From: Nereocystis luetkeana
Lineage: Eukaryota > Sar > Phaeophyceae > Laminariales > Laminariaceae
DNA length: 64,000 nt
NCBI GenBank assembly: GCA_031213475.1
Contig: JARUPZ010000030.1
Location: forward strand, 5,263,661 to 5,327,660
Direction of reading: 5' to 3'
Shown here: in pieces, positions 1 through 64,000 of the stretch
Numbering within the stretch: position 1 is the stretch's first letter
Layout: every line of letters begins with the position of its first letter
The notes under the pieces: generated by a model
Database searches by the model: none
What the model was told of the DNA's origin: nothing
What the model saw: the letters and a program-made list of their open reading frames with translations, nothing else
Position numbers and translations under genes: made by a program

Positions 1-145
1 CCCTATGCGCGACAAAAAATGAAGATCCGTAGCGGGGGGGGGAAGGAACGACACCTGTGGCCACGGCTTGTCCAGAAGAAGACCGTTGAGGGTAAAACCT
101 CCGATGAGTTAAGCTGGAAAGTGAAAGTAAATAAAAATAATAAAG
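1..145 (+). mobile_element. 3' part of a tRNA-derived SINE
   Basis: Bases 1-130 match, in opposite orientation, the body of the element at 18655-18981: both share 'ccctatgcgcgacaaaaaat', a gene-like block with 'acggcttgtccagaaga' and 'gggtaaaacctcc'. The copy is cut by the window start and ends in an A/T-rich tail near 145. Confidence 0.75.
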
Positions 146-3100
146 CTATGCTCGTCGCATGATGCACTAACTCGCGTAAACACGGATATCTACAGCGCCA
201 GCGACCCAGCTACCGCTGAGTACACAGCGATAGCCAAATATTAAGGCCAGTCAGCTCGAACATAACCGTGACCTGCACGCTCGGTATGAGAGTAGCTGAC
301 GGTGTGAGGGTGATGATATTGATGATGGTGATGGCGATGCTGATGCTGAGCATGTCAACTTTCACCAGTCTGCGCTCATTTTTTTATCCAAAACTTTTCG
401 TTGCCCCCATCTTGCTGTTGCACGTGTGTCTACTGGCACTTGCCCAAAAGATCTAAGCAGAAGCAAGGACCAGCTTCCCCCCTCTCACCATAGCGCCCAT
501 CGAAGCATGCACCTACGAGCGCGCCCTGTGCTCTCTTCTTTCTCCTGTTGCCTTTTATTCGAAAAATGCGGCGCAATATATTATCGGAGATCACTGATTT
601 TTTCACGGTTTCGTGTTCCAAGGTGTCTGTTGATAAATGCGGCGGAATTACACAGGCTTGCTGTTGCTTCTGTTGAGACTCTGACCTCTCTGGATGCTCG
701 CCTTTCCTTGCTTCTCGCGCGGTGCGGGCATGAATTGCTGGTGAGCTGCTGAGCTGAGTGGCGCCGGTGGACTCTTCTCTGCTTGGGTAGACAGCTGACT
801 CCCATGAACCCCCTCCCGCGAATAGCAGATCGGATGCTCGAGGCGGTGAGCTTTGGAGGAAATTCAATTTGCAATGCACGCGCCCGCCAGCGCTTTCTCC
901 CGTTTGCTGCACGTTCGGACGTTCACGAGAGGCAGAGAGGAACCAGAAGTATCACGTTGCGCCTAAGCCCCAGAGGCGTCGCAGTAGACAACAGCAACTG
1001 CTGTTGTTAGATTCCTAGGTGCGAGTCGATTTCCTATGTAGTTAGCTTCCCTATTCGTGTTTATTGTGAGTCTTGAGTATGAGTCCTACCAGGCATATGT
1101 TCACATTCGGGCATGTTGCCCACCAAGTCCTCCATGACGCCCCGTGCGATCTACTGCTGCTGTTGCTGCTGTTGCTGCTGTATGCATGTATAGACTGGTG
1201 TCCGACCACTTTCGTGAGGGAATAAATGCATCTGATATGATACATGCCGGGTTCGCATTACCCATAGTTCGTGCTCACAGGCACCAGGTATATACTACTG
1301 CTGTAGCATACCATTACTCGACTTTAGCTGTACGAGTAGAAGGAAATAACAGAGGGAATAAACACTGCAGTAGTATACGTACCAGGTACCAGGTATTAAT
1401 ATTAATAGTACCGGTATGTACTCGTACTAAGTGCAACAAACTGATGGCACTCTGGGCGTAAACATAAACACTGTTTATCTTTATATTAACTACTAAAACA
1501 TCCTTATATTTCCGTCCATAGTGCTACGTATGGAACGTACTCGTCCAACAGGGCGGCGCTGCTCGTATTATTGATAATGTGGTGCGATGAGGGCGAAATC
1601 AAACCTTGAAGGGTGTGCTCGCAGTCTGGAGCTACGCGTACCGTATCACACGCAATATGTTTGTTGTTTTGTTGTTCTCACATTAACTCACAATTCAATG
1701 CAGTCCGTGGTCGCAGGACAGGCTCCAATAACTTTGGAGTGGAAGAAATACCTCAAGTAAAAACAGAGGCAAAAAAAACAAAAAACAAGCATACGCATAA
1801 CACCCGCCCGTGTGATAATACAATCTTCATCTTCGTGTGACAACCAGACAGCACACCCCCTTGGGGACGAATGAATTGCGGAACCGAGTCCCTCCATAGG
1901 AAGGGAGCGCACACACGCACAACCAAAACATTGGCTTCGCAAAGGTCCCGACGAGACCTCTTCATACGTTTGAGACGCGTCGCTTTGCGTTTGCACCTTC
2001 CCTCTTTGTCGAGGGAGTGTGTTATCTCACCACCCGTGTGATATATAGGGGGTGATAGGCTAAGTGTTAGCTTACCATCCGTGTGGTAACATAGGGGGTG
2101 GTATCTTATCACCCGTGTGATAGCGGTACATACCAGGATACCAGGTACAACAGCAACCACGATACGGTACAGAACGCTCTTCTTGAACGTATACCAGGTA
2201 TACATACTATAAATAGGTAATCAACAAGGCAAGGAAAAAGTTTATGCACTTACGATGTAGTGGAGTATATAACTACGCGCCTTCTATTTTTTTAGAATAC
2301 TGCTCGTACTCCTACATGTGGCCGAATCAACCAGGAGTCTTGCCAAGCACAGCATCCAAGCCGGCCCAATCAACCTTGAGTCTTGCCAAGCACAACATTC
2401 CAACAATGACCACTGGCACAGGGTTAGGATTAGGGTTCGAGCCGGTGGGTCGGCTATAGGCGCCAAAAATAGGATTAATAGTGGCAGGTGTGTGTGTTCT
2501 TCACATTAAACCGTAGAACAGTAGTAATACCAGGTATTTAATAGGAGTACCCTGGTATATAAAAAGTGGGTGAATATACGAGAAGTTTTATACGCCACCA
2601 TACGTGAACGCAAAATTTTCGAACAAGGCATGCGTCAAACCGCACTCCGTATACCCGTCGTATATATACCCCTCGTATGCAGCAGTAGTGTTCGTATACC
2701 TTGCAATGCCTACTCTGCTTACTGCATACTAACAATGTAGTATCTCTGTGTCGTTGTTCAGTGACCACAGAGCTTGTACGAAGTACCAGGGGCATCTCCC
2801 TAGGCTTGGAGAATCGGCACGGACATTGGTTGTGCTGGATGGCAACGGGATGAAAAAACGGTTTAGTGTGAACAACACACACACCTGGTGCTGCTGTGGT
2901 TGGTTCTGTTGATACTATACTAAGTAAGATACTATATAAACAAAAAAAATATATGAAAAAAAACAAGCCGTGGGTCAGCGGGGTACGACTTGAGCTCCTT
3001 CACGCCTCACGCCACAAACGACGAGTTTTGCGGTTGCACTACGGAGTGGCCAGTAATAATAACCTTCTCGTCTCCTCGTTCCCAATCCCTACGTAGCAAC

Positions 3101-3918
3101 GTCTGCCGTAGCGTACTGGCATATAACATCTATACCTGGTATATATTATACCTGGTATTTACGTACGAATGAAGATTACCACTCTGTCCGGCAATTGAAA
3201 AACCGGTTGGGCTTCATGAAAACCGAAACGGTCGTTACTTTCCCGGACAGAGTGATACCAGGTACCAGGTACATGGTAATTTGTAGAGTTGTGAGCCGGC
3301 ACGACCTAGTTGGACTAATAGGTACCGACTATCCGACTTATTGGGTTTCCATGTTTGTAGAAAGGGTTGTTGAATGCGGAATATTTTTTTTCATTTTTGA
3401 GACGGGGGCCCCCTCGGCAGTTTAGGCTCGCTTAAGTCGGCAAGTCGACTGGCCATCAGCTGTCGCCAGCTAACTCTCCGGCTACAAGTCAGTAAGTCGG
3501 CCAACGGCACCTACCGATATTTTGTTGTCGTGAAATTCTGCCGACTCGCGGCTCTTGTAATTTGGTACCGGTAACTTTTGTAGCGTATTTTTTTGTATGA
3601 TGAAGCCCGTCCAGCACAGCACAGCAGCCCGTAGTGGCCGTGTCTCGCTAGCTACGGCCGCAGCGACCGCGGCAACCGCATGTTTCCCATGATAAAAGCG
3701 AACTCCATGACGAAGTCGTGAAAAATCGGCACAGCAAGCAGCCCACACATATTCGGCTCTGTGTGTGTTTCCCCTCTCGCATGTTTCATTCCCACGCAGC
3801 GACCGCAACGACCGCAAAACGAATTGGTTGCCATCTTTTTTCATACAATTTTAACGGTATACCCCCCCCCCCCACCACCACCACCACCACCACTGCAACC
3901 ACACTAATATATACCCAG
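146..3918. other. Intergenic or intronic, no gene supported
   Basis: A moderately GC-rich stretch at about 430-1010 is open on both strands, but no family is recognised. From 1260 to 3270 the sequence is AT-rich with nine TACCWGGTA copies, and 2010-2130 repeats 'ccgtgtgat(a/)tatagggggtg'. Earlier exons of the plus-strand gene ending at 4686 may lie here; I could not identify them. Confidence 0.5.
1380..1395. repeat. Double TACCAGGTA motif (example of a window-wide 9-mer)
   Basis: TACCAGGTACCAGGTA, two overlapping copies sharing one TA. Other doubles are at 3256-3271, 23593-23608, 27762-27777 and 41501-41516. Singles include 2193, 6137, 7099, 12240, 15174, 16406, 18602, 32048, 37847, 42186, 45973, 51858, 57448, 59541, 61797. 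Confidence 0.95.
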
Positions 3919-4686
3919 GATCAGCATCTGGACAGGCTCGGAAGCATTCTGCGCAGCCTGAGAGCGCCGCCCGAGCGAGCGCTGGGTTCGTCACTCAAGC
4001 CGGGCCGCGTACATCAGCCGCGCCAGCAGCACCTGCACCAGAAGCACCAACACCAGAAGCACCAGCACCAGCACCAGCAGCAGGTGCAGCAGCAGCAGCA
4101 GCAGACGGCCGACGACGGGTTCCTCCATCATTCTGGTCCATCGCCGCGGTCGTTCACGAAACCGAAACGTTCGCAAACCGAAGCCCTCGCAAGCCGACGT
4201 ACACAATCAGCGAAGACGGACCGACGCTATGAATACAATCACCATCGCGATCGCACGAGTAGCGGCAGACCTGCAACTTCCGCGCCCCCCCCCCCCAAGT
4301 CGGAAGAGGACAACCCGGCTACGAGGAGTATGAGCCACGCGAGAGAGCAGAAACGTTCGCCCCCTCCGCAGCGCCACCCTCCGCCCCCCGCCGCTGCCGC
4401 CGCGAGCCTGAGCACGGAGGCTGTCTCGACCGCTCCCAGCAGCACCGTAGCAGCAGCACCAGCACCAGCAGCAGCACCAGCGGGAGCTGTTTTTGGCGCG
4501 GTCAATGGCGATGCGAAGCGACCGCCGACTTTTCGAGAGCGCGCGGTTCGGACGTGGTGGAGAGGTTTGTCATGCGGCGTTTGCTTCGCGGCCGGCGCGT
4601 GGACGCGAGACGGGCACGGGCTGGTCGGGCTGGCGCTGGCCCTTGCCGCTGTGTGCGGCGAGATCGCGTTCCATGAGTGGAGCTAG
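3919..4686 (+). CDS. Probable terminal exon of an unrecognised plus-strand gene
   Basis: A GC-rich open frame of 255 codons follows a pyrimidine-rich tract (C and CCA repeats) ending in ATACCCAG. It begins 'DQHLDRLGSILRSLRAPPER', passes through a His/Gln-rich stretch made of CAG/CAC codons and a Pro/Ala-rich stretch, and ends with a hydrophobic segment (GLVGLALALAAVCGEIAF) before 'HEWS' and TAG. The end could be a membrane helix. The frame extends upstream to an ATG at 3718 through low-complexity sequence, so a single-exon start there is possible. The opposite strand is also open over part of this block. No family is recognised. Confidence 0.4.
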   Translation, partial: DQHLDRLGSILRSLRAPPERALGSSLKPGRVHQPRQQHLHQKHQHQKHQHQHQQQVQQQQQQTADDGFLHHSGPSPRSFTKPKRSQTEALASRRTQSAKTDRRYEYNHHRDRTSSGRPATSAPPPPKSEEDNPATRSMSHAREQKRSPPPQRHPPPPAAAAASLSTEAVSTAPSSTVAAAPAPAAAPAGAVFGAVNGDAKRPPTFRERAVRTWWRGLSCGVCFAAGAWTRDGHGLVGLALALAAVCGEIAFHEWS

Positions 4687-7600
4687 GATAGATATTCGTT
4701 TTTCTTGGTGCCGCAATGGGCGGTGTGTTGGAGATCCAGAGCTACTTTAACATACAATGTAATTATTAGCCGGCACCTGGCATATACGGGAGTGTACTAA
4801 ATGTGTGCGGTTTTGTGTATAGTACTATGTGTAGGGTGCGGATTAATGTTGTTCGGAGATGGTATTAATTTGAGACCGGCCCTTCTTTGCGTCAAGGCCT
4901 CTTTTTGTTAACATACTGGTTTTAGTGCAGGGGGTGGTCCGTTAAGGGATCAAACCGCGCTCTCCTATGTAGCATACTTGCTGCTGTTGTTGGTGGTGTT
5001 GTTGCTGTACTTTTTTTTTTTTTTTTTTTGTTTTTGCTGTACTACAAGTACATAAATACGGTGTGTAGTGCAGCTGTTGGCTGGCACCAGGTAGCTGGGA
5101 AGCTGGGAAGCTAATATTCGGGGAGCGGAGGTTGTACTTGATATGTTACAGTCAGCTTCGATCCCATCCGGTAGCAACCAACCGCGTCCCAGGTGACGTT
5201 TTGATTGTAGGAAGGGAGGTGGGTACACCTTGCCACGAAGTTGGGGCAGGGCTAACGTTAAGAAGGGTCTACCTGGCCTTGGGGGGGGGGTCCGATTGTT
5301 TTGTCGCCCCAGCAAGAGTAAACGGCACTGGTGTACTGGTATGTACATGGTATGTATAGTACGACGCTGTCAGTGATTCCTACTCGCAAGTAAGACTCTA
5401 CTCTTCTCGTCTTCCCCCTCGGCGGGTGAAAAAGGCGTGGTCTATACCCCTCTGCGTACAGTCTGTGAAGTAATACGTCATAACGGCTGCCATCGTTCTG
5501 AGTTAGCATTCGCAGACTGATGACGGATGAGGGCCGCATTTTCCCACTATTTCGTGAACTGCTCACGGAGCAGTGCTGCGTTCCTGCGCTCTGCATTAAT
5601 GCCCATCTCTTGGCCACGTGGACTGATCAACTTCAAACAAATGCCGACAAGCTGCTTTCACCAACTGCACCCGCTCGCTCGTGTCTCGAGGGCTATCTAC
5701 TCTGATTTTATCGGGCCATATTGTTTTTGTTTGCCGTTCGAAATTGTGCAGAATGGTGGGCTTTCTCTTCGATCACTTGTCGTTTCGTAGCATGCCCAGG
5801 AAGAAGCTGACAACCTGTCAGTGCCCATGCTGCCGGCGACAATACTGCTGTACTTACTGCTGTACGCTTATTAATGGTGCAAGTAGTGAGAGGTGGTATG
5901 ACATCACATGCGGCTATTCTACGCTGCTGATGGTCGAGGAAGACCAAAGACCCAAGCGCCACAACAAGGCGGGGGGGGGGGGTAAAGAGGAGATGCCACG
6001 AAAAAATACGCTCCGAGTTTGGGTTTGTCTCGCGGTGTGTTGTGTCACAGTTACAACACCTCCTCCGTGCATCACCGGAGGGGTACATGTCACAAGCCGG
6101 GAGGGTGGTTTCTGGATCTGACGGTGTATATTTCGTACCAGGTATATTATTAATATTAATAGTGATATCATATCGTTTCGAAATATCGAACGTGTTTTGC
6201 CGATATATCGTATCGTACCCGTTGTGCCCTAAATCCCCTGGGACCCCGGTGGTTTCAATGCAGATACGTATTGAATATAACACTGAAATCAATCTACCAG
6301 GTATCATATTAATATCAAATATCGAGATCGTGTCGATCACGTATCGTACTGTACGACTTTTTTTTGTGAATCGGGGTTTAATCATATCGTGTAACACTCG
6401 CTGTCCAACACTACAACAAGCAGTACTTGTCATTCGCGGCGATCAGCTGAAAACCCTTCCTTCAGTTCATTTGACTTATTTCTTCGGCGGCTGATGAAAC
6501 GCTTCTTTCAAAGTAAGGGCTTAGGGCTGTACTTACACAAGGGCAGAGGATGCGCAAGCACAATGAATGTTATATACATGTACACCTGATATGTGTTACT
6601 CGTGTACTGGTACGTGCTGTAAGCTCTTACGGGCGAGGTATACTGACTGTATACCACTACTTGTGCTGTGTGCACCAGGTGGCAACTTCAATAGAATCGC
6701 GACGCAGGCGCAGGCAAAACACCAGCATCTATCAAACTACAATGCAGTACGATGATACGCGTGGTGCCAACAGTATTACGATTAGGGTTGGTACCGGGTA
6801 CCAGGTATCCGGTGATGATTATGATGATGATGATGATGATGATGATAATGATGTTCTCACATTAAAAATAGCTCACTTCCCTCAACTCCTGCCTGCGCTC
6901 ACGAAACAGCCTGCAACAAAAATGCGTCTCGATGGGAGAAAACAGACAAGTACGAAATAGTGCGCGCGGCAGTAGTAGTAGTATCATGCATATCAGTCCG
7001 TACGGGAAACGGCACTAACGAGCTCACAGGTATACATAACATCCCGTGTCTCTTGCAACCAAACACACCATGAACATATCCTCCACACGGTATTATATAC
7101 CTGGTATATATGTACTCTGGATATTGTTTTTTATACTTCATATAACATTAAGTAAGTGTTGAATAGTATAGTACGTACAGTATATATAATTTAATATATA
7201 TATACAGAATGGTAAGCGACCCCCGGCCCCTGGGGCATGTTGTTGGATGTGGAACCTGGTGGAATCGATGAAATTGTTCTGACCCAATACTTGTTACGCG
7301 CTCAATTCTTGCAAGGTTAGGATGTGATCGGGTTCCCGTTGATCTAAATGTTGTTGCGGCAGATTGGATTTCAGAAGTTAACAGGCATTATTATGACAAC
7401 ATACGTGTATTTCTATGGTATGGCAGCAGCAGCAGCAGCAGCAGCATGAGCAGTCACAGCAAGCCGCGAAGAGCAGACAGGGGGCTACGACGAAAATAGT
7501 TCGGAGCAAGGGAGATAGCAGCTATAGCCGGAGGGGCAACTGGATGCCACACAAAACTGCATATCGAGATACTACTTTACTGTGAGTGAGAAAACAGCAC

Positions 7601-9275
7601 AGCAGCAGCAGCAGCAGCAGCAGTTGTATACAAGGCGACGCACTAAAGGCACATGTCAAATTTAGTATACGAGTAGCGGTGTGCGAAGTACCTGGTAGAT
7701 GCTAATGTTCGCTAACCAGTGTACCGGGAAATAGCAGTAACTAACTGCAATGGAGCGAGCGAGCGAGCGAGTAGGTATTTCGTATAGTCTCAGCACCATA
7801 AAACTTACCGGGTAGAGGCTATCGAGGGTAGCGCACCACAAAAAAAAAATAACGAGGTGTCGTGCCGATAAATATCAACGCGCCATCATGCCGAGCATGC
7901 ATGTATAGGGTAACGTTTTCATTAGGACAGGGGATGCTCGACCTCTTGCCTGGGTCACCCACGCTTCATCCCCCCGAATTATTATACTCTTCGGCTACTA
8001 GTAGGGAGACTCCTGACTTGATGACGCTTGACGTGACTCGACCTAGCTACTCGACATTTTTTGACAAAAAACACTATAAATACGGTGTGTTTTTTCGTAC
8101 CAAAATAATCTACCCCTGGGTATTTGATAAAAATCCAACACCTACAAGGGGCGCTTGCTCCCCATGCGTTTCCCTGAAATTTCCCTGAAATTTCCACCCA
8201 CCAAGTAAAGGTTTTCTACTCGCAGGGAAGCCGCTTAGCTACTACGCTCAATACTAATGGGGGTGGCCAAGCAAATAATAATTTGTCGGCGGAAGCGCCT
8301 TATTTCTCATTGTATGTACTCCTCCTGTACGTCGTCGTAGTCGGCATGATGATGGCGATGATGGTGATGTGGACGATCTAAAAGCCAACAGAACAATAGA
8401 TTTTTCGACCATAACGGGCCGGTAGTTCACGTGATTGGGTACAACCAACTACCTCCTTCCTCCATTCCACCCCCTTTCCCCTTCCCGCCTTCCGTACACT
8501 TGGGACTCAGTTCCGACTGAGGTAGATTGCCCTTTTTCTGCTCGAAATCGCTCGCCCCCGCGCCAGCTATAGTAGTTCACAAAAACAAATTCGAGAAACG
8601 TCTACATGTCACGCACAAACCGAGGCGGGGGTGCGATATGCAACAAGCAAATCCGGAGATACAGCCCCGAGAGTTGGCGTCACTGATATTATTGTAGCAA
8701 GCTTGCAAGACCTTTCCGTACATCGCACCCTCGAACACCCGAATCCTAGCTGAGGGTAAAAACAAGGAAACGCCGCTACAGCAAGGTACACTGTAATGAT
8801 GATGACTCTGTCAAAGCTTGTATTAGTAAAATATACTCTACCAGTACCTAGGAATAATATCGTTTTTTTGTTTCCTCCTCCACTCGCTCGCTCTTAGTTT
8901 TGCCGACACGGATTGACGGATACCCAGACCGCACGATCGACGCACAAACTGACCGGTTCTTACGAACGAACGAACAAACGAACGAACGAACGGATCAGAC
9001 AACCGACGAACGGACCGACCGATCGACGAACTGACTGAACAATCGACCGATAAACAGACCGACCAATCGACTGACGAACCAACCGCCGAACCGACTGACC
9101 GACGAACGGACCGACCGAGCAACGAATGGCTGCGTACTACCGACGTGATCGTTCGCGCCTCACCGCAGTCGCAAGGAAAAACACAAACAAAAAGTACCTC
9201 TACCCCTCTCTCGGTCAAACCCAGGTAGGCTAGGCTGGGCTGCCTGAAATGCCACCTTAACCAGTCAAACAATCG

Positions 9276-9311
<36 letters not shown>

Positions 9312-11085
9312 TAGGAGCTGCCCGTGCTGTCAATGTTGAGAAGAAATACAACATCCCGGCATAAAAACGGCCACCCACGTACTCCGGCATGCTATCTATG
9401 CACACCGAAAAATTATCCAACTTCGTGCGGGTCTGGGCGGGGGGGCGGAGAGTGGGGTACTCGGGCATTATGGCGTCACAGTTCCACGCTGATTCTAATT
9501 CACAGCTCTCCCAACAAAGAGACAAGTATCAGACTGCCCCCCCCCCCTCCCCCCCCCTCCACCCCCCCCCCTCCCCGAGGCTAAAAAAACGCCCATTTGT
9601 TTTACGAAATTATTCCTGTCCAACAAGCAAAATGCGGTCAGTGGTTGTTATACGGGAAGATGGATACTGGGACGCGTCACTTTGTACATACATCCCTATC
9701 CTATTGCAACACAAAAAGGGGGAAAGAGGGAGAGGGAGGGGAAGGGGGGGGGGGGGGGGGGGGGCAGAGAAGAAACAAAAGCCGAAAGAAGAAAAAAACA
9801 GAAAAAAACGAAAACAGAAAAACAGAAAAAACAGAAAAACAGGAAAAACAAGAAAAACAGGAAAAACAAAAAGGCAACAAAACAAAACGTACCGGAGTGA
9901 AGCGCGTGATGACCGACCGGACAACAAGCATACTAACCTTTCTTGTCGCATTTTCGCCAAAAATAACTAAATCATTCTACGATACTGCTGCTGAACTGTA
10001 CTGGAGTAAGTGTCTCGCACCAAGCTCCCGGATGGGCCGAGAAGTTGACCGAAATTAAACGTCAGATGGGGCAAGAATTTGGACAACATAATGTTCGTCC
10101 TTAATCGTGCGCTGGAAAATGGAAAATAACGTATGCTACTAGAGGCGGGCGGCCATCAGAAGCTGCGTGAATGCAAAAGAGAGCCAGCCATAATGTGTGG
10201 GGACGCGCCTTCTAAAGAAACAACAACAAGAAAATCAGACGCCGAGTATACTTCCGTCGCGGCCGCTACCCATCCAAAAATAACAGAGCCAACCCAAACC
10301 AAAACTCCCCCTATGCTCGATCCAGTGCATACTCTCAAACAACAAAACTTCCTTTTTCATCCCGGCGTGAATCAAGCATCACAGAGACTACACCAACGAT
10401 AGCTCTAGTTGGCGGTGCGCACAGCACCCACCCTCTTTGTGCGTTATTATATGTACACAAAACGCCGCACGCAATCTTTTCTTTTTCCCCCCGCCACACC
10501 TCGAAACACTTTTTCCCCCCCCCCCCCCAACAAAGCCAAGAATGAGAAACAACAAAAAAAAGGCACAAAACGGCGATCGGTCTCTCGCCGAAAAAGTCAC
10601 AACATACACAAAAGACCCACGCCGCCGCGCCCTTCACAATCACAGGGCGCGACAAACCGCGCTCCCGGGATGCCCTGTCGGCCAGACCTGCCCTGCCCCA
10701 CCCCGCACAAACACACAAGAAACGATGGATGCCTTCAAGGCGGGTCCAACGCAGCGCGATACCCTTTCACGCCCCCCGTGCGTTCATCTGAACCCACCCA
10801 CCCACCCACCCACCCACCTATCCGCCTATCCACGGCTACAGTACCCACTTACGTACCCACGACTACAGTACCCACCCTCTGTTCCAGACTACCCTTACCT
10901 CCACCCCCCCACCTCTCCAAGACTACAGCGCCCAACCTCTTCACCCACCCAACGTTTCACCACGCCCACCCCAAGACTATTATTTCATAGAGAAAACTGG
11001 AAAACGGGAAAAAAGCGAAGGAGCGAACTGTATCGTAGACGGTTGTAGCCCGCATCTGGTGCGATATTATTAGCCACTATTTTGC
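4687..11085. other. Intergenic region between convergent genes, repeat-rich
   Basis: It holds a T run at 5010-5028, GAT repeats near 6815, CAG runs at about 7424 and 7595, a CGAA/CGAC-rich tract at 8961-9130, a 35-base C run, a C-rich block near 9537-9580, a G/A-rich tract 9715-9890 and (CCCA)n at 10794-10825. Long frames here are low-complexity. No gene is supported. Confidence 0.6.
9276..9310. repeat. Poly(C) run of 35 bases
   Basis: This is the longest homopolymer in the window. Other G/C runs of 15-25 bases occur at about 9747, 33038, 35518, 35567 and 48464. Confidence 0.97.
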
Positions 11086-11755
11086 TTACTCCGGTAATGC
11101 CTCCACGTCATTCCTGTTAAACGCTTCCTTCGCCTCCGTGTTCACAGGCCCCGGACACTTGACCCTCACGCCCTCCCCGAGCTCGAAAGCGATCCCCCCT
11201 TCTTCTCCCCCCTCCACCCTGCCCCGGGGTCCGGACATCCGCACGGAGCTAGACCTCTGATACCGCACCCCCCTCATTGGCGCCGCGGACCCGACCCCCG
11301 TGCCCGCCCCCGCGCTTGATTGCCTTATCGGCATGCCCCCGGCGACGCTGCTCCCGAAAGCGGTGATGTCTGGGGGGGTTCCCGGCCCGCTCAGGACGCT
11401 GCTCACGCGGCGGTCAACCCCCCCGCCGTCCAGAAAGTCGTCCATCGTGCGTCCCGACCGGACGGGGCCGGAGCTCCCGAGCATGCTAGCGATCCCGATG
11501 GTGCCGCCGCTGTAGCGTCTGTCGACTCCGAAGGTTACGGACGCGGACCGCGCGTTGTCTGAGTCGGTGGGCCCTCCCCCCAGGCTGTGGTGGCGGCCCC
11601 AGCCGGCGCCCCCGACGCCGCCGGCGCCGGCGCTGCTGGCGTGGTGCGCGCTGCTGCTGCTGCTCCGGTCTTTGGGCTTGTGCCCAGAGAATGAGACCAG
11701 GGTGTCGGTAGGGGGGAGGGAGCCGCCGCGCCTGGCTATCGACTGCCACATGTCC
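11086..11755 (-). CDS. Exon 30: PDE terminal helix and Ser/Gly-rich tail, stop codon
   Basis: The acceptor TTTTTAACAG carries one nucleotide that completes Arg of 'LRRNR'. The sequence continues '[12 protein letters not shown]', the usual 'NR..W..i' end of PDE domains, then about 210 residues rich in Ser, Gly and Ala. The tail has two RRxS motifs (RRYS at about 11509-11520 and RRVS at about 11401-11412), consensus sites for cAMP-dependent kinase. TAA stop at 11086-11088. Confidence 0.88.
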
Positions 11756-11764
11756 CTGTTAAAA

Positions 11765-11800
<36 letters not shown>

Positions 11801-14800
11801 CACGAGCTTAACCTTTTGAATTTCGCTCTCGAAAAAAACCCCCCATAATCTTGAGTGTCACGTGGAAGGGGGAAGTAAGTTAACCTTGTTTTAGCTCCAA
11901 CAATAATCTTGATCTAGTTACCGAGTACTGCTGCTTGCACTCAGACTTTCAAAATTCATCCCGTTGAAATCCGCATGGCTTGTCTCCAATCCTTGGGGTT
12001 TCATTTTCAAAGAGGCTGGGTTAGGAAGGGGGGAGGGGGAATCCCAGTGAACCTCGCAAGCAGTTTGTCTCCAACCCTTGGGTTTTCGTTCAAAAGAGGC
12101 CGGGTTAGGAACAGGGGAGGGGAGAGGGGGAGTAAGTTATAAAATTATGTCTCCAATTCACAAACGATCCCAGTTAAAAATCTAGATAAGTGCGTTCCCA
12201 AGTATGTCTACTTCTTGAAGGGGTTGAAAAACTAAACCTTACCAGGTACATATTACTTTTATATCCTATCACAGTTCCGAGTAGTCTGTCTCCAACATGG
12301 TCGGCGAAGCGAAAACAAATTGTAGGGGATATGGGATACTCCTGAGTTAAAAGCACTGGGCCTGCAATGAAGCTCCGATTCCTTCGGCGCGCGTATTCCG
12401 ACAGTTGCACCTGGTACAAACAATCAAACGGTGGAGACATCAAGCATCAAACTGACCACACGCAATCTACCAGGTGCATCATATGAGGTAAATAGCAGTG
12501 GGCAACCTATCCATCTTGGCGCCTTAGCTTCCGTCTTCCGACCCAGTTTTGAAGAGCACGGTACGCACAAAGTTTCGCGCCTCTATGCGAGTACATGAAA
12601 TGTAATTTCACCCTACTGGTTGAGGGTGTAGCTATAGCCCCCCGCACAAAATAAAGCCCTACCGATTACTTTTCCATGCACGTTATTCGTATTCATTTCT
12701 ATACCACGTGCGTGTGCCTTCCACGAAGTCAGAAAGAGTGCGCCACGCCAGGTCGTCTATCGTTGGTGCTCCATCAGAAGGCATGCCCCATTACTCGATG
12801 CGTTCAAAACAACCAGCAAAATCACGTACCTGTACGTACCCACTGGCTGAATGAAGCGCCGACTTCGGGCAACATATCGTTCGGCGCTAACCGATTCAAC
12901 GAGTTTGGACCCGAGCACTAACTTACACCTACCAACTGATTTCAACGAGCTATATAACTCCGAATAACTTGCACCGGGCAACCGATTCAACGAGTTTGGA
13001 GTCGAGCAACTCACAACGATCAACCGATTCAACCAGTTTGAATCCAAACAACTTGCGCCGACCAACCGATTCAACGAATTCGGATACGAACAACTTACTG
13101 CCGTCGACCAAACGGTTCAACCAAGTCGGATCCGAAAGATTTTGTCGCCTATCAAATCCAACGAGTTCGGATCCGAACAGCGTAAACCGGCTGTGGAATG
13201 CGTTGCTACAGTAAAGACAACATGAGGCCGAAACCATTTTGGCAACGTTTTTTGTTTGTTGAAACCCAGGTTAAGAACCGAGTATTTTTTTTTTCAGACA
13301 CTAACGAAAACCACGAAAAAAAAAAAAAAAAAAAAAAAACGGAAGCATTCCCGGTCTGCTCGTACGATACAAAGGCATTCCAAATAGAACACCAGGTGTA
13401 TACAAGAAGTTGGTGTCCGTCGTTTATTAATAGTGTCGTATGCACAAAAACTCGTTCGAATGATTCGTGCCGATCGTTGCAGCGATGGGCGGTGTTTCAT
13501 CAAAATGCTTTTTTTTGGCTTGGCTCAGCTCGTACGAAAGCGCAAGGGCCCGTCTGCGTATTTTTCATCAACACACCCGAACGATCCTGGCTTTCCTGCC
13601 AAAACCACAATGTTCTTGAATATAAGCAACGTTTGGCATTCAATAATAATATGTAAAGTACCTAATAAAACGTGGCATGGTCCAAGTTGTCAATACCACT
13701 GCTGCAAGCGCACCCATGCATCGTCAGAGAAACAGTACAACCGCACGTAAAACAAGGGGACTGGGGGCCGATGAACCCAGCCGACACTAACGGCACCCGA
13801 CTCAAGGGCTTCTGCGGCATTTCAAGTCGCCGGCTCCACCTAGCCTAGTCATTAATCATATTTCTCGCGCAAATACAAATCGACAATTTGCCTGGTTTGA
13901 CAGGGCCAGCCGCTACCATTAACTCGTGTACCACTGAAAAAAAAAAAACTATCTTACTCTAATTCTAAGTAGTTTGCTCCCGGCAACGTGGGTGCATTGC
14001 TAACGGCGTTGTAAGGGCCCCCTCATAGTGCACCTATCGGCTATTACGGGGGACCATAGTTAACAGGACCGACTATTGTGATTAAAAATTGTTTAATATA
14101 TAGGTTTTTATGTATATCATAGGTCCTGTTAACTATGCCCCCCCGAAATAGCAGTAGCACTAGCAACGAGCCGATCCGTGCCTCTAAAGTGCGTTTCCTA
14201 CACAGTGCGGTGACTTTCCAGGTAAAAAATATGATATCTTCAGGTAAAAAAAGGTTCACTTGTCGGACAGATGATCTACAGATAGCTAATCTAAAACCTG
14301 GCCTGCCGTTATGATATATTGTTCAGGATCTGTATACAGGTATATACACAGATGCAACCCAGCGTTTTCATGAGTACAGATCCAGCGGGAAACATGTCAC
14401 ATATCATGCAGATTCTACGGCTCCCACCCGGCAGCATGAGCAGGATCATACAGATCATGTAAATCATACAGATCGGGAATAGATGATACATCTGCCTTGA
14501 AATATCTAGACCGCCAAGTGTACATCGATCATCTGTCCGACGCGTGACTCGCCGGGCTTCTCAACTGAGCCAGGTGCTCAGTGTATTTGCGATATTCCTA
14601 TTCCACTAAAAAAAAAACGTCAGCCACAGGCATTCTCGATCGATTTGAGTGGTTGCTACTCAGCTATGCCCCAGCTGCGAGAGTATTGCAAGCCTCGATG
14701 TGGCATGTTCAGCCAGGGTGGGGGTGGGGGGGGGGGGTTATCTCTTCGTCCGGTTGCGTGTATCATATATATATACATTGTTTAAAATCTAACTATTAAT

Positions 14801-17800
14801 ATTAATATTCCAAATACTGTCAGCTGTGAGTTGGACCAATTGAGTGGTTTGACTCTCAACTTGAAAAAATCCGCGGTACGTCGGGCGCACTTGTTTGTTC
14901 TATCTTCCATTTACAACAGCTTGTTCGTTTCGACTCAAGTATTTTCGGCAGTGCGCTTTACGTAAACCTAGACATAACTATACACTAATTCCAAGTGTTC
15001 TGTCACCACAGGGGGAGTTCGGTCCTTGAGGCCTAAACGCCTTGACCCTTCAAGGGCAATAATTGCAGTCCCGTTATGGGGATACACCACTCGAATTACA
15101 GTAGAGGCAGTCTGTCTCCAACACGGGACTGCAGTACTAAAAGGCTAACACGCGTTATATTATACAGTAGTTGATACCTGGTACTCAGTTTCACAATTTT
15201 TAAGGTATGCCGTTTGCGCGCGTACTATAAACTATTAATAGTATATCGAAACCGTTTTTTGGGTGACGAGGTATGGGGCTTATCGCTGCAAGTAGCTCGA
15301 GATGATCTACAGTAGGCCAACCATTGCATGCACCGCGGGCAACAGACCCCCAATGAAGCCAGCAAACGACCGAACGACCGGCCAACCGACGCAATTCAGA
15401 CCGCCTCCGAGGGCGGCCACCAACCATCGTGCACTGAAAATCGACCGTCGACGATCGACATCAACAACCCCTAGAGCAGTTTTTTGCTCAAAACAATCGA
15501 GCATCAGCAATCGAGCATCGATATGTTCAGTACTCGATATTCAATAATAAGATGCTCAATCGTCTATCATCAAAGTTACCAATAATCGATCATCAATAAT
15601 CAACCATTTACTCAACCATGAATTACCGATCATCCCTCCATCACGACTCAGCCATCGAAATCAACCATCCACTATCAAGCAACAACCAATCAATAATGAA
15701 CGGTGAACACCCCCATCGGTAGTCCCTGATCATTAACCCCTGATCATCAGTCGCTTTTCACCACTCCATCATCGACCATCGAAAATCATCCATTGTCCAT
15801 CATAAAAAATCAATCATCATCATCAACCATCAGAGCATGAATCATCACGATGAATCGTCAAGGTGGCTCATTTCAATAAACATCACGAATCATCATCAAT
15901 CTTCCTCAATCAGCATTGACCATCGTTAGCCATCCGTCGTCATTAATTAACCATCATCAATCGTCATCAAGTATCCATCACCGACCGCCCATCAAGCAAT
16001 GAATAGTCAATCATATATCACCAGTCACCAGTCTTCAATCACGGCTCACCATCAACGAGCCATCACCAACCGCCAGCAATCGCGGTCCGATAAAAAACTA
16101 TTTTCGAAATCGATACCACTTTGTCCCCACAAGCCCCATTCGTATGTTGACATTAAATCACGACTGTCTTAAGATTTTGGGACAGAGTGTTTACGTATTT
16201 CGCTCACGTACGCAGGCCATCTCGCCTGTACAACCGAATAAACGACAAGAGCATAAAGGCCTCACTCTGCAGGGGATCCCACAACAAAAACGATCTGCGG
16301 TATTCACGCTGGCCAAAAATATAGGAACGTTCTTCAGAATATTCTCAGCACCGTTCAGATTGCAAGGCACTCAAGCACCCCCCCCCCCTGTGACCCTTAT
16401 ACCATATACCTGGTACTTGATATATATGTTGGGTTGGCATCGGTTGGCGACGGCGCCGTAAAACGCGCCTTTCACTGAGCTAGACAACCAGGGTACCGTT
16501 GCTGTTTTTTTTTGGCGGTTACCACGGCTGGCGGTCGAGTTAGATCATTTTTGTGCGGGGATAATCTTGACTCCGCACGAGGGGGATGATCGTCTCACGG
16601 AGTGTGTATACGGTAGGGCACCCACTAGGCAGTTAGATAGTAAGCCCATTGCTGTCTCTGGAAGTGGCCACGCCAGAAAATAAATAATTTCATTAGACGT
16701 TGTCATCCATATGCAAGAAAATCCGCCTCAAAAGCGGTTCTTGGTAGGATGCAGCTCACTCTTCATGCGACTCGCCCAACACCTCACGCCGCTTCGCGCT
16801 TGGTGCAAGCAATGTCTGCCTGGCCGGAGAAAACCCGACGTGCTCCGTCCCGGCATTGTAGAGATGCGAGGGTCTATGTTCATACGACTACATCCATGCA
16901 TGAGATCGAGTACCCCCCCCCCCCACCTAGACATGAGTGCATGAGTATATGCCCCTACACGCATGTTCGGGAAAACAAGAAAATGTTCATCAGTCAATCG
17001 TCGAAAGCCGAATCGTCTGTTTCGGAGAACTCTCCCTTCGACGGCCATCAATTGTTATCCATCCTCACCAATCCTCCTCGATAACCATCCATCACCCCTC
17101 ACCACCTAAAGTCAATCAATCAATCAATCAATAATTGCTCACGACTCGTCACCGATCATCATCAGTCACCACCAATCATCACCCCGTCTCCTAATCTATC
17201 GCCAGTAGCCAACACCTTGGTAGATGTATCCATCGCTGTCTACCAGCGTCAATACATCAACCCTGATCAATCGTCAAAGCTATCGCCCTTCATCTACACC
17301 ATCACCAGTCACGACCTATGTATAACATATAAATCATTCATCTTCACGAACCAATCACCACCTATCATCCATGGGACATCATTCATCATCAGATATCACT
17401 GAAACATAATTCATCGTTCATCGTCAACCGCCACCTGTCATTCACAACGGGTCAACACCAATCGAACATCGTTCATAATCAGATTATCACTTTGTGCGTC
17501 GTCAATCCTTCATCACGAATCAGTACGAATCGATGAGCAATCGATCACTCCTCGCTACCTACTCCCGACCAACCCCCAAGCTCACCCTAACATCAATCAG
17601 ATCACCAGTCACTCACCGCTCATCGTCAATCACCACCAATCAACATCAACCATACAAGACAAACCAAGTCAACTCTCAAATCACCAACCACCAATCACCA
17701 AACCAACCATCAACCTCCACACCAATCAAGCACCAACCAATCACGAGCCAATCACCAACCAATAAAAACAATCACCCTAACAATCGAAGCAATCATCACC

Positions 17801-20800
17801 AACCCATCAAACCAATCAAACCAATCATCACAGACCAACCAGACCAAAATCAAGCCAGACATCACAAACCAACCAAACCAAAAATCAAAGCCAATCAAAC
17901 CACTCAATCCTACCGGTTCCTGCGTAGGTTGGGGAGGTACTCGTCCTCCAGGCCCGGCGCAATCGGCAGCAGCACTGTAAAGAACGGGATGAGGAAGGCG
18001 TCTATAAACCCGGGCTGCGAAGACGAAGGTGGGCCTTCCAGCACAGTCACCCGCAACCCCAAATGCCGCTCCTGAAAACAAGCCGAACCCAAACCACGTT
18101 GTCCCAGAGGGGTGAGGGCACCGTGCGGTATGGAGGGGAGGGGAGGGGGGGGGGGGGAGGGAAGGGAATGGGAGGGGGAGAGAGGGGATTGAAAAGGGTT
18201 GGCGGCGGCGATCATTACATGTAGACGACTGCTGGTGTGTCAGATAGGGGAGATTTCGCTTTGAGCGCTGCGCTCTCCCTTCGTATGGGGTACTGCCCTG
18301 CCCTGCCTTTCCTTTCCTTTCCTTTCCTTTCCTTTCCTTTCCTTTCCTTTCCTTTCCTTTCCTTTCCTTTCCTTTCCTTTCCTTTCCTTTCCTTTCCTTT
18401 CCTTTCCTTTCCTTTCCTTTCCTTTCCTTTCCTTTCCTTTCCTTTCCCTGCCTACAGATCCGTCCTCAAACTTACAGCAAAAACACGCCTCTTCGTACTA
18501 TAAAAATTACAGCATGGATCCTACCCCCCTCCTTTCACGCTATACGTAACCGCTCATGAATTTCCAAACAAGCCTGCTTATATCTACTGTAGTTATATAT
18601 AGTACCTGGTAGTGTTAATATTAACAGTGCTTTCTGTTTCTTTGCTCCACATCTCTGTTTTTTTTTTCATCATCAATTTCACTGTCCAGCCTGTATAACT
18701 CGTAGGAGGTTTTACCCTCAGCGATCTTCTGGACAAGCCGTGGTCACAGGTGTCGTCCCTTCTCCCTCCCGGTACGTGCCTTCATTTTTTGTCGCGCATA
18801 GGGTCCAGCATTCCCACTGCTCGTCGATTTTCATCGAATGTAGCCAACTTACGCTCTCGCGCTTTCCGCTAATCATTTTTTTATGGAAGAAAAAGTCCCC
18901 ATGAGCATGCACTCGGTGGGACTTGAACCCACGAAATTGATCTTGATAGGCACGCGGACCACCTACCAAGCCACCCGGGACGCATGTCTCTGTATACCAG
19001 CCTCTAGACACAATATATCCACCTTAAAACTCTCACATGGGACAGACAGATCATGTACAGATCATTCCTACTTGATCTAGATCTTCCAGGGCAGATTATC
19101 TGTGTGATCTAGCTCATGTTGCCGGGTGGGAGCCGTAAAATTTGCATGAGCTACGAGGGCTATTTCCTGGGTTGGATCTGTACTATATAGATCATCCTGC
19201 ACATCATTTCAGAACGGCAGGTCATGATCTACATAATCTATCTGTAGAGGATCTCTCTGTAGATGATATATCTGTAGATGATTTATCTGTAGATGATCTG
19301 TCCGACGTGTGAAAAGCCGCAAGCAAGCCTCTCAACACTTGTTACCACTCTGTCCGAAAAAAGAAGGATCGTATCGATTGAAAATTATTATACAACCTGT
19401 TCTAATACTTGGGAACAGAGTGGGCCAACACAAAGACAAGCGCTGTGCTCGTACAACAGTCCAGCGTAACCGCGCAGCAGTACATGTATAACGTCACGCT
19501 GCGCGCGTACTATCCAAGCCCTTGCCACTCAAAAATTATGATAGGGTAAGAAGTAGGACTACTATTACGTGGGACCATAGTTAATACCAGGTAGGACCTA
19601 CAGTATTAGCCGGTCGCCCCGGTGGTTCAAGTGGTTAACCTCGAATTCTACTTGTGTTTGAGTCCTGGGTTCGAGCCCCAGGTGGGTCGGACTTTGACTT
19701 TATTTGCAAAAAATAAAAAAAGGATTCAATTGTTGAGAGCGCCTTGCAGCGTGGGTAGGCACAATTCGATGCGAGTCGACGAGGGAAGAAAAGGCTGAAA
19801 TCTTCTCGCGATAAAAATGAAGGCACGTACCGTAGCGGGAAGGGGGGAGAAGAGCCTGCTATGTGACCCCGGATCTGAGTTACGAGTTGGAAGGAGAGAT
19901 AGAAGAATATGTGCGAAGATAATGAATGGGATGAGAAAAAAGAAGAAGAAAAGAACGGTATGCATAAAAACCTACATAGTTGACCATTTTTACTAATAAT
20001 ATTTGGTCCTATTAACTATGGTCCCCCGTAGTAATAATACACCAGCACACGGCATGGGTAACACGTAACAACTTTTTTTTTTCTTCTTGCTCCTCACATA
20101 AAGCATAATGCCCGATCGCAGCGATCTGTCCAACAAGAATGGGATGAACGATATGATAAGGCATGTGTATGCCTTGTAGGGCACCCTCAGTCTCGTTTGA
20201 GGATGCCCGTGCGAGGGCAGGAACGTTTTCGCCAAAAACAAACAAAGCCCACCCCTGTATACCACGCGTCATATTGTATGCTATGCGGGACATTCGGCAG
20301 TACTTGACTCTAATCACATGTACCTCTGCCTTAACCCCTTTAGAACCGCAGTCCCGTTTGGGGACAAAACTACTTGAAATTTGACTGGTTTGTCCCCAGA
20401 ACGGGACTGCGGTTCTAAAAGGGTTAACCCATTTGGGACTGCAGTTCCGTTGTGGGGACAAAATACTTGGGGGGTTATAGAGTAAAATACATGCTTCCGT
20501 ACAGTGTAGTGCTGAAAGCGGTTACATCTCCTTTGGCAGTCCTTTCATTAGCCGCCAAAACCACGATACTTCTGGACGAGCGCCCAGCCGTGAGCGTGAG
20601 CGTGAGTACAGCAGCAGCAGCAGCAGCACGGGGTAGGGAAGGTCATGTTGCTTTCGCCCCGTGCCGTCCAACCCCTTGCCTTCAACCATTGTAACAACTC
20701 GGACAACAAAGGTCACATCATTCCCCAATTACGCAGTGGTCGTTGCTGTAATAATTTTAATCTATTAATAGTCACTTTTTGTCGTCAAGTTTGCTCTCTG

Positions 20801-23800
20801 TAACTCCCAAGAGGGTTACCACACTACATGTCGCTTTATTTGGGGGGGTGGGGGGGTGGGGGGGGGGCTGTCAGCCAATGGGTAAACCCGCACTTGCCTA
20901 CGTACTCGTACACAGCACGTTTCCTCGCAGTGTAGTCCGGGCATGCATATCATCATCACCAGCTCCTCTAACCCAGCAGGTCGAGCTGGGTGCTTTGCGT
21001 AGGCGGTGCTGCTATAGCTATACGAAGTGTTGGCCACTTATACCCCTCTCCCAAGTCCCATATAAACTATTACGGGGGGCCATAGTTAATAGAACCAACT
21101 ATTGTTAGTAAAAATGGTTAAATATATGGGTTTTTATGTGTACGACAGGTCCTATTAACTATGGTCCCCCGTAATACTGTAATAGGCACCGGCACGAACA
21201 TAAAACATTTACACAGATCAGTTGGTTCTACCCCCCACCCTCCTTCCCACCCACCATAAAAAAAAAAGCTAAAAATCCCGGCGCGCACCTGCTCCGCCTG
21301 AAACTTGAACTCCTTCAATAGCCGATCCACCCACACCCGACACGTCGCCCACGGCCTCCCCGGCGAGCTCAAGTCTGCTCCGTGAAGCAGCGCGCTGGCT
21401 ACCGTAAGCCTGTCAAAGTCGGTGTACCCCAGCGTATCAGCTTCTGAGCTAGACACTGGCACGGCACGGGGGCCGGTCGACCCGCTCCGCCCATCTCCCC
21501 TCGCAGCCGCACCCGCCGCAGACCCCTCCGAGGCCGCCGACGTGGGGGTTTCCATGTAAAGGGGCGGGGAAGAAGGGTAGGGGCCGCCTTGCTCGGGTCC
21601 CCGGCAGAAGTCTCCCGCGGCCCAGGCGGCGATTCTGTCCTCGGTTTTCGGGTAGTCTTTGAGAAGCTTGTCCACCTGATTTTTGCCGTTTCCGTTCGCG
21701 GTGTTTTGTAAATTTGATTTTGTAGTTTCCCCGCCCCGATTTTCGATATTTGTATACCGGTATGTAGATAGATATTATATTTTCGTTTTTTTTTCGTTAT
21801 ATTTTCGTTTTTCGTTTCCGTCGTCGTTCCCGTTTCGTTTCGTGACATTTCCGTTTTTTAATTATGTTTTGTTTCGTGCGTGTCGTTTCCGTGTCCGATT
21901 TGTTCCGTTTTGTTGGTGGTTGTGTTACGGCATCGGCAAAGAAGGGAGAGAGAGAGGGAGGGAGAAGGGAGGGAGGGCGGGCGGGAGGAGAAAGCGAAGG
22001 AGGTTACGAGGAAGCGGAGGAGACAGGTAGGGAGTGAGGTGTAGAGGGAGCGAGGCGTAGAGGGAGGGAGGGAGGAGGGAGGAGGGAGGGAGGGAGGGAG
22101 GGAGGAGGGAGGGAGGAGGGAGGGAGGGAGGGAGGACGGGAGGAGGAAGCGAAGAGGATACGAGGAAGCGGGGGAGACAGGGAGGGAGTGAGGCGTAGGC
22201 AGGGAGCGAGGTGTGGGGAGGGCGGGAGGGAACGAGGGGCGGGGAGGGAGAGGGAGCGAGGGGTTGGAAGGGAGGGAGAAAGGGAGGGGGTGGGGAGGGA
22301 GAAGGTGAGAAGGATGGTAACGGGAAGGAGGATGGCGACTGGAAAACACCGGAGCCAAATTTTCCACTGTCCGCTTCGCTTCCGCGTGTTAACCTTCATA
22401 CCTTCCGTGTTTCACAGGTATGTCTAACCGCAACGAACACTACGCGTTATTCCATTCTACAAGGAGCGGACAGTGCACGAGTGGTTAGGGAAACGTCAAG
22501 GCAAGAATAAAGTGAAGGTTGGGGCAAGAGTACCGTAAATTTCAAGCCGTGTTTACTATTGTTGTAGTATTTAGTTTTTCCAAATTTTTCAAAAAATCTC
22601 CAATTTTTCCAAAATTTCAATCATTCTCCCCCCCCCCGAAAAAAATCTCCTTTTTACAAGCAGGTAATTTTGTAATTTTGAAATTCGGGAAAAAGCAAAA
22701 CTCAACAGGGCTTGAGGGTATAAGCGAGAGCAAGGTTAACGTAAGGTCAGGGTAAGGTTAGGGTAAGGCTACGATAAAGGTTGGGGTAAAGTGAAAAATA
22801 TACGGCAAGGGTAACAACATGGTCAGGATAATCGCTCTATCGCTGCTGCTGTTGTCCCAATACTGACCAGACTCACGGCTTCCTTACCTTCTTGATGTGC
22901 GTCGCGTGCTCGGACATCTCCGTCGCTAGGATTCCTTGGATCATCACCTCGCGAACACGAGCCTGTCGGCGAGACACAAAAACGAAAAACATCAAAACCA
23001 AACGCCGGTCATCCAGCCAGCCAGCCGGCGATTCAGTTCGGCAGGCAGTTAATCATCTACGAGTCAGTCGTTGATCCACGCAGTCAAGCAGTGAGAACAA
23101 TCCGCTCTTCAGGTGATGAGTATTTTTCAATGCAGGCTAAGTCCGTTTGTCGATCAGTCCATCCCTCGACCAGTCCGTCAACCAGCCGGTCATGTAAGTC
23201 AGTTCATTCGTCGGTCAGTCCATCCGTGTGCCCGCCAATCACTCGGCCAGCCGGGCATCCAGTCAGATGACCATTCGATCATTCAGTCATCCAATTCAGA
23301 CATTCAGGTCATTCAGAAATTTCAGCCATCCAAGCTCTAACTTGATGTTCAGTCAAAAGCCAATTCAGCCAATCCGTACGTCAATCCATTCGTCGGTCAT
23401 GCGGTGATTTCAGGCAGCCAGACCCTCGGTCAGTCACTCGTCTACGCGACCAACGCATCACAGGTCAGGTCACTCAAGCATCCATCCAGGCATTCATCCA
23501 ACTACGCTGTCAAGCCACTTTCAATTTACCCGTCAGCCAGCGATTCAGTCGGCCCGCCCCTCGGCTATGGAGACAGATGCAGTGCTACACTATACCTGGT
23601 ACCTGGTATACAGCAGTGGGTAGAATCGAGTTATGAGCGCTGCGTGACAAGCCAAAACAGGCGTTCTTAACTATACAACGCTTTAATCAGTAGTGGTCAA
23701 TGCATTGGTGTTCATTAAGGTGGGACATGCTGATCTGACAGCTCTTCAAATCCCGAATGCTCTTATTTACACCTCTCCTAGACCGGGGTTCCCAATGTAG

Positions 23801-26800
23801 TACTTCGTACTGGTATAATAATACGGGGGACTATGGTAAATAGGACCTGCGGTACACACAAAAACCTATATAAGTCACTATTTTTCATGACAATATTTGT
23901 TCCTACTTACTGTGGTCCCCCGCAATAGTCATATCCAGTCAATGATACATTCAGTCAGATAGGGAGAACGGACGAGCACTCGCACAAAACTCTTAAGTAA
24001 CCGTACAACCAGGGCTGTCCACACGGGGGGTCATGATCCGACCCGCGAAAAAAATGAGATATCACGGGTCGGGTTGGGTCGGGTCAGGAGATTTTTTTAG
24101 CTCTCACGGGTCGGTTCACCCTTTTACACGACCCGACCCAACCGCAAGGTTTTTCACCCGATCGGTGAACGGCCCAAGAATAAATCAGTCCGATTGTACA
24201 TGTAGGGGATGTTTACATGGTAAAAAAAAACGCCGAATTGTACCTTGTATACTGATCACACTGATACACCGAAAAAACTGCCGAACACAACACGCAGGAA
24301 ATAGGAGACAAACGAACTGACCGGCCACCATGTCCACTGACACCAAGGGAACAAAAAACACGAATACAGTAGAAACCAAACAAAAACGTACGTACGAGTA
24401 AGGCAAGCAAAAACAAAAAAATACTCTTGGAAAAACAAAAAACAAAAACGAAATAAAAATGACGGAAGAGACAACCAAGAGAAAACGTATACTACCGGTA
24501 AGACCTATGCCAATGGAAACGCGAAGTTCAAGAGTTCTTTTTCAAATATATCGCTTTAAAAAAACAGCCGAAATTTTTCTCGTACCGCCGCTGTGGGAAA
24601 AAAAGAGAACGTTTGATTTTTTATTTTTTCCCCCCCAAGGGCTGCGGGCGGCGCAATTTGTGTTTTTCTGGTTACAAATTGTCTACACGGTGATCGAAAC
24701 CAGCTCGTGCGACGATCGACGCTCGATCTCGACATAGACTCAGCCCACGGCCAACCCGCTCGGCATCTGGCAAGGCCAACGAGTATAGATGACGGCCTCG
24801 AAGATATCAGGCGGATCCATGGTCTAGGGGGCGAGAGCTTGCCGGCGGCGTCCTACGGTATCCTCCCAAACCCGAAAAAAAGTCTATTTTTTGCCATTCG
24901 AGACGGAAGGAGAAGTTTTGTCTTCTGTTTTGTGCAAACAAGCGGCCAAATGTTTTTTTATCATACGCCAGGTCAGCTCCCGCCACATGACACCGGCCAT
25001 GGTGTGAAGACGGTGACCCTAGGGTGGGTCGGAGCCCCTAACGAGCGCACTCCGTTCAGAATTCATGACGCAATCGTTGGTTTTGTTGATCGATGTCTGT
25101 CGAAGACTCGGAATCTCGCCGCCTCGAACCAAAGATCGGCCTGAGTTTTTCTCAAGCCGATGTTGGCCCAACATCGGCCCCAGATTTGCTTTTTTCGGGT
25201 TTTTCCAAAAGTTAGGAACTTTTTTTTTTTTACGTGGCCCATAGGAAGCGTGTTCTGATTATTTTTGGCGGTTATCTTTGAAATTCAAACCTTTTATTGA
25301 AACTTCGTTGTACCATTGGCATAGGTCTAAATGCTACAAAGAAGAAAACGCATGTCATACGTACCGGTAAATGCTAGAAACATGAGCAGAAATATGAGAA
25401 AAGAGGCGAAGGAGAAAAATGAAAGAGAATGTGCATGAGCCACAAAAAACATGTACAGATCCGAAAACGCCTCTCTCTCTCTCTCTCTCCCTTTTCGCAC
25501 CCGCTGAGGCTTCTCGAGATGGCCCAGAATATCGCACCCCTCCCTCCTCAAAATCTGGAACATGATCGCCAGGTGGTGGTGCTCGAGCGGCGATTGGTCG
25601 TTGTACAGGTTAGCGAATTGGCTCTCGGTCGCGATCTGGAGAACGATACAACAACAAAAAAAAGCCGCCAGAAATTGACACCGGCAGGAAGCGAGACCGT
25701 CAGAAATTGAAGCCCTCGGAGAGCGAAACCGTCAGGAATTTAAACCACCACAGGCCAATACCGTCATATAACAGCAAAAACGACACAAACCGAAACCGTC
25801 AGAAAGCGAAACCGCCAGGAAGTGAAACCGCCAGAAAACGATGGCAATGGCGGTGACGATGGTTGGTGGGGGCGGCGGAGGCACAAGAAATGACGTGACG
25901 GGGGTGGAAAAAAATAAGAAGTTGGAAACAGACAAGATAATAAATGCTTCCATACTCTCAAGAACACCCACAACACCAAAGAGAGTCAACAACTCGCCCC
26001 CCCCGATTTCCACAAAATAATGTAAAAAACAAAACATCTGTTACGTAACTTAAATGCGTACTCTATGTCGTGTGCGGCATATACATGGGCTTAGCATTGC
26101 TGCACCCATATAAAACATTGATGCCCGACTGCCGTTCAAGTCACCGCCGACTACTAAAAATAAAAAATTAAAACGTACAGACACCGAAGACAACACACGC
26201 GATAGCCAAGTCACACTACGCAAAACCCACCAAACCCAAGCAAAAACGAGGGAATCGAATCACCAAAAAAAAACTCAAAACGTACGAGTATTCCACCCTC
26301 ACTGTTTTTTTTTGTTTGACGTTTCTTTTACCTGAAAAGAGTTGGTGAGTCCAGGGTGGTCCAGGTCGTGGCACAAGGCCGACAAAATCAGCGCCAGCTG
26401 CTCCAGCTCCGTAAGGAGTCCGGAGGCCCCCATGCCCTCAAGCGTAAGGTAGGTGGCGTGCATGACGTCCACAGCGTGATAGAGGTTGTGGTAGATAACA
26501 CGACGATTCCTCCCCATGAAGAAACCTACCGCTGACATGAATTGCGCAAATGTCTGCAAGGGGGGAGGGGAGGGGAGGGGGGGGGGAGAGGAGAGGAGGG
26601 GAGGGGAGGCGAGGGGAGGGGAGGCGAGGGGAGGGAAGAACGGATGTGAGATTTGCGCATAGGACACACCAGATTTTCAAACCATGTTGTTCTGTTTCTA
26701 TGACAACCACGGGCAGTGGTCCACAATGGGCTAACGACATGGAGTATGCTACCACGGCAGCTCCGTCCTAGCCTTTGTACGCACGCGCAAGTGAATCGTG

Positions 26801-29800
26801 AATGACGTCATTAACAATGACGTCATCGCTGCCGACGTCATCGCGAAACGATGTCAAGGGGCTCTAACCGAGACAAAACGGAACGTGACCACCCTTATGA
26901 GAACAGCATCCGCAACCATCGTACAGTGCTTGCAACCATTTGCCAGTAACTGCGACCCTATTTCGACGTGAAAGGGGGGAAGGGACAATTCCGTGCGTCA
27001 GGCCACTTCCTTCCGCCTACCGAGCTCGAAATACAGCCATCCGCAGTACAGCTTTCTCCAATCAACACAACACGCTACCGAGCTCGAAATACAGTCATCG
27101 GCAGTGCACCTTTCTCCATCAACACAACAGCATACACCCCAAAACACATGTTGCCTTTCTATCTAAACTACAGTCATCCACACGACACCTGTCTGCCGGT
27201 CCTATACCATGATCGTAAGAGTAAACCCCGCGGGTCTCGGTCGCCTTGCCGTAGAAAAAAAGCGGCTGACCCCCCCCCCCCCAAAAAAAAATAAAAATAC
27301 CCCAACCTCACCCGACCCAACCCGACCCCACCTTCATTCCGATTCCAAAAACGCGAGGCAAGCCAGTGTCTGCAAGGACTGTAGCGGCGAACATGCCGAG
27401 CTCTTGAGTTTCGAGTCCGAATATATCGAAGCTCCACTGACGGAAATCCTTGGCGCCGTTATCTTCAGGGGACAAAATTTTGTCGGCCAGGGGGTGGTGG
27501 GCGTCCACCTGTGCGATGCGATGCGATACGACACGATACGATAATATATGACGTGATACATAACGATAGCATATAATGTGATAATGTACGACATCACATC
27601 ATATGAATACCGTGTGATAATACGTGACGTGATGTGATGTGAATGTGATGTTAAATATAGTGCAATGTGGTGCGATGTGATATTTTGTGATATGACACTA
27701 CACGATGTGATATGACACTTTTATGATGTGAACCGATATCATATGATACGATATTACAGTATACCTGGTACCAGGTACATGATATGATATGTCTCACTTC
27801 GTATGTGAGTTATGAGGAATGGCATGACGTGATGGTGTGATGTTAGTACACATGATGTGATCCGATATCATACATCAGGGTACCATACGATATGTATGTG
27901 ATGTGACGTGATATCATGTGACACAAAAATGAAAATAAAAAGATACCCGTCAGTGTAAGGACCGCTTCGTCTATATATATCAACGTACAAACGCTCATTA
28001 TAATGCCGGCCAGAGTGGTACGATGGGGTGGGGGGCTCTTCCCCTTTCTCACGCTTCAATTTTTTTAGCCGATGAGTAGAGCTGGCCAGACCTGCAGGCG
28101 GGACGGGGCGCGGGGCTACTGTTGCACGTACATCATTGACAGACCGCCAATCCCCTTCTGCCCACCTGTGGCCACATCGTCATCGCCTTGAAATCCTCGT
28201 CGCTGGAAGATCTGTGCATCAACGCTCGCGCCCCTGATTGCAAAGCACGTCGGGAGTTATAGTGAGAACGAAGCCGGGGTGATGAAGGGGGAGGGGGGGG
28301 GGGGGGGGAGTGGTAGAGGAGGAAACGCTAAACCCTTCAAAACTTTCGAAAACAAACAAGTATACAAGTACGTTCGTCAGCTGGGAGTTGGACCAATAAT
28401 GTTGACGTTGATGTGATGTGATCGCGGTGGGATGTGATGGAGTTGGTTGACAAAAAAAAACGGCTGTCGTACACAGAAAGATTAAGTCGGTTGTGAGTTG
28501 GATCGATAAAGTTGATGTTGATGTATGTGATTGAGCTGATTGGCCGATAAAACAACGATATTTTCAAGCTGAGAGGCGCGATTAATCCGTCCGCTACGGC
28601 ATTTCCTACCAAAAAATTACTCGCGACTTGATCTCGGTTTCCATAAAACAACGAAATCGTCGAAATATAAAGCCAGCTATATGCTGTGAAAGGAGTACAC
28701 GCCATTCCTACATGATTTTTTTTTCACAAAAAAGCAAAAAGTCGAGTTGACAAAAAAAAACAAAAGCCAGCTACATAGCTGAACATGTAAGAACCACATG
28801 CCATTTTTACATGGTATGCCACCATCCAAACGACACGTGCTCCGCCGCCTCGCTCACCCATTGGCCTGAACTCGCCGCGCAATCTGGCCTCCTGAACCAA
28901 AACCTTCCTGTCGTTGATGTATCCGGCGTTATGCGCTTCCACCAACTGCTTAGAAGGAAACGGCCCGTAAACGTTCTCTTTTCGATCCTGCGCACGCAAG
29001 GGAACGTTTTTCCGAGACAAGGAGTTGTACAGCGGGGGAGGGAGGGAGGGACGTAGGGAGGAGTGGAGAGGTGTACTCGATAGGAGATATGTACTCGATC
29101 TCATGCATGGCCGTGGTCGTATGACCATAGACCCTCGCATCCCTACAATGCCGGGACGGAGCAGCGGGGGGTGTACTCGATAGGAGAGATGTACTCGATC
29201 TCATGCATGGCCGTAGTCGTATGACCATAGACCCTCGCATCCCTACAATGCCGGGACGGAGCATGTCGGGTTTTCACCGACCAGGCAGACATTGCTTGCA
29301 CCAAGCACAAAGCAGGGGGGGGGGGGGGGGAGAGGCGATGACACAGCCGAACGGAGATTTTTTTTTTACATAAAACTTGTCCCACGATTGTGGATTTACG
29401 ATGAAAATATTACAAAATACGCCAGCCGTGAGTTCGAACGATCGACGGGTCGATGGTCAGCTTTGCAAGCCGCATCCTACGTTTGTAAAAAAAAAAAGCT
29501 GGGGCAAGGTCTGATACTTTCGTCGAAACCGGGCGAGGGTCTACCTACACACAGCAGTCTTCAGCAAAAGGATGGGCGTGTTGCCCTCCCTCCCTACGAC
29601 CTTATCACGAAATATTCACTGCCGGCGAACGCCATTATTTCTAACTTGAACGAGTCATAACCAAACCCCCTCATCCCTTTCCGGGAAAAACTGCATTCAG
29701 TCCCGTTTTGGGGGCAAATCAGCCAAATTCTGAGTAATCTGTCCCCCCAAAAAATCCCCTTCAGAACACAAACCAGTCAAATTCCAACTACAGCAGTTTT

Positions 29801-32800
29801 GGGCACAACTCAATCAAGTTTCAAACTACGTTTGGGCACAAACCAGTCAAATTCGAAACGCGTTACACTCGCCTGAAGCGTCCGCCTGTGTGTGCCGTAA
29901 CGCTCCCAAACGCCCCACGCCCCCGACAGATAGATCATGATATATCTGTCTCTGAATGTATATATATATAGGATACAGATCATCTATGTAATTCCTCGCC
30001 TGCCGCTGGCGGAGGTTGCGCAGGATCAGCATATATAGTACGGCTTCAACCCAGGAAACATGCGCTAGACCGTGTAGAATATACGGTTCCCACCCGGCAA
30101 CATGAGCTAAATCATACAGATCATACAGATCATACAAATCAAACAAGATCGGGAATGTTATCTATCTTGAAAAATCTAGAAAATCGAAACTGGGCATCGA
30201 TGATCTAACTGATTCGTCCGAGCTTCCACAACGCCACACAAGTCGACCAAAGTGCGCGATGCCCTAGCGACAGCTAGGTATGGCTTACCTTGCAGAAGTA
30301 GGTGTGTGCGTCGAGCTGGTCAAGGTCCATGTCGCCACGACCGACCATGAGCAGCAGCTCTTTCAACTTCGTTCTGAGGCGTCGAGCAATGGTAGAGCAG
30401 CAACGCAGACATCGGGCAATGAACATCATGTATGTGTACGCGCGTGACACACTATCCGTGCGGCAGAACGGTCTGCAGACATCAGGCAGCAGGCATCACA
30501 CACATGATGCGTAATCATATACATGGCAGAACAGAGCACGCAGGCAATAGGTAACAAGCATCATTTGTACATGAGACAGCAGATATCAGACGTAAGAAAA
30601 TACTGTACATCGAACATCCGATATCCGACATCACACATCAAACGATACACGAGTACACAATATATCAGACATCACGCATCACATATCACACATGAAACAG
30701 CACACACAAGACATCAGACGATAGGCGCCGCCATCAGGCAGCGGTACTATTTAATAGACGTCAGACACTTAGACATCGAACATCAGACACCAATTTATCA
30801 GATATCAAACACAACATAACAAGCGCGATATATCAAATACCAGGTATCAACATACCAGGTGTCAAATATCAGATGTCGAGAGCACCCGACATCATGCATC
30901 AGACACGTAGATATCAACCAAATGAGACGGCAGACATCAAACATCATCCATCATGCATTCATCAGGCATGCGTGCATGAATCAGCGCAAAAAAAAAACCG
31001 CTATTGGCAAGCAAAGGCGGCTGGTGAGGTGTGACTCCATCCAGCCCAGCCCAGCCCAGCCCAGCCCGAACAAACAACACCTCATCCCCCCCCCCCTCCC
31101 CCCTCCCACAAAAAACACGCCTACTACTGTACCGTACCTGATCCACTCCCGCCTCACAGAGCCCCCTCCTGATTCCTCCGGCATGGATACTTTGGCTTTC
31201 GTCTCGACGGCAAGTAGCATCAGCTGCAGCTGTCTCGTCAAAGGGTCTGTGTGCGGGACTTCCGGTGCTCCGACACCGTTGATCGATGACGTCTCGCTCG
31301 TCGCTCGTCTTGACCGGTTTTTGCTTCTTCGGGAGGCGTACAGGTGGGTGCGTGGGTGGGTGGGAAAGGGGGGCGCAGGGGGAGGAACGGGGCGGGGGGG
31401 GGGGGGAGGGTACTCGTTTGTTGCTTGCCGTAGTCGTTTGGCCGTTGACCACGCTTCCCTTCCGAGACGGAGACGGAGCACCGCTCCTGCTCCCAATAGA
31501 GTCACCTCCAACATTTGGTCGCTCGTTTGTTGCTTGCCGTAGTCGTTTGGCCGTTGACCACGCTTCCCTCCCGAGACGGAGACGGAGCACCGCTCCTGCT
31601 CCCAATAGAGTCACCTCCAACATTTGGTCGCTCAATACGTTGTTTCTCTCATCACGTCGTACACTTTTTGCTCAAGCTCGTGTTTTATCCCCTTCCTGTT
31701 TCGCCGCCTGTGGCCACCATCTACCTGGTACTTCCCAGGATAGCGATTATTTTCTCGCCTACTATTCTGCTATCTAGGGAGGGGGGGGGAGGAGGAGATT
31801 CCTTTGTTATGTTGATCGTGTCGGGCTATTAGGGGGCGGGGGCATATCTAGCCTCACGGGTCGACAAAGAAAAGCCAAGATTGCCCTTTAACCACATATT
31901 ACGGGGGACCCTAGTTCATAGGACCAAATATTGTTAGTAAAGATGGTCAAATATATACCTGGTAGGTTTTAATGTATACCATAGGTCCTATTTACTATGG
32001 TCCCCCGTTATAGTGCAATTTTTTCTTTTTTCTCGACACAAAACATGTACCAGGTACGCATCTTGACTCTAATTCCAAATAGTTATCTCGCAAACGGGAG
32101 TGCAGTCAGTCCTGAAGGGGTTGAATCGAACCGAATCGATTCGCAGCGAAGCGAGCCGAAAAGCGCGACGAGCGATGTGAACCGAGCACAGACAGCACGA
32201 ACAAACAAACAGACAAAAACGAACCGAACCGAATTCGAACGAGAACAAAAAACAAACCACGAACAACGCACACAAGACACAATACGACACACGCCAACTC
32301 GTCCCCACCCCCCCTCCCCCCTGCCCCTCCCCTTTCTCCCCCCCTCCCCCCTGCCCACCTACGTCAAAAGACCGAGCAAAACGCCATGAAAAAAAAAGCT
32401 CCAAAAAAATCCTCCACGCAAAACCCTCGAGGAGAAAACCATTCCACGAAATTTCCTCCACGCAAACCCCTCCAATAAAACGCCTTGCATCCAAGCAAAA
32501 GCCCTCAAATGCATAAGCCCTCCACGTCAAAAACCCTCCCCCCCCCCAAATAAAAAACACCAGCCACCCACCCATTGCTGCGTCGTCGGTGCCTTCCACT
32601 CAACCGCGAACCCGGCACCCCCATACTCCCATCCCCGCCTGCCCCAGAAGCAATGCTATCCTCCTCGATCTCCACGGAGTGGTTGCTGCTGCAGCAGGAG
32701 CCGAAAGGTGGTGGGGGCGGCGGGTCCGTCATGCCAAAGTGCCTGGAAACCCCTCCCATCCCGATCGCGCCGCCGCCGATGGATTCCAGCTCCAGCTCCA

Positions 32801-35800
32801 TGTTGCGGATGGAGGCGCGGATGGAGGTGTCCGCTTTCGTGCTGCTCGTCGAAAGGCCTCGGTTGAAACCCGGGGGGATCGGGGGAGGCATCATTCCGGC
32901 GTGCAGGGGGTGGTGGTGGCTGTGGTGGTCGTTGGCGGGGTGCACGTGGTGTCCCAGTCCGGGTAAGTTCTGCGTGCGCTGCTGAATCTGGCCTACTCGT
33001 GCGGCGTGGCTGGATGCGGGAGGCAGGGAGGGAGGGGGGGGGGGGGGGGGGGGGGGCGGGGGCGCGGAGGCGATGCCAAAGGGAATGACAGAGGGAATGG
33101 TGGAGAGAATAGCAGACGGAGAGAGGGAGGGGGGGAGGGAAGGAGGAAGGGAAGGAGGGAGGCGGGGGAAGAAGGGAGGGATGAAGGGATTCGCGTATAA
33201 TTCATTTCGCATGGTGCATGTTGCTTGTTGCATTTTGCACGTGTCGGTTTGCATTTTGCATACTGCATTTTGCACGTGTCGGCTTACACTTTGAAGGTTG
33301 CATTGGGCATTCAACGTTCGTCATTTGAGGTACTATTTTACATCTTACGTGTTCCATGAAACGTTACCTGTTGGACAAACATATCGTTGTCCTCAATCAG
33401 CCTGGTGCTACACTGAACGGAGGTATAAGGTCCGTTTGCTACCCACATCGGAGTTCACACGTGGCCTACATTCCAGGTCAGATCGGTATATGATCAAATA
33501 CAACGTGGCAGATTATATGAGGACGACATAGAGGCATCCACCAGGTATTTTTTTTTCAAGAAAAAAAGGCGTTCGTACCGTAGCCTGTTCTAAACAGCGT
33601 CATCTATCCCCTCTTAAAAAACACTCAGAAGAAAGAGAGAGAACCACCGTGCTGTGCAGCGAGACGAATGCTCGTTGGAGCGGAGTAGCAGACAGCACAA
33701 GCACAAGGCGCTAACTACCACCGTAGCTGTCCGGCTAGTAGCAAGCGCTGTTGTTCTCCATTTTTTGGGTCACAGAGAACAAGAACACCATGGCAATTCG
33801 AAAGAGATACAAAAAAAAAAAAAAAAAAAACACACACACACATTCACCACCCGACATCCATCCGCGGTTTGACCCCCTCCACCGACAGCCTCGCTACACG
33901 CATGAAGCAAAAAAAATGGCCTTGGCGCGTGCGTCTACAGCACGTACAGTAGAAAGACCGGTCTCCTACGTACCCCTCTCGCCGGGAATACAATCTCGAG
34001 TGTGCACTGATCGTGAAAATAAAACGGGTACCATACTACCGGAGAGCGCGACGAAGCATATATCGCTCTCACCAGCTGACGTCCATTCGCTTCTCCGCCA
34101 CGACCTTGAGGTGGTCCACGCCCCCGACAGCCGCGGCTCTTTCCGACGTGGGCTTGTTCATGAACAGCCGCACCCCGAGCAGCAGCCTTCCGCTCGACGC
34201 CTTCCCCTGGCACCTGGACTCCAGAGGATACCACCTCGGGTCTGGGCGACAAGGGGGTTGCGGCAGTTTCGGATAGAGATGTATTGTAGCTACAGTTGCA
34301 GCCACAGTCAGGAAAAGAGCGTTACAATGGGGTGTTTTTTGGCGCTTATCCAACATGGTTCGGTTGTAAACACATTCATTCGGAACCAAGAAAGACGAGG
34401 GGTTCATTCGGTTAGACGGGTGAATCCGGAGCTCCACAGAGTGATAACCCGACCCAGAGTAAGCCAACCCAAAAATAGCTGAGTAAAAGGCGTCACTTGT
34501 GGTCACTTGTATCCGCAGGCTTTTAGGGATGACCCTATTTGATCGTGGGTTGGGATTGCCACCTTGATGGGAAACAGACTACAAGAAACCCAACCAAAGT
34601 CGGTTACAACCGAATTTACCCGCAAACACTCCAGTTACAGCTACAGAGCTCGACGTCTTTTTCCTCGGCACACCGACTCCAAAGTGGGTCTGGAGGATCG
34701 AGTTACGATGGGTTGCCGTTGCAGTTACACGTGCACCTACAAATACAGTTACAGTTACAGTTACAGTTGCAGCTACAGTTACATTTACGGATGGATTTAC
34801 AGTTACAGTTACAGCTACAGTGACCGATAGAGCTGCAGTTTTATAGTCATGAAGATAACAAAAAAAGCCACAAATAAAGAGCCACGATTACGCTATCCCC
34901 CCCCCCCCATGGTCATACGACTATGGACATGCACGGCACGAGTACCCCCCCCCCCCCTCCCCCACTACCCCCTGCCGACATTTTTACTTACAGTTACATT
35001 GACATGTGCAGCTACAGTTACAGTTACAGCTACAGTTATAGCTACAGTTACAGCTGCAGTCACAGTTACAGCTACTCTTACAGTCACAGAGAGATTTGTT
35101 GTGCTACAGTTACGCCGAGAAACAAAAAAAGAGCTACAATGAAACGAAGGAAAAAAACTCACAATACCCCGCCCCCACTCCAACTACCCCCTTCCAATAT
35201 TCATATTCACACAAACAAGCGACGATGCTGGGAAACTGAGGAAAATACGAGGAGGCAAACTACGAGGGACAGGAGGAGAAAGACAAGGAGGGGAAAGGAG
35301 TGGGGGGAGAAAGGAGTGGGAGGAGAGGGAGGGAGACACAGGTACCCGGGACCCCCCCTGAACAACGCGGGTTTGAAAAAAACCTTGTGGAGACCTTGGA
35401 CAACGTAGCACACCACCATGCGTACGGAATTGAGAGGTTGTCGACTCCTCGCGGGCTTTGCTACATTACGCTGCTCAATGTCTCCACAAGGATTTTCTTA
35501 CGCGCACATTGTGCAAGGGGGGGGGGGGGGGGGGGGAGGGGGGTGTCCCGGCCTCCTGTTAGGCGTGGGGGGGGGGGGGGGGGGGGGGGGTGAGAAGAAG
35601 CACTTACCGGTTGCGGCGGTATCTGCGTCTTGATCCCACTCCTGCACGGGCACCTCCTTCAAGGGGATAGTCACTTGGCCGAGGCAGTCGTCCGTCAAAA
35701 ACAGGTCGTGGTTCCAAACCTTGGCGACGAAGAGGAAAAAAAACAACAACAAAGGGACGCAACACAACACAACACAACAGAGAGGGATGGCGATGATGCC

Positions 35801-38800
35801 CCCATGGGGACGACGACGGTACAGGAGGGAAGACAGGACTAACATCAATGCAATGCCAACGACATCATCAACAACAACAGAGCAAAAGCAAAACATTATC
35901 CGCAACAGTGACGAAAACAACACCAAAAACAACCACCAACACCAACAACCACAGCAGCAGCAGCAGCCTACGGGAGAGTGGCAGAACATAAAACCATAAG
36001 GGGGTCAAAACCGACGGCGAACCCCCCTCACCCCCACCCCCGTCATCCAAATTCTGCCTCCCCCCTACTCATCCCAATCAAGCCCGCCCCCTCCCCCCCT
36101 CCCCCCATTACCCACCTCAATCCTGCCCCCGCGCTCCATCTCGAAAGGGATGCGTGGTCAATGGTCAATGACCAAGGCAAGCAATAAATGCTGACCCCCC
36201 CCCCACCCCCTGTCTCATATCATCTTACCCCCCCGCCCCCCCCCTATCCTCAACCTTGCTCTCCCCCTTTCATCCTACTGCTACTCAGCTCACCCTATAT
36301 ACGACTCGCCCAACACCTCACGGCGCTTCGCGCTCGGTGCAAGCAATGCCTGCCTGGCGGGTGGAAACCCGACCTGCTCCGTCCCGGCATTGTAGGGACG
36401 CGAGGGACTATGGTCTTACGACTACGGCCATGCATGAGATCGAGTACATATCTCCTATCGAGTACACCCCCCACCACCGCCCCCACCCCTACCATCTTCT
36501 CAATATAATCCTTACCCCCCCCCCCCCCCCCGACACACACCCCGCCTGCTGCGCCTCCCTTCACCATCGCCCACCTGAATCCGTAGGTTCGACAGTATCC
36601 ACTGCTGGATCGAAACCTGGAAGGTGAGCTCCTGCTTCCACGACGGGTTGACCGAGGCGGACTGTATGGAGCTAGTCCGCCTGCCCTGATCGTCTAGGTC
36701 GACCACGCAGTAGGGGTACGTCGTGCCGAAAATCTCTTCGAGGATTAAATCTGCGAGAAAAATAAAAAATTACACCCCGCAGGTCCGTCGCGGGAAGGGA
36801 CGGGGTGGGATGGGATCGCGCGGGATGGGGTGGTACGGTATGGTATGGTATGATATGATGTGGTATGGAACTCTTGTACTCGATACAGATACGTATCGGG
36901 TTGAATTACGCGCTGCATGTCGGCGGATGGCGAACGAAATAATTCAAGTATCAAACCACACATCACAACCAACTACCCACCATCTATACACCCACACATC
37001 AAAATCCATACCAGCCGTGCGCAAAGACCAACCACATACCGAACGTCAACCATACTTCCAAACCAACCAACACCACATATCGAAATCAACCAATGTCGCA
37101 GTCAACACTCAAACTCAAACCAACTAGAGTAGTACACGGACCAACACCAACAGAAAGAGAGGGCCAAACATCTGCACGCCACAAATCAACTCGAACCCAC
37201 CGTGCATCCCGAACGAACCAATCACAACAATCAAAATCAACCAATGTCACAATCAACCAATGTCACAATCAACCAATGTCACAATCAGCGAGACAAGACG
37301 ACACCAAGACCAAAATTAAACAAAAAACATACGAGAACGCAATGACATACAACTGGGGGTATCGAAAGTCAGTGTTGTTTCATCTGTCAAGAACCTTGCG
37401 ACGCGCTATTTTGCACCACATAAATTGAGGGGGGAGATAACCATCATTTTCCAAGTTTGGAGACGTATATCTTCTGCGGTTCCCCCCTGCCCTCCATTCC
37501 TCACCATCAGCTTCCTCCACCCTGACCACGAGGGTGCTGTCCACCTCCTCGGTCATCTCGTCAGGCCGCGAGTCCGCCGCTCCGGACCAGCCGGAGTTCA
37601 TCCGCGTAAATCTGACCGTTTCAGCGACGGTTACATTTTTCGAGGCCGCGAACAGCAACGAACGGGAATGTGAGTACATCTCAACAACGGTTACATTTTT
37701 CGAGGCGGCGAACAGCAACGAACGGAAACGTGAATACATATCATACGTGCGCACCAGCATAGTACGGTGTGTTGATGGCATACCAGGTATCACACTGTGA
37801 CAAAAAGTCCTCCGCTGTGACATCGAGAATCTCGTCAAAACTCATATACCTGGTATACGATACTGGAGGCATTTCAAAACAAAAACATCAGCTGATTCGA
37901 TTTTCTTCTCGAAAGTCATAATTGCAAGCTGTATGCTCCGATCGCGCGTACAACGGGGTGCGTAGCTTGTATAGTCTAGTGGTCTATAATATATAACAGG
38001 TACGAGGTATACACACATAACTATATGTATATAAATAAAACTATAAACTCGTTTGCTCTGGACGGTCGCTGTGAGGGCGTTTCGGTGGCCTTTCGCAATA
38101 TTGTCAACCATGATTCGCGAGAGCTTTGAACTTTTCGCGAGTGGACGGATTTTTTTTATTTTGTTCCGGAATAGTTTCAACAGGACTGTCCGTTTTCTGG
38201 CCAATTGGACGTTGATCTCAGTTGCTTTGGCGTGAAGTGACCGGCTCTGAGACGGCATACGACGCGGGTCCTTGGATTATTTATTTGCGTGCGTGGTATA
38301 TAAATACAAGTATAAACTCGTTTGCCGTGGACGGTCGCTGTGAGGGCATTTCGGTAGACTGTCGCAAGAGTGTCCACCATGATTCGCGACAGCTTTCAAC
38401 TCTGCGCGAGTAGAGGGACTAAATACAGAGGAACCACAACAGTAGACCTAGCCTCTAGGCCTATCAATCGGCAGCGAGCAGTGCCGTGTTCTGCTTGGGC
38501 ACCTATCACGAGAAGCTGGGAGGGGGCACGGGACGGGGGTGGCCGTTCTTCTCTTCTCTCCGCCTCTGGGCAACTTAAACTATTCGTTTCCGTCGGTAGA
38601 GACCATGACTATAAATAATTAATTCCGTCGGTTGTGAACAAAACAGGCATCTCACGTGAACTCAAGAGATACTACGCATATAATCCATCAAACATCGTTT
38701 GTCTGATACCCACCAAAAAACACATGAAAATCTCGAAAACTAAACCCACCTTTGATACATTCAAAAAAAAAAAAAGAAGGGAAATTAAAAATAACAAATC

Positions 38801-41800
38801 TTTCACATCGCAGGTCGGCACCACGAGAGGAAGAATAACTCCAGCGCTCGGATCAGCATACACATCAGTACAACCCTCGGATCAGTATATTTAGCACACC
38901 GCCTATCACGCCACTCAACGTCTCGAACACCGTCCTGCACGACAGACTGAAAAATTTCAACACGCCTGTGGGTGCGGGTCCGACGCCCAAAACCAGGAAA
39001 AAATACCCATGCTTCGCAGTATGTGCGCATAAGTTCAAGCTGCTGAGACGACTTCGAACACCTCGAGGCGGCTAAACCTGGGAATGTCATGCTGCGCAAT
39101 CTAGGCACAGCATCGCGCCTCGTGCGTGCAACAGAATCTGCTGTGGCATTTCCTCCATGCTCCGACGCGTCTCCAGGCTCTAGCCTCCCTCCCGGCTCAG
39201 GCGCATATCCACGGGTTTTCAACTGATGTGTAGGCGTGCATATATTGAAACGTCACCTGTATGACTGACGTACTGCGCATACCCGTTTCGTATCCAAGCA
39301 CGGTGGCAGGGCATCGCGTTGTCTACTCTCCTCTGTGTCGTGGCTTTGTGACCACGCAGGGCTTGTTTCTCTCTATACTTACACCTAGGATGAAAATCGC
39401 CACGGACACTGGTTGTGCTGGGTGTGGACGGATATAAACAACAGCTCAATGCAAAGGAGCACGCACACATACACCCCTGAGTACTTGGGGAACGTTGCCG
39501 GCTACTAGCGAAAGAAATCACGGGAGAGGGGTGGACCGGGCAGGAGAGTGGGACGCCATCGTCACCAAGACACCTTTGATACGAAGTACACCCGCCAGCT
39601 TTGCCGGGGATGGATTCCTCCAGCTATGCCTGGCGACAAAAAAACTTCCAAACACACACACACTAGATTGGTCAAAATGCGGCGCAAAATGACATACATT
39701 GCCGGGGTGAGCCCTGAGCCTTCCTGGTTCGAGCACTCGTGCATCGAAACGCCTCCGTCGCGCAAGCGCGAAATTCGTCGCAGCGGAGAGTACGCTGCTG
39801 CCGACAACACGGCGTTGGCCGTCAAAGCGGATAAGGCTTGAGACCCTCCGTGGGCTTATAGGTACAGGCCAATAACTTTCATGTTCTTTTCCATTGGCTT
39901 TCCACCAAATTCCGTCGTTTCACGTAATATTTTTTCTTCTCTTCAAAGGTTTTGTATATATATGGAAGCCTCCATGAAAGCAAAATACAGAGGAAGTAGA
40001 TGGACCCAGTAGTCGCTGGTGTTTTCAAGTCACTCGCGGCTACTGCCCCCCGGGAAGACTCTACTGCTCGTAGGTCGCTGCGCTTACCATAAAAATGACA
40101 ACTTCTGCACGCTTGCAAGATAACCTACTCTTACAAAGAGGATGCTGTGCTTGGAAAGTTTCTTGGTCGCTGTGCGAGCGAGGAAATAATCTACTGTTTC
40201 TACACAGGTCGCCGCAGTTTTTCACGCTCACTAAAGCGTGAACTCTACTTCTTCCCCAGAGAGGAAGCTGGTGGAGGCTTCCACGCATGCTCCCAGTATA
40301 GGGGGGGGGTACAGCAATGTATCTGGGTGAGGAAACGCTGGAGGTATTTCGAATGCTGGTAGCATTTTGGGCCTCGGGCAAATACTCCATACTCGGAGTA
40401 TTTCGGGGTTTGACACCGCGGAATACTCCCTGTGCTTTGCGTGTTTGGGTGTCCGATACTCTGGAATACTGCCTGTACACTTCAGGTATTTTCGGAGGCC
40501 TGTACTCCTCGTACTTGGGAATATTCAAAGTTCTTCGGCTGTCGGTAAAATGCATATGTCGCCAACAATCGAAGGATTTTAGTCTTATCTGCTGCGAGGG
40601 CCAGTACCTACTGGATTTTTTTCATACCGCGAAGTGCAGTGTCTACTGGTAGTATTTCATACTGCGAGGTACGGTACCTACTGGCAGTATATCATTACTG
40701 CGAGGTGCTGCAGCTACGAGTACTTCTCGGGAGTATTTTACTCGAAAAAGCTGCAAAACTGTATTACACTTCCGGGTTCGATGCTCTGGATACCCTCAGT
40801 GATCACGGAAGCTTCCATCCACTTGCTGCATGGAAGAAGAAACTACATACCTGGTAGGACATTTCCGTAAGAAGATTCCGTCTACTTGCACAAAAAAGAA
40901 AAAACGTGCCGGAACATCAACATTATTTAATTTTAATCCTCCGTCGGATTGGTAAAAAATAAAGAACATTTAGTTTATTTTATTTTTTGCCTTCAAATAT
41001 GTTTTTCTTACGTACGTACGTACGTACGTACATACACCAGGTGTGCTTTTTCGTATCACCCATAACGATTACTGCCCCTCTCTGCCCCCCCCCCCAAAAA
41101 GTGCCTCGTCCATTTGTTCTTCAACCCTTCTAGTTTTGATTTATTTCGACAACTATTAATACAACGGTAATATTACGGGGGACCATAGTAAATAGGACCA
41201 AATATTGTGAGTAAAAACGGTAAATATATAGGTTTTAGTCTGTACCACAGGTCCTATTAACTATGCCCCCCCGTAATAGAAATAATATGTACGTAGTCGT
41301 AGGTATTTCACTGCTGCCTCACCACCGTGAGGGCGGGGTGGTGGCGCCTTTTCTCTACCGGCATACTGCTGTATTTTAATAAAAATTGCAAGCTGTGATG
41401 GCGCCATATACATAAGTAGTGACGTTCTCGCCTGGTAGTAAATAAGCCGCACTGATTGCTACAATAGCCCTGTTGAAAACGGCTGTGTATACGAAATACG
41501 TACCAGGTACCAGGTATCTATTAACCCTTTTAGGACCGCAGTCCCGTTTGGGGGACAAAGTACTTGGGATATGACTGGTTTGTCCCCAAAACCGGGACTG
41601 CGGTTCTAAAGGGGATATACTAGTGTCTACAGCGGCAGGGAAAGCAGGGCAACGAAGGACAAAAGACCGAAAAGGCACGGAGGCACTTGACACAACACGT
41701 AATGACCGCAGTGTGCAGTCTAGAAAGTAGATGGAATGATACGCCGGAAGGGAAACGTCGAGGGAATGCCCGAACGACAAAAAACGAAGCATGCACCACG

Positions 41801-44800
41801 GGGAAAAAGCGAAAAAAAAAAAGAATCACTGCTGTGGAACAAACGACCAAGAACACGAGAAGAAAAAACTCACGAAATGAATAAAAAAAAAACGGACGAA
41901 ACTAATCACAACCGAACATAGCAAAACAGAACAGAACAGAGCAGAACAGAGCAGAACAAAACTTGTTGTCGGCCGACAAGATGCGGACTTCCAGACAAAA
42001 AGGCCGCCAGCACGTGCCCGTATGTGGTACCGCTACGAGCGAATGCTATTACGTACCAGGTACAGCAGTAGTGCGGGTATCGTATCGAAAGTTCCGAACG
42101 AAATATCACTTTTTCGATAAGATACATCCGTATCAAACAGACAGCGTTTTGCTCTCCACTCCGCGGCATCTCCGTACGACTGCCGTACCAGGTACTGCTT
42201 TGTGCTGATACGGTGATACGATCAAAGAGAAGTTTCGGCGAAATCGACATCGAAATCGCGTTGACAACCATGTTTCGTTGATCGGTATCGTGTCGGACTC
42301 TATCCTTATTTGATGTCCATCACTACCGCACCACCCTCGACGGAAATATAAGGATCATTTGGTCTTCATGTTTCATTGTATACACGGTCATTATTTTTCG
42401 TCCACAGCAGTGGCATACCGGTCTTAATATCAATACTGCTGCTGTCGGCATTCATCAAGGGCGTATGCATATTTGGGGTGCTCGAGTAGGTACCCGGGTA
42501 TTTCAAGAGTGTGCACCATACACGCCCTAAGGTATTTACTCTGGGGTACTCGGGTAGGTACCCGGGTATTTCAAGAGTGTGCACCATACACGCCCTAAGG
42601 TATTTACTCTGGGGTACTCGGGTAGGTACCCGGGTATTCCAAGAGTATGCACCCTACTAAACAGCAGGTACTCTGGGGTACTCGGGTAGGTACCTGGGTA
42701 CTCCACTCCAAGACTACCTACCCTGCTCAACAACCCGTAGGGTATCAAGTCTCGGGTATCCAGCTATATTCCAAGAGTATGCACCCTACTAAATATGAAT
42801 ATACTGTGGGGTATGTACTCTGGGGAACTCGGATAGAGACCCGTGTACTCCAAGAGTACGCACCATACCAGGTAGTAAACACACCTTAAGGCATGTACTC
42901 TGGGGTACTCGGGTAGATACCTGGGTACACCAATAGTAAGCACCCTACGAATAACTTCAACCCTTTTTAGAACTGCAGCCCCGTTTTGGGGACAAAACAC
43001 TTGAAATTAGAGTCGTTCGTCCCCAAAAGGGGACTGCAGGGCTAAAAGTTTTTTTTAGCACCGCAGTCCCGTTTTGGGGACGAACCACTTGGAATTAAAG
43101 TGGTTTGAAACCGAAACGGTACTGCAGTTCTAAACGTCCAAACGGGGGAAAACAAAAGCGATCAACATAAGCGAAAAGCCACCCTTTTAGTACCGCCGTC
43201 CCATTTCGGGGACAAACCAGTCAAATTATGAGTAGTTTGTCCCCAAAACGGGACTGCAGCCTTGAAAGGGTTAATAAGGAAGATGGAGTGCAAACGGAGG
43301 ACACGCGAGAACAAAAAAAAAGCCAAAAATCCAAAGCGGAAACAAGCCAACGGTCAAGGTGATGCACCGGCAGCGATGCACCACCAGCTCTGTAGAGGCG
43401 GTCCCCAGCCCTGACCAAAAGGAGGAGTGTCCTCGCGCGGCTAGTCGACCATACTCTGCTGCCGCAATGGCACAGGTCTGCTGAAGCGCGAGATCTGGCC
43501 TGGATGAAGTACGGGCACTTTTCAAAAAGCATCTTCGCTTTGCTACAACAGACGTCTATAACTGTACAGCAGCAGCAGTACTCAATTCGACTAGGACGGG
43601 GGACCATAGTTAATAGGACCAAATATTGTTAGTAAAAGTGGTTAAATATATAGGTTTTTATGTATACCATAGGTCCTACCAGGTATTAACTATGGTCCCC
43701 CGTAATAGGACGGCCCCATGGGCCAGGACTTTGGCGGCGGCAATGAAAGCTGCATTGACTAGCACGAGCGGCATGTTGCTCGCAATTTTTCTGTTACGTC
43801 TCCTTGCTGCGGCGTTCGTAGCTGCTGCGGTTGTCACCATGGTGTCGCTTCTTTGCGTGGGCCGTTCCTTCTTTCTTTTTTTCTTTTTTTCTTTTAGCTT
43901 TGGGTTAATCCAAAAATAATCCACTAAAAACATACGCAAAAAACAAAAATAGTAACCCATGCCGGTGCTTGGACTCATATTGGCGAAGTGTTTAATCCAA
44001 AAATATTCCACTAAAAACAAAAGCGAAAAACGAAAATAATAACCCATGCCGGTCTTCCTTTTGGCCTCATTTTGGCTGTTTCGCCAATCAGAGGGAGCGT
44101 ATCCTCCAATCTCATCTTCCCTTTTTGTTTTTCGCTTCAAAACGCCCCCCTTGGCACGGGGGCCTTAAACCCTCTCAGGACCGCAGCCCCGTTTTGGGGA
44201 CGACCAGTCAAATCCCAAGTAGTTTGTCCCCAAAACGGGACTACGGTTCTAAAAGTGTTGAAAGTACAAATATCACGGGAACAAAAAAGAAACGAAACGG
44301 CAATGAATGACTCACCTGTCAGTCATGACGCCCCCCGACTTGCGCGCATGGACCTCGATAACCTCGATACAGTGCCTGAGGGGGGGGGGGGGGGGGCACC
44401 ACAGGGTGAAAGACACGAAAAAATAGGGTCACTTCTAACCTGGTAGGCACACACAGTTGTACGAATGTTACTACAGTACGTACGGCTAATGAGTTTACAC
44501 GATGTCGCGTGCCTTGCATTAAAAGGTGAACGTGAGTGAATTTATACTGAACAAGAGTAAATAAATCAAGTTTTTTTTTATATATTTCTTTATTTTTAGC
44601 CCTCCGGCGGATTGGTAGAAAAACAAAAGTTTAAGCTCACCACACTTCCACCCACGTTCAAATTTCGTGTCGTGTGTCAATTTAACCCTTAGACCTATGC
44701 CAATGGAAACGCGAAGTTCGAAAGTTCTTTTTCAAATATATCGCTTTAAAAGAGCAGCCGAAAAATTTCTCGTACCGCCGCTGTGGGAAAACAAGAGAAA

Positions 44801-47800
44801 AATGTTTGATTTTTTCTTTTTTTTCCCCCAACGGCTGCAGGCGGCGCAATTTGTGTTTTTCTGGTCGCAAATTGTCAACACGGTGATCGAAACCAGCTCG
44901 TGCGACGATCGACGCTCGATCTCGACATAGACTCAGTCCACGGCCAACCCACTCGGTATCTGACAAGGCCAACGAGTATAGATGACGGCCTCGAAGATAT
45001 CAGGCGGATCCATGGTCTAGGGGGCGAGAGCTTGCCGGCGGCGTCCTACGGTATCCTCCCAAACCTGAAAAAAAGTCTATTTGCCATTCGAGACGGATGA
45101 AGAAGTTTTGTCTTCTGTTTAGTGCAAACCAGCGGCCAAATGTTTTTTTATCACACGCCTGGTCAGCTCCCGCCACATGACACCGGCCATGGTGTGAAGA
45201 CGGTGACCCTAGGGTGGGTCGGAGCCCCTGACGAGCGCACTCCGTTCAGAATTCATGACGCAATCGTTGGTTTTGTTGATCGATGTCTGTCGAGGACTCG
45301 GAATCTCGCCCGCTTCGAACCAAAAATCGGCCTGAGTTTTTCTCAAGCCGATGTTGGCCCAACATCGGCCCCAGATTTGCTTTTTTCGGGCTTTTCCACA
45401 AGTTAGGAACTTTTTTTTTTTTTTACGTGGCCCATAGGAAGCGTGTTCTGATTTTTTTTGGCGGGGATCTTTGAAATTCAAACCTTTTATTGCGACTTCG
45501 CTGTACCATTGGCATAGGTCTTAATCAATCAATTTCACTCAACCGCACAACAGAAAACGAATCGCTCCTTAAGCATGTATGTGTATGTGTGCTGTCTTCG
45601 CATTAAATCGTTCTTTCTACCCAGTTTCATCAGTACACCCAGTGTCCGTCCTGATTCCTTATTCCTTACCCTAGAGAGATAATCATTCTGTGGTCACAGG
45701 CTGTGACACAGAGAATTACCAAAAGCAAAAGAATAATCGCAAATTCATGGGTCAAGCAAGTGAAATACCATCGTACCGGGTACGAGAAGGCAACAACACA
45801 AGCAAGACCAAGAAACAAGAACAAAAAGACAAATAAACAAAAAGAAATGGAAGGCATGTATACACACTGTGTAATACAGGGGCACACTATATAATGTTGT
45901 CAACTACTACTACAGTAGTTGCACATAGCCTAGTAGACACTATAAAATATCAATGGTGCGCTATTGCAACATATACCTGGTATAAAATAAAATAAAACAG
46001 CAGCTGTGAGATCGAGGATTTCGTTGAAGCCCATCTTTGCAAGCTGTGTTATATATGTAACGTTGTAAAATGATGTCCATGTGTAATACTACGGCACTTC
46101 TTTCCTCGAGGAGTCCCGTCGGTCACGACTATCTTGGCCAAAAAGAGGTACTCGTACTGTACCCCAATGGTACCAATCGTACCACTCGTCACACATACCG
46201 ACGGAAACCTTATACCTCGTATATGTGTACATATCGGACCCGACCGACGGAAATTCAACACACCTGATTTGGAAGAGCCAAAGCTCCTTCTCGTTCTTAT
46301 TCTCCGCCAGAAACGTGAACGTTCGACGCTCCGCCCCATCCACCATCTCGTCGCCCTTCTTCCACTTCGATGTCTCCACGCGAAAAGCCGACTCCTTGAA
46401 CGCCTGCCCAATATATCGGAAAACCCCGTATGGTGGGGTGGGGTGGGGTGAGGTGGGGGTGAAAGAAAGAAGGTAGGGGTCGGATCGCGGGACCTGCCTC
46501 GGCTGACCACACGCTAGGCAATCCCACGCTGTGCTATGCTCTGCTCTGCTGTGTTATGCTATGCTATGCTCTGCTGTGTTATGTTATACTCTGCTCTGCT
46601 GTGTTATGCTATGCTATGCTCTGCTTTGCTCTGCTATGCCATGCCATGCCATGCTATGCTCTGCTCTGCTTTGCTCTGCTCTGCTCTGCTCTGCTCTGCT
46701 CTGCTCTGCCATGCTATGCTATGCTCTGCTGTGCGCACGGCGACAGACAGCAACTGAACGCAACGCAATGCAACGCACCTCCCCGAGCTCTGCCTCCGCA
46801 GTGGCACCGTTGAGGAAGACGATCTGGCTAGGCTCGATGTCTTTCGGGTCGCTGAACAGCGAAAGGCTCTCGCCGGTCAGCAGGCACTTCCGCTTCTTCC
46901 AATCCACAGCCTGGCACAGCCAAACAAACAAAAAGAACACACCCAGAAAACGAACTCACAAGTCAGAGAAGATGAAGACGAGACTAAGAGAACAGATGCA
47001 GACCAGACAACAATTGGGGCGCAGTTTGAGAGAGGATTTGGGACAAGCTTCTAGGGAAAACAGATGCAGTCGAGACAAAAATTGGGACAATGTTAGGGAT
47101 AAGATCCAGAAAAGCTTCGGGGCGAGACGCCCATAAGCTAAGGCAGACAATAAGAAGGCAATCTTTCAGACGAGATCAAGCCGACAAGATCCGAACAAGA
47201 CTTCAGGCAAGACCCAGAAAGAACGAGACACGATCCAGACAATAAACTAAACTGAAGATATTGATAATTGAATGAACAAAACCTTGTCGGAGCAAGTGGA
47301 AGAAGAAAAAAAGAAGAAATAGGTGAATACCAAAATAACAAAACCAACCTCCCCCCCCCGTTCACCCTACAATCAACAAAATACCACTCTGCCTCAAAAC
47401 GCAAGGACCGTTTGCGTCTAACTATTTCACTAAATCCGTCCTCAAATTCTGGGATAAAGCGTTACGATTTATCACCACGAGTACCCCTCTTCGCGTGCAC
47501 CCACTGCTCTGTGCACGCGACCCACTCAGGACGAGCCTTGCGGTGAAGCCTCCTGTCGCTTCGCTCCCTTTGGTCTCAAAATCCTCACAAACAAAAAACA
47601 GAGACCAGGTACGTATATACGAGCGCGGGAATACGTGCCCGGTACCAATACCCCCCCGGTGGAGAAGACAATACCCATTCGGGCTTTAATACGGGTACGA
47701 TGCACGACAAAATAATCCCCGGTTCGGCCTCTCATGCGAATAGAACAACATACTATTAATATCAGTTTGGGCTCTGATGTCCGATGTGCACATAAACAGT

Positions 47801-50800
47801 AATACACCCATTCGGACTCTGGTGTGAATATAGTCCCCCTTTGCACGATAAGGACCACAATATCCAACGGGTATTAAATCTGCGGATCCAAACGGACATC
47901 AGATTTGCGGATCTAAACGGACATTAGATTTGCGGATCCAAACGGGCATTAGATTTGCGGATCCAAACGTGCATTAGATTTTCGCCCAAGAGTGACATAC
48001 AGCAGTACGTACTGTATTGGTCCCTCTATAGTGCCGGTTGAGTACTGTCGGGTGGCCGCTATAGTGGCTGTGGAATCGCTTGGCTCAGACAGATGGGATG
48101 GATTAACCAGAGTTGCAGTGTGCGGCATAATGCCGGTTGCCGCTATATATTGCCCGTATCGTTGGCGTATATGTCGTATATCGGCACTATACAGGAATCA
48201 CTACTGTAGCGCATATCACTATTAATACCACTCTGATGTTAATAGAATCCCCGTTCGAACTCTGATACGAATGTAACCCCGGCCACAGTAGTACACTTGT
48301 GTAATGACACACCAGGTAGAGTAGAGTATTTCAGGTCTCTCACCTCTGTCCACTTTTGCTGCACTGGCTGCCTCATTTTTCGCATGGCCCTGGAGGTGAC
48401 GGAATCACTCCGCCGCCGCGTCGTCACTCGGGCGTTCGTTGCCGCCTGGGAGGCGCGCGCACGGGGGGGGGGGGGGGGGGGGGGGGGGGTGAAGGGGCGA
48501 GGGGAAAAACGGACAGCAACAGTCGAGCGCGCAGAGTCCGTCAGGGAGCATCGAAACATCGACTTAAAAAAGGAGCATTGAGCCCAAGAGGCATCAAAAC
48601 CTCGAGTTAAAAAAAAACACAAAAGAAAAAAGGAAGCTGAAAAAATCGAGCACTGTACTATAAGGGAAAATCGAGAGACGAAAACACTTCAAAAAAATGA
48701 ACCTCGAACATCTAGAAAGCGAAATCCAAAAGGGAGCATCGAAACACCCACACATCAGACAGATCAGAATATCAGACATATCATATAGATCAGACATATC
48801 AGATAGATCAGAAAGATCAGATAGATCAGACAGATTATATAGATCAGACAGACCAGATAAGATCCCAACCAGCAGTTTAGAGGAGCTGTGCATCATGTGA
48901 ACACTAACTGTGCACACACATACATAACCCAGAAAACACGTCCTAAATCATGCACACTTTACGATGAGCCACACCATACCTATACAGCAGGGACCTATCT
49001 ATCTATCTATACATCTATCTGTCTATCTACCTATCTGCCCCGAAGATCTAGATCATGCATCAACTGGGAATGATCTGTAGACGATCTGTCCGACAAACTT
49101 GCCTGCGACATGGTGACCTTGTACTTCATGACCGAGAGCATGCCTGACTTGCGCTTCTGAAAGTTATCGATGGTCATGTTCTGGCCAGCGATGAAAACCG
49201 ATGCCATCCACACAGCAAACGCAAGCGTAGCACGTATACACACCGAAACACACAGGAGCGAAGACGAAGAGCCCCGGGGGTAGGGTGGGGCGGGCGGGTG
49301 GGGGCTTACGTTTACGTGCCAGAAAAAAACAAAAAAGTGGATGAGATGGGATGGGATGGGATGCGATGGAATGGAAAAAAAACGAGGTGGAACAAAACGA
49401 TAGTACTCGTAGTTGACACGGAATAGTAAAATTGCGGAAATACAATATTGGCGGCGGGGGACAGGAAGGGACGGGATGAGGTGGTAGGGCGGGACACATG
49501 TTCCCAATCGAGAGGGATCGCGAAGCGTTCGGTGGGAAATCGTGCCTCGATGAAAGTGCGTATGGATGGCAAACCGTAACAGCTGCAGCCCAAGGGAAGG
49601 TGGGAGGGTAGTCGTACGGCCACAAACCCTCGCATCCCTACAACGCCGGGACGGAGCAATGTCGGGTTTTCATCGACCAGGCACAGACCTTGCGTCCGCC
49701 AAAGAGCGAAGCGCCGTGAGGTGTTCGGCGAGTCGCATGAGGGATGAGCCGCATCCCACTACGACAACCGTTTGTGAGACGGACTTTCTCGCACACGGAT
49801 GACAGCTTCAGCGGGTTCATTTATTTCCCGGTGCGGCCACTTCAAGAGACGGCAACGGGGGTACTACGTAACAGGGATATAAACTCAGTATCATTTTCAT
49901 GCATGCCCGTAGTCGGGTGACCATAGGGGGGGGGGGGGGTGTACTCGATAGGAGAGATATACTCGATCTCATGCATGGCCGCAGTCGTCTGACCATAGAC
50001 TGCATCCTTACAATGCCGGGGCGGGGACGGGGACGGGGGGGACAAGTCTAGGGTGGTCAAACACAGAGCAATACAAATATAGGGGTTCTGGGAGGGGTGG
50101 AGGCGGTATCACAGCCATCTGCAGCGAAGCTTGTGCACCTCGGACATACAGATCACGATATATCTATCTATACACAGATAGATGATCTAGTTCCTCACCT
50201 GCTCATGTGAGAGGCTGTGCATGATCTGCCTTATATAAGGCAGGTCCAACCCAGGAAATATGTGCTAGGTCATGCAGGTTATACGGCTCCCACCCGGCAA
50301 CGTGAGCTACTGTAGATCATACAGATCATACAGATCATACATATCAATTATATGGCCCCTACCCGGCAACGTGAAAGCTAAATCATACGGATCATACAGA
50401 TAGACAGATCAGGAATATATCTATCTATCCTCAAAAATCTACAGCATGTATCAAGTGGGAACGATCTGTTAGATGATCTGTCAGGCCACAACTCCGAAGG
50501 TATAGACACTGGGGGGTGATGTAAGCAGGCCAATAAGAGAGGCGCGCGATAGTGGAGGGTTCCTCCTTTGCAAAAACTGCACCCGCCCACACCCACAGCG
50601 CAAACACATACCTGGCACTTGAAATCAGTGCGGTAAACGTGTTGCAGTAGGGTACGCACAAGCCAGACGAGCTGCACGCTTCCTAGCGACGACTCCACGC
50701 CAACAGTCAACGGTCGACAGTCAACGGTACTTTACAGTGCCCCCCCCCCCGAGAATGGCCGACACTTGGTGTCAGCAGGATCTCATGTTGAAGTTGGGAT

Positions 50801-53800
50801 TCTGTCCGAGATTATGACATCTGGTGCCAGCATCTCGGCTGGAAAAAGAGGCACACTAACAGCAAGCATGCCATGTGCGGTTTTGGGGTTTGAAGTATGT
50901 ACATGAAATAAAAAACGCACGCGTCCCGTAAGTGCGGCGGAGGAGGTCCCGTAACTCCAATGGTTGAGACCCTAGATCGAGACACCAAGCGCCAGCCAAT
51001 CTCGGCGGGGGCAACACTTAGCCGTCAACTGCCAACGTTCAACAGTCAAGAAATCAAACCTAACAACAGCCAACAGCCAAACGGTCAGCCAGTCAGCTGT
51101 CCGCGATAGCAACAGGTGATACGCACCATGAAGGTCTCGTGCCTCTTCTGCGTCTCCAGGCTGTCTTTCAACTTTCGGATGCGATCTCGGAGGAAGCTCT
51201 TCTGGTTGTTCAGCATCTTCAGCTGCAGCATCTCCATCATAAACCCGTGCGTGAACCTGCAGATAATAGTCGTACGTGGTCAGTTGGAGCACCGTTCAGG
51301 TTGAGGTTCAACAAACCAAGTAACCAGCCAAACAACCAATAAGTTGGAATGACAAGAATGACAGCGGCGACCATCGGGCGGTAGGATAAGGAGGCCGGGG
51401 AAGGGGGGGGGGGGGCGTACTCATTTATTTCTCGCCTTAGTCATTTGACCATTGACCACGCATCCCTTTCGAGACGGGGGGGGGGGGGGGGGGTACAAGG
51501 AGGACATGGTTGAGGTTCAACAAACCAGCCAACCAGCCAACCAACCCATAAATCAACCAACCAACCATTAAGGCGGCCGCTAGGTCTGAACAGTGAGAAG
51601 GACAACACCGACCACCGGGCGGAAAAGGGGGGGGGGGGGGGAGGGGTACTCATTTGTTGCTTGCCAGAATCAGTTCATTATCCACCACGCATCCATCCCT
51701 TTCGAGACGGGGGAGACCGAGATGGGGGGGGGGGGGGGGGAGTGGTAACGGAGAATGCTTCGTAGAAAATCTGCCTCCGAGAGCGCAAATCATAGTCATC
51801 CATTCCATCCCATCTAAATACACACCATTTCGAGCGGAAATTTACCAGAAATAATACCAGGTATAAGTACAAGTATACTCACGTGTCGGAAGAAACATTG
51901 CGACAGCAAAACCCGAGAAAAGCGAAAACACGCAACAACAACAACAACATACATCTTGGTCCACACGGAGCGACGGTAATTGCAAAAACAACTGTAACAG
52001 GCTATTGGCACCCCATGACATGGAGTGAGAGAGTGTGCCATACCTGGTTCAATTTTACGGCGATATGCTGTATTTGTTGCTACTAACATGCTGTATTTGT
52101 TGCTATTGTTAGTAGAGAGAAAATGGCGTGTTTTACGAGTCTCAAAAACGCGATCTAGCCCCTAGATGGATACTGCATAATAGGCCCTGGAAGGCTGGTA
52201 GGCAGTGCTGTAGTGAGCAACTATCGCGTAGAAGGAATGGGGGGGGGGCGAGCGCACGTACGGGGTAGCAATGGCAGACTGAACAGACGGCACGAGCGTA
52301 AGGCACCTACCGCAGCTGTCATGCTAAGAGTAGAAATGGCCGAAGGCACCTCCGGCTGGTGCGATAATTTTACTATTACGGGGGACAATAGTAAATAGAA
52401 CCAGACATTGTTAGTAAAAATTGGTAAATATGTACGTGTTTATGTGTACCGTAGGTCCTATTTAATAGGCTCCCCCGTATAATAATACCACAATACACCG
52501 GCATTTCGCGTTTTGTTCAAAGTTTTTGTCCGAACTTCCTGCCATACGTGCAACAACGTAACACAACACCCCTCCGTGTTTGCACGAACAACAGGGCAAC
52601 AACCCTAGCTGTCACGCCAGGAGTAGAGATAACAGACGGCACGACCAGAAGCCGCTACCGCAGCTGCCAGGCTGTAACAGCCAGCGCTCATGCACCCATT
52701 CGGAAAAATCAGCACCCACTTGTAAACGAGGTTGATGTTCTCTCGCATTATGTCTCCCCCGCTGTAGGCTGATGGGTCGCGATCGTTCGCGCTCGGATAT
52801 CGAACCGGTCTGTGTCGCCCCGATCCCTCCTGTTCGATGACGAAAGCAGCTCGCTGTCCCTGAACCTCCACCAAAAATCTGGAAGCACACGCACACACAC
52901 CATACCGGCACACGCAGGAATGCAAAGCAAGGGTGTTATAGAGGAAAAGCGCAAGACACAGCGAGCCAAACGCGAGCCAAACGCAAGCAAAGCAAAGCAA
53001 GCAAAGCAAGCAAAGCAAGCAAAGCAAGCAAAGCAAGCAAAGCAAGCAAAGCAAGCAAAGCAAGCAAAGCAAGCAAAGCAAGCAAAGCAAGCAAAGCAAG
53101 CAAAGCAAGCAAAGCAAGCAAAGCAAGCAAAGCAAGCAAAGCAAGCAAAGCAAGCAAAGCAAGCAAAGCAAGCAAAGCAAGCAAAGCAAGCAAAGCAAGC
53201 AAAGCAAGCAAAGCAAGCAAAGCAAGCAAAGCAAAGCAAGCAAAGCAAGCAAAGCAAGCAAAGCAAGCAAAGCAAGCAAAGCAAGCAAAGCAAGCAAAGC
53301 AAGCAAAGCAAGCAAAGCAAGCAAAGCAAGCAAAGCCAGCAAAGCAAGCAAAGCAAGCAAAGCAAGCAAAGCAAGCAAAGCAAGCAAAGCGAGCAAAGCG
53401 AGCAAAGCAAGCGAAGCGAGCAAGCAAAGCGAGCAAAAATAAGGAGGCAAAGACAAAAAAAAATATCAAGCCCAGAATGAAGATCAAACACCAAAAAGAA
53501 AAAAAAAACAAGCACGCAAAGCAAGCAAGCGAGCAAAGAGCCAACAAACCGAACCCAAAACAAGCACGCCGAGCAACCGAAGCAACAAAACCCCCCGAAA
53601 AAAGTGAGCGAAAAAAACCCAACTTGCCCCCACCCCATACTCCCAAAATGACAACAAAAACATGCAAAAACGCGATAACAAACGAAGAACCGAAATACCA
53701 CTCTGTCCTTAAAAACAAAGGAACGTACGTATATTATTATTGCGGGACACCATAGTAAATAGGACCTATGCCTTATACGAACACCTATATATTTACCAGT

Positions 53801-56800
53801 TTTTACTGACAATATTTGGTCCTATTTACTACGGTCCCCCGTAATAACATTCAATAAAAACGCCTCTTAATATTCGGGGACAAGAGTGCTAGTTTGTTTG
53901 CCCACCCTCCCCACCCTCCCCACCCTCCCCACCCTCCCCACCCTCCCCACCCTCCCCACCCTCCCCACCCTCCCCACTCTCCCCACCCTCTCGTACCCTT
54001 GCTCTTCCAGCGCCGTAAGCTCCCGCAGGAGCCGGTCCTTGTGACCGCTAATCGGGTACACTCTGTACAGGAACCACGTGGAGAACTCCTTGCCTATCAG
54101 GCTTGCTACCTTGAGGGCCATGAGCTGGCAGCTGTTCAGCCGGTCCGTCTGACGAGCAACAAAACGCGCGTTTGACGAGCACATCGGTGAGAATGAGTAC
54201 CAAAAAAAAAACATGCCGGAACAGGTCATGAACAAACCTTTGACGATCTGACCTTTTGAGAATTAACTGCGTTTGACGAGGCGTCGGGGTACAAAAAACA
54301 TGAACACAACGCTCGAAAAAAAAAAAAAAAACATTTGTCATGAGAACGAAAATCGTGTCCGAAACAAAATCATGACCAAACTACTGACGCCAGTATCAAA
54401 AACGGTTGTCTGTGCATGCCAATGTTAACAGTCGAAAGCGCAACAACCTGTTGACTCCACTGAAAAAAGAACCATCCACCTCAATCCAACCCCAAAACAC
54501 AATCGATCACACACCAATTAAAGACATCCCGAAACAAAAATAATTCCAACACAATAAAAAGCCGAACAACGAAAAAAGTCGAGCATCGGCGCAAGCGGAA
54601 GCAAACTCAATGCTCAAGCTAATCATCTACACACCATACCACTTGATACATGCACGCATCAGACAGATTCCAATAAATGGATAGCGTCAAAAGTTGTTGA
54701 CCGCTCAAACAACAAACAAAAAACACCTCAACAACAAAAAAAAGTGACTCAACGATAGAATAAAAACATGCTGGTATGTCGAACAGAACGGAACACAAAA
54801 ACGAAACTTGACAAAACAAACACACTGACTGTTCGTGAACCGTTGGCAGCACATTAAAAAAATATAAAACAAGAAAGAAACAAGAAACGAAACAAGCGAG
54901 CGAACAAATAAGCATTCACAGCCAGCAAAACAAAAAAAAAACGTGGCGTGAAGGGAAAGCAAACAAACAAAGTATCGGGTTTGAATGGCACCTAATGTTA
55001 CTCCTATAGCTCCTCCATCCATGTCAGGCTGCCAAAAAATAATTTAACACCCCGAATGTAAACCAAACAAGCAGCACAAGCAGAGCAAACGAAAACGAAA
55101 AAGCACGACCAATCAACCAACCAACAAAAAAACAAGAAAAAAAGACCAAAACCAACCATCCGAAAAACAAACAAACAAACAAGAAAATAAACACCACAAG
55201 CGAAACAAACAAACAAAACGGGAAAAAACACACACGAACGAATGAACGAACAAACGAACAAACGAAACAGACAAAAAACGCAAACAAACGAGAAGTTGGA
55301 TTTGATACAGTCTCCGTGTTTTCCTGTCCCGGGGAGTTTGCTTTCTACAACACCTGTTAACCCCCTTTAGAACCGCAGCCCCGTTTTGGGGACAAACTAC
55401 TGAAAAACTGAGTGGTTTGTCCCCAAAACGGGACTGCGGTTCTAAAGGGGTTAATCGTGGCGTTCGTTGTACGTCGACGGCTGATGATACTAATGTACCT
55501 GGTAGTGTTATTGTAGTTATGGTATGGTATGGAAACTTTCGATAGATGGAAACGTCTTGTTCGAAGTTTCGACAGTATCGCACATATCGGAAAAGTCTTT
55601 ATTCTCCATTCCCTGGCGTCCCCGTGTTTTCTATGCTTCCGAGTATCAAATATCGAAATCGATCGGACGATTGTTTTCTTGATTTATCGGCATCGTATCG
55701 CTTTTCTTTTGTTTTCGTCGGTATCGTATCGTATCGAAGTCGATTCCGACATCGATATTCAATATCAGATGCTAACTGACCAACCAACCAACCAACCAAC
55801 CAACGGAAACAACCAACACAAACGCACACAAAACGACCAGCACAAACGACCTAAAACGAACAAAAACAAATAAAGACACCAAACACACAAAACCAACACA
55901 CAAAAACACAATACCCCCCACCCCCCCCCGGTCGTTGAAAACCCGCCGTGCTCCGTCTCGGCATTGTAGGGATGCGAGAGTCTATTGGCCATACGACCAC
56001 GGCCATGAATGAGATCGAGTACATCTCTCCTATCGAGTACACCCCCCCCCCCCACCTCCCCTCCGCGCCCGTCCGACCTGCCCCACCCCACCCCCATCCG
56101 CTTCCACCACACCTGGGACGTGAGCAGCGCGTTGAGCTTCTCGGGCAAGAGAGATGCGCTGAGACTGAAGTTTTCCGTCAGGGACACGTGAACGGCGACA
56201 TCAATGTTGTTGTGAGACCCCCCCTGATCTCCCTCCTCTGATCTGATCTCGATGTACCGCAACAGCCTAGGCTCGACCATCTGGAACGAAAACCAAGCGC
56301 ACGTGGGAACAGGGGAGTTGATACGTAAATTCCGAAATTCAAATCAGGTGGAAATGGGCACGGGGAGTCAAAAACTACAGAGAGGGTGTTCGTAGAAAGA
56401 GGCAATGGGGGGGGGTGGGGGGTGGGGGGAGGGGTGTACTCGATAGGAGAGATGTACTCGATCTCATGCATGGCCGTAGTCGTATGACCATAGACCCTCG
56501 CATCCCTACAATGCCGGGGGGAGGGGGGGGGGGGGGGGAGTTGTTGCAAGAATCCAACCTACCTGATCTCCATGTACCGCAACAGCTTAGGCTCAACCAT
56601 CAGAACAGCCAGGCGCACACCGGGGACAGTAAGTCATGTATTGCAGAAGGAGTTGTAGAGACAGGCGTCGGCCGGGGGGGGGGGCGTACTCATTTGTTGC
56701 TTGCCATAGTCATTTGACCATTGACCACGCATCCCTTCCGAGACGGAGCATCGTTCCTACTCGTGATAGATGAGGAGGAGGCGGGGGGGGGGTAAGAGAA

Positions 56801-59800
56801 AACAACAATTGATCTGATCTCGATATACTGAAACAGTCTAGGCTCGACCATCAGAACAACTAGGCGCGCACGAGAGGCAGGGATAGGTTATAGAGGGAGT
56901 GTTCGTACAGGGAGAGGGGGGTACTCGATCTCATGCATAGCCGTAGTCGTCTGACCATAGACCCTCGCATCCCTACAATGCCGGGACGGAGCACGTCGTA
57001 TTTCACCGACCAGACAGATATTTGCTTGCACCAAGCGCGAAGCAACGTGAGGTGTTCGGCGAGTCGCATGAAGGGTGAGCTGCATCCTACTAAGAACCGC
57101 TTTTGAGGCGGGTTTTCTTGCATATGAATGACAGCGTCAATGAATTGATTTATTTTCTGGTGTGGCCACTTCCAGAGAAAGCAATGGGTTCACCATCTAA
57201 CTGTCTTGTGGGTGCCTTACCATACACACTACGTGATACGATCATCCCCCTTGCGCGGACTTGAGGTTCTTCCTGCACATAAATGATAGAACTCCACCGC
57301 CAGCCGCCGCCAGCCGTGGTATCCGCCAAAACAGGACAAAGAAACGGTACCCTGGTTGTCTAGCTCACGCAGAGAGAGGCGTGTTTTACAGCATCGTCGA
57401 CAACCGACGCCAACCCAACATACCTATATACATACATATTATATATACCAGGTAGAGGGGGGGGGGGGGGGAGCCGTGTGCATGTGTTAATACCTCTATA
57501 GAGAGGAGAGAGGGGGGACATAAGAAGAGAGGGGCAGGGATAAGAGATACAGGCTACACATAAATCGAGCGAGATTACGGAGGGAGACACATCGAAAGAG
57601 AGAGAGAGAGAGAACTGCAGTACTATGGAGACTCACAAAAACCAAAATGCAGTCAGAAGCCTTGCAGAGATCCAATAAAAAAATGACGCGGAGACAAAAA
57701 TACAGGGAGGATGAGAACCTCCCCCCCCCCCCCCGAAAACACAGCGGCCTGCCACTAAAAACCACCGCACCTCAGACACATGTAGATATTTCAAGGCACA
57801 CAAAAGTTTCCGATCTGTATGATCTGTACGATCTAGCTCATGTAGCCGGGTGGGACCGGTATAATCTGCATGATCTATGATCGTAGCGAATGTTTCCTGG
57901 GTTGGATCTGTACTGTACAGATCCTGCACAGCCTTCCACAACGGCGGGTGAGGAACTAGGTGATTTACAGTAAAATAGATACTAGATAATAGATATATAC
58001 GAGTAGATAGATAGATAGATAGATAGATCATGATCTGTATGATTTGTCTGAGGTATGGACCCTTTCATCGATGCAAAAACGTGTCCAACCCAACTGCCAG
58101 GCACTCCCCCCCAAAAAAAAACGTGGCATGCAGTTCTACTCAAAACATTATTTAGGACTGCAGTCCCTTTTTGGGGACAAACCGCCTACAATTTGAGTGG
58201 TTTGTCCCCAAAACGGGACTGCGGCCCAAAGAAAGATTGAAGGCCACGAGCCATCTCGAGAGAGGGGACATGAGCTCGGTGAGCATCAAAAGGCATACAG
58301 AAACAGGAAATTCAAGGTATAATTCCGACTATTTCTTGGCCTCCAAACGGGAGTGTGTGGGTGCCAGCCCTCCAGGGCAGAAACTAAGTTATACTTCAAG
58401 AGATGGGACACGAGGTCGGTGGTCATTTAGGGACAACTAACGGCCTACAGAATCCACGTTTCGGAGACGGATGCTTGTAACTCGAGTTGAAAAGTCATTG
58501 CAAGTGGGAAAGGGGGGGGGTGCTAAGTTACCTTGAGATGGGAGACGAGCTCGGTGATCATCAGCGGGTTGCCCGAGCACAGTTCCTCGACGAGGCCGAA
58601 GAGAGAGTCGCTGATGTCGACCACGTTGTCGCCCAACTTCTCCGCCACCAGACGCTCCACCTCCTCCGGCGGGGCGCCCTCTATTTTCAAGAAACGCACG
58701 TGCTCCAGCTGCACCAGCGCCTGTCGAACGGAGGGACGAGTGAGTGAGCGAGCGAATCGAAGAGAACGAACAGACACAACGAAAAGGCAAGATAGGAGAA
58801 ACAACGAAACGAACAAAAGCCACGAACGGATTGGCAGAAGGAAATGAGTGAACGAACAGACCACGAACGGATTGGCAGAAGGAAATGGGTGAACGAACAA
58901 AAGCCACAAACGGATTGACAGAAGGAAATGAGTGAACGAACAGACACAACGAGGGACGAAACGACAGAAGCAACGAACGAAACCACGAACGAAACGACAG
59001 AAGAAGGAAATGAACAAGAGTTGAAATGACCGACCAAACGAACGAACGAACGAGCGAAATAATAAACGGAAGGAATTAACAAAAGGAATTAACAAAAGGA
59101 ATTAACGCAAGGGATCCCTCTGGTACAAACATGAACAACAAAGTTACAGTCAGAACGAAACAAAGCACGAAACTATAAAAAAGACGGAACGAAATAGTTG
59201 AGAAAACGAAAAAAAAGAGACCGAAACACCGCCGTGTAGCATGAAATGACAGAATGAAACAAAGAACAAAAAAAAATCCGAATTATATCCCTGGTCGTAG
59301 CGAATATCAGAACGAAACGAACAACAAATACCGAACTAAGCAGAGAACAAAATGAATAACAAAGAACAAAAAAACGAACTAAACAGCAGCAGAATAACGA
59401 ACCGGATGAATGACGACTGAACCAACAACTCTTCGCGAGGGAGGCACTCGCAGGACACAAGCAAGCTCCAACCATACGTACCGCGCAGCATGCAAGCCTG
59501 GGTATTGACCTCGCCGCCGGCTTGTGTATTTGCATAGACGTACCAGGTACGCACATATTTTTAATGAAAGACGTAAAAAACAACAAACCTTGTACGGCGA
59601 TGACCTATCCAATGATCGGAAACAACCCAGTAATACAACAACGGCCCACGGGGCCAACGTGGAAAGAAGAAAAACAAACTATTTGGCACGTGGGATAGTA
59701 AATAGGACCTACGGTACACACGAAAAACATGTATATTCACCTATCTTCACTATTAATAACACTATTTGGGCCTGTTTATCAAGGTCCCCCGTAATAGACC

Positions 59801-62056
59801 AGGAGCGAATCCATGTAAATAAAAAAAAAAAATTAAAAAAAAAGAAACAAAACGGGAAGCAAAACAAGAGAAACATGCTTGATTTCGAACGCACGGTAAT
59901 TACCTCGGTACCTCGTACTCGTACTCGGAGAGGGGGGGGGGGGGGGGAAGCGAAAATGGCGCGGTAATGCTGCAGCGAAACGAAAAGCTGGTAAAAAAAC
60001 AACCAAGAGTGAACCACTCAACAAATAGAAACGACACAGAAGCGAAACGAAACGAAACACAAAAAGGTGTCCCATTCCAGCAATAAGTCACCTCGTAGTC
60101 GGGGGGAATGGAGGCGAAGATGGCGCGATAGTGCGCCAAGGGCCGGAAGGAGAGGATCAGCATCATCGGTAATGGTGCACCCATCGGACCACCTATGTAA
60201 CACACACGTTAGCAGAGGCACCGTAGCGTGACATGCGGCATAATTGGGGTTGGCACAGCGCCGGCAGAAGGGCCAACGCGGGGTGTGTGTGGGGGGTACT
60301 CATGCCATGCATGGCCGTAGTCGTATAAGCATAGACTCTCACACCCTTACAACGTCGGGACGAAGAACGTCGGGCTTTCATCGACTAGGCAGACATCGCT
60401 TGCACCAAGCGCGAAACGCCGTGGGGTGTTAGGCGAGTCGCATGCGAGGGGGAGGGGGGGATACTCGATAGGATGGATGTACTCGATCTCATGCATGGCC
60501 GTAGTCGTATGACCAATGAAGGGGGGAGGGGGCGCAATTCGGCAACGATGCACCCATCGGATCGCTTAACATCTATTGCGTACACAAAGCACAGGCGCGC
60601 CGGGACGTGGCGTGTGGTATAATTGGGGTTTGCACAGTGGCGGTGGAGGGGCAAGCATCAATGACAACCATCGGACCGCGCAACAGCTAGCTTTTGACAC
60701 ACAGCACAGGCACCGGGGAGTAACGTGCGGCACAATGGGATTTTCTCCGCGGCGGCGGGAAAAGAGGGAAGGGACAACATCGGAAACGATGTACCCATCC
60801 GACCGACGAAAAAAGTGTCCTGCATGCATCAACATACACACTCACACATAGACACAGGCGTCACGACATCTGACCCGCAGCAATGATCAGGGTTCGTAAA
60901 GCGGAGGGGGGGGGGGGGGCGTGGAACAAATAATCGAAGCTTCGCGTAGCGATCGGTTGCGGCTTCCGACGCACAGCAAGTCTCGCTCTTGTTTCGTACT
61001 CATGTTTTTACCGTCAACGCTACCTCGTTTTTTTGTTTTTAGTTACGAGCGAAGCAAGCTACGAATTTACAGCGGCTTCAACCCTTTCGGTACCGCACTG
61101 CACACCAACCCATTCATGACTCTAATTCCAAATGAATTTTGTCCCCACAGCGGAAATACAGGTTCTCAAGGCCTAAACGAGTTACGTATAGGGCATGCAT
61201 TACTTTCGAGCAAGGTGAAGCCGGAGATCCGCGCCGTCCGATCGAAAAACCTCCGGTAATTTTTTCGCCTTTCCACCAGCACACACATTCACTACCCACC
61301 ATTACCGCTGTTACCGCTAAAGTTACCGCCACTGTTACCGCTTCCAATACCGCTGGTATATAACGCACTGGTACTGTTACTGCTGCTACCGCTGAAGTTA
61401 CCGCTGGTTACCGCACTGCTGAAGTTACCGCCGCCGATACCGCTGGTTACCGCACTGCCACTGCTACCGCTACCGCTGGTACCGTTGCTAATGGTTCGCA
61501 TTCTGTACGTTAAAAGCAAATCGTTACCGCTGCTCCTGCCTGGTATCCTGCACGTTAACGTTACCACCCACTGCTACTGATTGATACTATCCCTGTTAAC
61601 TGATTTTACTATATCTAGTGGTTTGTATCGTGGGTTGTATGTTCACCTGTAGCGACGGCTAGCGCGAGTGTCCAGCTATCCTTGTCGAGGAATTGGGCGT
61701 CGTCGATCACCACCTGAACAAACAAAAAAATAGAAATATTACAGACAGAACATAAAACGGGTGGAACCTAAACAACAGAAAAAATACGTACTCGTACCAG
61801 GTATATGTTTACTCGTAACAACGAAACAAAAAAGTTCCAAAAGTACAAGAAGAGAAAAGAAAAAAAACAGAAAAGCAAAACGTAAAAAAGACGAAAAAAA
61901 AGCTGTCGCTAGGAACTCGTGCAGCAGGATATGTATAACTGCCGTTAAACTTGTATTCGTTGTTGATTGGTACACGGTGGTAATACGTGGTCGTCGTTGT
62001 TGTGTCGTCACTACTACCAGTAGTACTAGTAGTACTAGTACTACTAGTACTACTAG

Positions 62057-62090
<34 letters not shown>

Positions 62091-63221
62091 GCTACTACTA
62101 CTACTACCGCACACGAGAGAGAAGCATCTGAATCAGAGATCACGCTCAGATCCGTCACCGTTGTGTCGCGTACGATTATTAGTATTATTACGGGGGACCA
62201 TAGTTAATAGGACCAAATTTTGTTAGTAAAAATGGTTAAATATATAGGTTTTTATGTATACCATAGGTCCTGTTAACTATAGCCCCCCGTAGTAGTACTA
62301 CCATTAATCCATTAATATTAATAGTACGACGTACTCATACCGTAGCACACACCACACAGCAACGACACCATTACTGCAGCATCATTACATGCCTGCGAAC
62401 AGTACTGGTATCCTTCTGGAGTCTGGAGTCGACCTCCGGCGGGAAAAAACAAAGCAATGAACAGCGGGATGCTGCTGTTGCTGCAGCTGGAGCTAGCTAT
62501 GCTGCCGACCGAGTTTTAACTGTCTCGCCTTGGCGCAGCAATCGCACAGCAAAAAACACACCAACAGGACGGAGGCCAGAAACGCAGTTCCGGTGGTTCA
62601 CATTTGCGGTTCTGGGCGCGCAGCGGCGGTGGCGCTGTTCACCTGCTTGTCATTACATCGATATATAGCAACCCGTGCTTGCTCGTGTTTCTTTCTTCAT
62701 GGTCTTTCAAACCCGGGGACACAAAACCTATGTTGATATTCAGAAACGCCTTACAATATACTACCAAAACGTCAAGGCGGGGGCGGGCTTCAGGCATTTC
62801 TTGGGGAACCCTATTCTTTTGGCGTCGTCGAAACTAGTAGCTCACATTCGCTCGTGAAAACCTCCCCCCGCAATCCTTTCAAGTAGGCACGATGACCAGA
62901 CAGCCAATATTCACCTCTGCGGTCAAGTATATTCACGCGTGGGAAACTGTAAAAAATAACTTATCAAAAGCACAGCAAATGGAACGCCAAAAAACGTACC
63001 GGGTACGAAATAGCGCGTTGCATAATACCAGGTGCACATGTACGTGTCTGTTGTTCCTGTTGTTCCTGCTCACCACGCGCGGCTTTTTCTTGGCCATGTT
63101 CTTGATGAGCTGCAGCAGAATCTTGAGCTTGAGCCTCTCCTCGTGGCCCACGCTGGAACCTTCCTCAAACTCGGACTCGTCCGACTCGTTGCCATTACCT
63201 CCGTCGGCAGAAGAGCTAGAG
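11086..63221 (-). CDS. Giant multidomain gene: sAC-type NTPase - PH - C2 - GYF - class I cyclic-nucleotide phosphodiesterase (5' partial, 30 exons in window)
   Basis: The coding segments listed separately join in one frame of about 1,644 residues, with compatible splice phase at all 29 junctions. Domains in order, numbered from the first full codon in the window: NTPase with Walker B '[10 protein letters not shown]' (about 30-370), linker (372-424), PH-like (about 440-568), C2 (about 585-730), Ser/His/Pro linker (757-942), GYF-like (about 965-1014), PDE catalytic domain (about 1038-1430), Ser/Gly-rich tail to 1644. The PDE part should hydrolyse cAMP and/or cGMP. PH and C2 suggest recruitment to phosphoinositide or Ca2+-bound membranes. 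In soluble adenylyl cyclases the NTPase module follows tandem class III cyclase domains, so a cyclase is expected upstream, outside the window. Domain calls rest on recognised motifs. At four junctions (start of the 27-codon exon, start of the PH exon, start of the linker exon, start of the 22-codon exon) I chose the acceptor partly to keep phase, so two adjacent genes are not fully excluded. Confidence 0.8.
14046..14147. mobile_element. MITE family 1 copy (TA-flanked, CGGGGGACC termini)
   Basis: This copy of about 100 bp has terminal inverted repeats CGGGGGACCATAGTTAA / TTAACTATG(G)CCCCCCG and an AT-rich middle containing 'atataggtttttatgtat'. It is flanked by TA, the target duplication expected for Tc1/mariner-like non-autonomous elements. 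Confidence 0.85.
14262..14542. mobile_element. MITE family 3 copy (TCGGACAGATGATC termini, about 280 bp)
   Basis: Inverted termini TGTCGGACAGATGATC ... GATCATCTGTCCGA enclose GATC-rich sequence with the internal landmark 'ggctcccacccggcagcatg'. The same plan recurs at 19033, 29925, 50144 and 57790. Confidence 0.75.
16450..16925 (+). mobile_element. Interspersed repeat of about 480 bp ending GAGTAC-poly(C) (family 4)
   Basis: The stretch matches 56910-57395 in opposite orientation along nearly its whole length, from 'gtaaaacgcgcctttc' through 'ctagacaaccagggtaccgt' and 'ggtgcaagcaatgtctgcct' to 'catgcatgagatcgagtac', followed by a poly(C) run. No coding frame or TIRs were recognised. The constant C-tail suggests a retroposon. 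Confidence 0.7.
17914..18071 (-). CDS. Exon 29: PDE C-terminal segment with the nucleotide-selective Gln
   Basis: The exon encodes '[13 protein letters not shown]' and '[20 protein letters not shown]', ending 'LPNLRRNR'. The Gln of 'Q.GFId' is the invariant purine-binding Gln of class I PDEs. An in-frame TAG follows directly if intron is read, but the donor CG|GTAGGA lets it splice in phase 2 to the last exon, giving the standard 'NLRRNRDMW'. Confidence 0.93.
18305..18446. repeat. (CCTTT)n microsatellite
   Basis: There are about 28 uninterrupted 5-bp units. On the strand of the giant gene it reads AAAGG in the intron between exons 28 and 29. Frames through it are artefacts. Confidence 0.97.
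18655..18981 (-). mobile_element. tRNA-derived SINE, nearly full length
   Basis: On the minus strand the element opens with a tRNA-like head: an A-box-like TGGCTTGGTAGGTGG, then GTGGG-TTCAAGT-CCCAC, a perfect 5-bp T-arm with B box GGTTCAAGTCC. The acceptor stem does not pair, so this is not a working tRNA gene. A body of about 250 bp follows, ending in an A-rich tail. It shares body sequence with the copies at 1-145 and 19607-19954. Confidence 0.8.
19033..19305. mobile_element. MITE family 3 copy
   Basis: It starts 'gggacagacagatcatg', ends 'gatgatctgtccgacg' and contains the reversed landmark 'catgttgccgggtgggagcc'. Confidence 0.7.
19567..20030. mobile_element. MITE family 1 copy, split by the SINE and carrying a TACCAGGTA insert
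   Basis: The left terminus (gtgggaccatagttaata) and right terminus (ggtcctattaactatggt then cccccg) are those of the 105-bp family. The element is interrupted at 19607-19954 by the SINE. TACCAGGTA stands at 19585-19593 where other copies have only TA. Confidence 0.85.
19607..19954 (+). mobile_element. tRNA-derived SINE nested inside a MITE
   Basis: The tRNA-like head (D-arm GGTT...AACC, T-arm CTGGG-TTCGAGC-CCCAG, B box GGTTCGAGCCC) is followed by a body sharing 'aaaatgaaggcacgtaccg' with the other copies and by an A/G-rich tail. It is flanked by near-identical 7-mers ACAGTAT (19600-19606) and ACGGTAT (19955-19961), which read as a target-site duplication within MITE sequence. Confidence 0.8.
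20333..20475. repeat. Foldback repeat family 2, one full and one partial copy
   Basis: The inverted arms are 'gaaccgcagtcccgtttggg' with its continuation gacaaa, and 'tttgtccccagaacgggact' with gcggttc. Each arm is bounded by CCCTTT / AAAGGG and the loop is about 20 bases. A half copy follows from 20428. Such a palindrome would form a stable hairpin in RNA. Confidence 0.8.
21072..21173. mobile_element. MITE family 1 copy
   Basis: Both termini (cggggggccatagttaatag and ctattaactatggtcccccg) and the AT-rich core with 'tgttagtaaaaatggttaaa' are present, flanked by TA. Confidence 0.85.
21289..21675 (-). CDS. Exon 28: PDE insertion loop and '[12 protein letters not shown]' metal-binding segment
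   Basis: The exon has 129 codons. It begins '[15 protein letters not shown]' and ends '[20 protein letters not shown]' plus '[11 protein letters not shown]', which contains the fourth PDE metal ligand (Asp of AD.S.P). Between them lies a Gly/Ser/Ala/Pro-rich insertion of about 70 residues not usual for the family. Acceptor AAAATCAG, donor GTGCGC; phase 0 on both sides. Confidence 0.93.
22030..22310. repeat. GGGA-rich low-complexity block
   Basis: Irregular GGGA/GGAG units with a duplicated 'ggaagcg(ga/aag)gagg..acgaggaagcgg' motif, in the intron between exons 27 and 28. Confidence 0.9.
22888..22962 (-). CDS. Exon 27: PDE 'ILATxMxxH' helix
   Basis: The 25 codons '[20 protein letters not shown]' and 'THIKK' match 'R..ii..ilATDM..H......'. 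The usual Asp of ATDM is Glu here. The exon is too short for long-ORF tracks and was located from the missing motif and flanking CGCCGACAG / GTAAGG. Phase 0 on both sides. Confidence 0.92.
23822..23924. mobile_element. MITE family 1 copy, opposite orientation
   Basis: Termini cgggggactatggtaaatag and tactgtggtcccccg enclose the core in reverse orientation ('acacaaaaacctata', 'gacaatatttg'). Confidence 0.8.
24502..25327. mobile_element. 826-bp TIR element with TAA target duplication (PIF/Harbinger-like, non-autonomous)
   Basis: The termini GACCTATGCCAATGG and CCATTGGCATAGGTC are perfect inverted repeats, flanked on both sides by TAA (24499-24501, 25328-25330). A second copy lies at 44692-45520. 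No transposase frame is recognised inside; the longest frames are broken and GC-poor. A TWA duplication is typical of PIF/Harbinger elements, which is the basis of the tentative class. Confidence 0.8.
25501..25635 (-). CDS. Exon 26: PDE 'LYNDxSPLExHHLA' segment
   Basis: The exon encodes '[20 protein letters not shown]' and '[14 protein letters not shown]'. This is the next conserved block of class I PDEs, 'YNd.S.LEnhHla..f.ll'. Acceptor GTTCTCCAG, donor GTGCGA; phase 0 on both sides. Confidence 0.95.
26332..26553 (-). CDS. Exon 25: PDE catalytic core with HNxxHAxDV and HDxDHPGxxN
   Basis: The exon encodes '[20 protein letters not shown]' and '[20 protein letters not shown]'. These carry the general-acid His of YHN, the metal His of HA.DV and the metal His-Asp of HDxDHPG that define class I PDEs (PDE1-11 type). 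Acceptor CCTTGCAG, donor GTAAAA; phase 0 on both sides. Confidence 0.97.
27332..27508 (-). CDS. Exon 24: N-terminal helices of the PDE domain
   Basis: The exon has 59 codons, phase 0 on both sides, acceptor TCGCACAG and donor GTGGGG. It encodes '[20 protein letters not shown]', which matches the 'W.FDiF.l......l......i....gl...F.i' start of class I cyclic-nucleotide phosphodiesterase catalytic domains. Confidence 0.9.
27509..28165 (-). repeat. Degenerate GATGTGAT/GATACGATA repeat in the intron before exon 24
   Basis: From 27509 to about 27925 the sequence is made of imperfect 'gatgtgat', 'gatacgat' and 'gatatcat' units, with a double TACCTGGTACCAGGTA at 27762-27777. Confidence 0.85.
28166..28233 (-). 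CDS. Exon 23: short Ser/Asp linker exon
   Basis: The 22 codons ('[20 protein letters not shown]' and two more) join the GYF and PDE domains. The donor GTGGGC is good. The acceptor GCAATCAG has little pyrimidine tract and was chosen because it restores phase between exons 22 and 24; CTTCCAG, 27-28 nt further into the exon, is an alternative but gives the wrong phase. Confidence 0.5.
28858..28987 (-). CDS. Exon 22: GYF-like domain core
   Basis: The exon encodes '[20 protein letters not shown]', then '[12 protein letters not shown]'. The order 'Y-x-D-x-x-x-x-x-x-GPF-x-x-x-x-L-x-x-x-x-x-x-GY' matches GYF / GYF_2 domains, which bind proline-rich peptides. The Pro-rich linker of exon 19 is a possible internal ligand (inference). 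Acceptor GTGCGCAG, donor GTGAGC; phase 0 in, phase 1 out. Confidence 0.8.
29062..29312 (-). repeat. Two truncated family 4 copies in tandem
   Basis: 'gtgtactcgataggaga(g)atgtactcgatctcatgcat' appears at 29069 and again at 29170. The second copy runs on to 'ttgcttgcaccaagcacaaa'. Both truncate the element at its end away from the C-tail. Confidence 0.75.
29925..30215. mobile_element. MITE family 3 copy
   Basis: It starts 'ccgacagatagatcatg', contains 'ggttcccacccggcaacatg' and ends near 'gatctaactgattcgtccga'. It lies in the intron between exons 21 and 22. Confidence 0.7.
30289..30373 (-). CDS. Exon 21: helix and first strand of the GYF-like domain
   Basis: The exon encodes '[20 protein letters not shown]', then 'DAHTYFCK', where the aromatic-rich end is the first strand of the GYF-like domain continued in the next exon. 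Acceptor GCCTCAG, donor GTAAGC; phase 2 in, phase 0 out. Confidence 0.8.
30400..30960. repeat. Degenerate ACATCAGAC repeat
   Basis: Imperfect 'acatcagac', 'catcacaca' units run through the intron between exons 20 and 21. Confidence 0.85.
31138..31246 (-). CDS. Exon 20: helical linker
   Basis: The exon encodes '[20 protein letters not shown]', then '[11 protein letters not shown]'. Acceptor CGCACACAG, donor AG|GTACGG; phase 1 in, phase 2 out. No domain is recognised. A tandem duplication of 109 bp sits in the intron just upstream. Confidence 0.75.
31411..31632. repeat. 109-bp tandem duplication containing a family 5 repeat
   Basis: Two near-identical units, 31415-31523 and 31524-31632, share 'cgtttgttgcttgccgtagt' through 'cacctccaacatttggtcgc', differing at very few bases. 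The unit includes the family 5 core 'gaccacgcttccct'. It lies in the intron upstream of exon 20. Confidence 0.85.
31900..32009. mobile_element. MITE family 1 copy with internal TACCTGGTA insert
   Basis: Termini are intact. Where other copies read 'aaatatataggtttt' this copy reads 'atatata-CCTGGTA-ggttt' (TACCTGGTA at 31956-31964), an exact 7-bp addition at a TA. Confidence 0.85.
32561..33009 (-). CDS. Exon 19: low-complexity His/Pro/Ser linker
   Basis: This 449-nt exon encodes a linker rich in His ('[13 protein letters not shown]'), Pro and Gly, with one helical patch ('[18 protein letters not shown]') and a basic end '[10 protein letters not shown]'. The acceptor CGCATCCAG fits phase 2. The donor (GCTG|GTGTTT) is the least certain end; GG|GTGGGT a few bases upstream is an alternative. 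No domain is recognised and disorder is expected. Confidence 0.65.
34073..34241 (-). CDS. Exon 18: end of the C2 domain and linker
   Basis: The exon encodes '[20 protein letters not shown]', then '[16 protein letters not shown]'. 'WY.L.......G.i.l.v..' is the final strand of C2 domains. Acceptor TCGCCCAG, donor GTGAGA; phase 1 in, phase 2 out. Confidence 0.85.
34625..35125. repeat. (TTACAG)n hexamer arrays
   Basis: Two arrays (34735-34825 and 34985-35110) of TTACAG/CTACAG units, separated by a family 4-like 'catggtcatacgactatgga' fragment ending 'gagtac' and poly(C). It lies in the intron between exons 17 and 18. Confidence 0.85.
35608..35719 (-). CDS. Exon 17: C2 domain, '[15 protein letters not shown]' strand
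   Basis: The exon encodes '[20 protein letters not shown]', the strongly conserved C2 signature 'V.D.D....DD.lG...i.l'. The first Asp of the usual 'D.D' pair is replaced by Asn (WNHD), which may weaken Ca2+ binding. Acceptor TCGCCAAG, donor GTAAGT; phase 0 in, phase 1 out. Poly(G) runs lie immediately downstream in the intron. Confidence 0.9.
36290..36475 (+). repeat. Truncated family 4 copy with poly(C) tail
   Basis: It runs from 'tatacgactcgcccaacacc' to 'cctatcgagtacaccccccac'. It contains the 'ctccgtcccggcattgtagg' and 'catgcatgagatcgagtaca' landmarks. Confidence 0.75.
36575..36750 (-). CDS. Exon 16: C2 domain core
   Basis: The exon encodes '[20 protein letters not shown]', then '[13 protein letters not shown]', 'LRIQ'. 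This follows the C2 pattern '.dPYv.v.l......T.......NP.W.e.f.F.v....l.i.V'. The Asp pair in 'DLDDQG' is in loop position, but whether Ca2+ is bound cannot be judged. Acceptor TTCTCGCAG, donor GTGGGC; phase 1 in, phase 0 out. Confidence 0.9.
37505..37611 (-). CDS. Exon 15: linker and first strand of the C2 domain
   Basis: The acceptor is AACGGTCAG and the donor GTGAGG; phase 2 in, phase 1 out. It encodes a linker ('[19 protein letters not shown]'), then '[11 protein letters not shown]', a typical opening beta strand of C2 domains. The preceding intron is about 6.7 kb, the longest in the gene. Confidence 0.75.
37612..37745. repeat. 60-bp tandem duplication just upstream of exon 15
   Basis: 'acggttacatttttcgaggc' plus 'gcgaacagcaacgaacgg' appears twice in succession, starting one base before the exon 15 acceptor region. 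Confidence 0.85.
38037..38420. repeat. Direct repeat of about 110 bp, period about 270 bp
   Basis: 'tataaactcgtttgc', 'tggacggtcgctgtgagggc' and 'accatgattcgcga' occur at 38042-38150 and again at 38312-38420 with about 85% identity by eye. Confidence 0.8.
41174..41275. mobile_element. MITE family 1 copy
   Basis: Termini cgggggaccatagtaaatag and ctattaactatgcccccccg with the standard core, flanked by TA. Confidence 0.85.
41523..41617. repeat. Foldback repeat family 2 copy
   Basis: The arms 'ggaccgcagtcccgtttggg' and 'ccgggactgcggttctaaag' are separated by a short loop. Confidence 0.8.
42475..42960. repeat. Tandem repeats of about 66 bp
   Basis: Units carry 'tactctggggtactcgggta', 'ggtacccgggtat' and 'caagagtgtgcaccatac'. 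The first two are nearly identical, later ones diverge. It lies in the long intron between exons 14 and 15. Confidence 0.88.
42960..43275. repeat. Cluster of three foldback repeats (family 2)
   Basis: Successive copies at about 42960-43049, 43050-43135 and 43184-43275 each have a 'CCCGTTTTGGGGAC' arm and its complement. The second and third are diverged. Confidence 0.78.
43594..43704. mobile_element. MITE family 1 copy with TACCAGGTA insert in its right terminus
   Basis: The right terminus reads 'ggtcctaCCAGGTAttaact' where other copies read 'ggtcctattaact'. TACCAGGTA is at 43677-43685. The rest of the element is a close consensus copy. Confidence 0.87.
44167..44265. repeat. Foldback repeat family 2 copy
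   Basis: The arms 'ggaccgcagccccgttttgg' and 'ccaaaacgggactacggttc' lie 50 bp from exon 14 of the giant gene. Confidence 0.78.
44316..44375 (-). CDS. Exon 14: end of the PH C-terminal helix
   Basis: This short 60-nt exon extends the helix as '[18 protein letters not shown]'. The acceptor is a long C-rich tract ending CTCAG, the donor GTGAGT. Phase 2 on both sides matches exons 13 and 15 exactly. It is too short for long-ORF tracks and was found from phase and splice signals. Confidence 0.75.
44692..45520. mobile_element. 829-bp TIR element with TTA target duplication, second copy
   Basis: It has the same terminal 15-mers as the copy at 24502-25327, flanked by TTA on both sides (44689-44691, 45521-45523). 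The interior is nearly identical, with small indels in T and A runs, which implies recent spread. It lies between exons 13 and 14 of the giant gene. Confidence 0.8.
46264..46403 (-). CDS. Exon 13: PH-like domain, late strands and start of the C-terminal helix
   Basis: The exon encodes '[13 protein letters not shown]', '[20 protein letters not shown]'. The pattern 'F.f.ae...E...W...I' is the end of a PH domain, with the invariant helix Trp present. Acceptor TTGGGCAG, donor GTGTGT. Phase 0 in, phase 2 out. Confidence 0.85.
46528..46735. repeat. GCTATGCTCT-type minisatellite
   Basis: Imperfect 5-bp units (TGCTA/TGCTC/TGTTA) lie between exons 12 and 13. Cys/Leu/Ala-only frames on the plus strand are artefacts. 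Confidence 0.95.
46779..46910 (-). CDS. Exon 12: PH-like domain, beta strands 3-5
   Basis: The exon encodes '[20 protein letters not shown]' followed by '[14 protein letters not shown]'. This is the typical PH pattern 'W+kR.fvL....L.y......p...i.L'. The Lys/Arg cluster around WKKR sits where phosphoinositide-binding PH domains contact lipid head groups. Acceptor CTGTGCCAG, donor GTGCGT, 44 codons, phase 0 on both sides. Confidence 0.85.
47874..47985. repeat. Tandem repeat of about 30 bp
   Basis: Four units of 'gatttgcggatccaaacgg' with 'acattagat'-type spacers. Confidence 0.85.
48344..48445 (-). CDS. Exon 11: Arg/Ser-rich lead-in and start of the PH-like domain
   Basis: The exon has 34 codons. 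The acceptor GCCTCCCAG is one of two possible and was chosen for phase 0; the donor is GTGAGA. It contains the RRRS motif 'TTRRRSDS', a basophilic kinase consensus, and ends 'QPVQQKWTE', which flows into '[11 protein letters not shown]' of the next exon. Confidence 0.65.
48744..49100. mobile_element. MITE family 3-related GATC-rich block
   Basis: The block is rich in 'agatcagacagatc' units and ends 'gatctgtagacgatctgtccgaca', the family 3 terminus. The landmark 'cacccggcaac' is missing, so the copy is partial or rearranged. Confidence 0.5.
49103..49180 (-). CDS. Exon 10: basic linker exon with GC donor
   Basis: The exon has 26 codons ('[20 protein letters not shown]' and on), phase 0 on both sides. 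The acceptor is CGCTGGCCAG. The donor is CAG|GCAAGT, the classic GC-AG intron consensus. No domain is assigned. Confidence 0.7.
49585..50020 (-). repeat. Truncated family 4 copies
   Basis: One fragment spans about 49610-49800 ('accctcgcatccctacaacg' to 'ctttctcgcacacggatgac'). Another, at 49925-50020, starts in a G run and reads 'gtactcgataggagagatat'. Confidence 0.65.
50144..50483. mobile_element. MITE family 3 copy
   Basis: It starts 'cggacatacagatcacg', contains the landmark twice ('gctcccacccggcaacgtga' and a variant) and ends 'gatgatctgtcagg'. It is slightly longer than the others through an internal duplication. Confidence 0.7.
50612..50692 (-). CDS. Exon 9: short linker exon
   Basis: The 27 codons include '[20 protein letters not shown]'. 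The donor GTATGT is strong. The acceptor (GGCGTGGAG) has a weak pyrimidine tract and was chosen because it keeps phase 0. No domain is recognised, but the amphipathic helix suggests a continuation of the helical NTPase tail. Confidence 0.6.
51127..51256 (-). CDS. Exon 8: 'F-x-H-x-x-x-x-E' helix, end of the NTPase module
   Basis: The exon encodes '[20 protein letters not shown]', then a charged coiled-coil-like helix with '[19 protein letters not shown]'. This matches 'F.Halh.E..Y..ml..qR..lH..IA' found after the ATPase core in ADCY10-like proteins. Acceptor ATCTGCAG, donor GTGCGT, phase 0 out. Confidence 0.85.
51295..51725. repeat. Tandem duplication of about 215 bp including two family 5 repeats
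   Basis: 'gttgaggttcaacaaacca', 'accgggcgg' (variant) and a G run, followed by 'gtactcatttgttgcttgcc'-type sequence and 'gcatccctttcgagacgggg', occur at 51295-51480 and again at 51505-51720. Copies are moderately diverged. It lies next to exon 8. Confidence 0.75.
52378..52479. mobile_element. MITE family 1 copy
   Basis: Termini cgggggacaatagtaaatag and ctatttaataggctcccccg; the core has 'attgttagtaaaaattgg'. Confidence 0.8.
52720..52878 (-). CDS. Exon 7: NTPase module continuation
   Basis: The exon supplies '[18 protein letters not shown]', then '[15 protein letters not shown]'. Joined to exon 6 it gives '...LEEQG-FLVEVQ...', as expected in this family. Acceptor GTGCTTCCAG, donor AA|GTGGGT. 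Two nucleotides are carried over on each side, and they complete Gly and Lys codons. Confidence 0.8.
52975..53425. repeat. (AAAGCAAGC)n minisatellite
   Basis: About 45 units of a 9-bp repeat, open in several frames on both strands because the unit is a multiple of three. It lies in the intron between exons 6 and 7. The long Leu/Ala/Cys or Lys/Gln/Ala frames here are not genes. Confidence 0.97.
53741..53843. mobile_element. MITE family 1 copy, opposite orientation
   Basis: The left end is degenerate (tgcgggacaccatagtaaat), the right end intact (ctatttactacggtcccccg). The core is reversed ('tttaccagtttttactgaca'). Confidence 0.8.
53900..53990. repeat. (CCCTCCCCA)n minisatellite abutting the exon 6 donor
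   Basis: About 10 units of 9 bp. On the coding strand the unit is GTGGGGAGG, so each unit presents a GT. It starts 4 bases after the proposed donor GG|GTACGA. Confidence 0.95.
53997..54148 (-). CDS. Exon 6: winged-helix-like region of the NTPase module
   Basis: The exon encodes '[20 protein letters not shown]', then a segment ending '[13 protein letters not shown]'. This fits the family pattern 'DrL.....lLk.AS.iG..F......L....L...G'. Phase 0 in, phase 2 out at donor GG|GTACGA. A 9-bp minisatellite begins directly after the donor. Confidence 0.85.
55361..55456. repeat. Foldback repeat family 2 copy, best preserved
   Basis: The arms 'agaaccgcagccccgttttg' and 'caaaacgggactgcggttct' are nearly perfect inverted repeats, with the whole unit bounded by AACCCCTTT / AAAGGGGTT. 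Confidence 0.85.
55930..56060 (+). repeat. Truncated family 4 copy with poly(C) tail
   Basis: 'ccgtctcggcattgtaggga' to 'ctcctatcgagtacaccccc'. It lies about 50 bp from exon 5. Confidence 0.7.
56113..56280 (-). CDS. Exon 5: NTPase module continuation
   Basis: The exon has 56 codons, acceptor TTCGTTCCAG and donor CAG|GTGTGG, phase 0 on both sides. It encodes '[18 protein letters not shown]' and later '[20 protein letters not shown]'. In sAC-type ATPases the equivalent stretch ends with 'hP..h..hh..ri', just before the winged-helix-like region. Degenerate partial copies of its 5' edge lie upstream at about 56565-56610 and 56815-56865. Confidence 0.8.
56425..56520 (-). repeat. Truncated family 4 copy between G runs
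   Basis: 'ggtgtactcgataggagaga' to 'cccctcgcatccctacaatgc'-like sequence, flanked on both sides by G runs. Confidence 0.65.
56685..56760 (-). repeat. Family 5 short repeat after a G run
   Basis: 'gcgtactcatttgttgcttg', then 'accattgaccacgcatccct', 'ccgagacggag'. Read on the minus strand it ends AAATGAGTAC-poly(C), like the copies at 51418 and 51648. Confidence 0.7.
56910..57395 (-). mobile_element. Family 4 interspersed repeat, second long copy
   Basis: This is the reverse-complement counterpart of 16450-16925. On this strand it begins after a G run ('agaggggggtactcgatctc') and ends at 'cagagagaggcgtgttttac'. Confidence 0.7.
57790..58052. mobile_element. MITE family 3 copy
   Basis: It contains the reversed landmark 'catgtagccgggtgggacc' and a GATA microsatellite, and ends 'gatttgtctgagg'. 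The termini are diverged. Confidence 0.6.
58150..58230. repeat. Foldback repeat family 2 copy
   Basis: Arms 'gactgcagtccctttttggg' and 'cccaaaacgggactgcggcc'. Confidence 0.75.
58532..58720 (-). CDS. Exon 4: NTPase lid/sensor region
   Basis: The exon has 63 codons, acceptor GTTCGACAG and donor GTAACT, phase 0 on both sides. It contains '[20 protein letters not shown]' and '[18 protein letters not shown]'. The 'S.GNP....EL...L' motif is a hallmark of AAA_16/STAND ATPases, including soluble adenylyl cyclases. Confidence 0.85.
58838..58950. repeat. Tandem repeat of about 42 bp
   Basis: 'aacggattggcagaaggaaa' followed by 'tgagtgaacgaac' is repeated three times, within a broader GAAC/GAAA-rich intron stretch. 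Confidence 0.85.
59690..59793. mobile_element. MITE family 1 copy, decayed
   Basis: The left end is shortened (cgtgggatagtaaatagg), the right end 'caaggtcccccg'. The core is reversed and diverged. Confidence 0.7.
60092..60192 (-). CDS. Exon 3: NTPase strand after Walker B (sensor region)
   Basis: Acceptor TTACATAG, donor GTGACT. The 34 residues include '[20 protein letters not shown]' and 'PPDYE'. The hydrophobic strand ending in an Arg-Pro pair resembles the 'hhhhhhhRP' strand of ADCY10-type ATPases. Phase 1 in, phase 0 out. Its 5' edge and flanking intron are present in further tandem copies at 60540-60905. Confidence 0.8.
60173..60905. repeat. Array of about 115-bp units repeating the exon 3 edge and its upstream intron
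   Basis: Units begin near 60173, 60540, 60657 and 60781. Each starts with a version of 'gcacccatcggacc' (the first bases of exon 3, read on the plus strand) and continues with 'acacagcacaggcaccg...cgtggcgtg...ggcataattggggttt'-type intron sequence. The first unit contains the working acceptor. A family 4 pair separates units 1 and 2. Confidence 0.75.
60285..60520 (-). repeat. Two truncated family 4 copies
   Basis: At 60291-60445 the repeat runs from 'gtactcatgccatgcatgg' to 'ggcgagtcgcatgcgag'. At 60460-60515 it restarts as 'gatactcgataggatggatg'. Each begins right after a G run. Confidence 0.65.
61300..61580. repeat. GTTACCGCT-type simple repeat
   Basis: Irregular 6- and 9-bp units of 'ttaccgctg'/'ccactgttaccg', open on the minus strand as a Ser/Gly-only frame. 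Treated as intronic repeat. Confidence 0.85.
61647..61713 (-). CDS. Exon 2: Walker B strand of the NTPase
   Basis: The exon encodes [21 protein letters not shown], which matches the 'hhhhDDAQ.hD..S' Walker B signature of sAC-type and bacterial LuxR/AAA_16 NTPases. The DD pair would coordinate Mg2+ and activate water. Acceptor TTGTTCAG, donor GTGAAC. It starts in phase 0 and leaves one nucleotide (G), which completes a glycine codon with exon 3. Confidence 0.85.
62028..62107. repeat. (CTA)n microsatellite
   Basis: 'tactagtac' units turn into about 15 CTA triplets. Confidence 0.95.
62189..62291. mobile_element. MITE family 1 copy, close to consensus
   Basis: Termini cgggggaccatagttaatag and cctgttaactatagcccccc; the core 'tggttaaatatataggtttt' is intact. 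Confidence 0.87.
63074..63221 (-). CDS. Exon 1 in window: acidic/Ser segment and helix leading to Walker B
   Basis: The acceptor is TTTTTTCAG and the donor GTGAGC. The exon enters with one nucleotide (so the previous exon leaves two) and ends in phase 0. It encodes 49 residues: a Ser/Asp/Glu-rich stretch, then a basic-hydrophobic helix ([20 protein letters not shown]). That helix is the usual lead into the Walker B strand of AAA_16/STAND NTPases of the soluble adenylyl cyclase type. No Walker A motif is seen between here and position 64000, so the P-loop must lie in an upstream exon beyond the window. Confidence 0.75.
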
Positions 63222-63689
63222 CTGAAAAAAACAGAGCGAAAGGCACAAAAGCGAAACACCAAAAAAACACAACGTAAAAACCCCCCCAATAAAACCAAAA
63301 ACGAGCAAAAAACGAGAGAAAAAAACGACTTAAACCAAAGGACCAAAGAGCACAACAAAAAAAAAAAACGCGTATCGTACACGGGAGCTGCTGCAGCCAA
63401 TTTTTTGGGGGGGCAATCGAACAGAAAATGAGCAAGGAAAAAAAACAAAATAAAAACACAATAACGAAATTTACGTGCACTACTACAGCCCAGTTTTGGG
63501 GACAAACTACTTGGAATAAGTCTAACATATTTGGCGGTAGTGAATTGGCCATAAGCTAAGAATGTCCCCCGGCTGATCTTCGCCATTTTAAGCTGCACCC
63601 CCATGTTTATGGGGAAAAATTACCTGAGATGTGGGACAATTTTGGGGTACGAGTGGAACTCATTTACCAGCCCACCCGAGTGGGTTGGA

Positions 63690-64000
63690 GTAGACTTTTA
63701 ACCGGTGATACCTGGTTACGGTTACTTCGTTAGGTCACTGTATCAATAGCTACCTGGCTGCTTTTATGGCTCGGTTACGCACGGTTATTGTTACTCGAAT
63801 ACTGGTCACTTGGTTACGGTTACTGGGAAATTACTTACATGTCTAGACCTTGGTTACTTGGTTACGCCTACTGGGTACCTGGTACTTGGTGAGGGTTACC
63901 TCGGCCACCCACGGTTACAATTGTTTGCTCCTGGAACCTCAGTTATCTGAGTATTTGATTGTATGGTCACGTCTACTGGCTACTGGGTACTTCGTTACGC
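63690..64000. repeat. GGTTAC-rich repeat at the window end
   Basis: Irregular 'ggttacttggttacg' units fill the last 300 bases. No Walker A or other coding block is visible here, so it is read as intron of the giant gene. Confidence 0.8.

Follow-up and report, generated by a model that had tools for sequence, protein, structure and literature searches.

The locus raises the question of whether one gene of Nereocystis luetkeana can encode both the synthesis and the breakdown of a cyclic nucleotide. The window, that is, the whole 64,000-nucleotide stretch of DNA analysed (C30:5263661-5327660, contig JARUPZ010000030.1), lies in a scanned assembly of 465,085,209 bp. A further 70 kb beyond it (C30:5327661-5397660) was included, and positions there are given as extended coordinates (C30 position minus 5263660). 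Our answer is that a minus-strand gene of ~101 kb (C30:5274746-5376249) probably fuses a soluble adenylyl cyclase (sAC)-type cyclase to a class I phosphodiesterase (PDE), with NTPase, PH, C2 and GYF-like regions between them. The expected order, which we likewise consider probable, is C1-C2, a long linker likely to hold more exons, a STAND NTPase, PH, C2, the GYF-like stretch and the PDE. The exons, the frames within two chains, the domains and their conserved residues are observed directly at the locus.

Seven seed exons supplied the codon usage for scoring coding segments on the minus strand, and the window chain was assembled by hand from these scores, the open frames and the listed splice sites. 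The resulting model has 29 exons running from 63221 to a TAA at 11086, joined through 28 junctions in a single frame of 1615 residues, with the terminal TAA as its sole stop. The original prediction had the strand, both ends and the single frame right, and overcounted the exons (30) and junctions (29). It had also called a single GC-AG border. One GC donor is present, after 49103 (CAG/gcaagt); the other 27 donors in the window are GT and all acceptors are AG. Window introns have a median length of 1330.5 bp and a maximum of 6704 bp. The least certain borders are those of exons 5, 18 and 19, the acceptor of exon 19 scoring -1.6. With the upstream sequence included, the whole model comprises 41 placed exons with 38 GT and 2 GC donors and no internal stop. 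The two GC sites in this set of 40 donors, at window 49103 and at extended 96591, lie in an identical context, CAG/gcaag. The window yielded no tRNA and no Rfam match.

Exon joins restore conserved domain sequence at several junctions, for example at the junction of exons 24 and 25 within the PDE alignment. The window-plus-upstream chains were also subjected to a phase test, in which textbook splice scores, untrained on this gene, were used to select the best donor and acceptor around exon cores. The phases agree at 30/39 junctions, where one-third would be expected (p 3e-8), and disagree at 9/39; both sites are identical to those of the model at 22/39. Since the exon cores were taken from the model, these counts back the frame and not the individual borders.

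The first eight exons of the window encode the STAND NTPase. Exon 1 (63074-63221) covers the interval between Walker A and Walker B with an acidic insert, and exon 2 (61647-61713) carries a Walker motif. Exons 3 (60092-60192), 4 (58532-58720), 5 (56113-56223, uncertain acceptor) and 6 (53997-54148) continue the module, exon 7 (52720-52878) reaches its end region and exon 8 (51127-51256) closes it with FTHGFMMEM. A Walker A loop had been anticipated beyond position 64000, and an exon encoding EGLPGAGKT lies on the minus strand at extended 76477-76235. It joins the window in frame through one further exon (extended 64382-64261) and exon 1, giving 1737 residues to the stop and placing Walker A and Walker B in one frame. 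On the window protein alone, the Pfam AAA_16 profile matches at E 0.0056 over its last third only; after addition of the upstream exons it scores 35.6 bits against a cut-off of 32.6, in agreement with the predicted NTPase type and its Walker B motif at 61.7 kb. Among 7991 scored candidates, two proteins match the NTPase region at E <= 1e-3, namely P0019 (1.3e-8) and P0020 (5.0e-4). Both have Guanylate_cyc followed by AAA_16, plus TPR, with two cyclase stretches in P0019 and one over threshold in P0020.

The class III cyclase proposed for the then unseen upstream part is present as a tandem. Ten exons from extended 112589 to 92668 join through nine junctions, one with a GC donor, in one frame of 505 residues. 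They were picked by hand in correction of the chain script, which returned 81, 50 or 29 upstream exons according to the penalty, many of them spurious; because the count varies in this way, the script lends the upstream exons no independent support. For the third cyclase exon we chose the start at 104911 over the script's 105056, since GGDVFK then joins FAGDALIVLW as in ADCY10. The ATG chosen, at 112589, is merely the earliest in-frame candidate once a stop codon in its exon has been passed, and an earlier exon is possible. Pfam Guanylate_cyc matches the 505-residue chain in two stretches (2.4e-18), and the best four of 36 solved structures are human ADCY10 chains (E 1e-40, residues 6-100 and 126-422). 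A six-frame Guanylate_cyc scan of the genome, in which 8 candidates were scored, missed these ten exons. In the alignment, in human-chain numbering, Asp47, Lys95, Asp99, Lys144, Lys334, Arg416 and Thr405, the last of which reads the adenine, are all kept. Of the bicarbonate residues, Lys95 is kept and Arg176 is replaced by Phe. Apart from adenine reading by Thr405, the roles of these cyclase residues are those given in PMC12867704 and PMC12250328. A scan of the placed exons for membrane segments found no 19-residue window of at least 1.6 in the 505-residue cyclase part; the four such windows in the remaining placed exons all lie within the PDE.

Between the NTPase and the PDE lie two confident domains and one marginal one. 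Exon 9 (49103-49180, with the GC donor) precedes the PH domain, and exon 10 (48344-48445) supplies a basic stretch that reaches the Pfam PH match. The domain itself occupies exon 11 (46779-46910) and, for its second half, exon 12 (46264-46403), and ends in exon 13 (44316-44375); the match spans residues 411-506 (1.1e-7, 32.8 bits against a curated 25.1). C2 starts in exon 14 (37505-37611), after the 6704-bp intron, continues through exons 15 (36575-36750) and 16 (35608-35719), and matches at residues 549-643 (4.9e-18, 65.7 bits against 22); exon 17 (34073-34241) lies directly past it. The positions that usually serve as calcium ligands are mostly occupied by other residues, so that calcium-independent binding appears likelier than calcium-dependent binding. 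A low-complexity linker follows in exon 18 (32572-33009, borders uncertain) and exon 19 (31138-31308, poor acceptor). The PH-C2-GYF middle originally proposed thus holds for PH and C2, whereas GYF, whose region starts in exon 20 (30289-30373) and extends through exon 21 (28858-28987), fails the Pfam curated score (E 0.005, 16.9 bits against 25.7). GPF is present in this stretch; the signature Trp and GYF read His and GYI, and the region is for that reason GYF-like at most. We consider it a probably degenerate stretch to which the GYF label applies weakly and marginally.

The C-terminal part is a PDE. Exon 22 (28166-28233) is a linker, and exon 23 (27332-27508) encodes the N-terminal part, where the phmmer alignment to PDE4B/4D begins at residue 1028. 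Exon 24 (26332-26553) carries metal-binding motifs including CHDLDHPG; it is followed by exons 25 (25501-25635), 26 (22888-22962) and 27 (21289-21675, which includes an insert). The invariant glutamine is found within SQPGFID in exon 28 (17914-18071), and exon 29 (11086-11755) holds the PDE end, a low-complexity tail and the TAA; its 222 residues match nothing in Pfam even at E 10. PDEase_I matches residues 1088-1382 at 1.7e-63, and alignment and motif positions place HNxxHAxD, HDxDHPG, the distal Asp and the invariant Gln. The closest solved structures are PDE4B and PDE4D (E 1e-44, with the first 1417 residues as query), and the best 60 of 198 distinct structure matches all fall in the PDE part and are all PDEs. 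The equivalent of PDE4 Asn321 is Ser.

Whether these parts belong to one gene depends on two joins, between cyclase and NTPase and between exons 13 and 14, which would be made on the basis of phase and order. Both fall at domain borders, so that the integrity of the domains is no test of them. The gene might be split at the second, so that a sAC-type cyclase-NTPase-PH gene would end in exon 13 or beyond it, while C2-GYF-PDE would form a gene of its own with its start at exon 14 or before it. The longest intron of the window does coincide with this border, a stop codon would overlap the exon 13 donor if it were left unspliced, and exon 14 has an in-frame Met. Poly(A)-like signals also exceed expectation, with 4 AATAAA and 4 ATTAAA in the 6.7-kb intron against ~1.6 of each if bases were used evenly; the 3.2-kb intron preceding exon 28 likewise lies above its expected 0.8, with 2 AATAAA and 1 ATTAAA. 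The exon 13 donor (CAG/gtgagt), however, has the top score of the 28 window donors (12.4) and matches exon 14 in phase, the intron is otherwise free of minus-strand coding segments that pass the threshold, and further introns are long as well (6158 and 11852 bp). We regard a split here as rather unlikely. A division of the locus into one gene for the tandem cyclase and another for NTPase-PH-C2-PDE, within the 16.2-kb interval from extended 92668 to 76477, strikes us as quite unlikely. This interval has no settled chain of linker exons, and it holds a large Ser/Gly-rich open frame (2 kb, extended 85752-83715) and a retroelement-like relic. Against such a division, the order of cyclase then NTPase recurs in P0019 and P0020, and in human sAC a STAND domain with a P-loop is predicted C-terminal to C1-C2, according to PMC12802110. 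The two sides also share a strand, and phase-consistent chains cross the interval, a weak form of support given the free choice of small exons. Small linker exons offered by the script between 92.7 and 76.5 kb were rejected because two stretches belong to a retroelement-like open frame; such frames were recognized by eye (MCPCGKAIESRTHVVGECEMYKEER) at extended ~90.2-91.2 kb.

Two further explanations concern the integrity of the gene and of its product. The very long introns and many repeats could point to an assembly error or a decayed gene; with 41 placed exons free of internal stops, a contig of 7.18 Mb and zero N across the window plus 70 kb upstream, this is very improbable. Alternatively, the fusion may be real and one catalytic half inactive, with the PDE or the cyclase serving a regulatory role, or the product may not be cAMP, a reading compatible with the others. 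The Ser at the PDE4 Asn321 equivalent would fit a non-working half. The metal-binding motifs and invariant glutamine of the PDE are kept, however, as are Asp47, Lys95, Asp99, Lys144, Lys334, Thr405 and Arg416 of the cyclase, and we consider this explanation unlikely.

Several features of the surrounding sequence were recorded along the way. A 37-bp repeat, ATGCATGAGATCGAGTACATCTCTCCTATCGAGTACA, occurs in six copies, none with more than a single mismatch, and in both orientations (29072-29108, 29172-29208, 36430-36466, 49940-49976, 56005-56041 and 56435-56471); all copies are intronic in the model and the repeat is absent from shuffles. Neither the viral nor the bacterial/archaeal collection yielded an exact copy of its 29-bp core. 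A 443-bp array (52985-53427) of the 9-bp unit AAGCAAGCA (49.7 copies, 96% matches) sits in the intron that separates exons 6 and 7, and a perfect CCTTT array lies at 18306-18447. Two similar intronic stretches of open frame on the plus strand, at ~24617-25144 and 44619-45406, are perhaps copies of a mobile element. Downstream of the gene (C30:5253661-5263660), what is apparently the next gene shows up as coding segments on the minus strand that carry IQ-like motifs (AITIQRAVRGFSARRLRAWLKI).

Orthologues with the same domain order had been proposed as a check; none was found in three protein searches, each of which scored ~8000 candidates of 0.55-1.75x query length, and this limitation makes the missing orthologue weak evidence. 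The search with the first 1410 residues gave 18 proteins and that with the PDE query gave 3, all PDEs without the other domains of the fusion according to their Pfam lists. A scan of genome contigs for relatives found none among the candidates it scored. In a 9.5-kb contig filed as viral (IMGVR_UViG_3300032278_003949), positions 2815-3021 encode a distant PDE-like stretch, which aligns to residues 3-68 of the exon 24-25 query with 36% identity. In the N. luetkeana assembly, PDEase_I exon matches number 15 at five loci; those within the gene include C30:5289974-5290153 (exon 24) and C30:5289164-5289298 (exon 25). The other four loci were rejected as paralogues of the fusion, being at most 48% identical over short stretches and having nothing PH-C2-like in their 3-kb loci. 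Guanylate_cyc exons (5e-9 and 2.7e-5) at C21:2381379-2401911 apparently mark another class III cyclase gene. It was set aside as a paralogue, as it appears by eye to be another cyclase type and tblastn against the two hit loci was empty; over 120 kb around them, tblastn gave weak or low-complexity matches only (best E 0.003). The genome scan also recorded 68 light-harvesting exon matches, the mark of a photosynthetic organism.

The nearest known system is ADCY10, with which the model shares a tandem C1-C2 pair (human ADCY10 being the best solved match) and, further along the same strand, a STAND-type NTPase that has both Walker motifs, A and B, and may belong to the same protein. Unlike ADCY10 and P0019/P0020, it continues after the NTPase into PH, C2, the GYF-like stretch and PDE, and shows no TPR match; unlike ADCY10 it also has Phe for Arg176 and a long, unsettled linker ahead of the NTPase. 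Within the PDE, the catalytic motifs and the best solved matches (PDE4B/4D) are those of PDE4, whereas an insert of ~60 residues in exon 27, estimated from alignment gap sizes, and the Ser at the Asn321 position depart from it. Fusions of cyclase and PDE are already known, as the original prediction stated. CAPE (COMBINED AC with PDE) is described for plants whose sperm are motile, and proteins resembling CAPE for Saprolegnia, Achlya and Thraustotheca (PMC5159850 and PMC8115329). CAPE likewise places a class III cyclase and a class I PDE on one protein, but it has an N-terminal PDE and a C-terminal AC, whereas the present model opens with a tandem sAC-type cyclase, continues with NTPase-PH-C2 and closes with the PDE. 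In the diatom Seminavis robusta, eight pheromone-responsive guanylate cyclase (GC)/PDE fusions are described in PMC8027222 (see also PMC6688387), again with cyclase and PDE in a single polypeptide. As described there, these are receptor-type cGMP enzymes with an extracellular stretch, in contrast to the sAC-type tandem with ATP-contacting residues seen here; the placed exons, which were scanned from the chosen ATG onward, show no membrane segment. No paper that joins PH, C2 and PDE to a sAC-type cyclase turned up among the listings and abstract openings of an open library short of most subscription journals; the original prediction likewise was aware of no such fusion with a PH-C2-GYF middle. 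The sAC-type/NTPase/PH/C2/PDE combination is new to the searches made.

How such a protein would work can be sketched from its domains. The C1/C2 pair, which keeps the metal aspartates and ATP-contacting residues, would make cAMP, and the NTPase may gate it, a function it is suspected to have in sAC. PH and C2 would anchor the protein to a membrane or scaffold, and the attached PDE would clear cAMP where it is made, so that the pulse is brief, local and self-ending. The most likely role is to supply cAMP in a self-limiting way from a membrane or scaffold, under the gating of the NTPase; here we infer the single transcript, the activities, the specificity for cAMP, the location and membrane binding, and the mode of control. 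With Phe at Arg176, bicarbonate switching is not expected by the logic set out in PMC12867704, and control by pH or another signal appears likelier. According to the same paper, most sACs of non-mammalian animals are missing Lys95, Arg176 or both of these residues, and the sAC of sea urchin and salmon is controlled by pH. A more specific version is possible, and we advance it tentatively: a closed-loop sAC, gated by pH or ATP and not by bicarbonate, in which tandem cyclase, STAND NTPase and PDE would be held at a membrane through PH/C2 and the state of the NTPase would set the balance between making and destroying cAMP, producing self-ending local pulses.

If the locus does encode one protein, it would be a naturally occurring protein on the sAC frame that acts as both cAMP source and cAMP sink, and would open to direct test the confinement of cAMP when one covalent chain both makes and degrades it. 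It would also stand as a separate architecture beside the cyclase-PDE fusions of plants, Saprolegnia and diatoms. Its cyclase, lacking Arg176, may further serve as a non-animal test of the recent claim of PMC12867704 that most non-mammalian sACs escape bicarbonate control.
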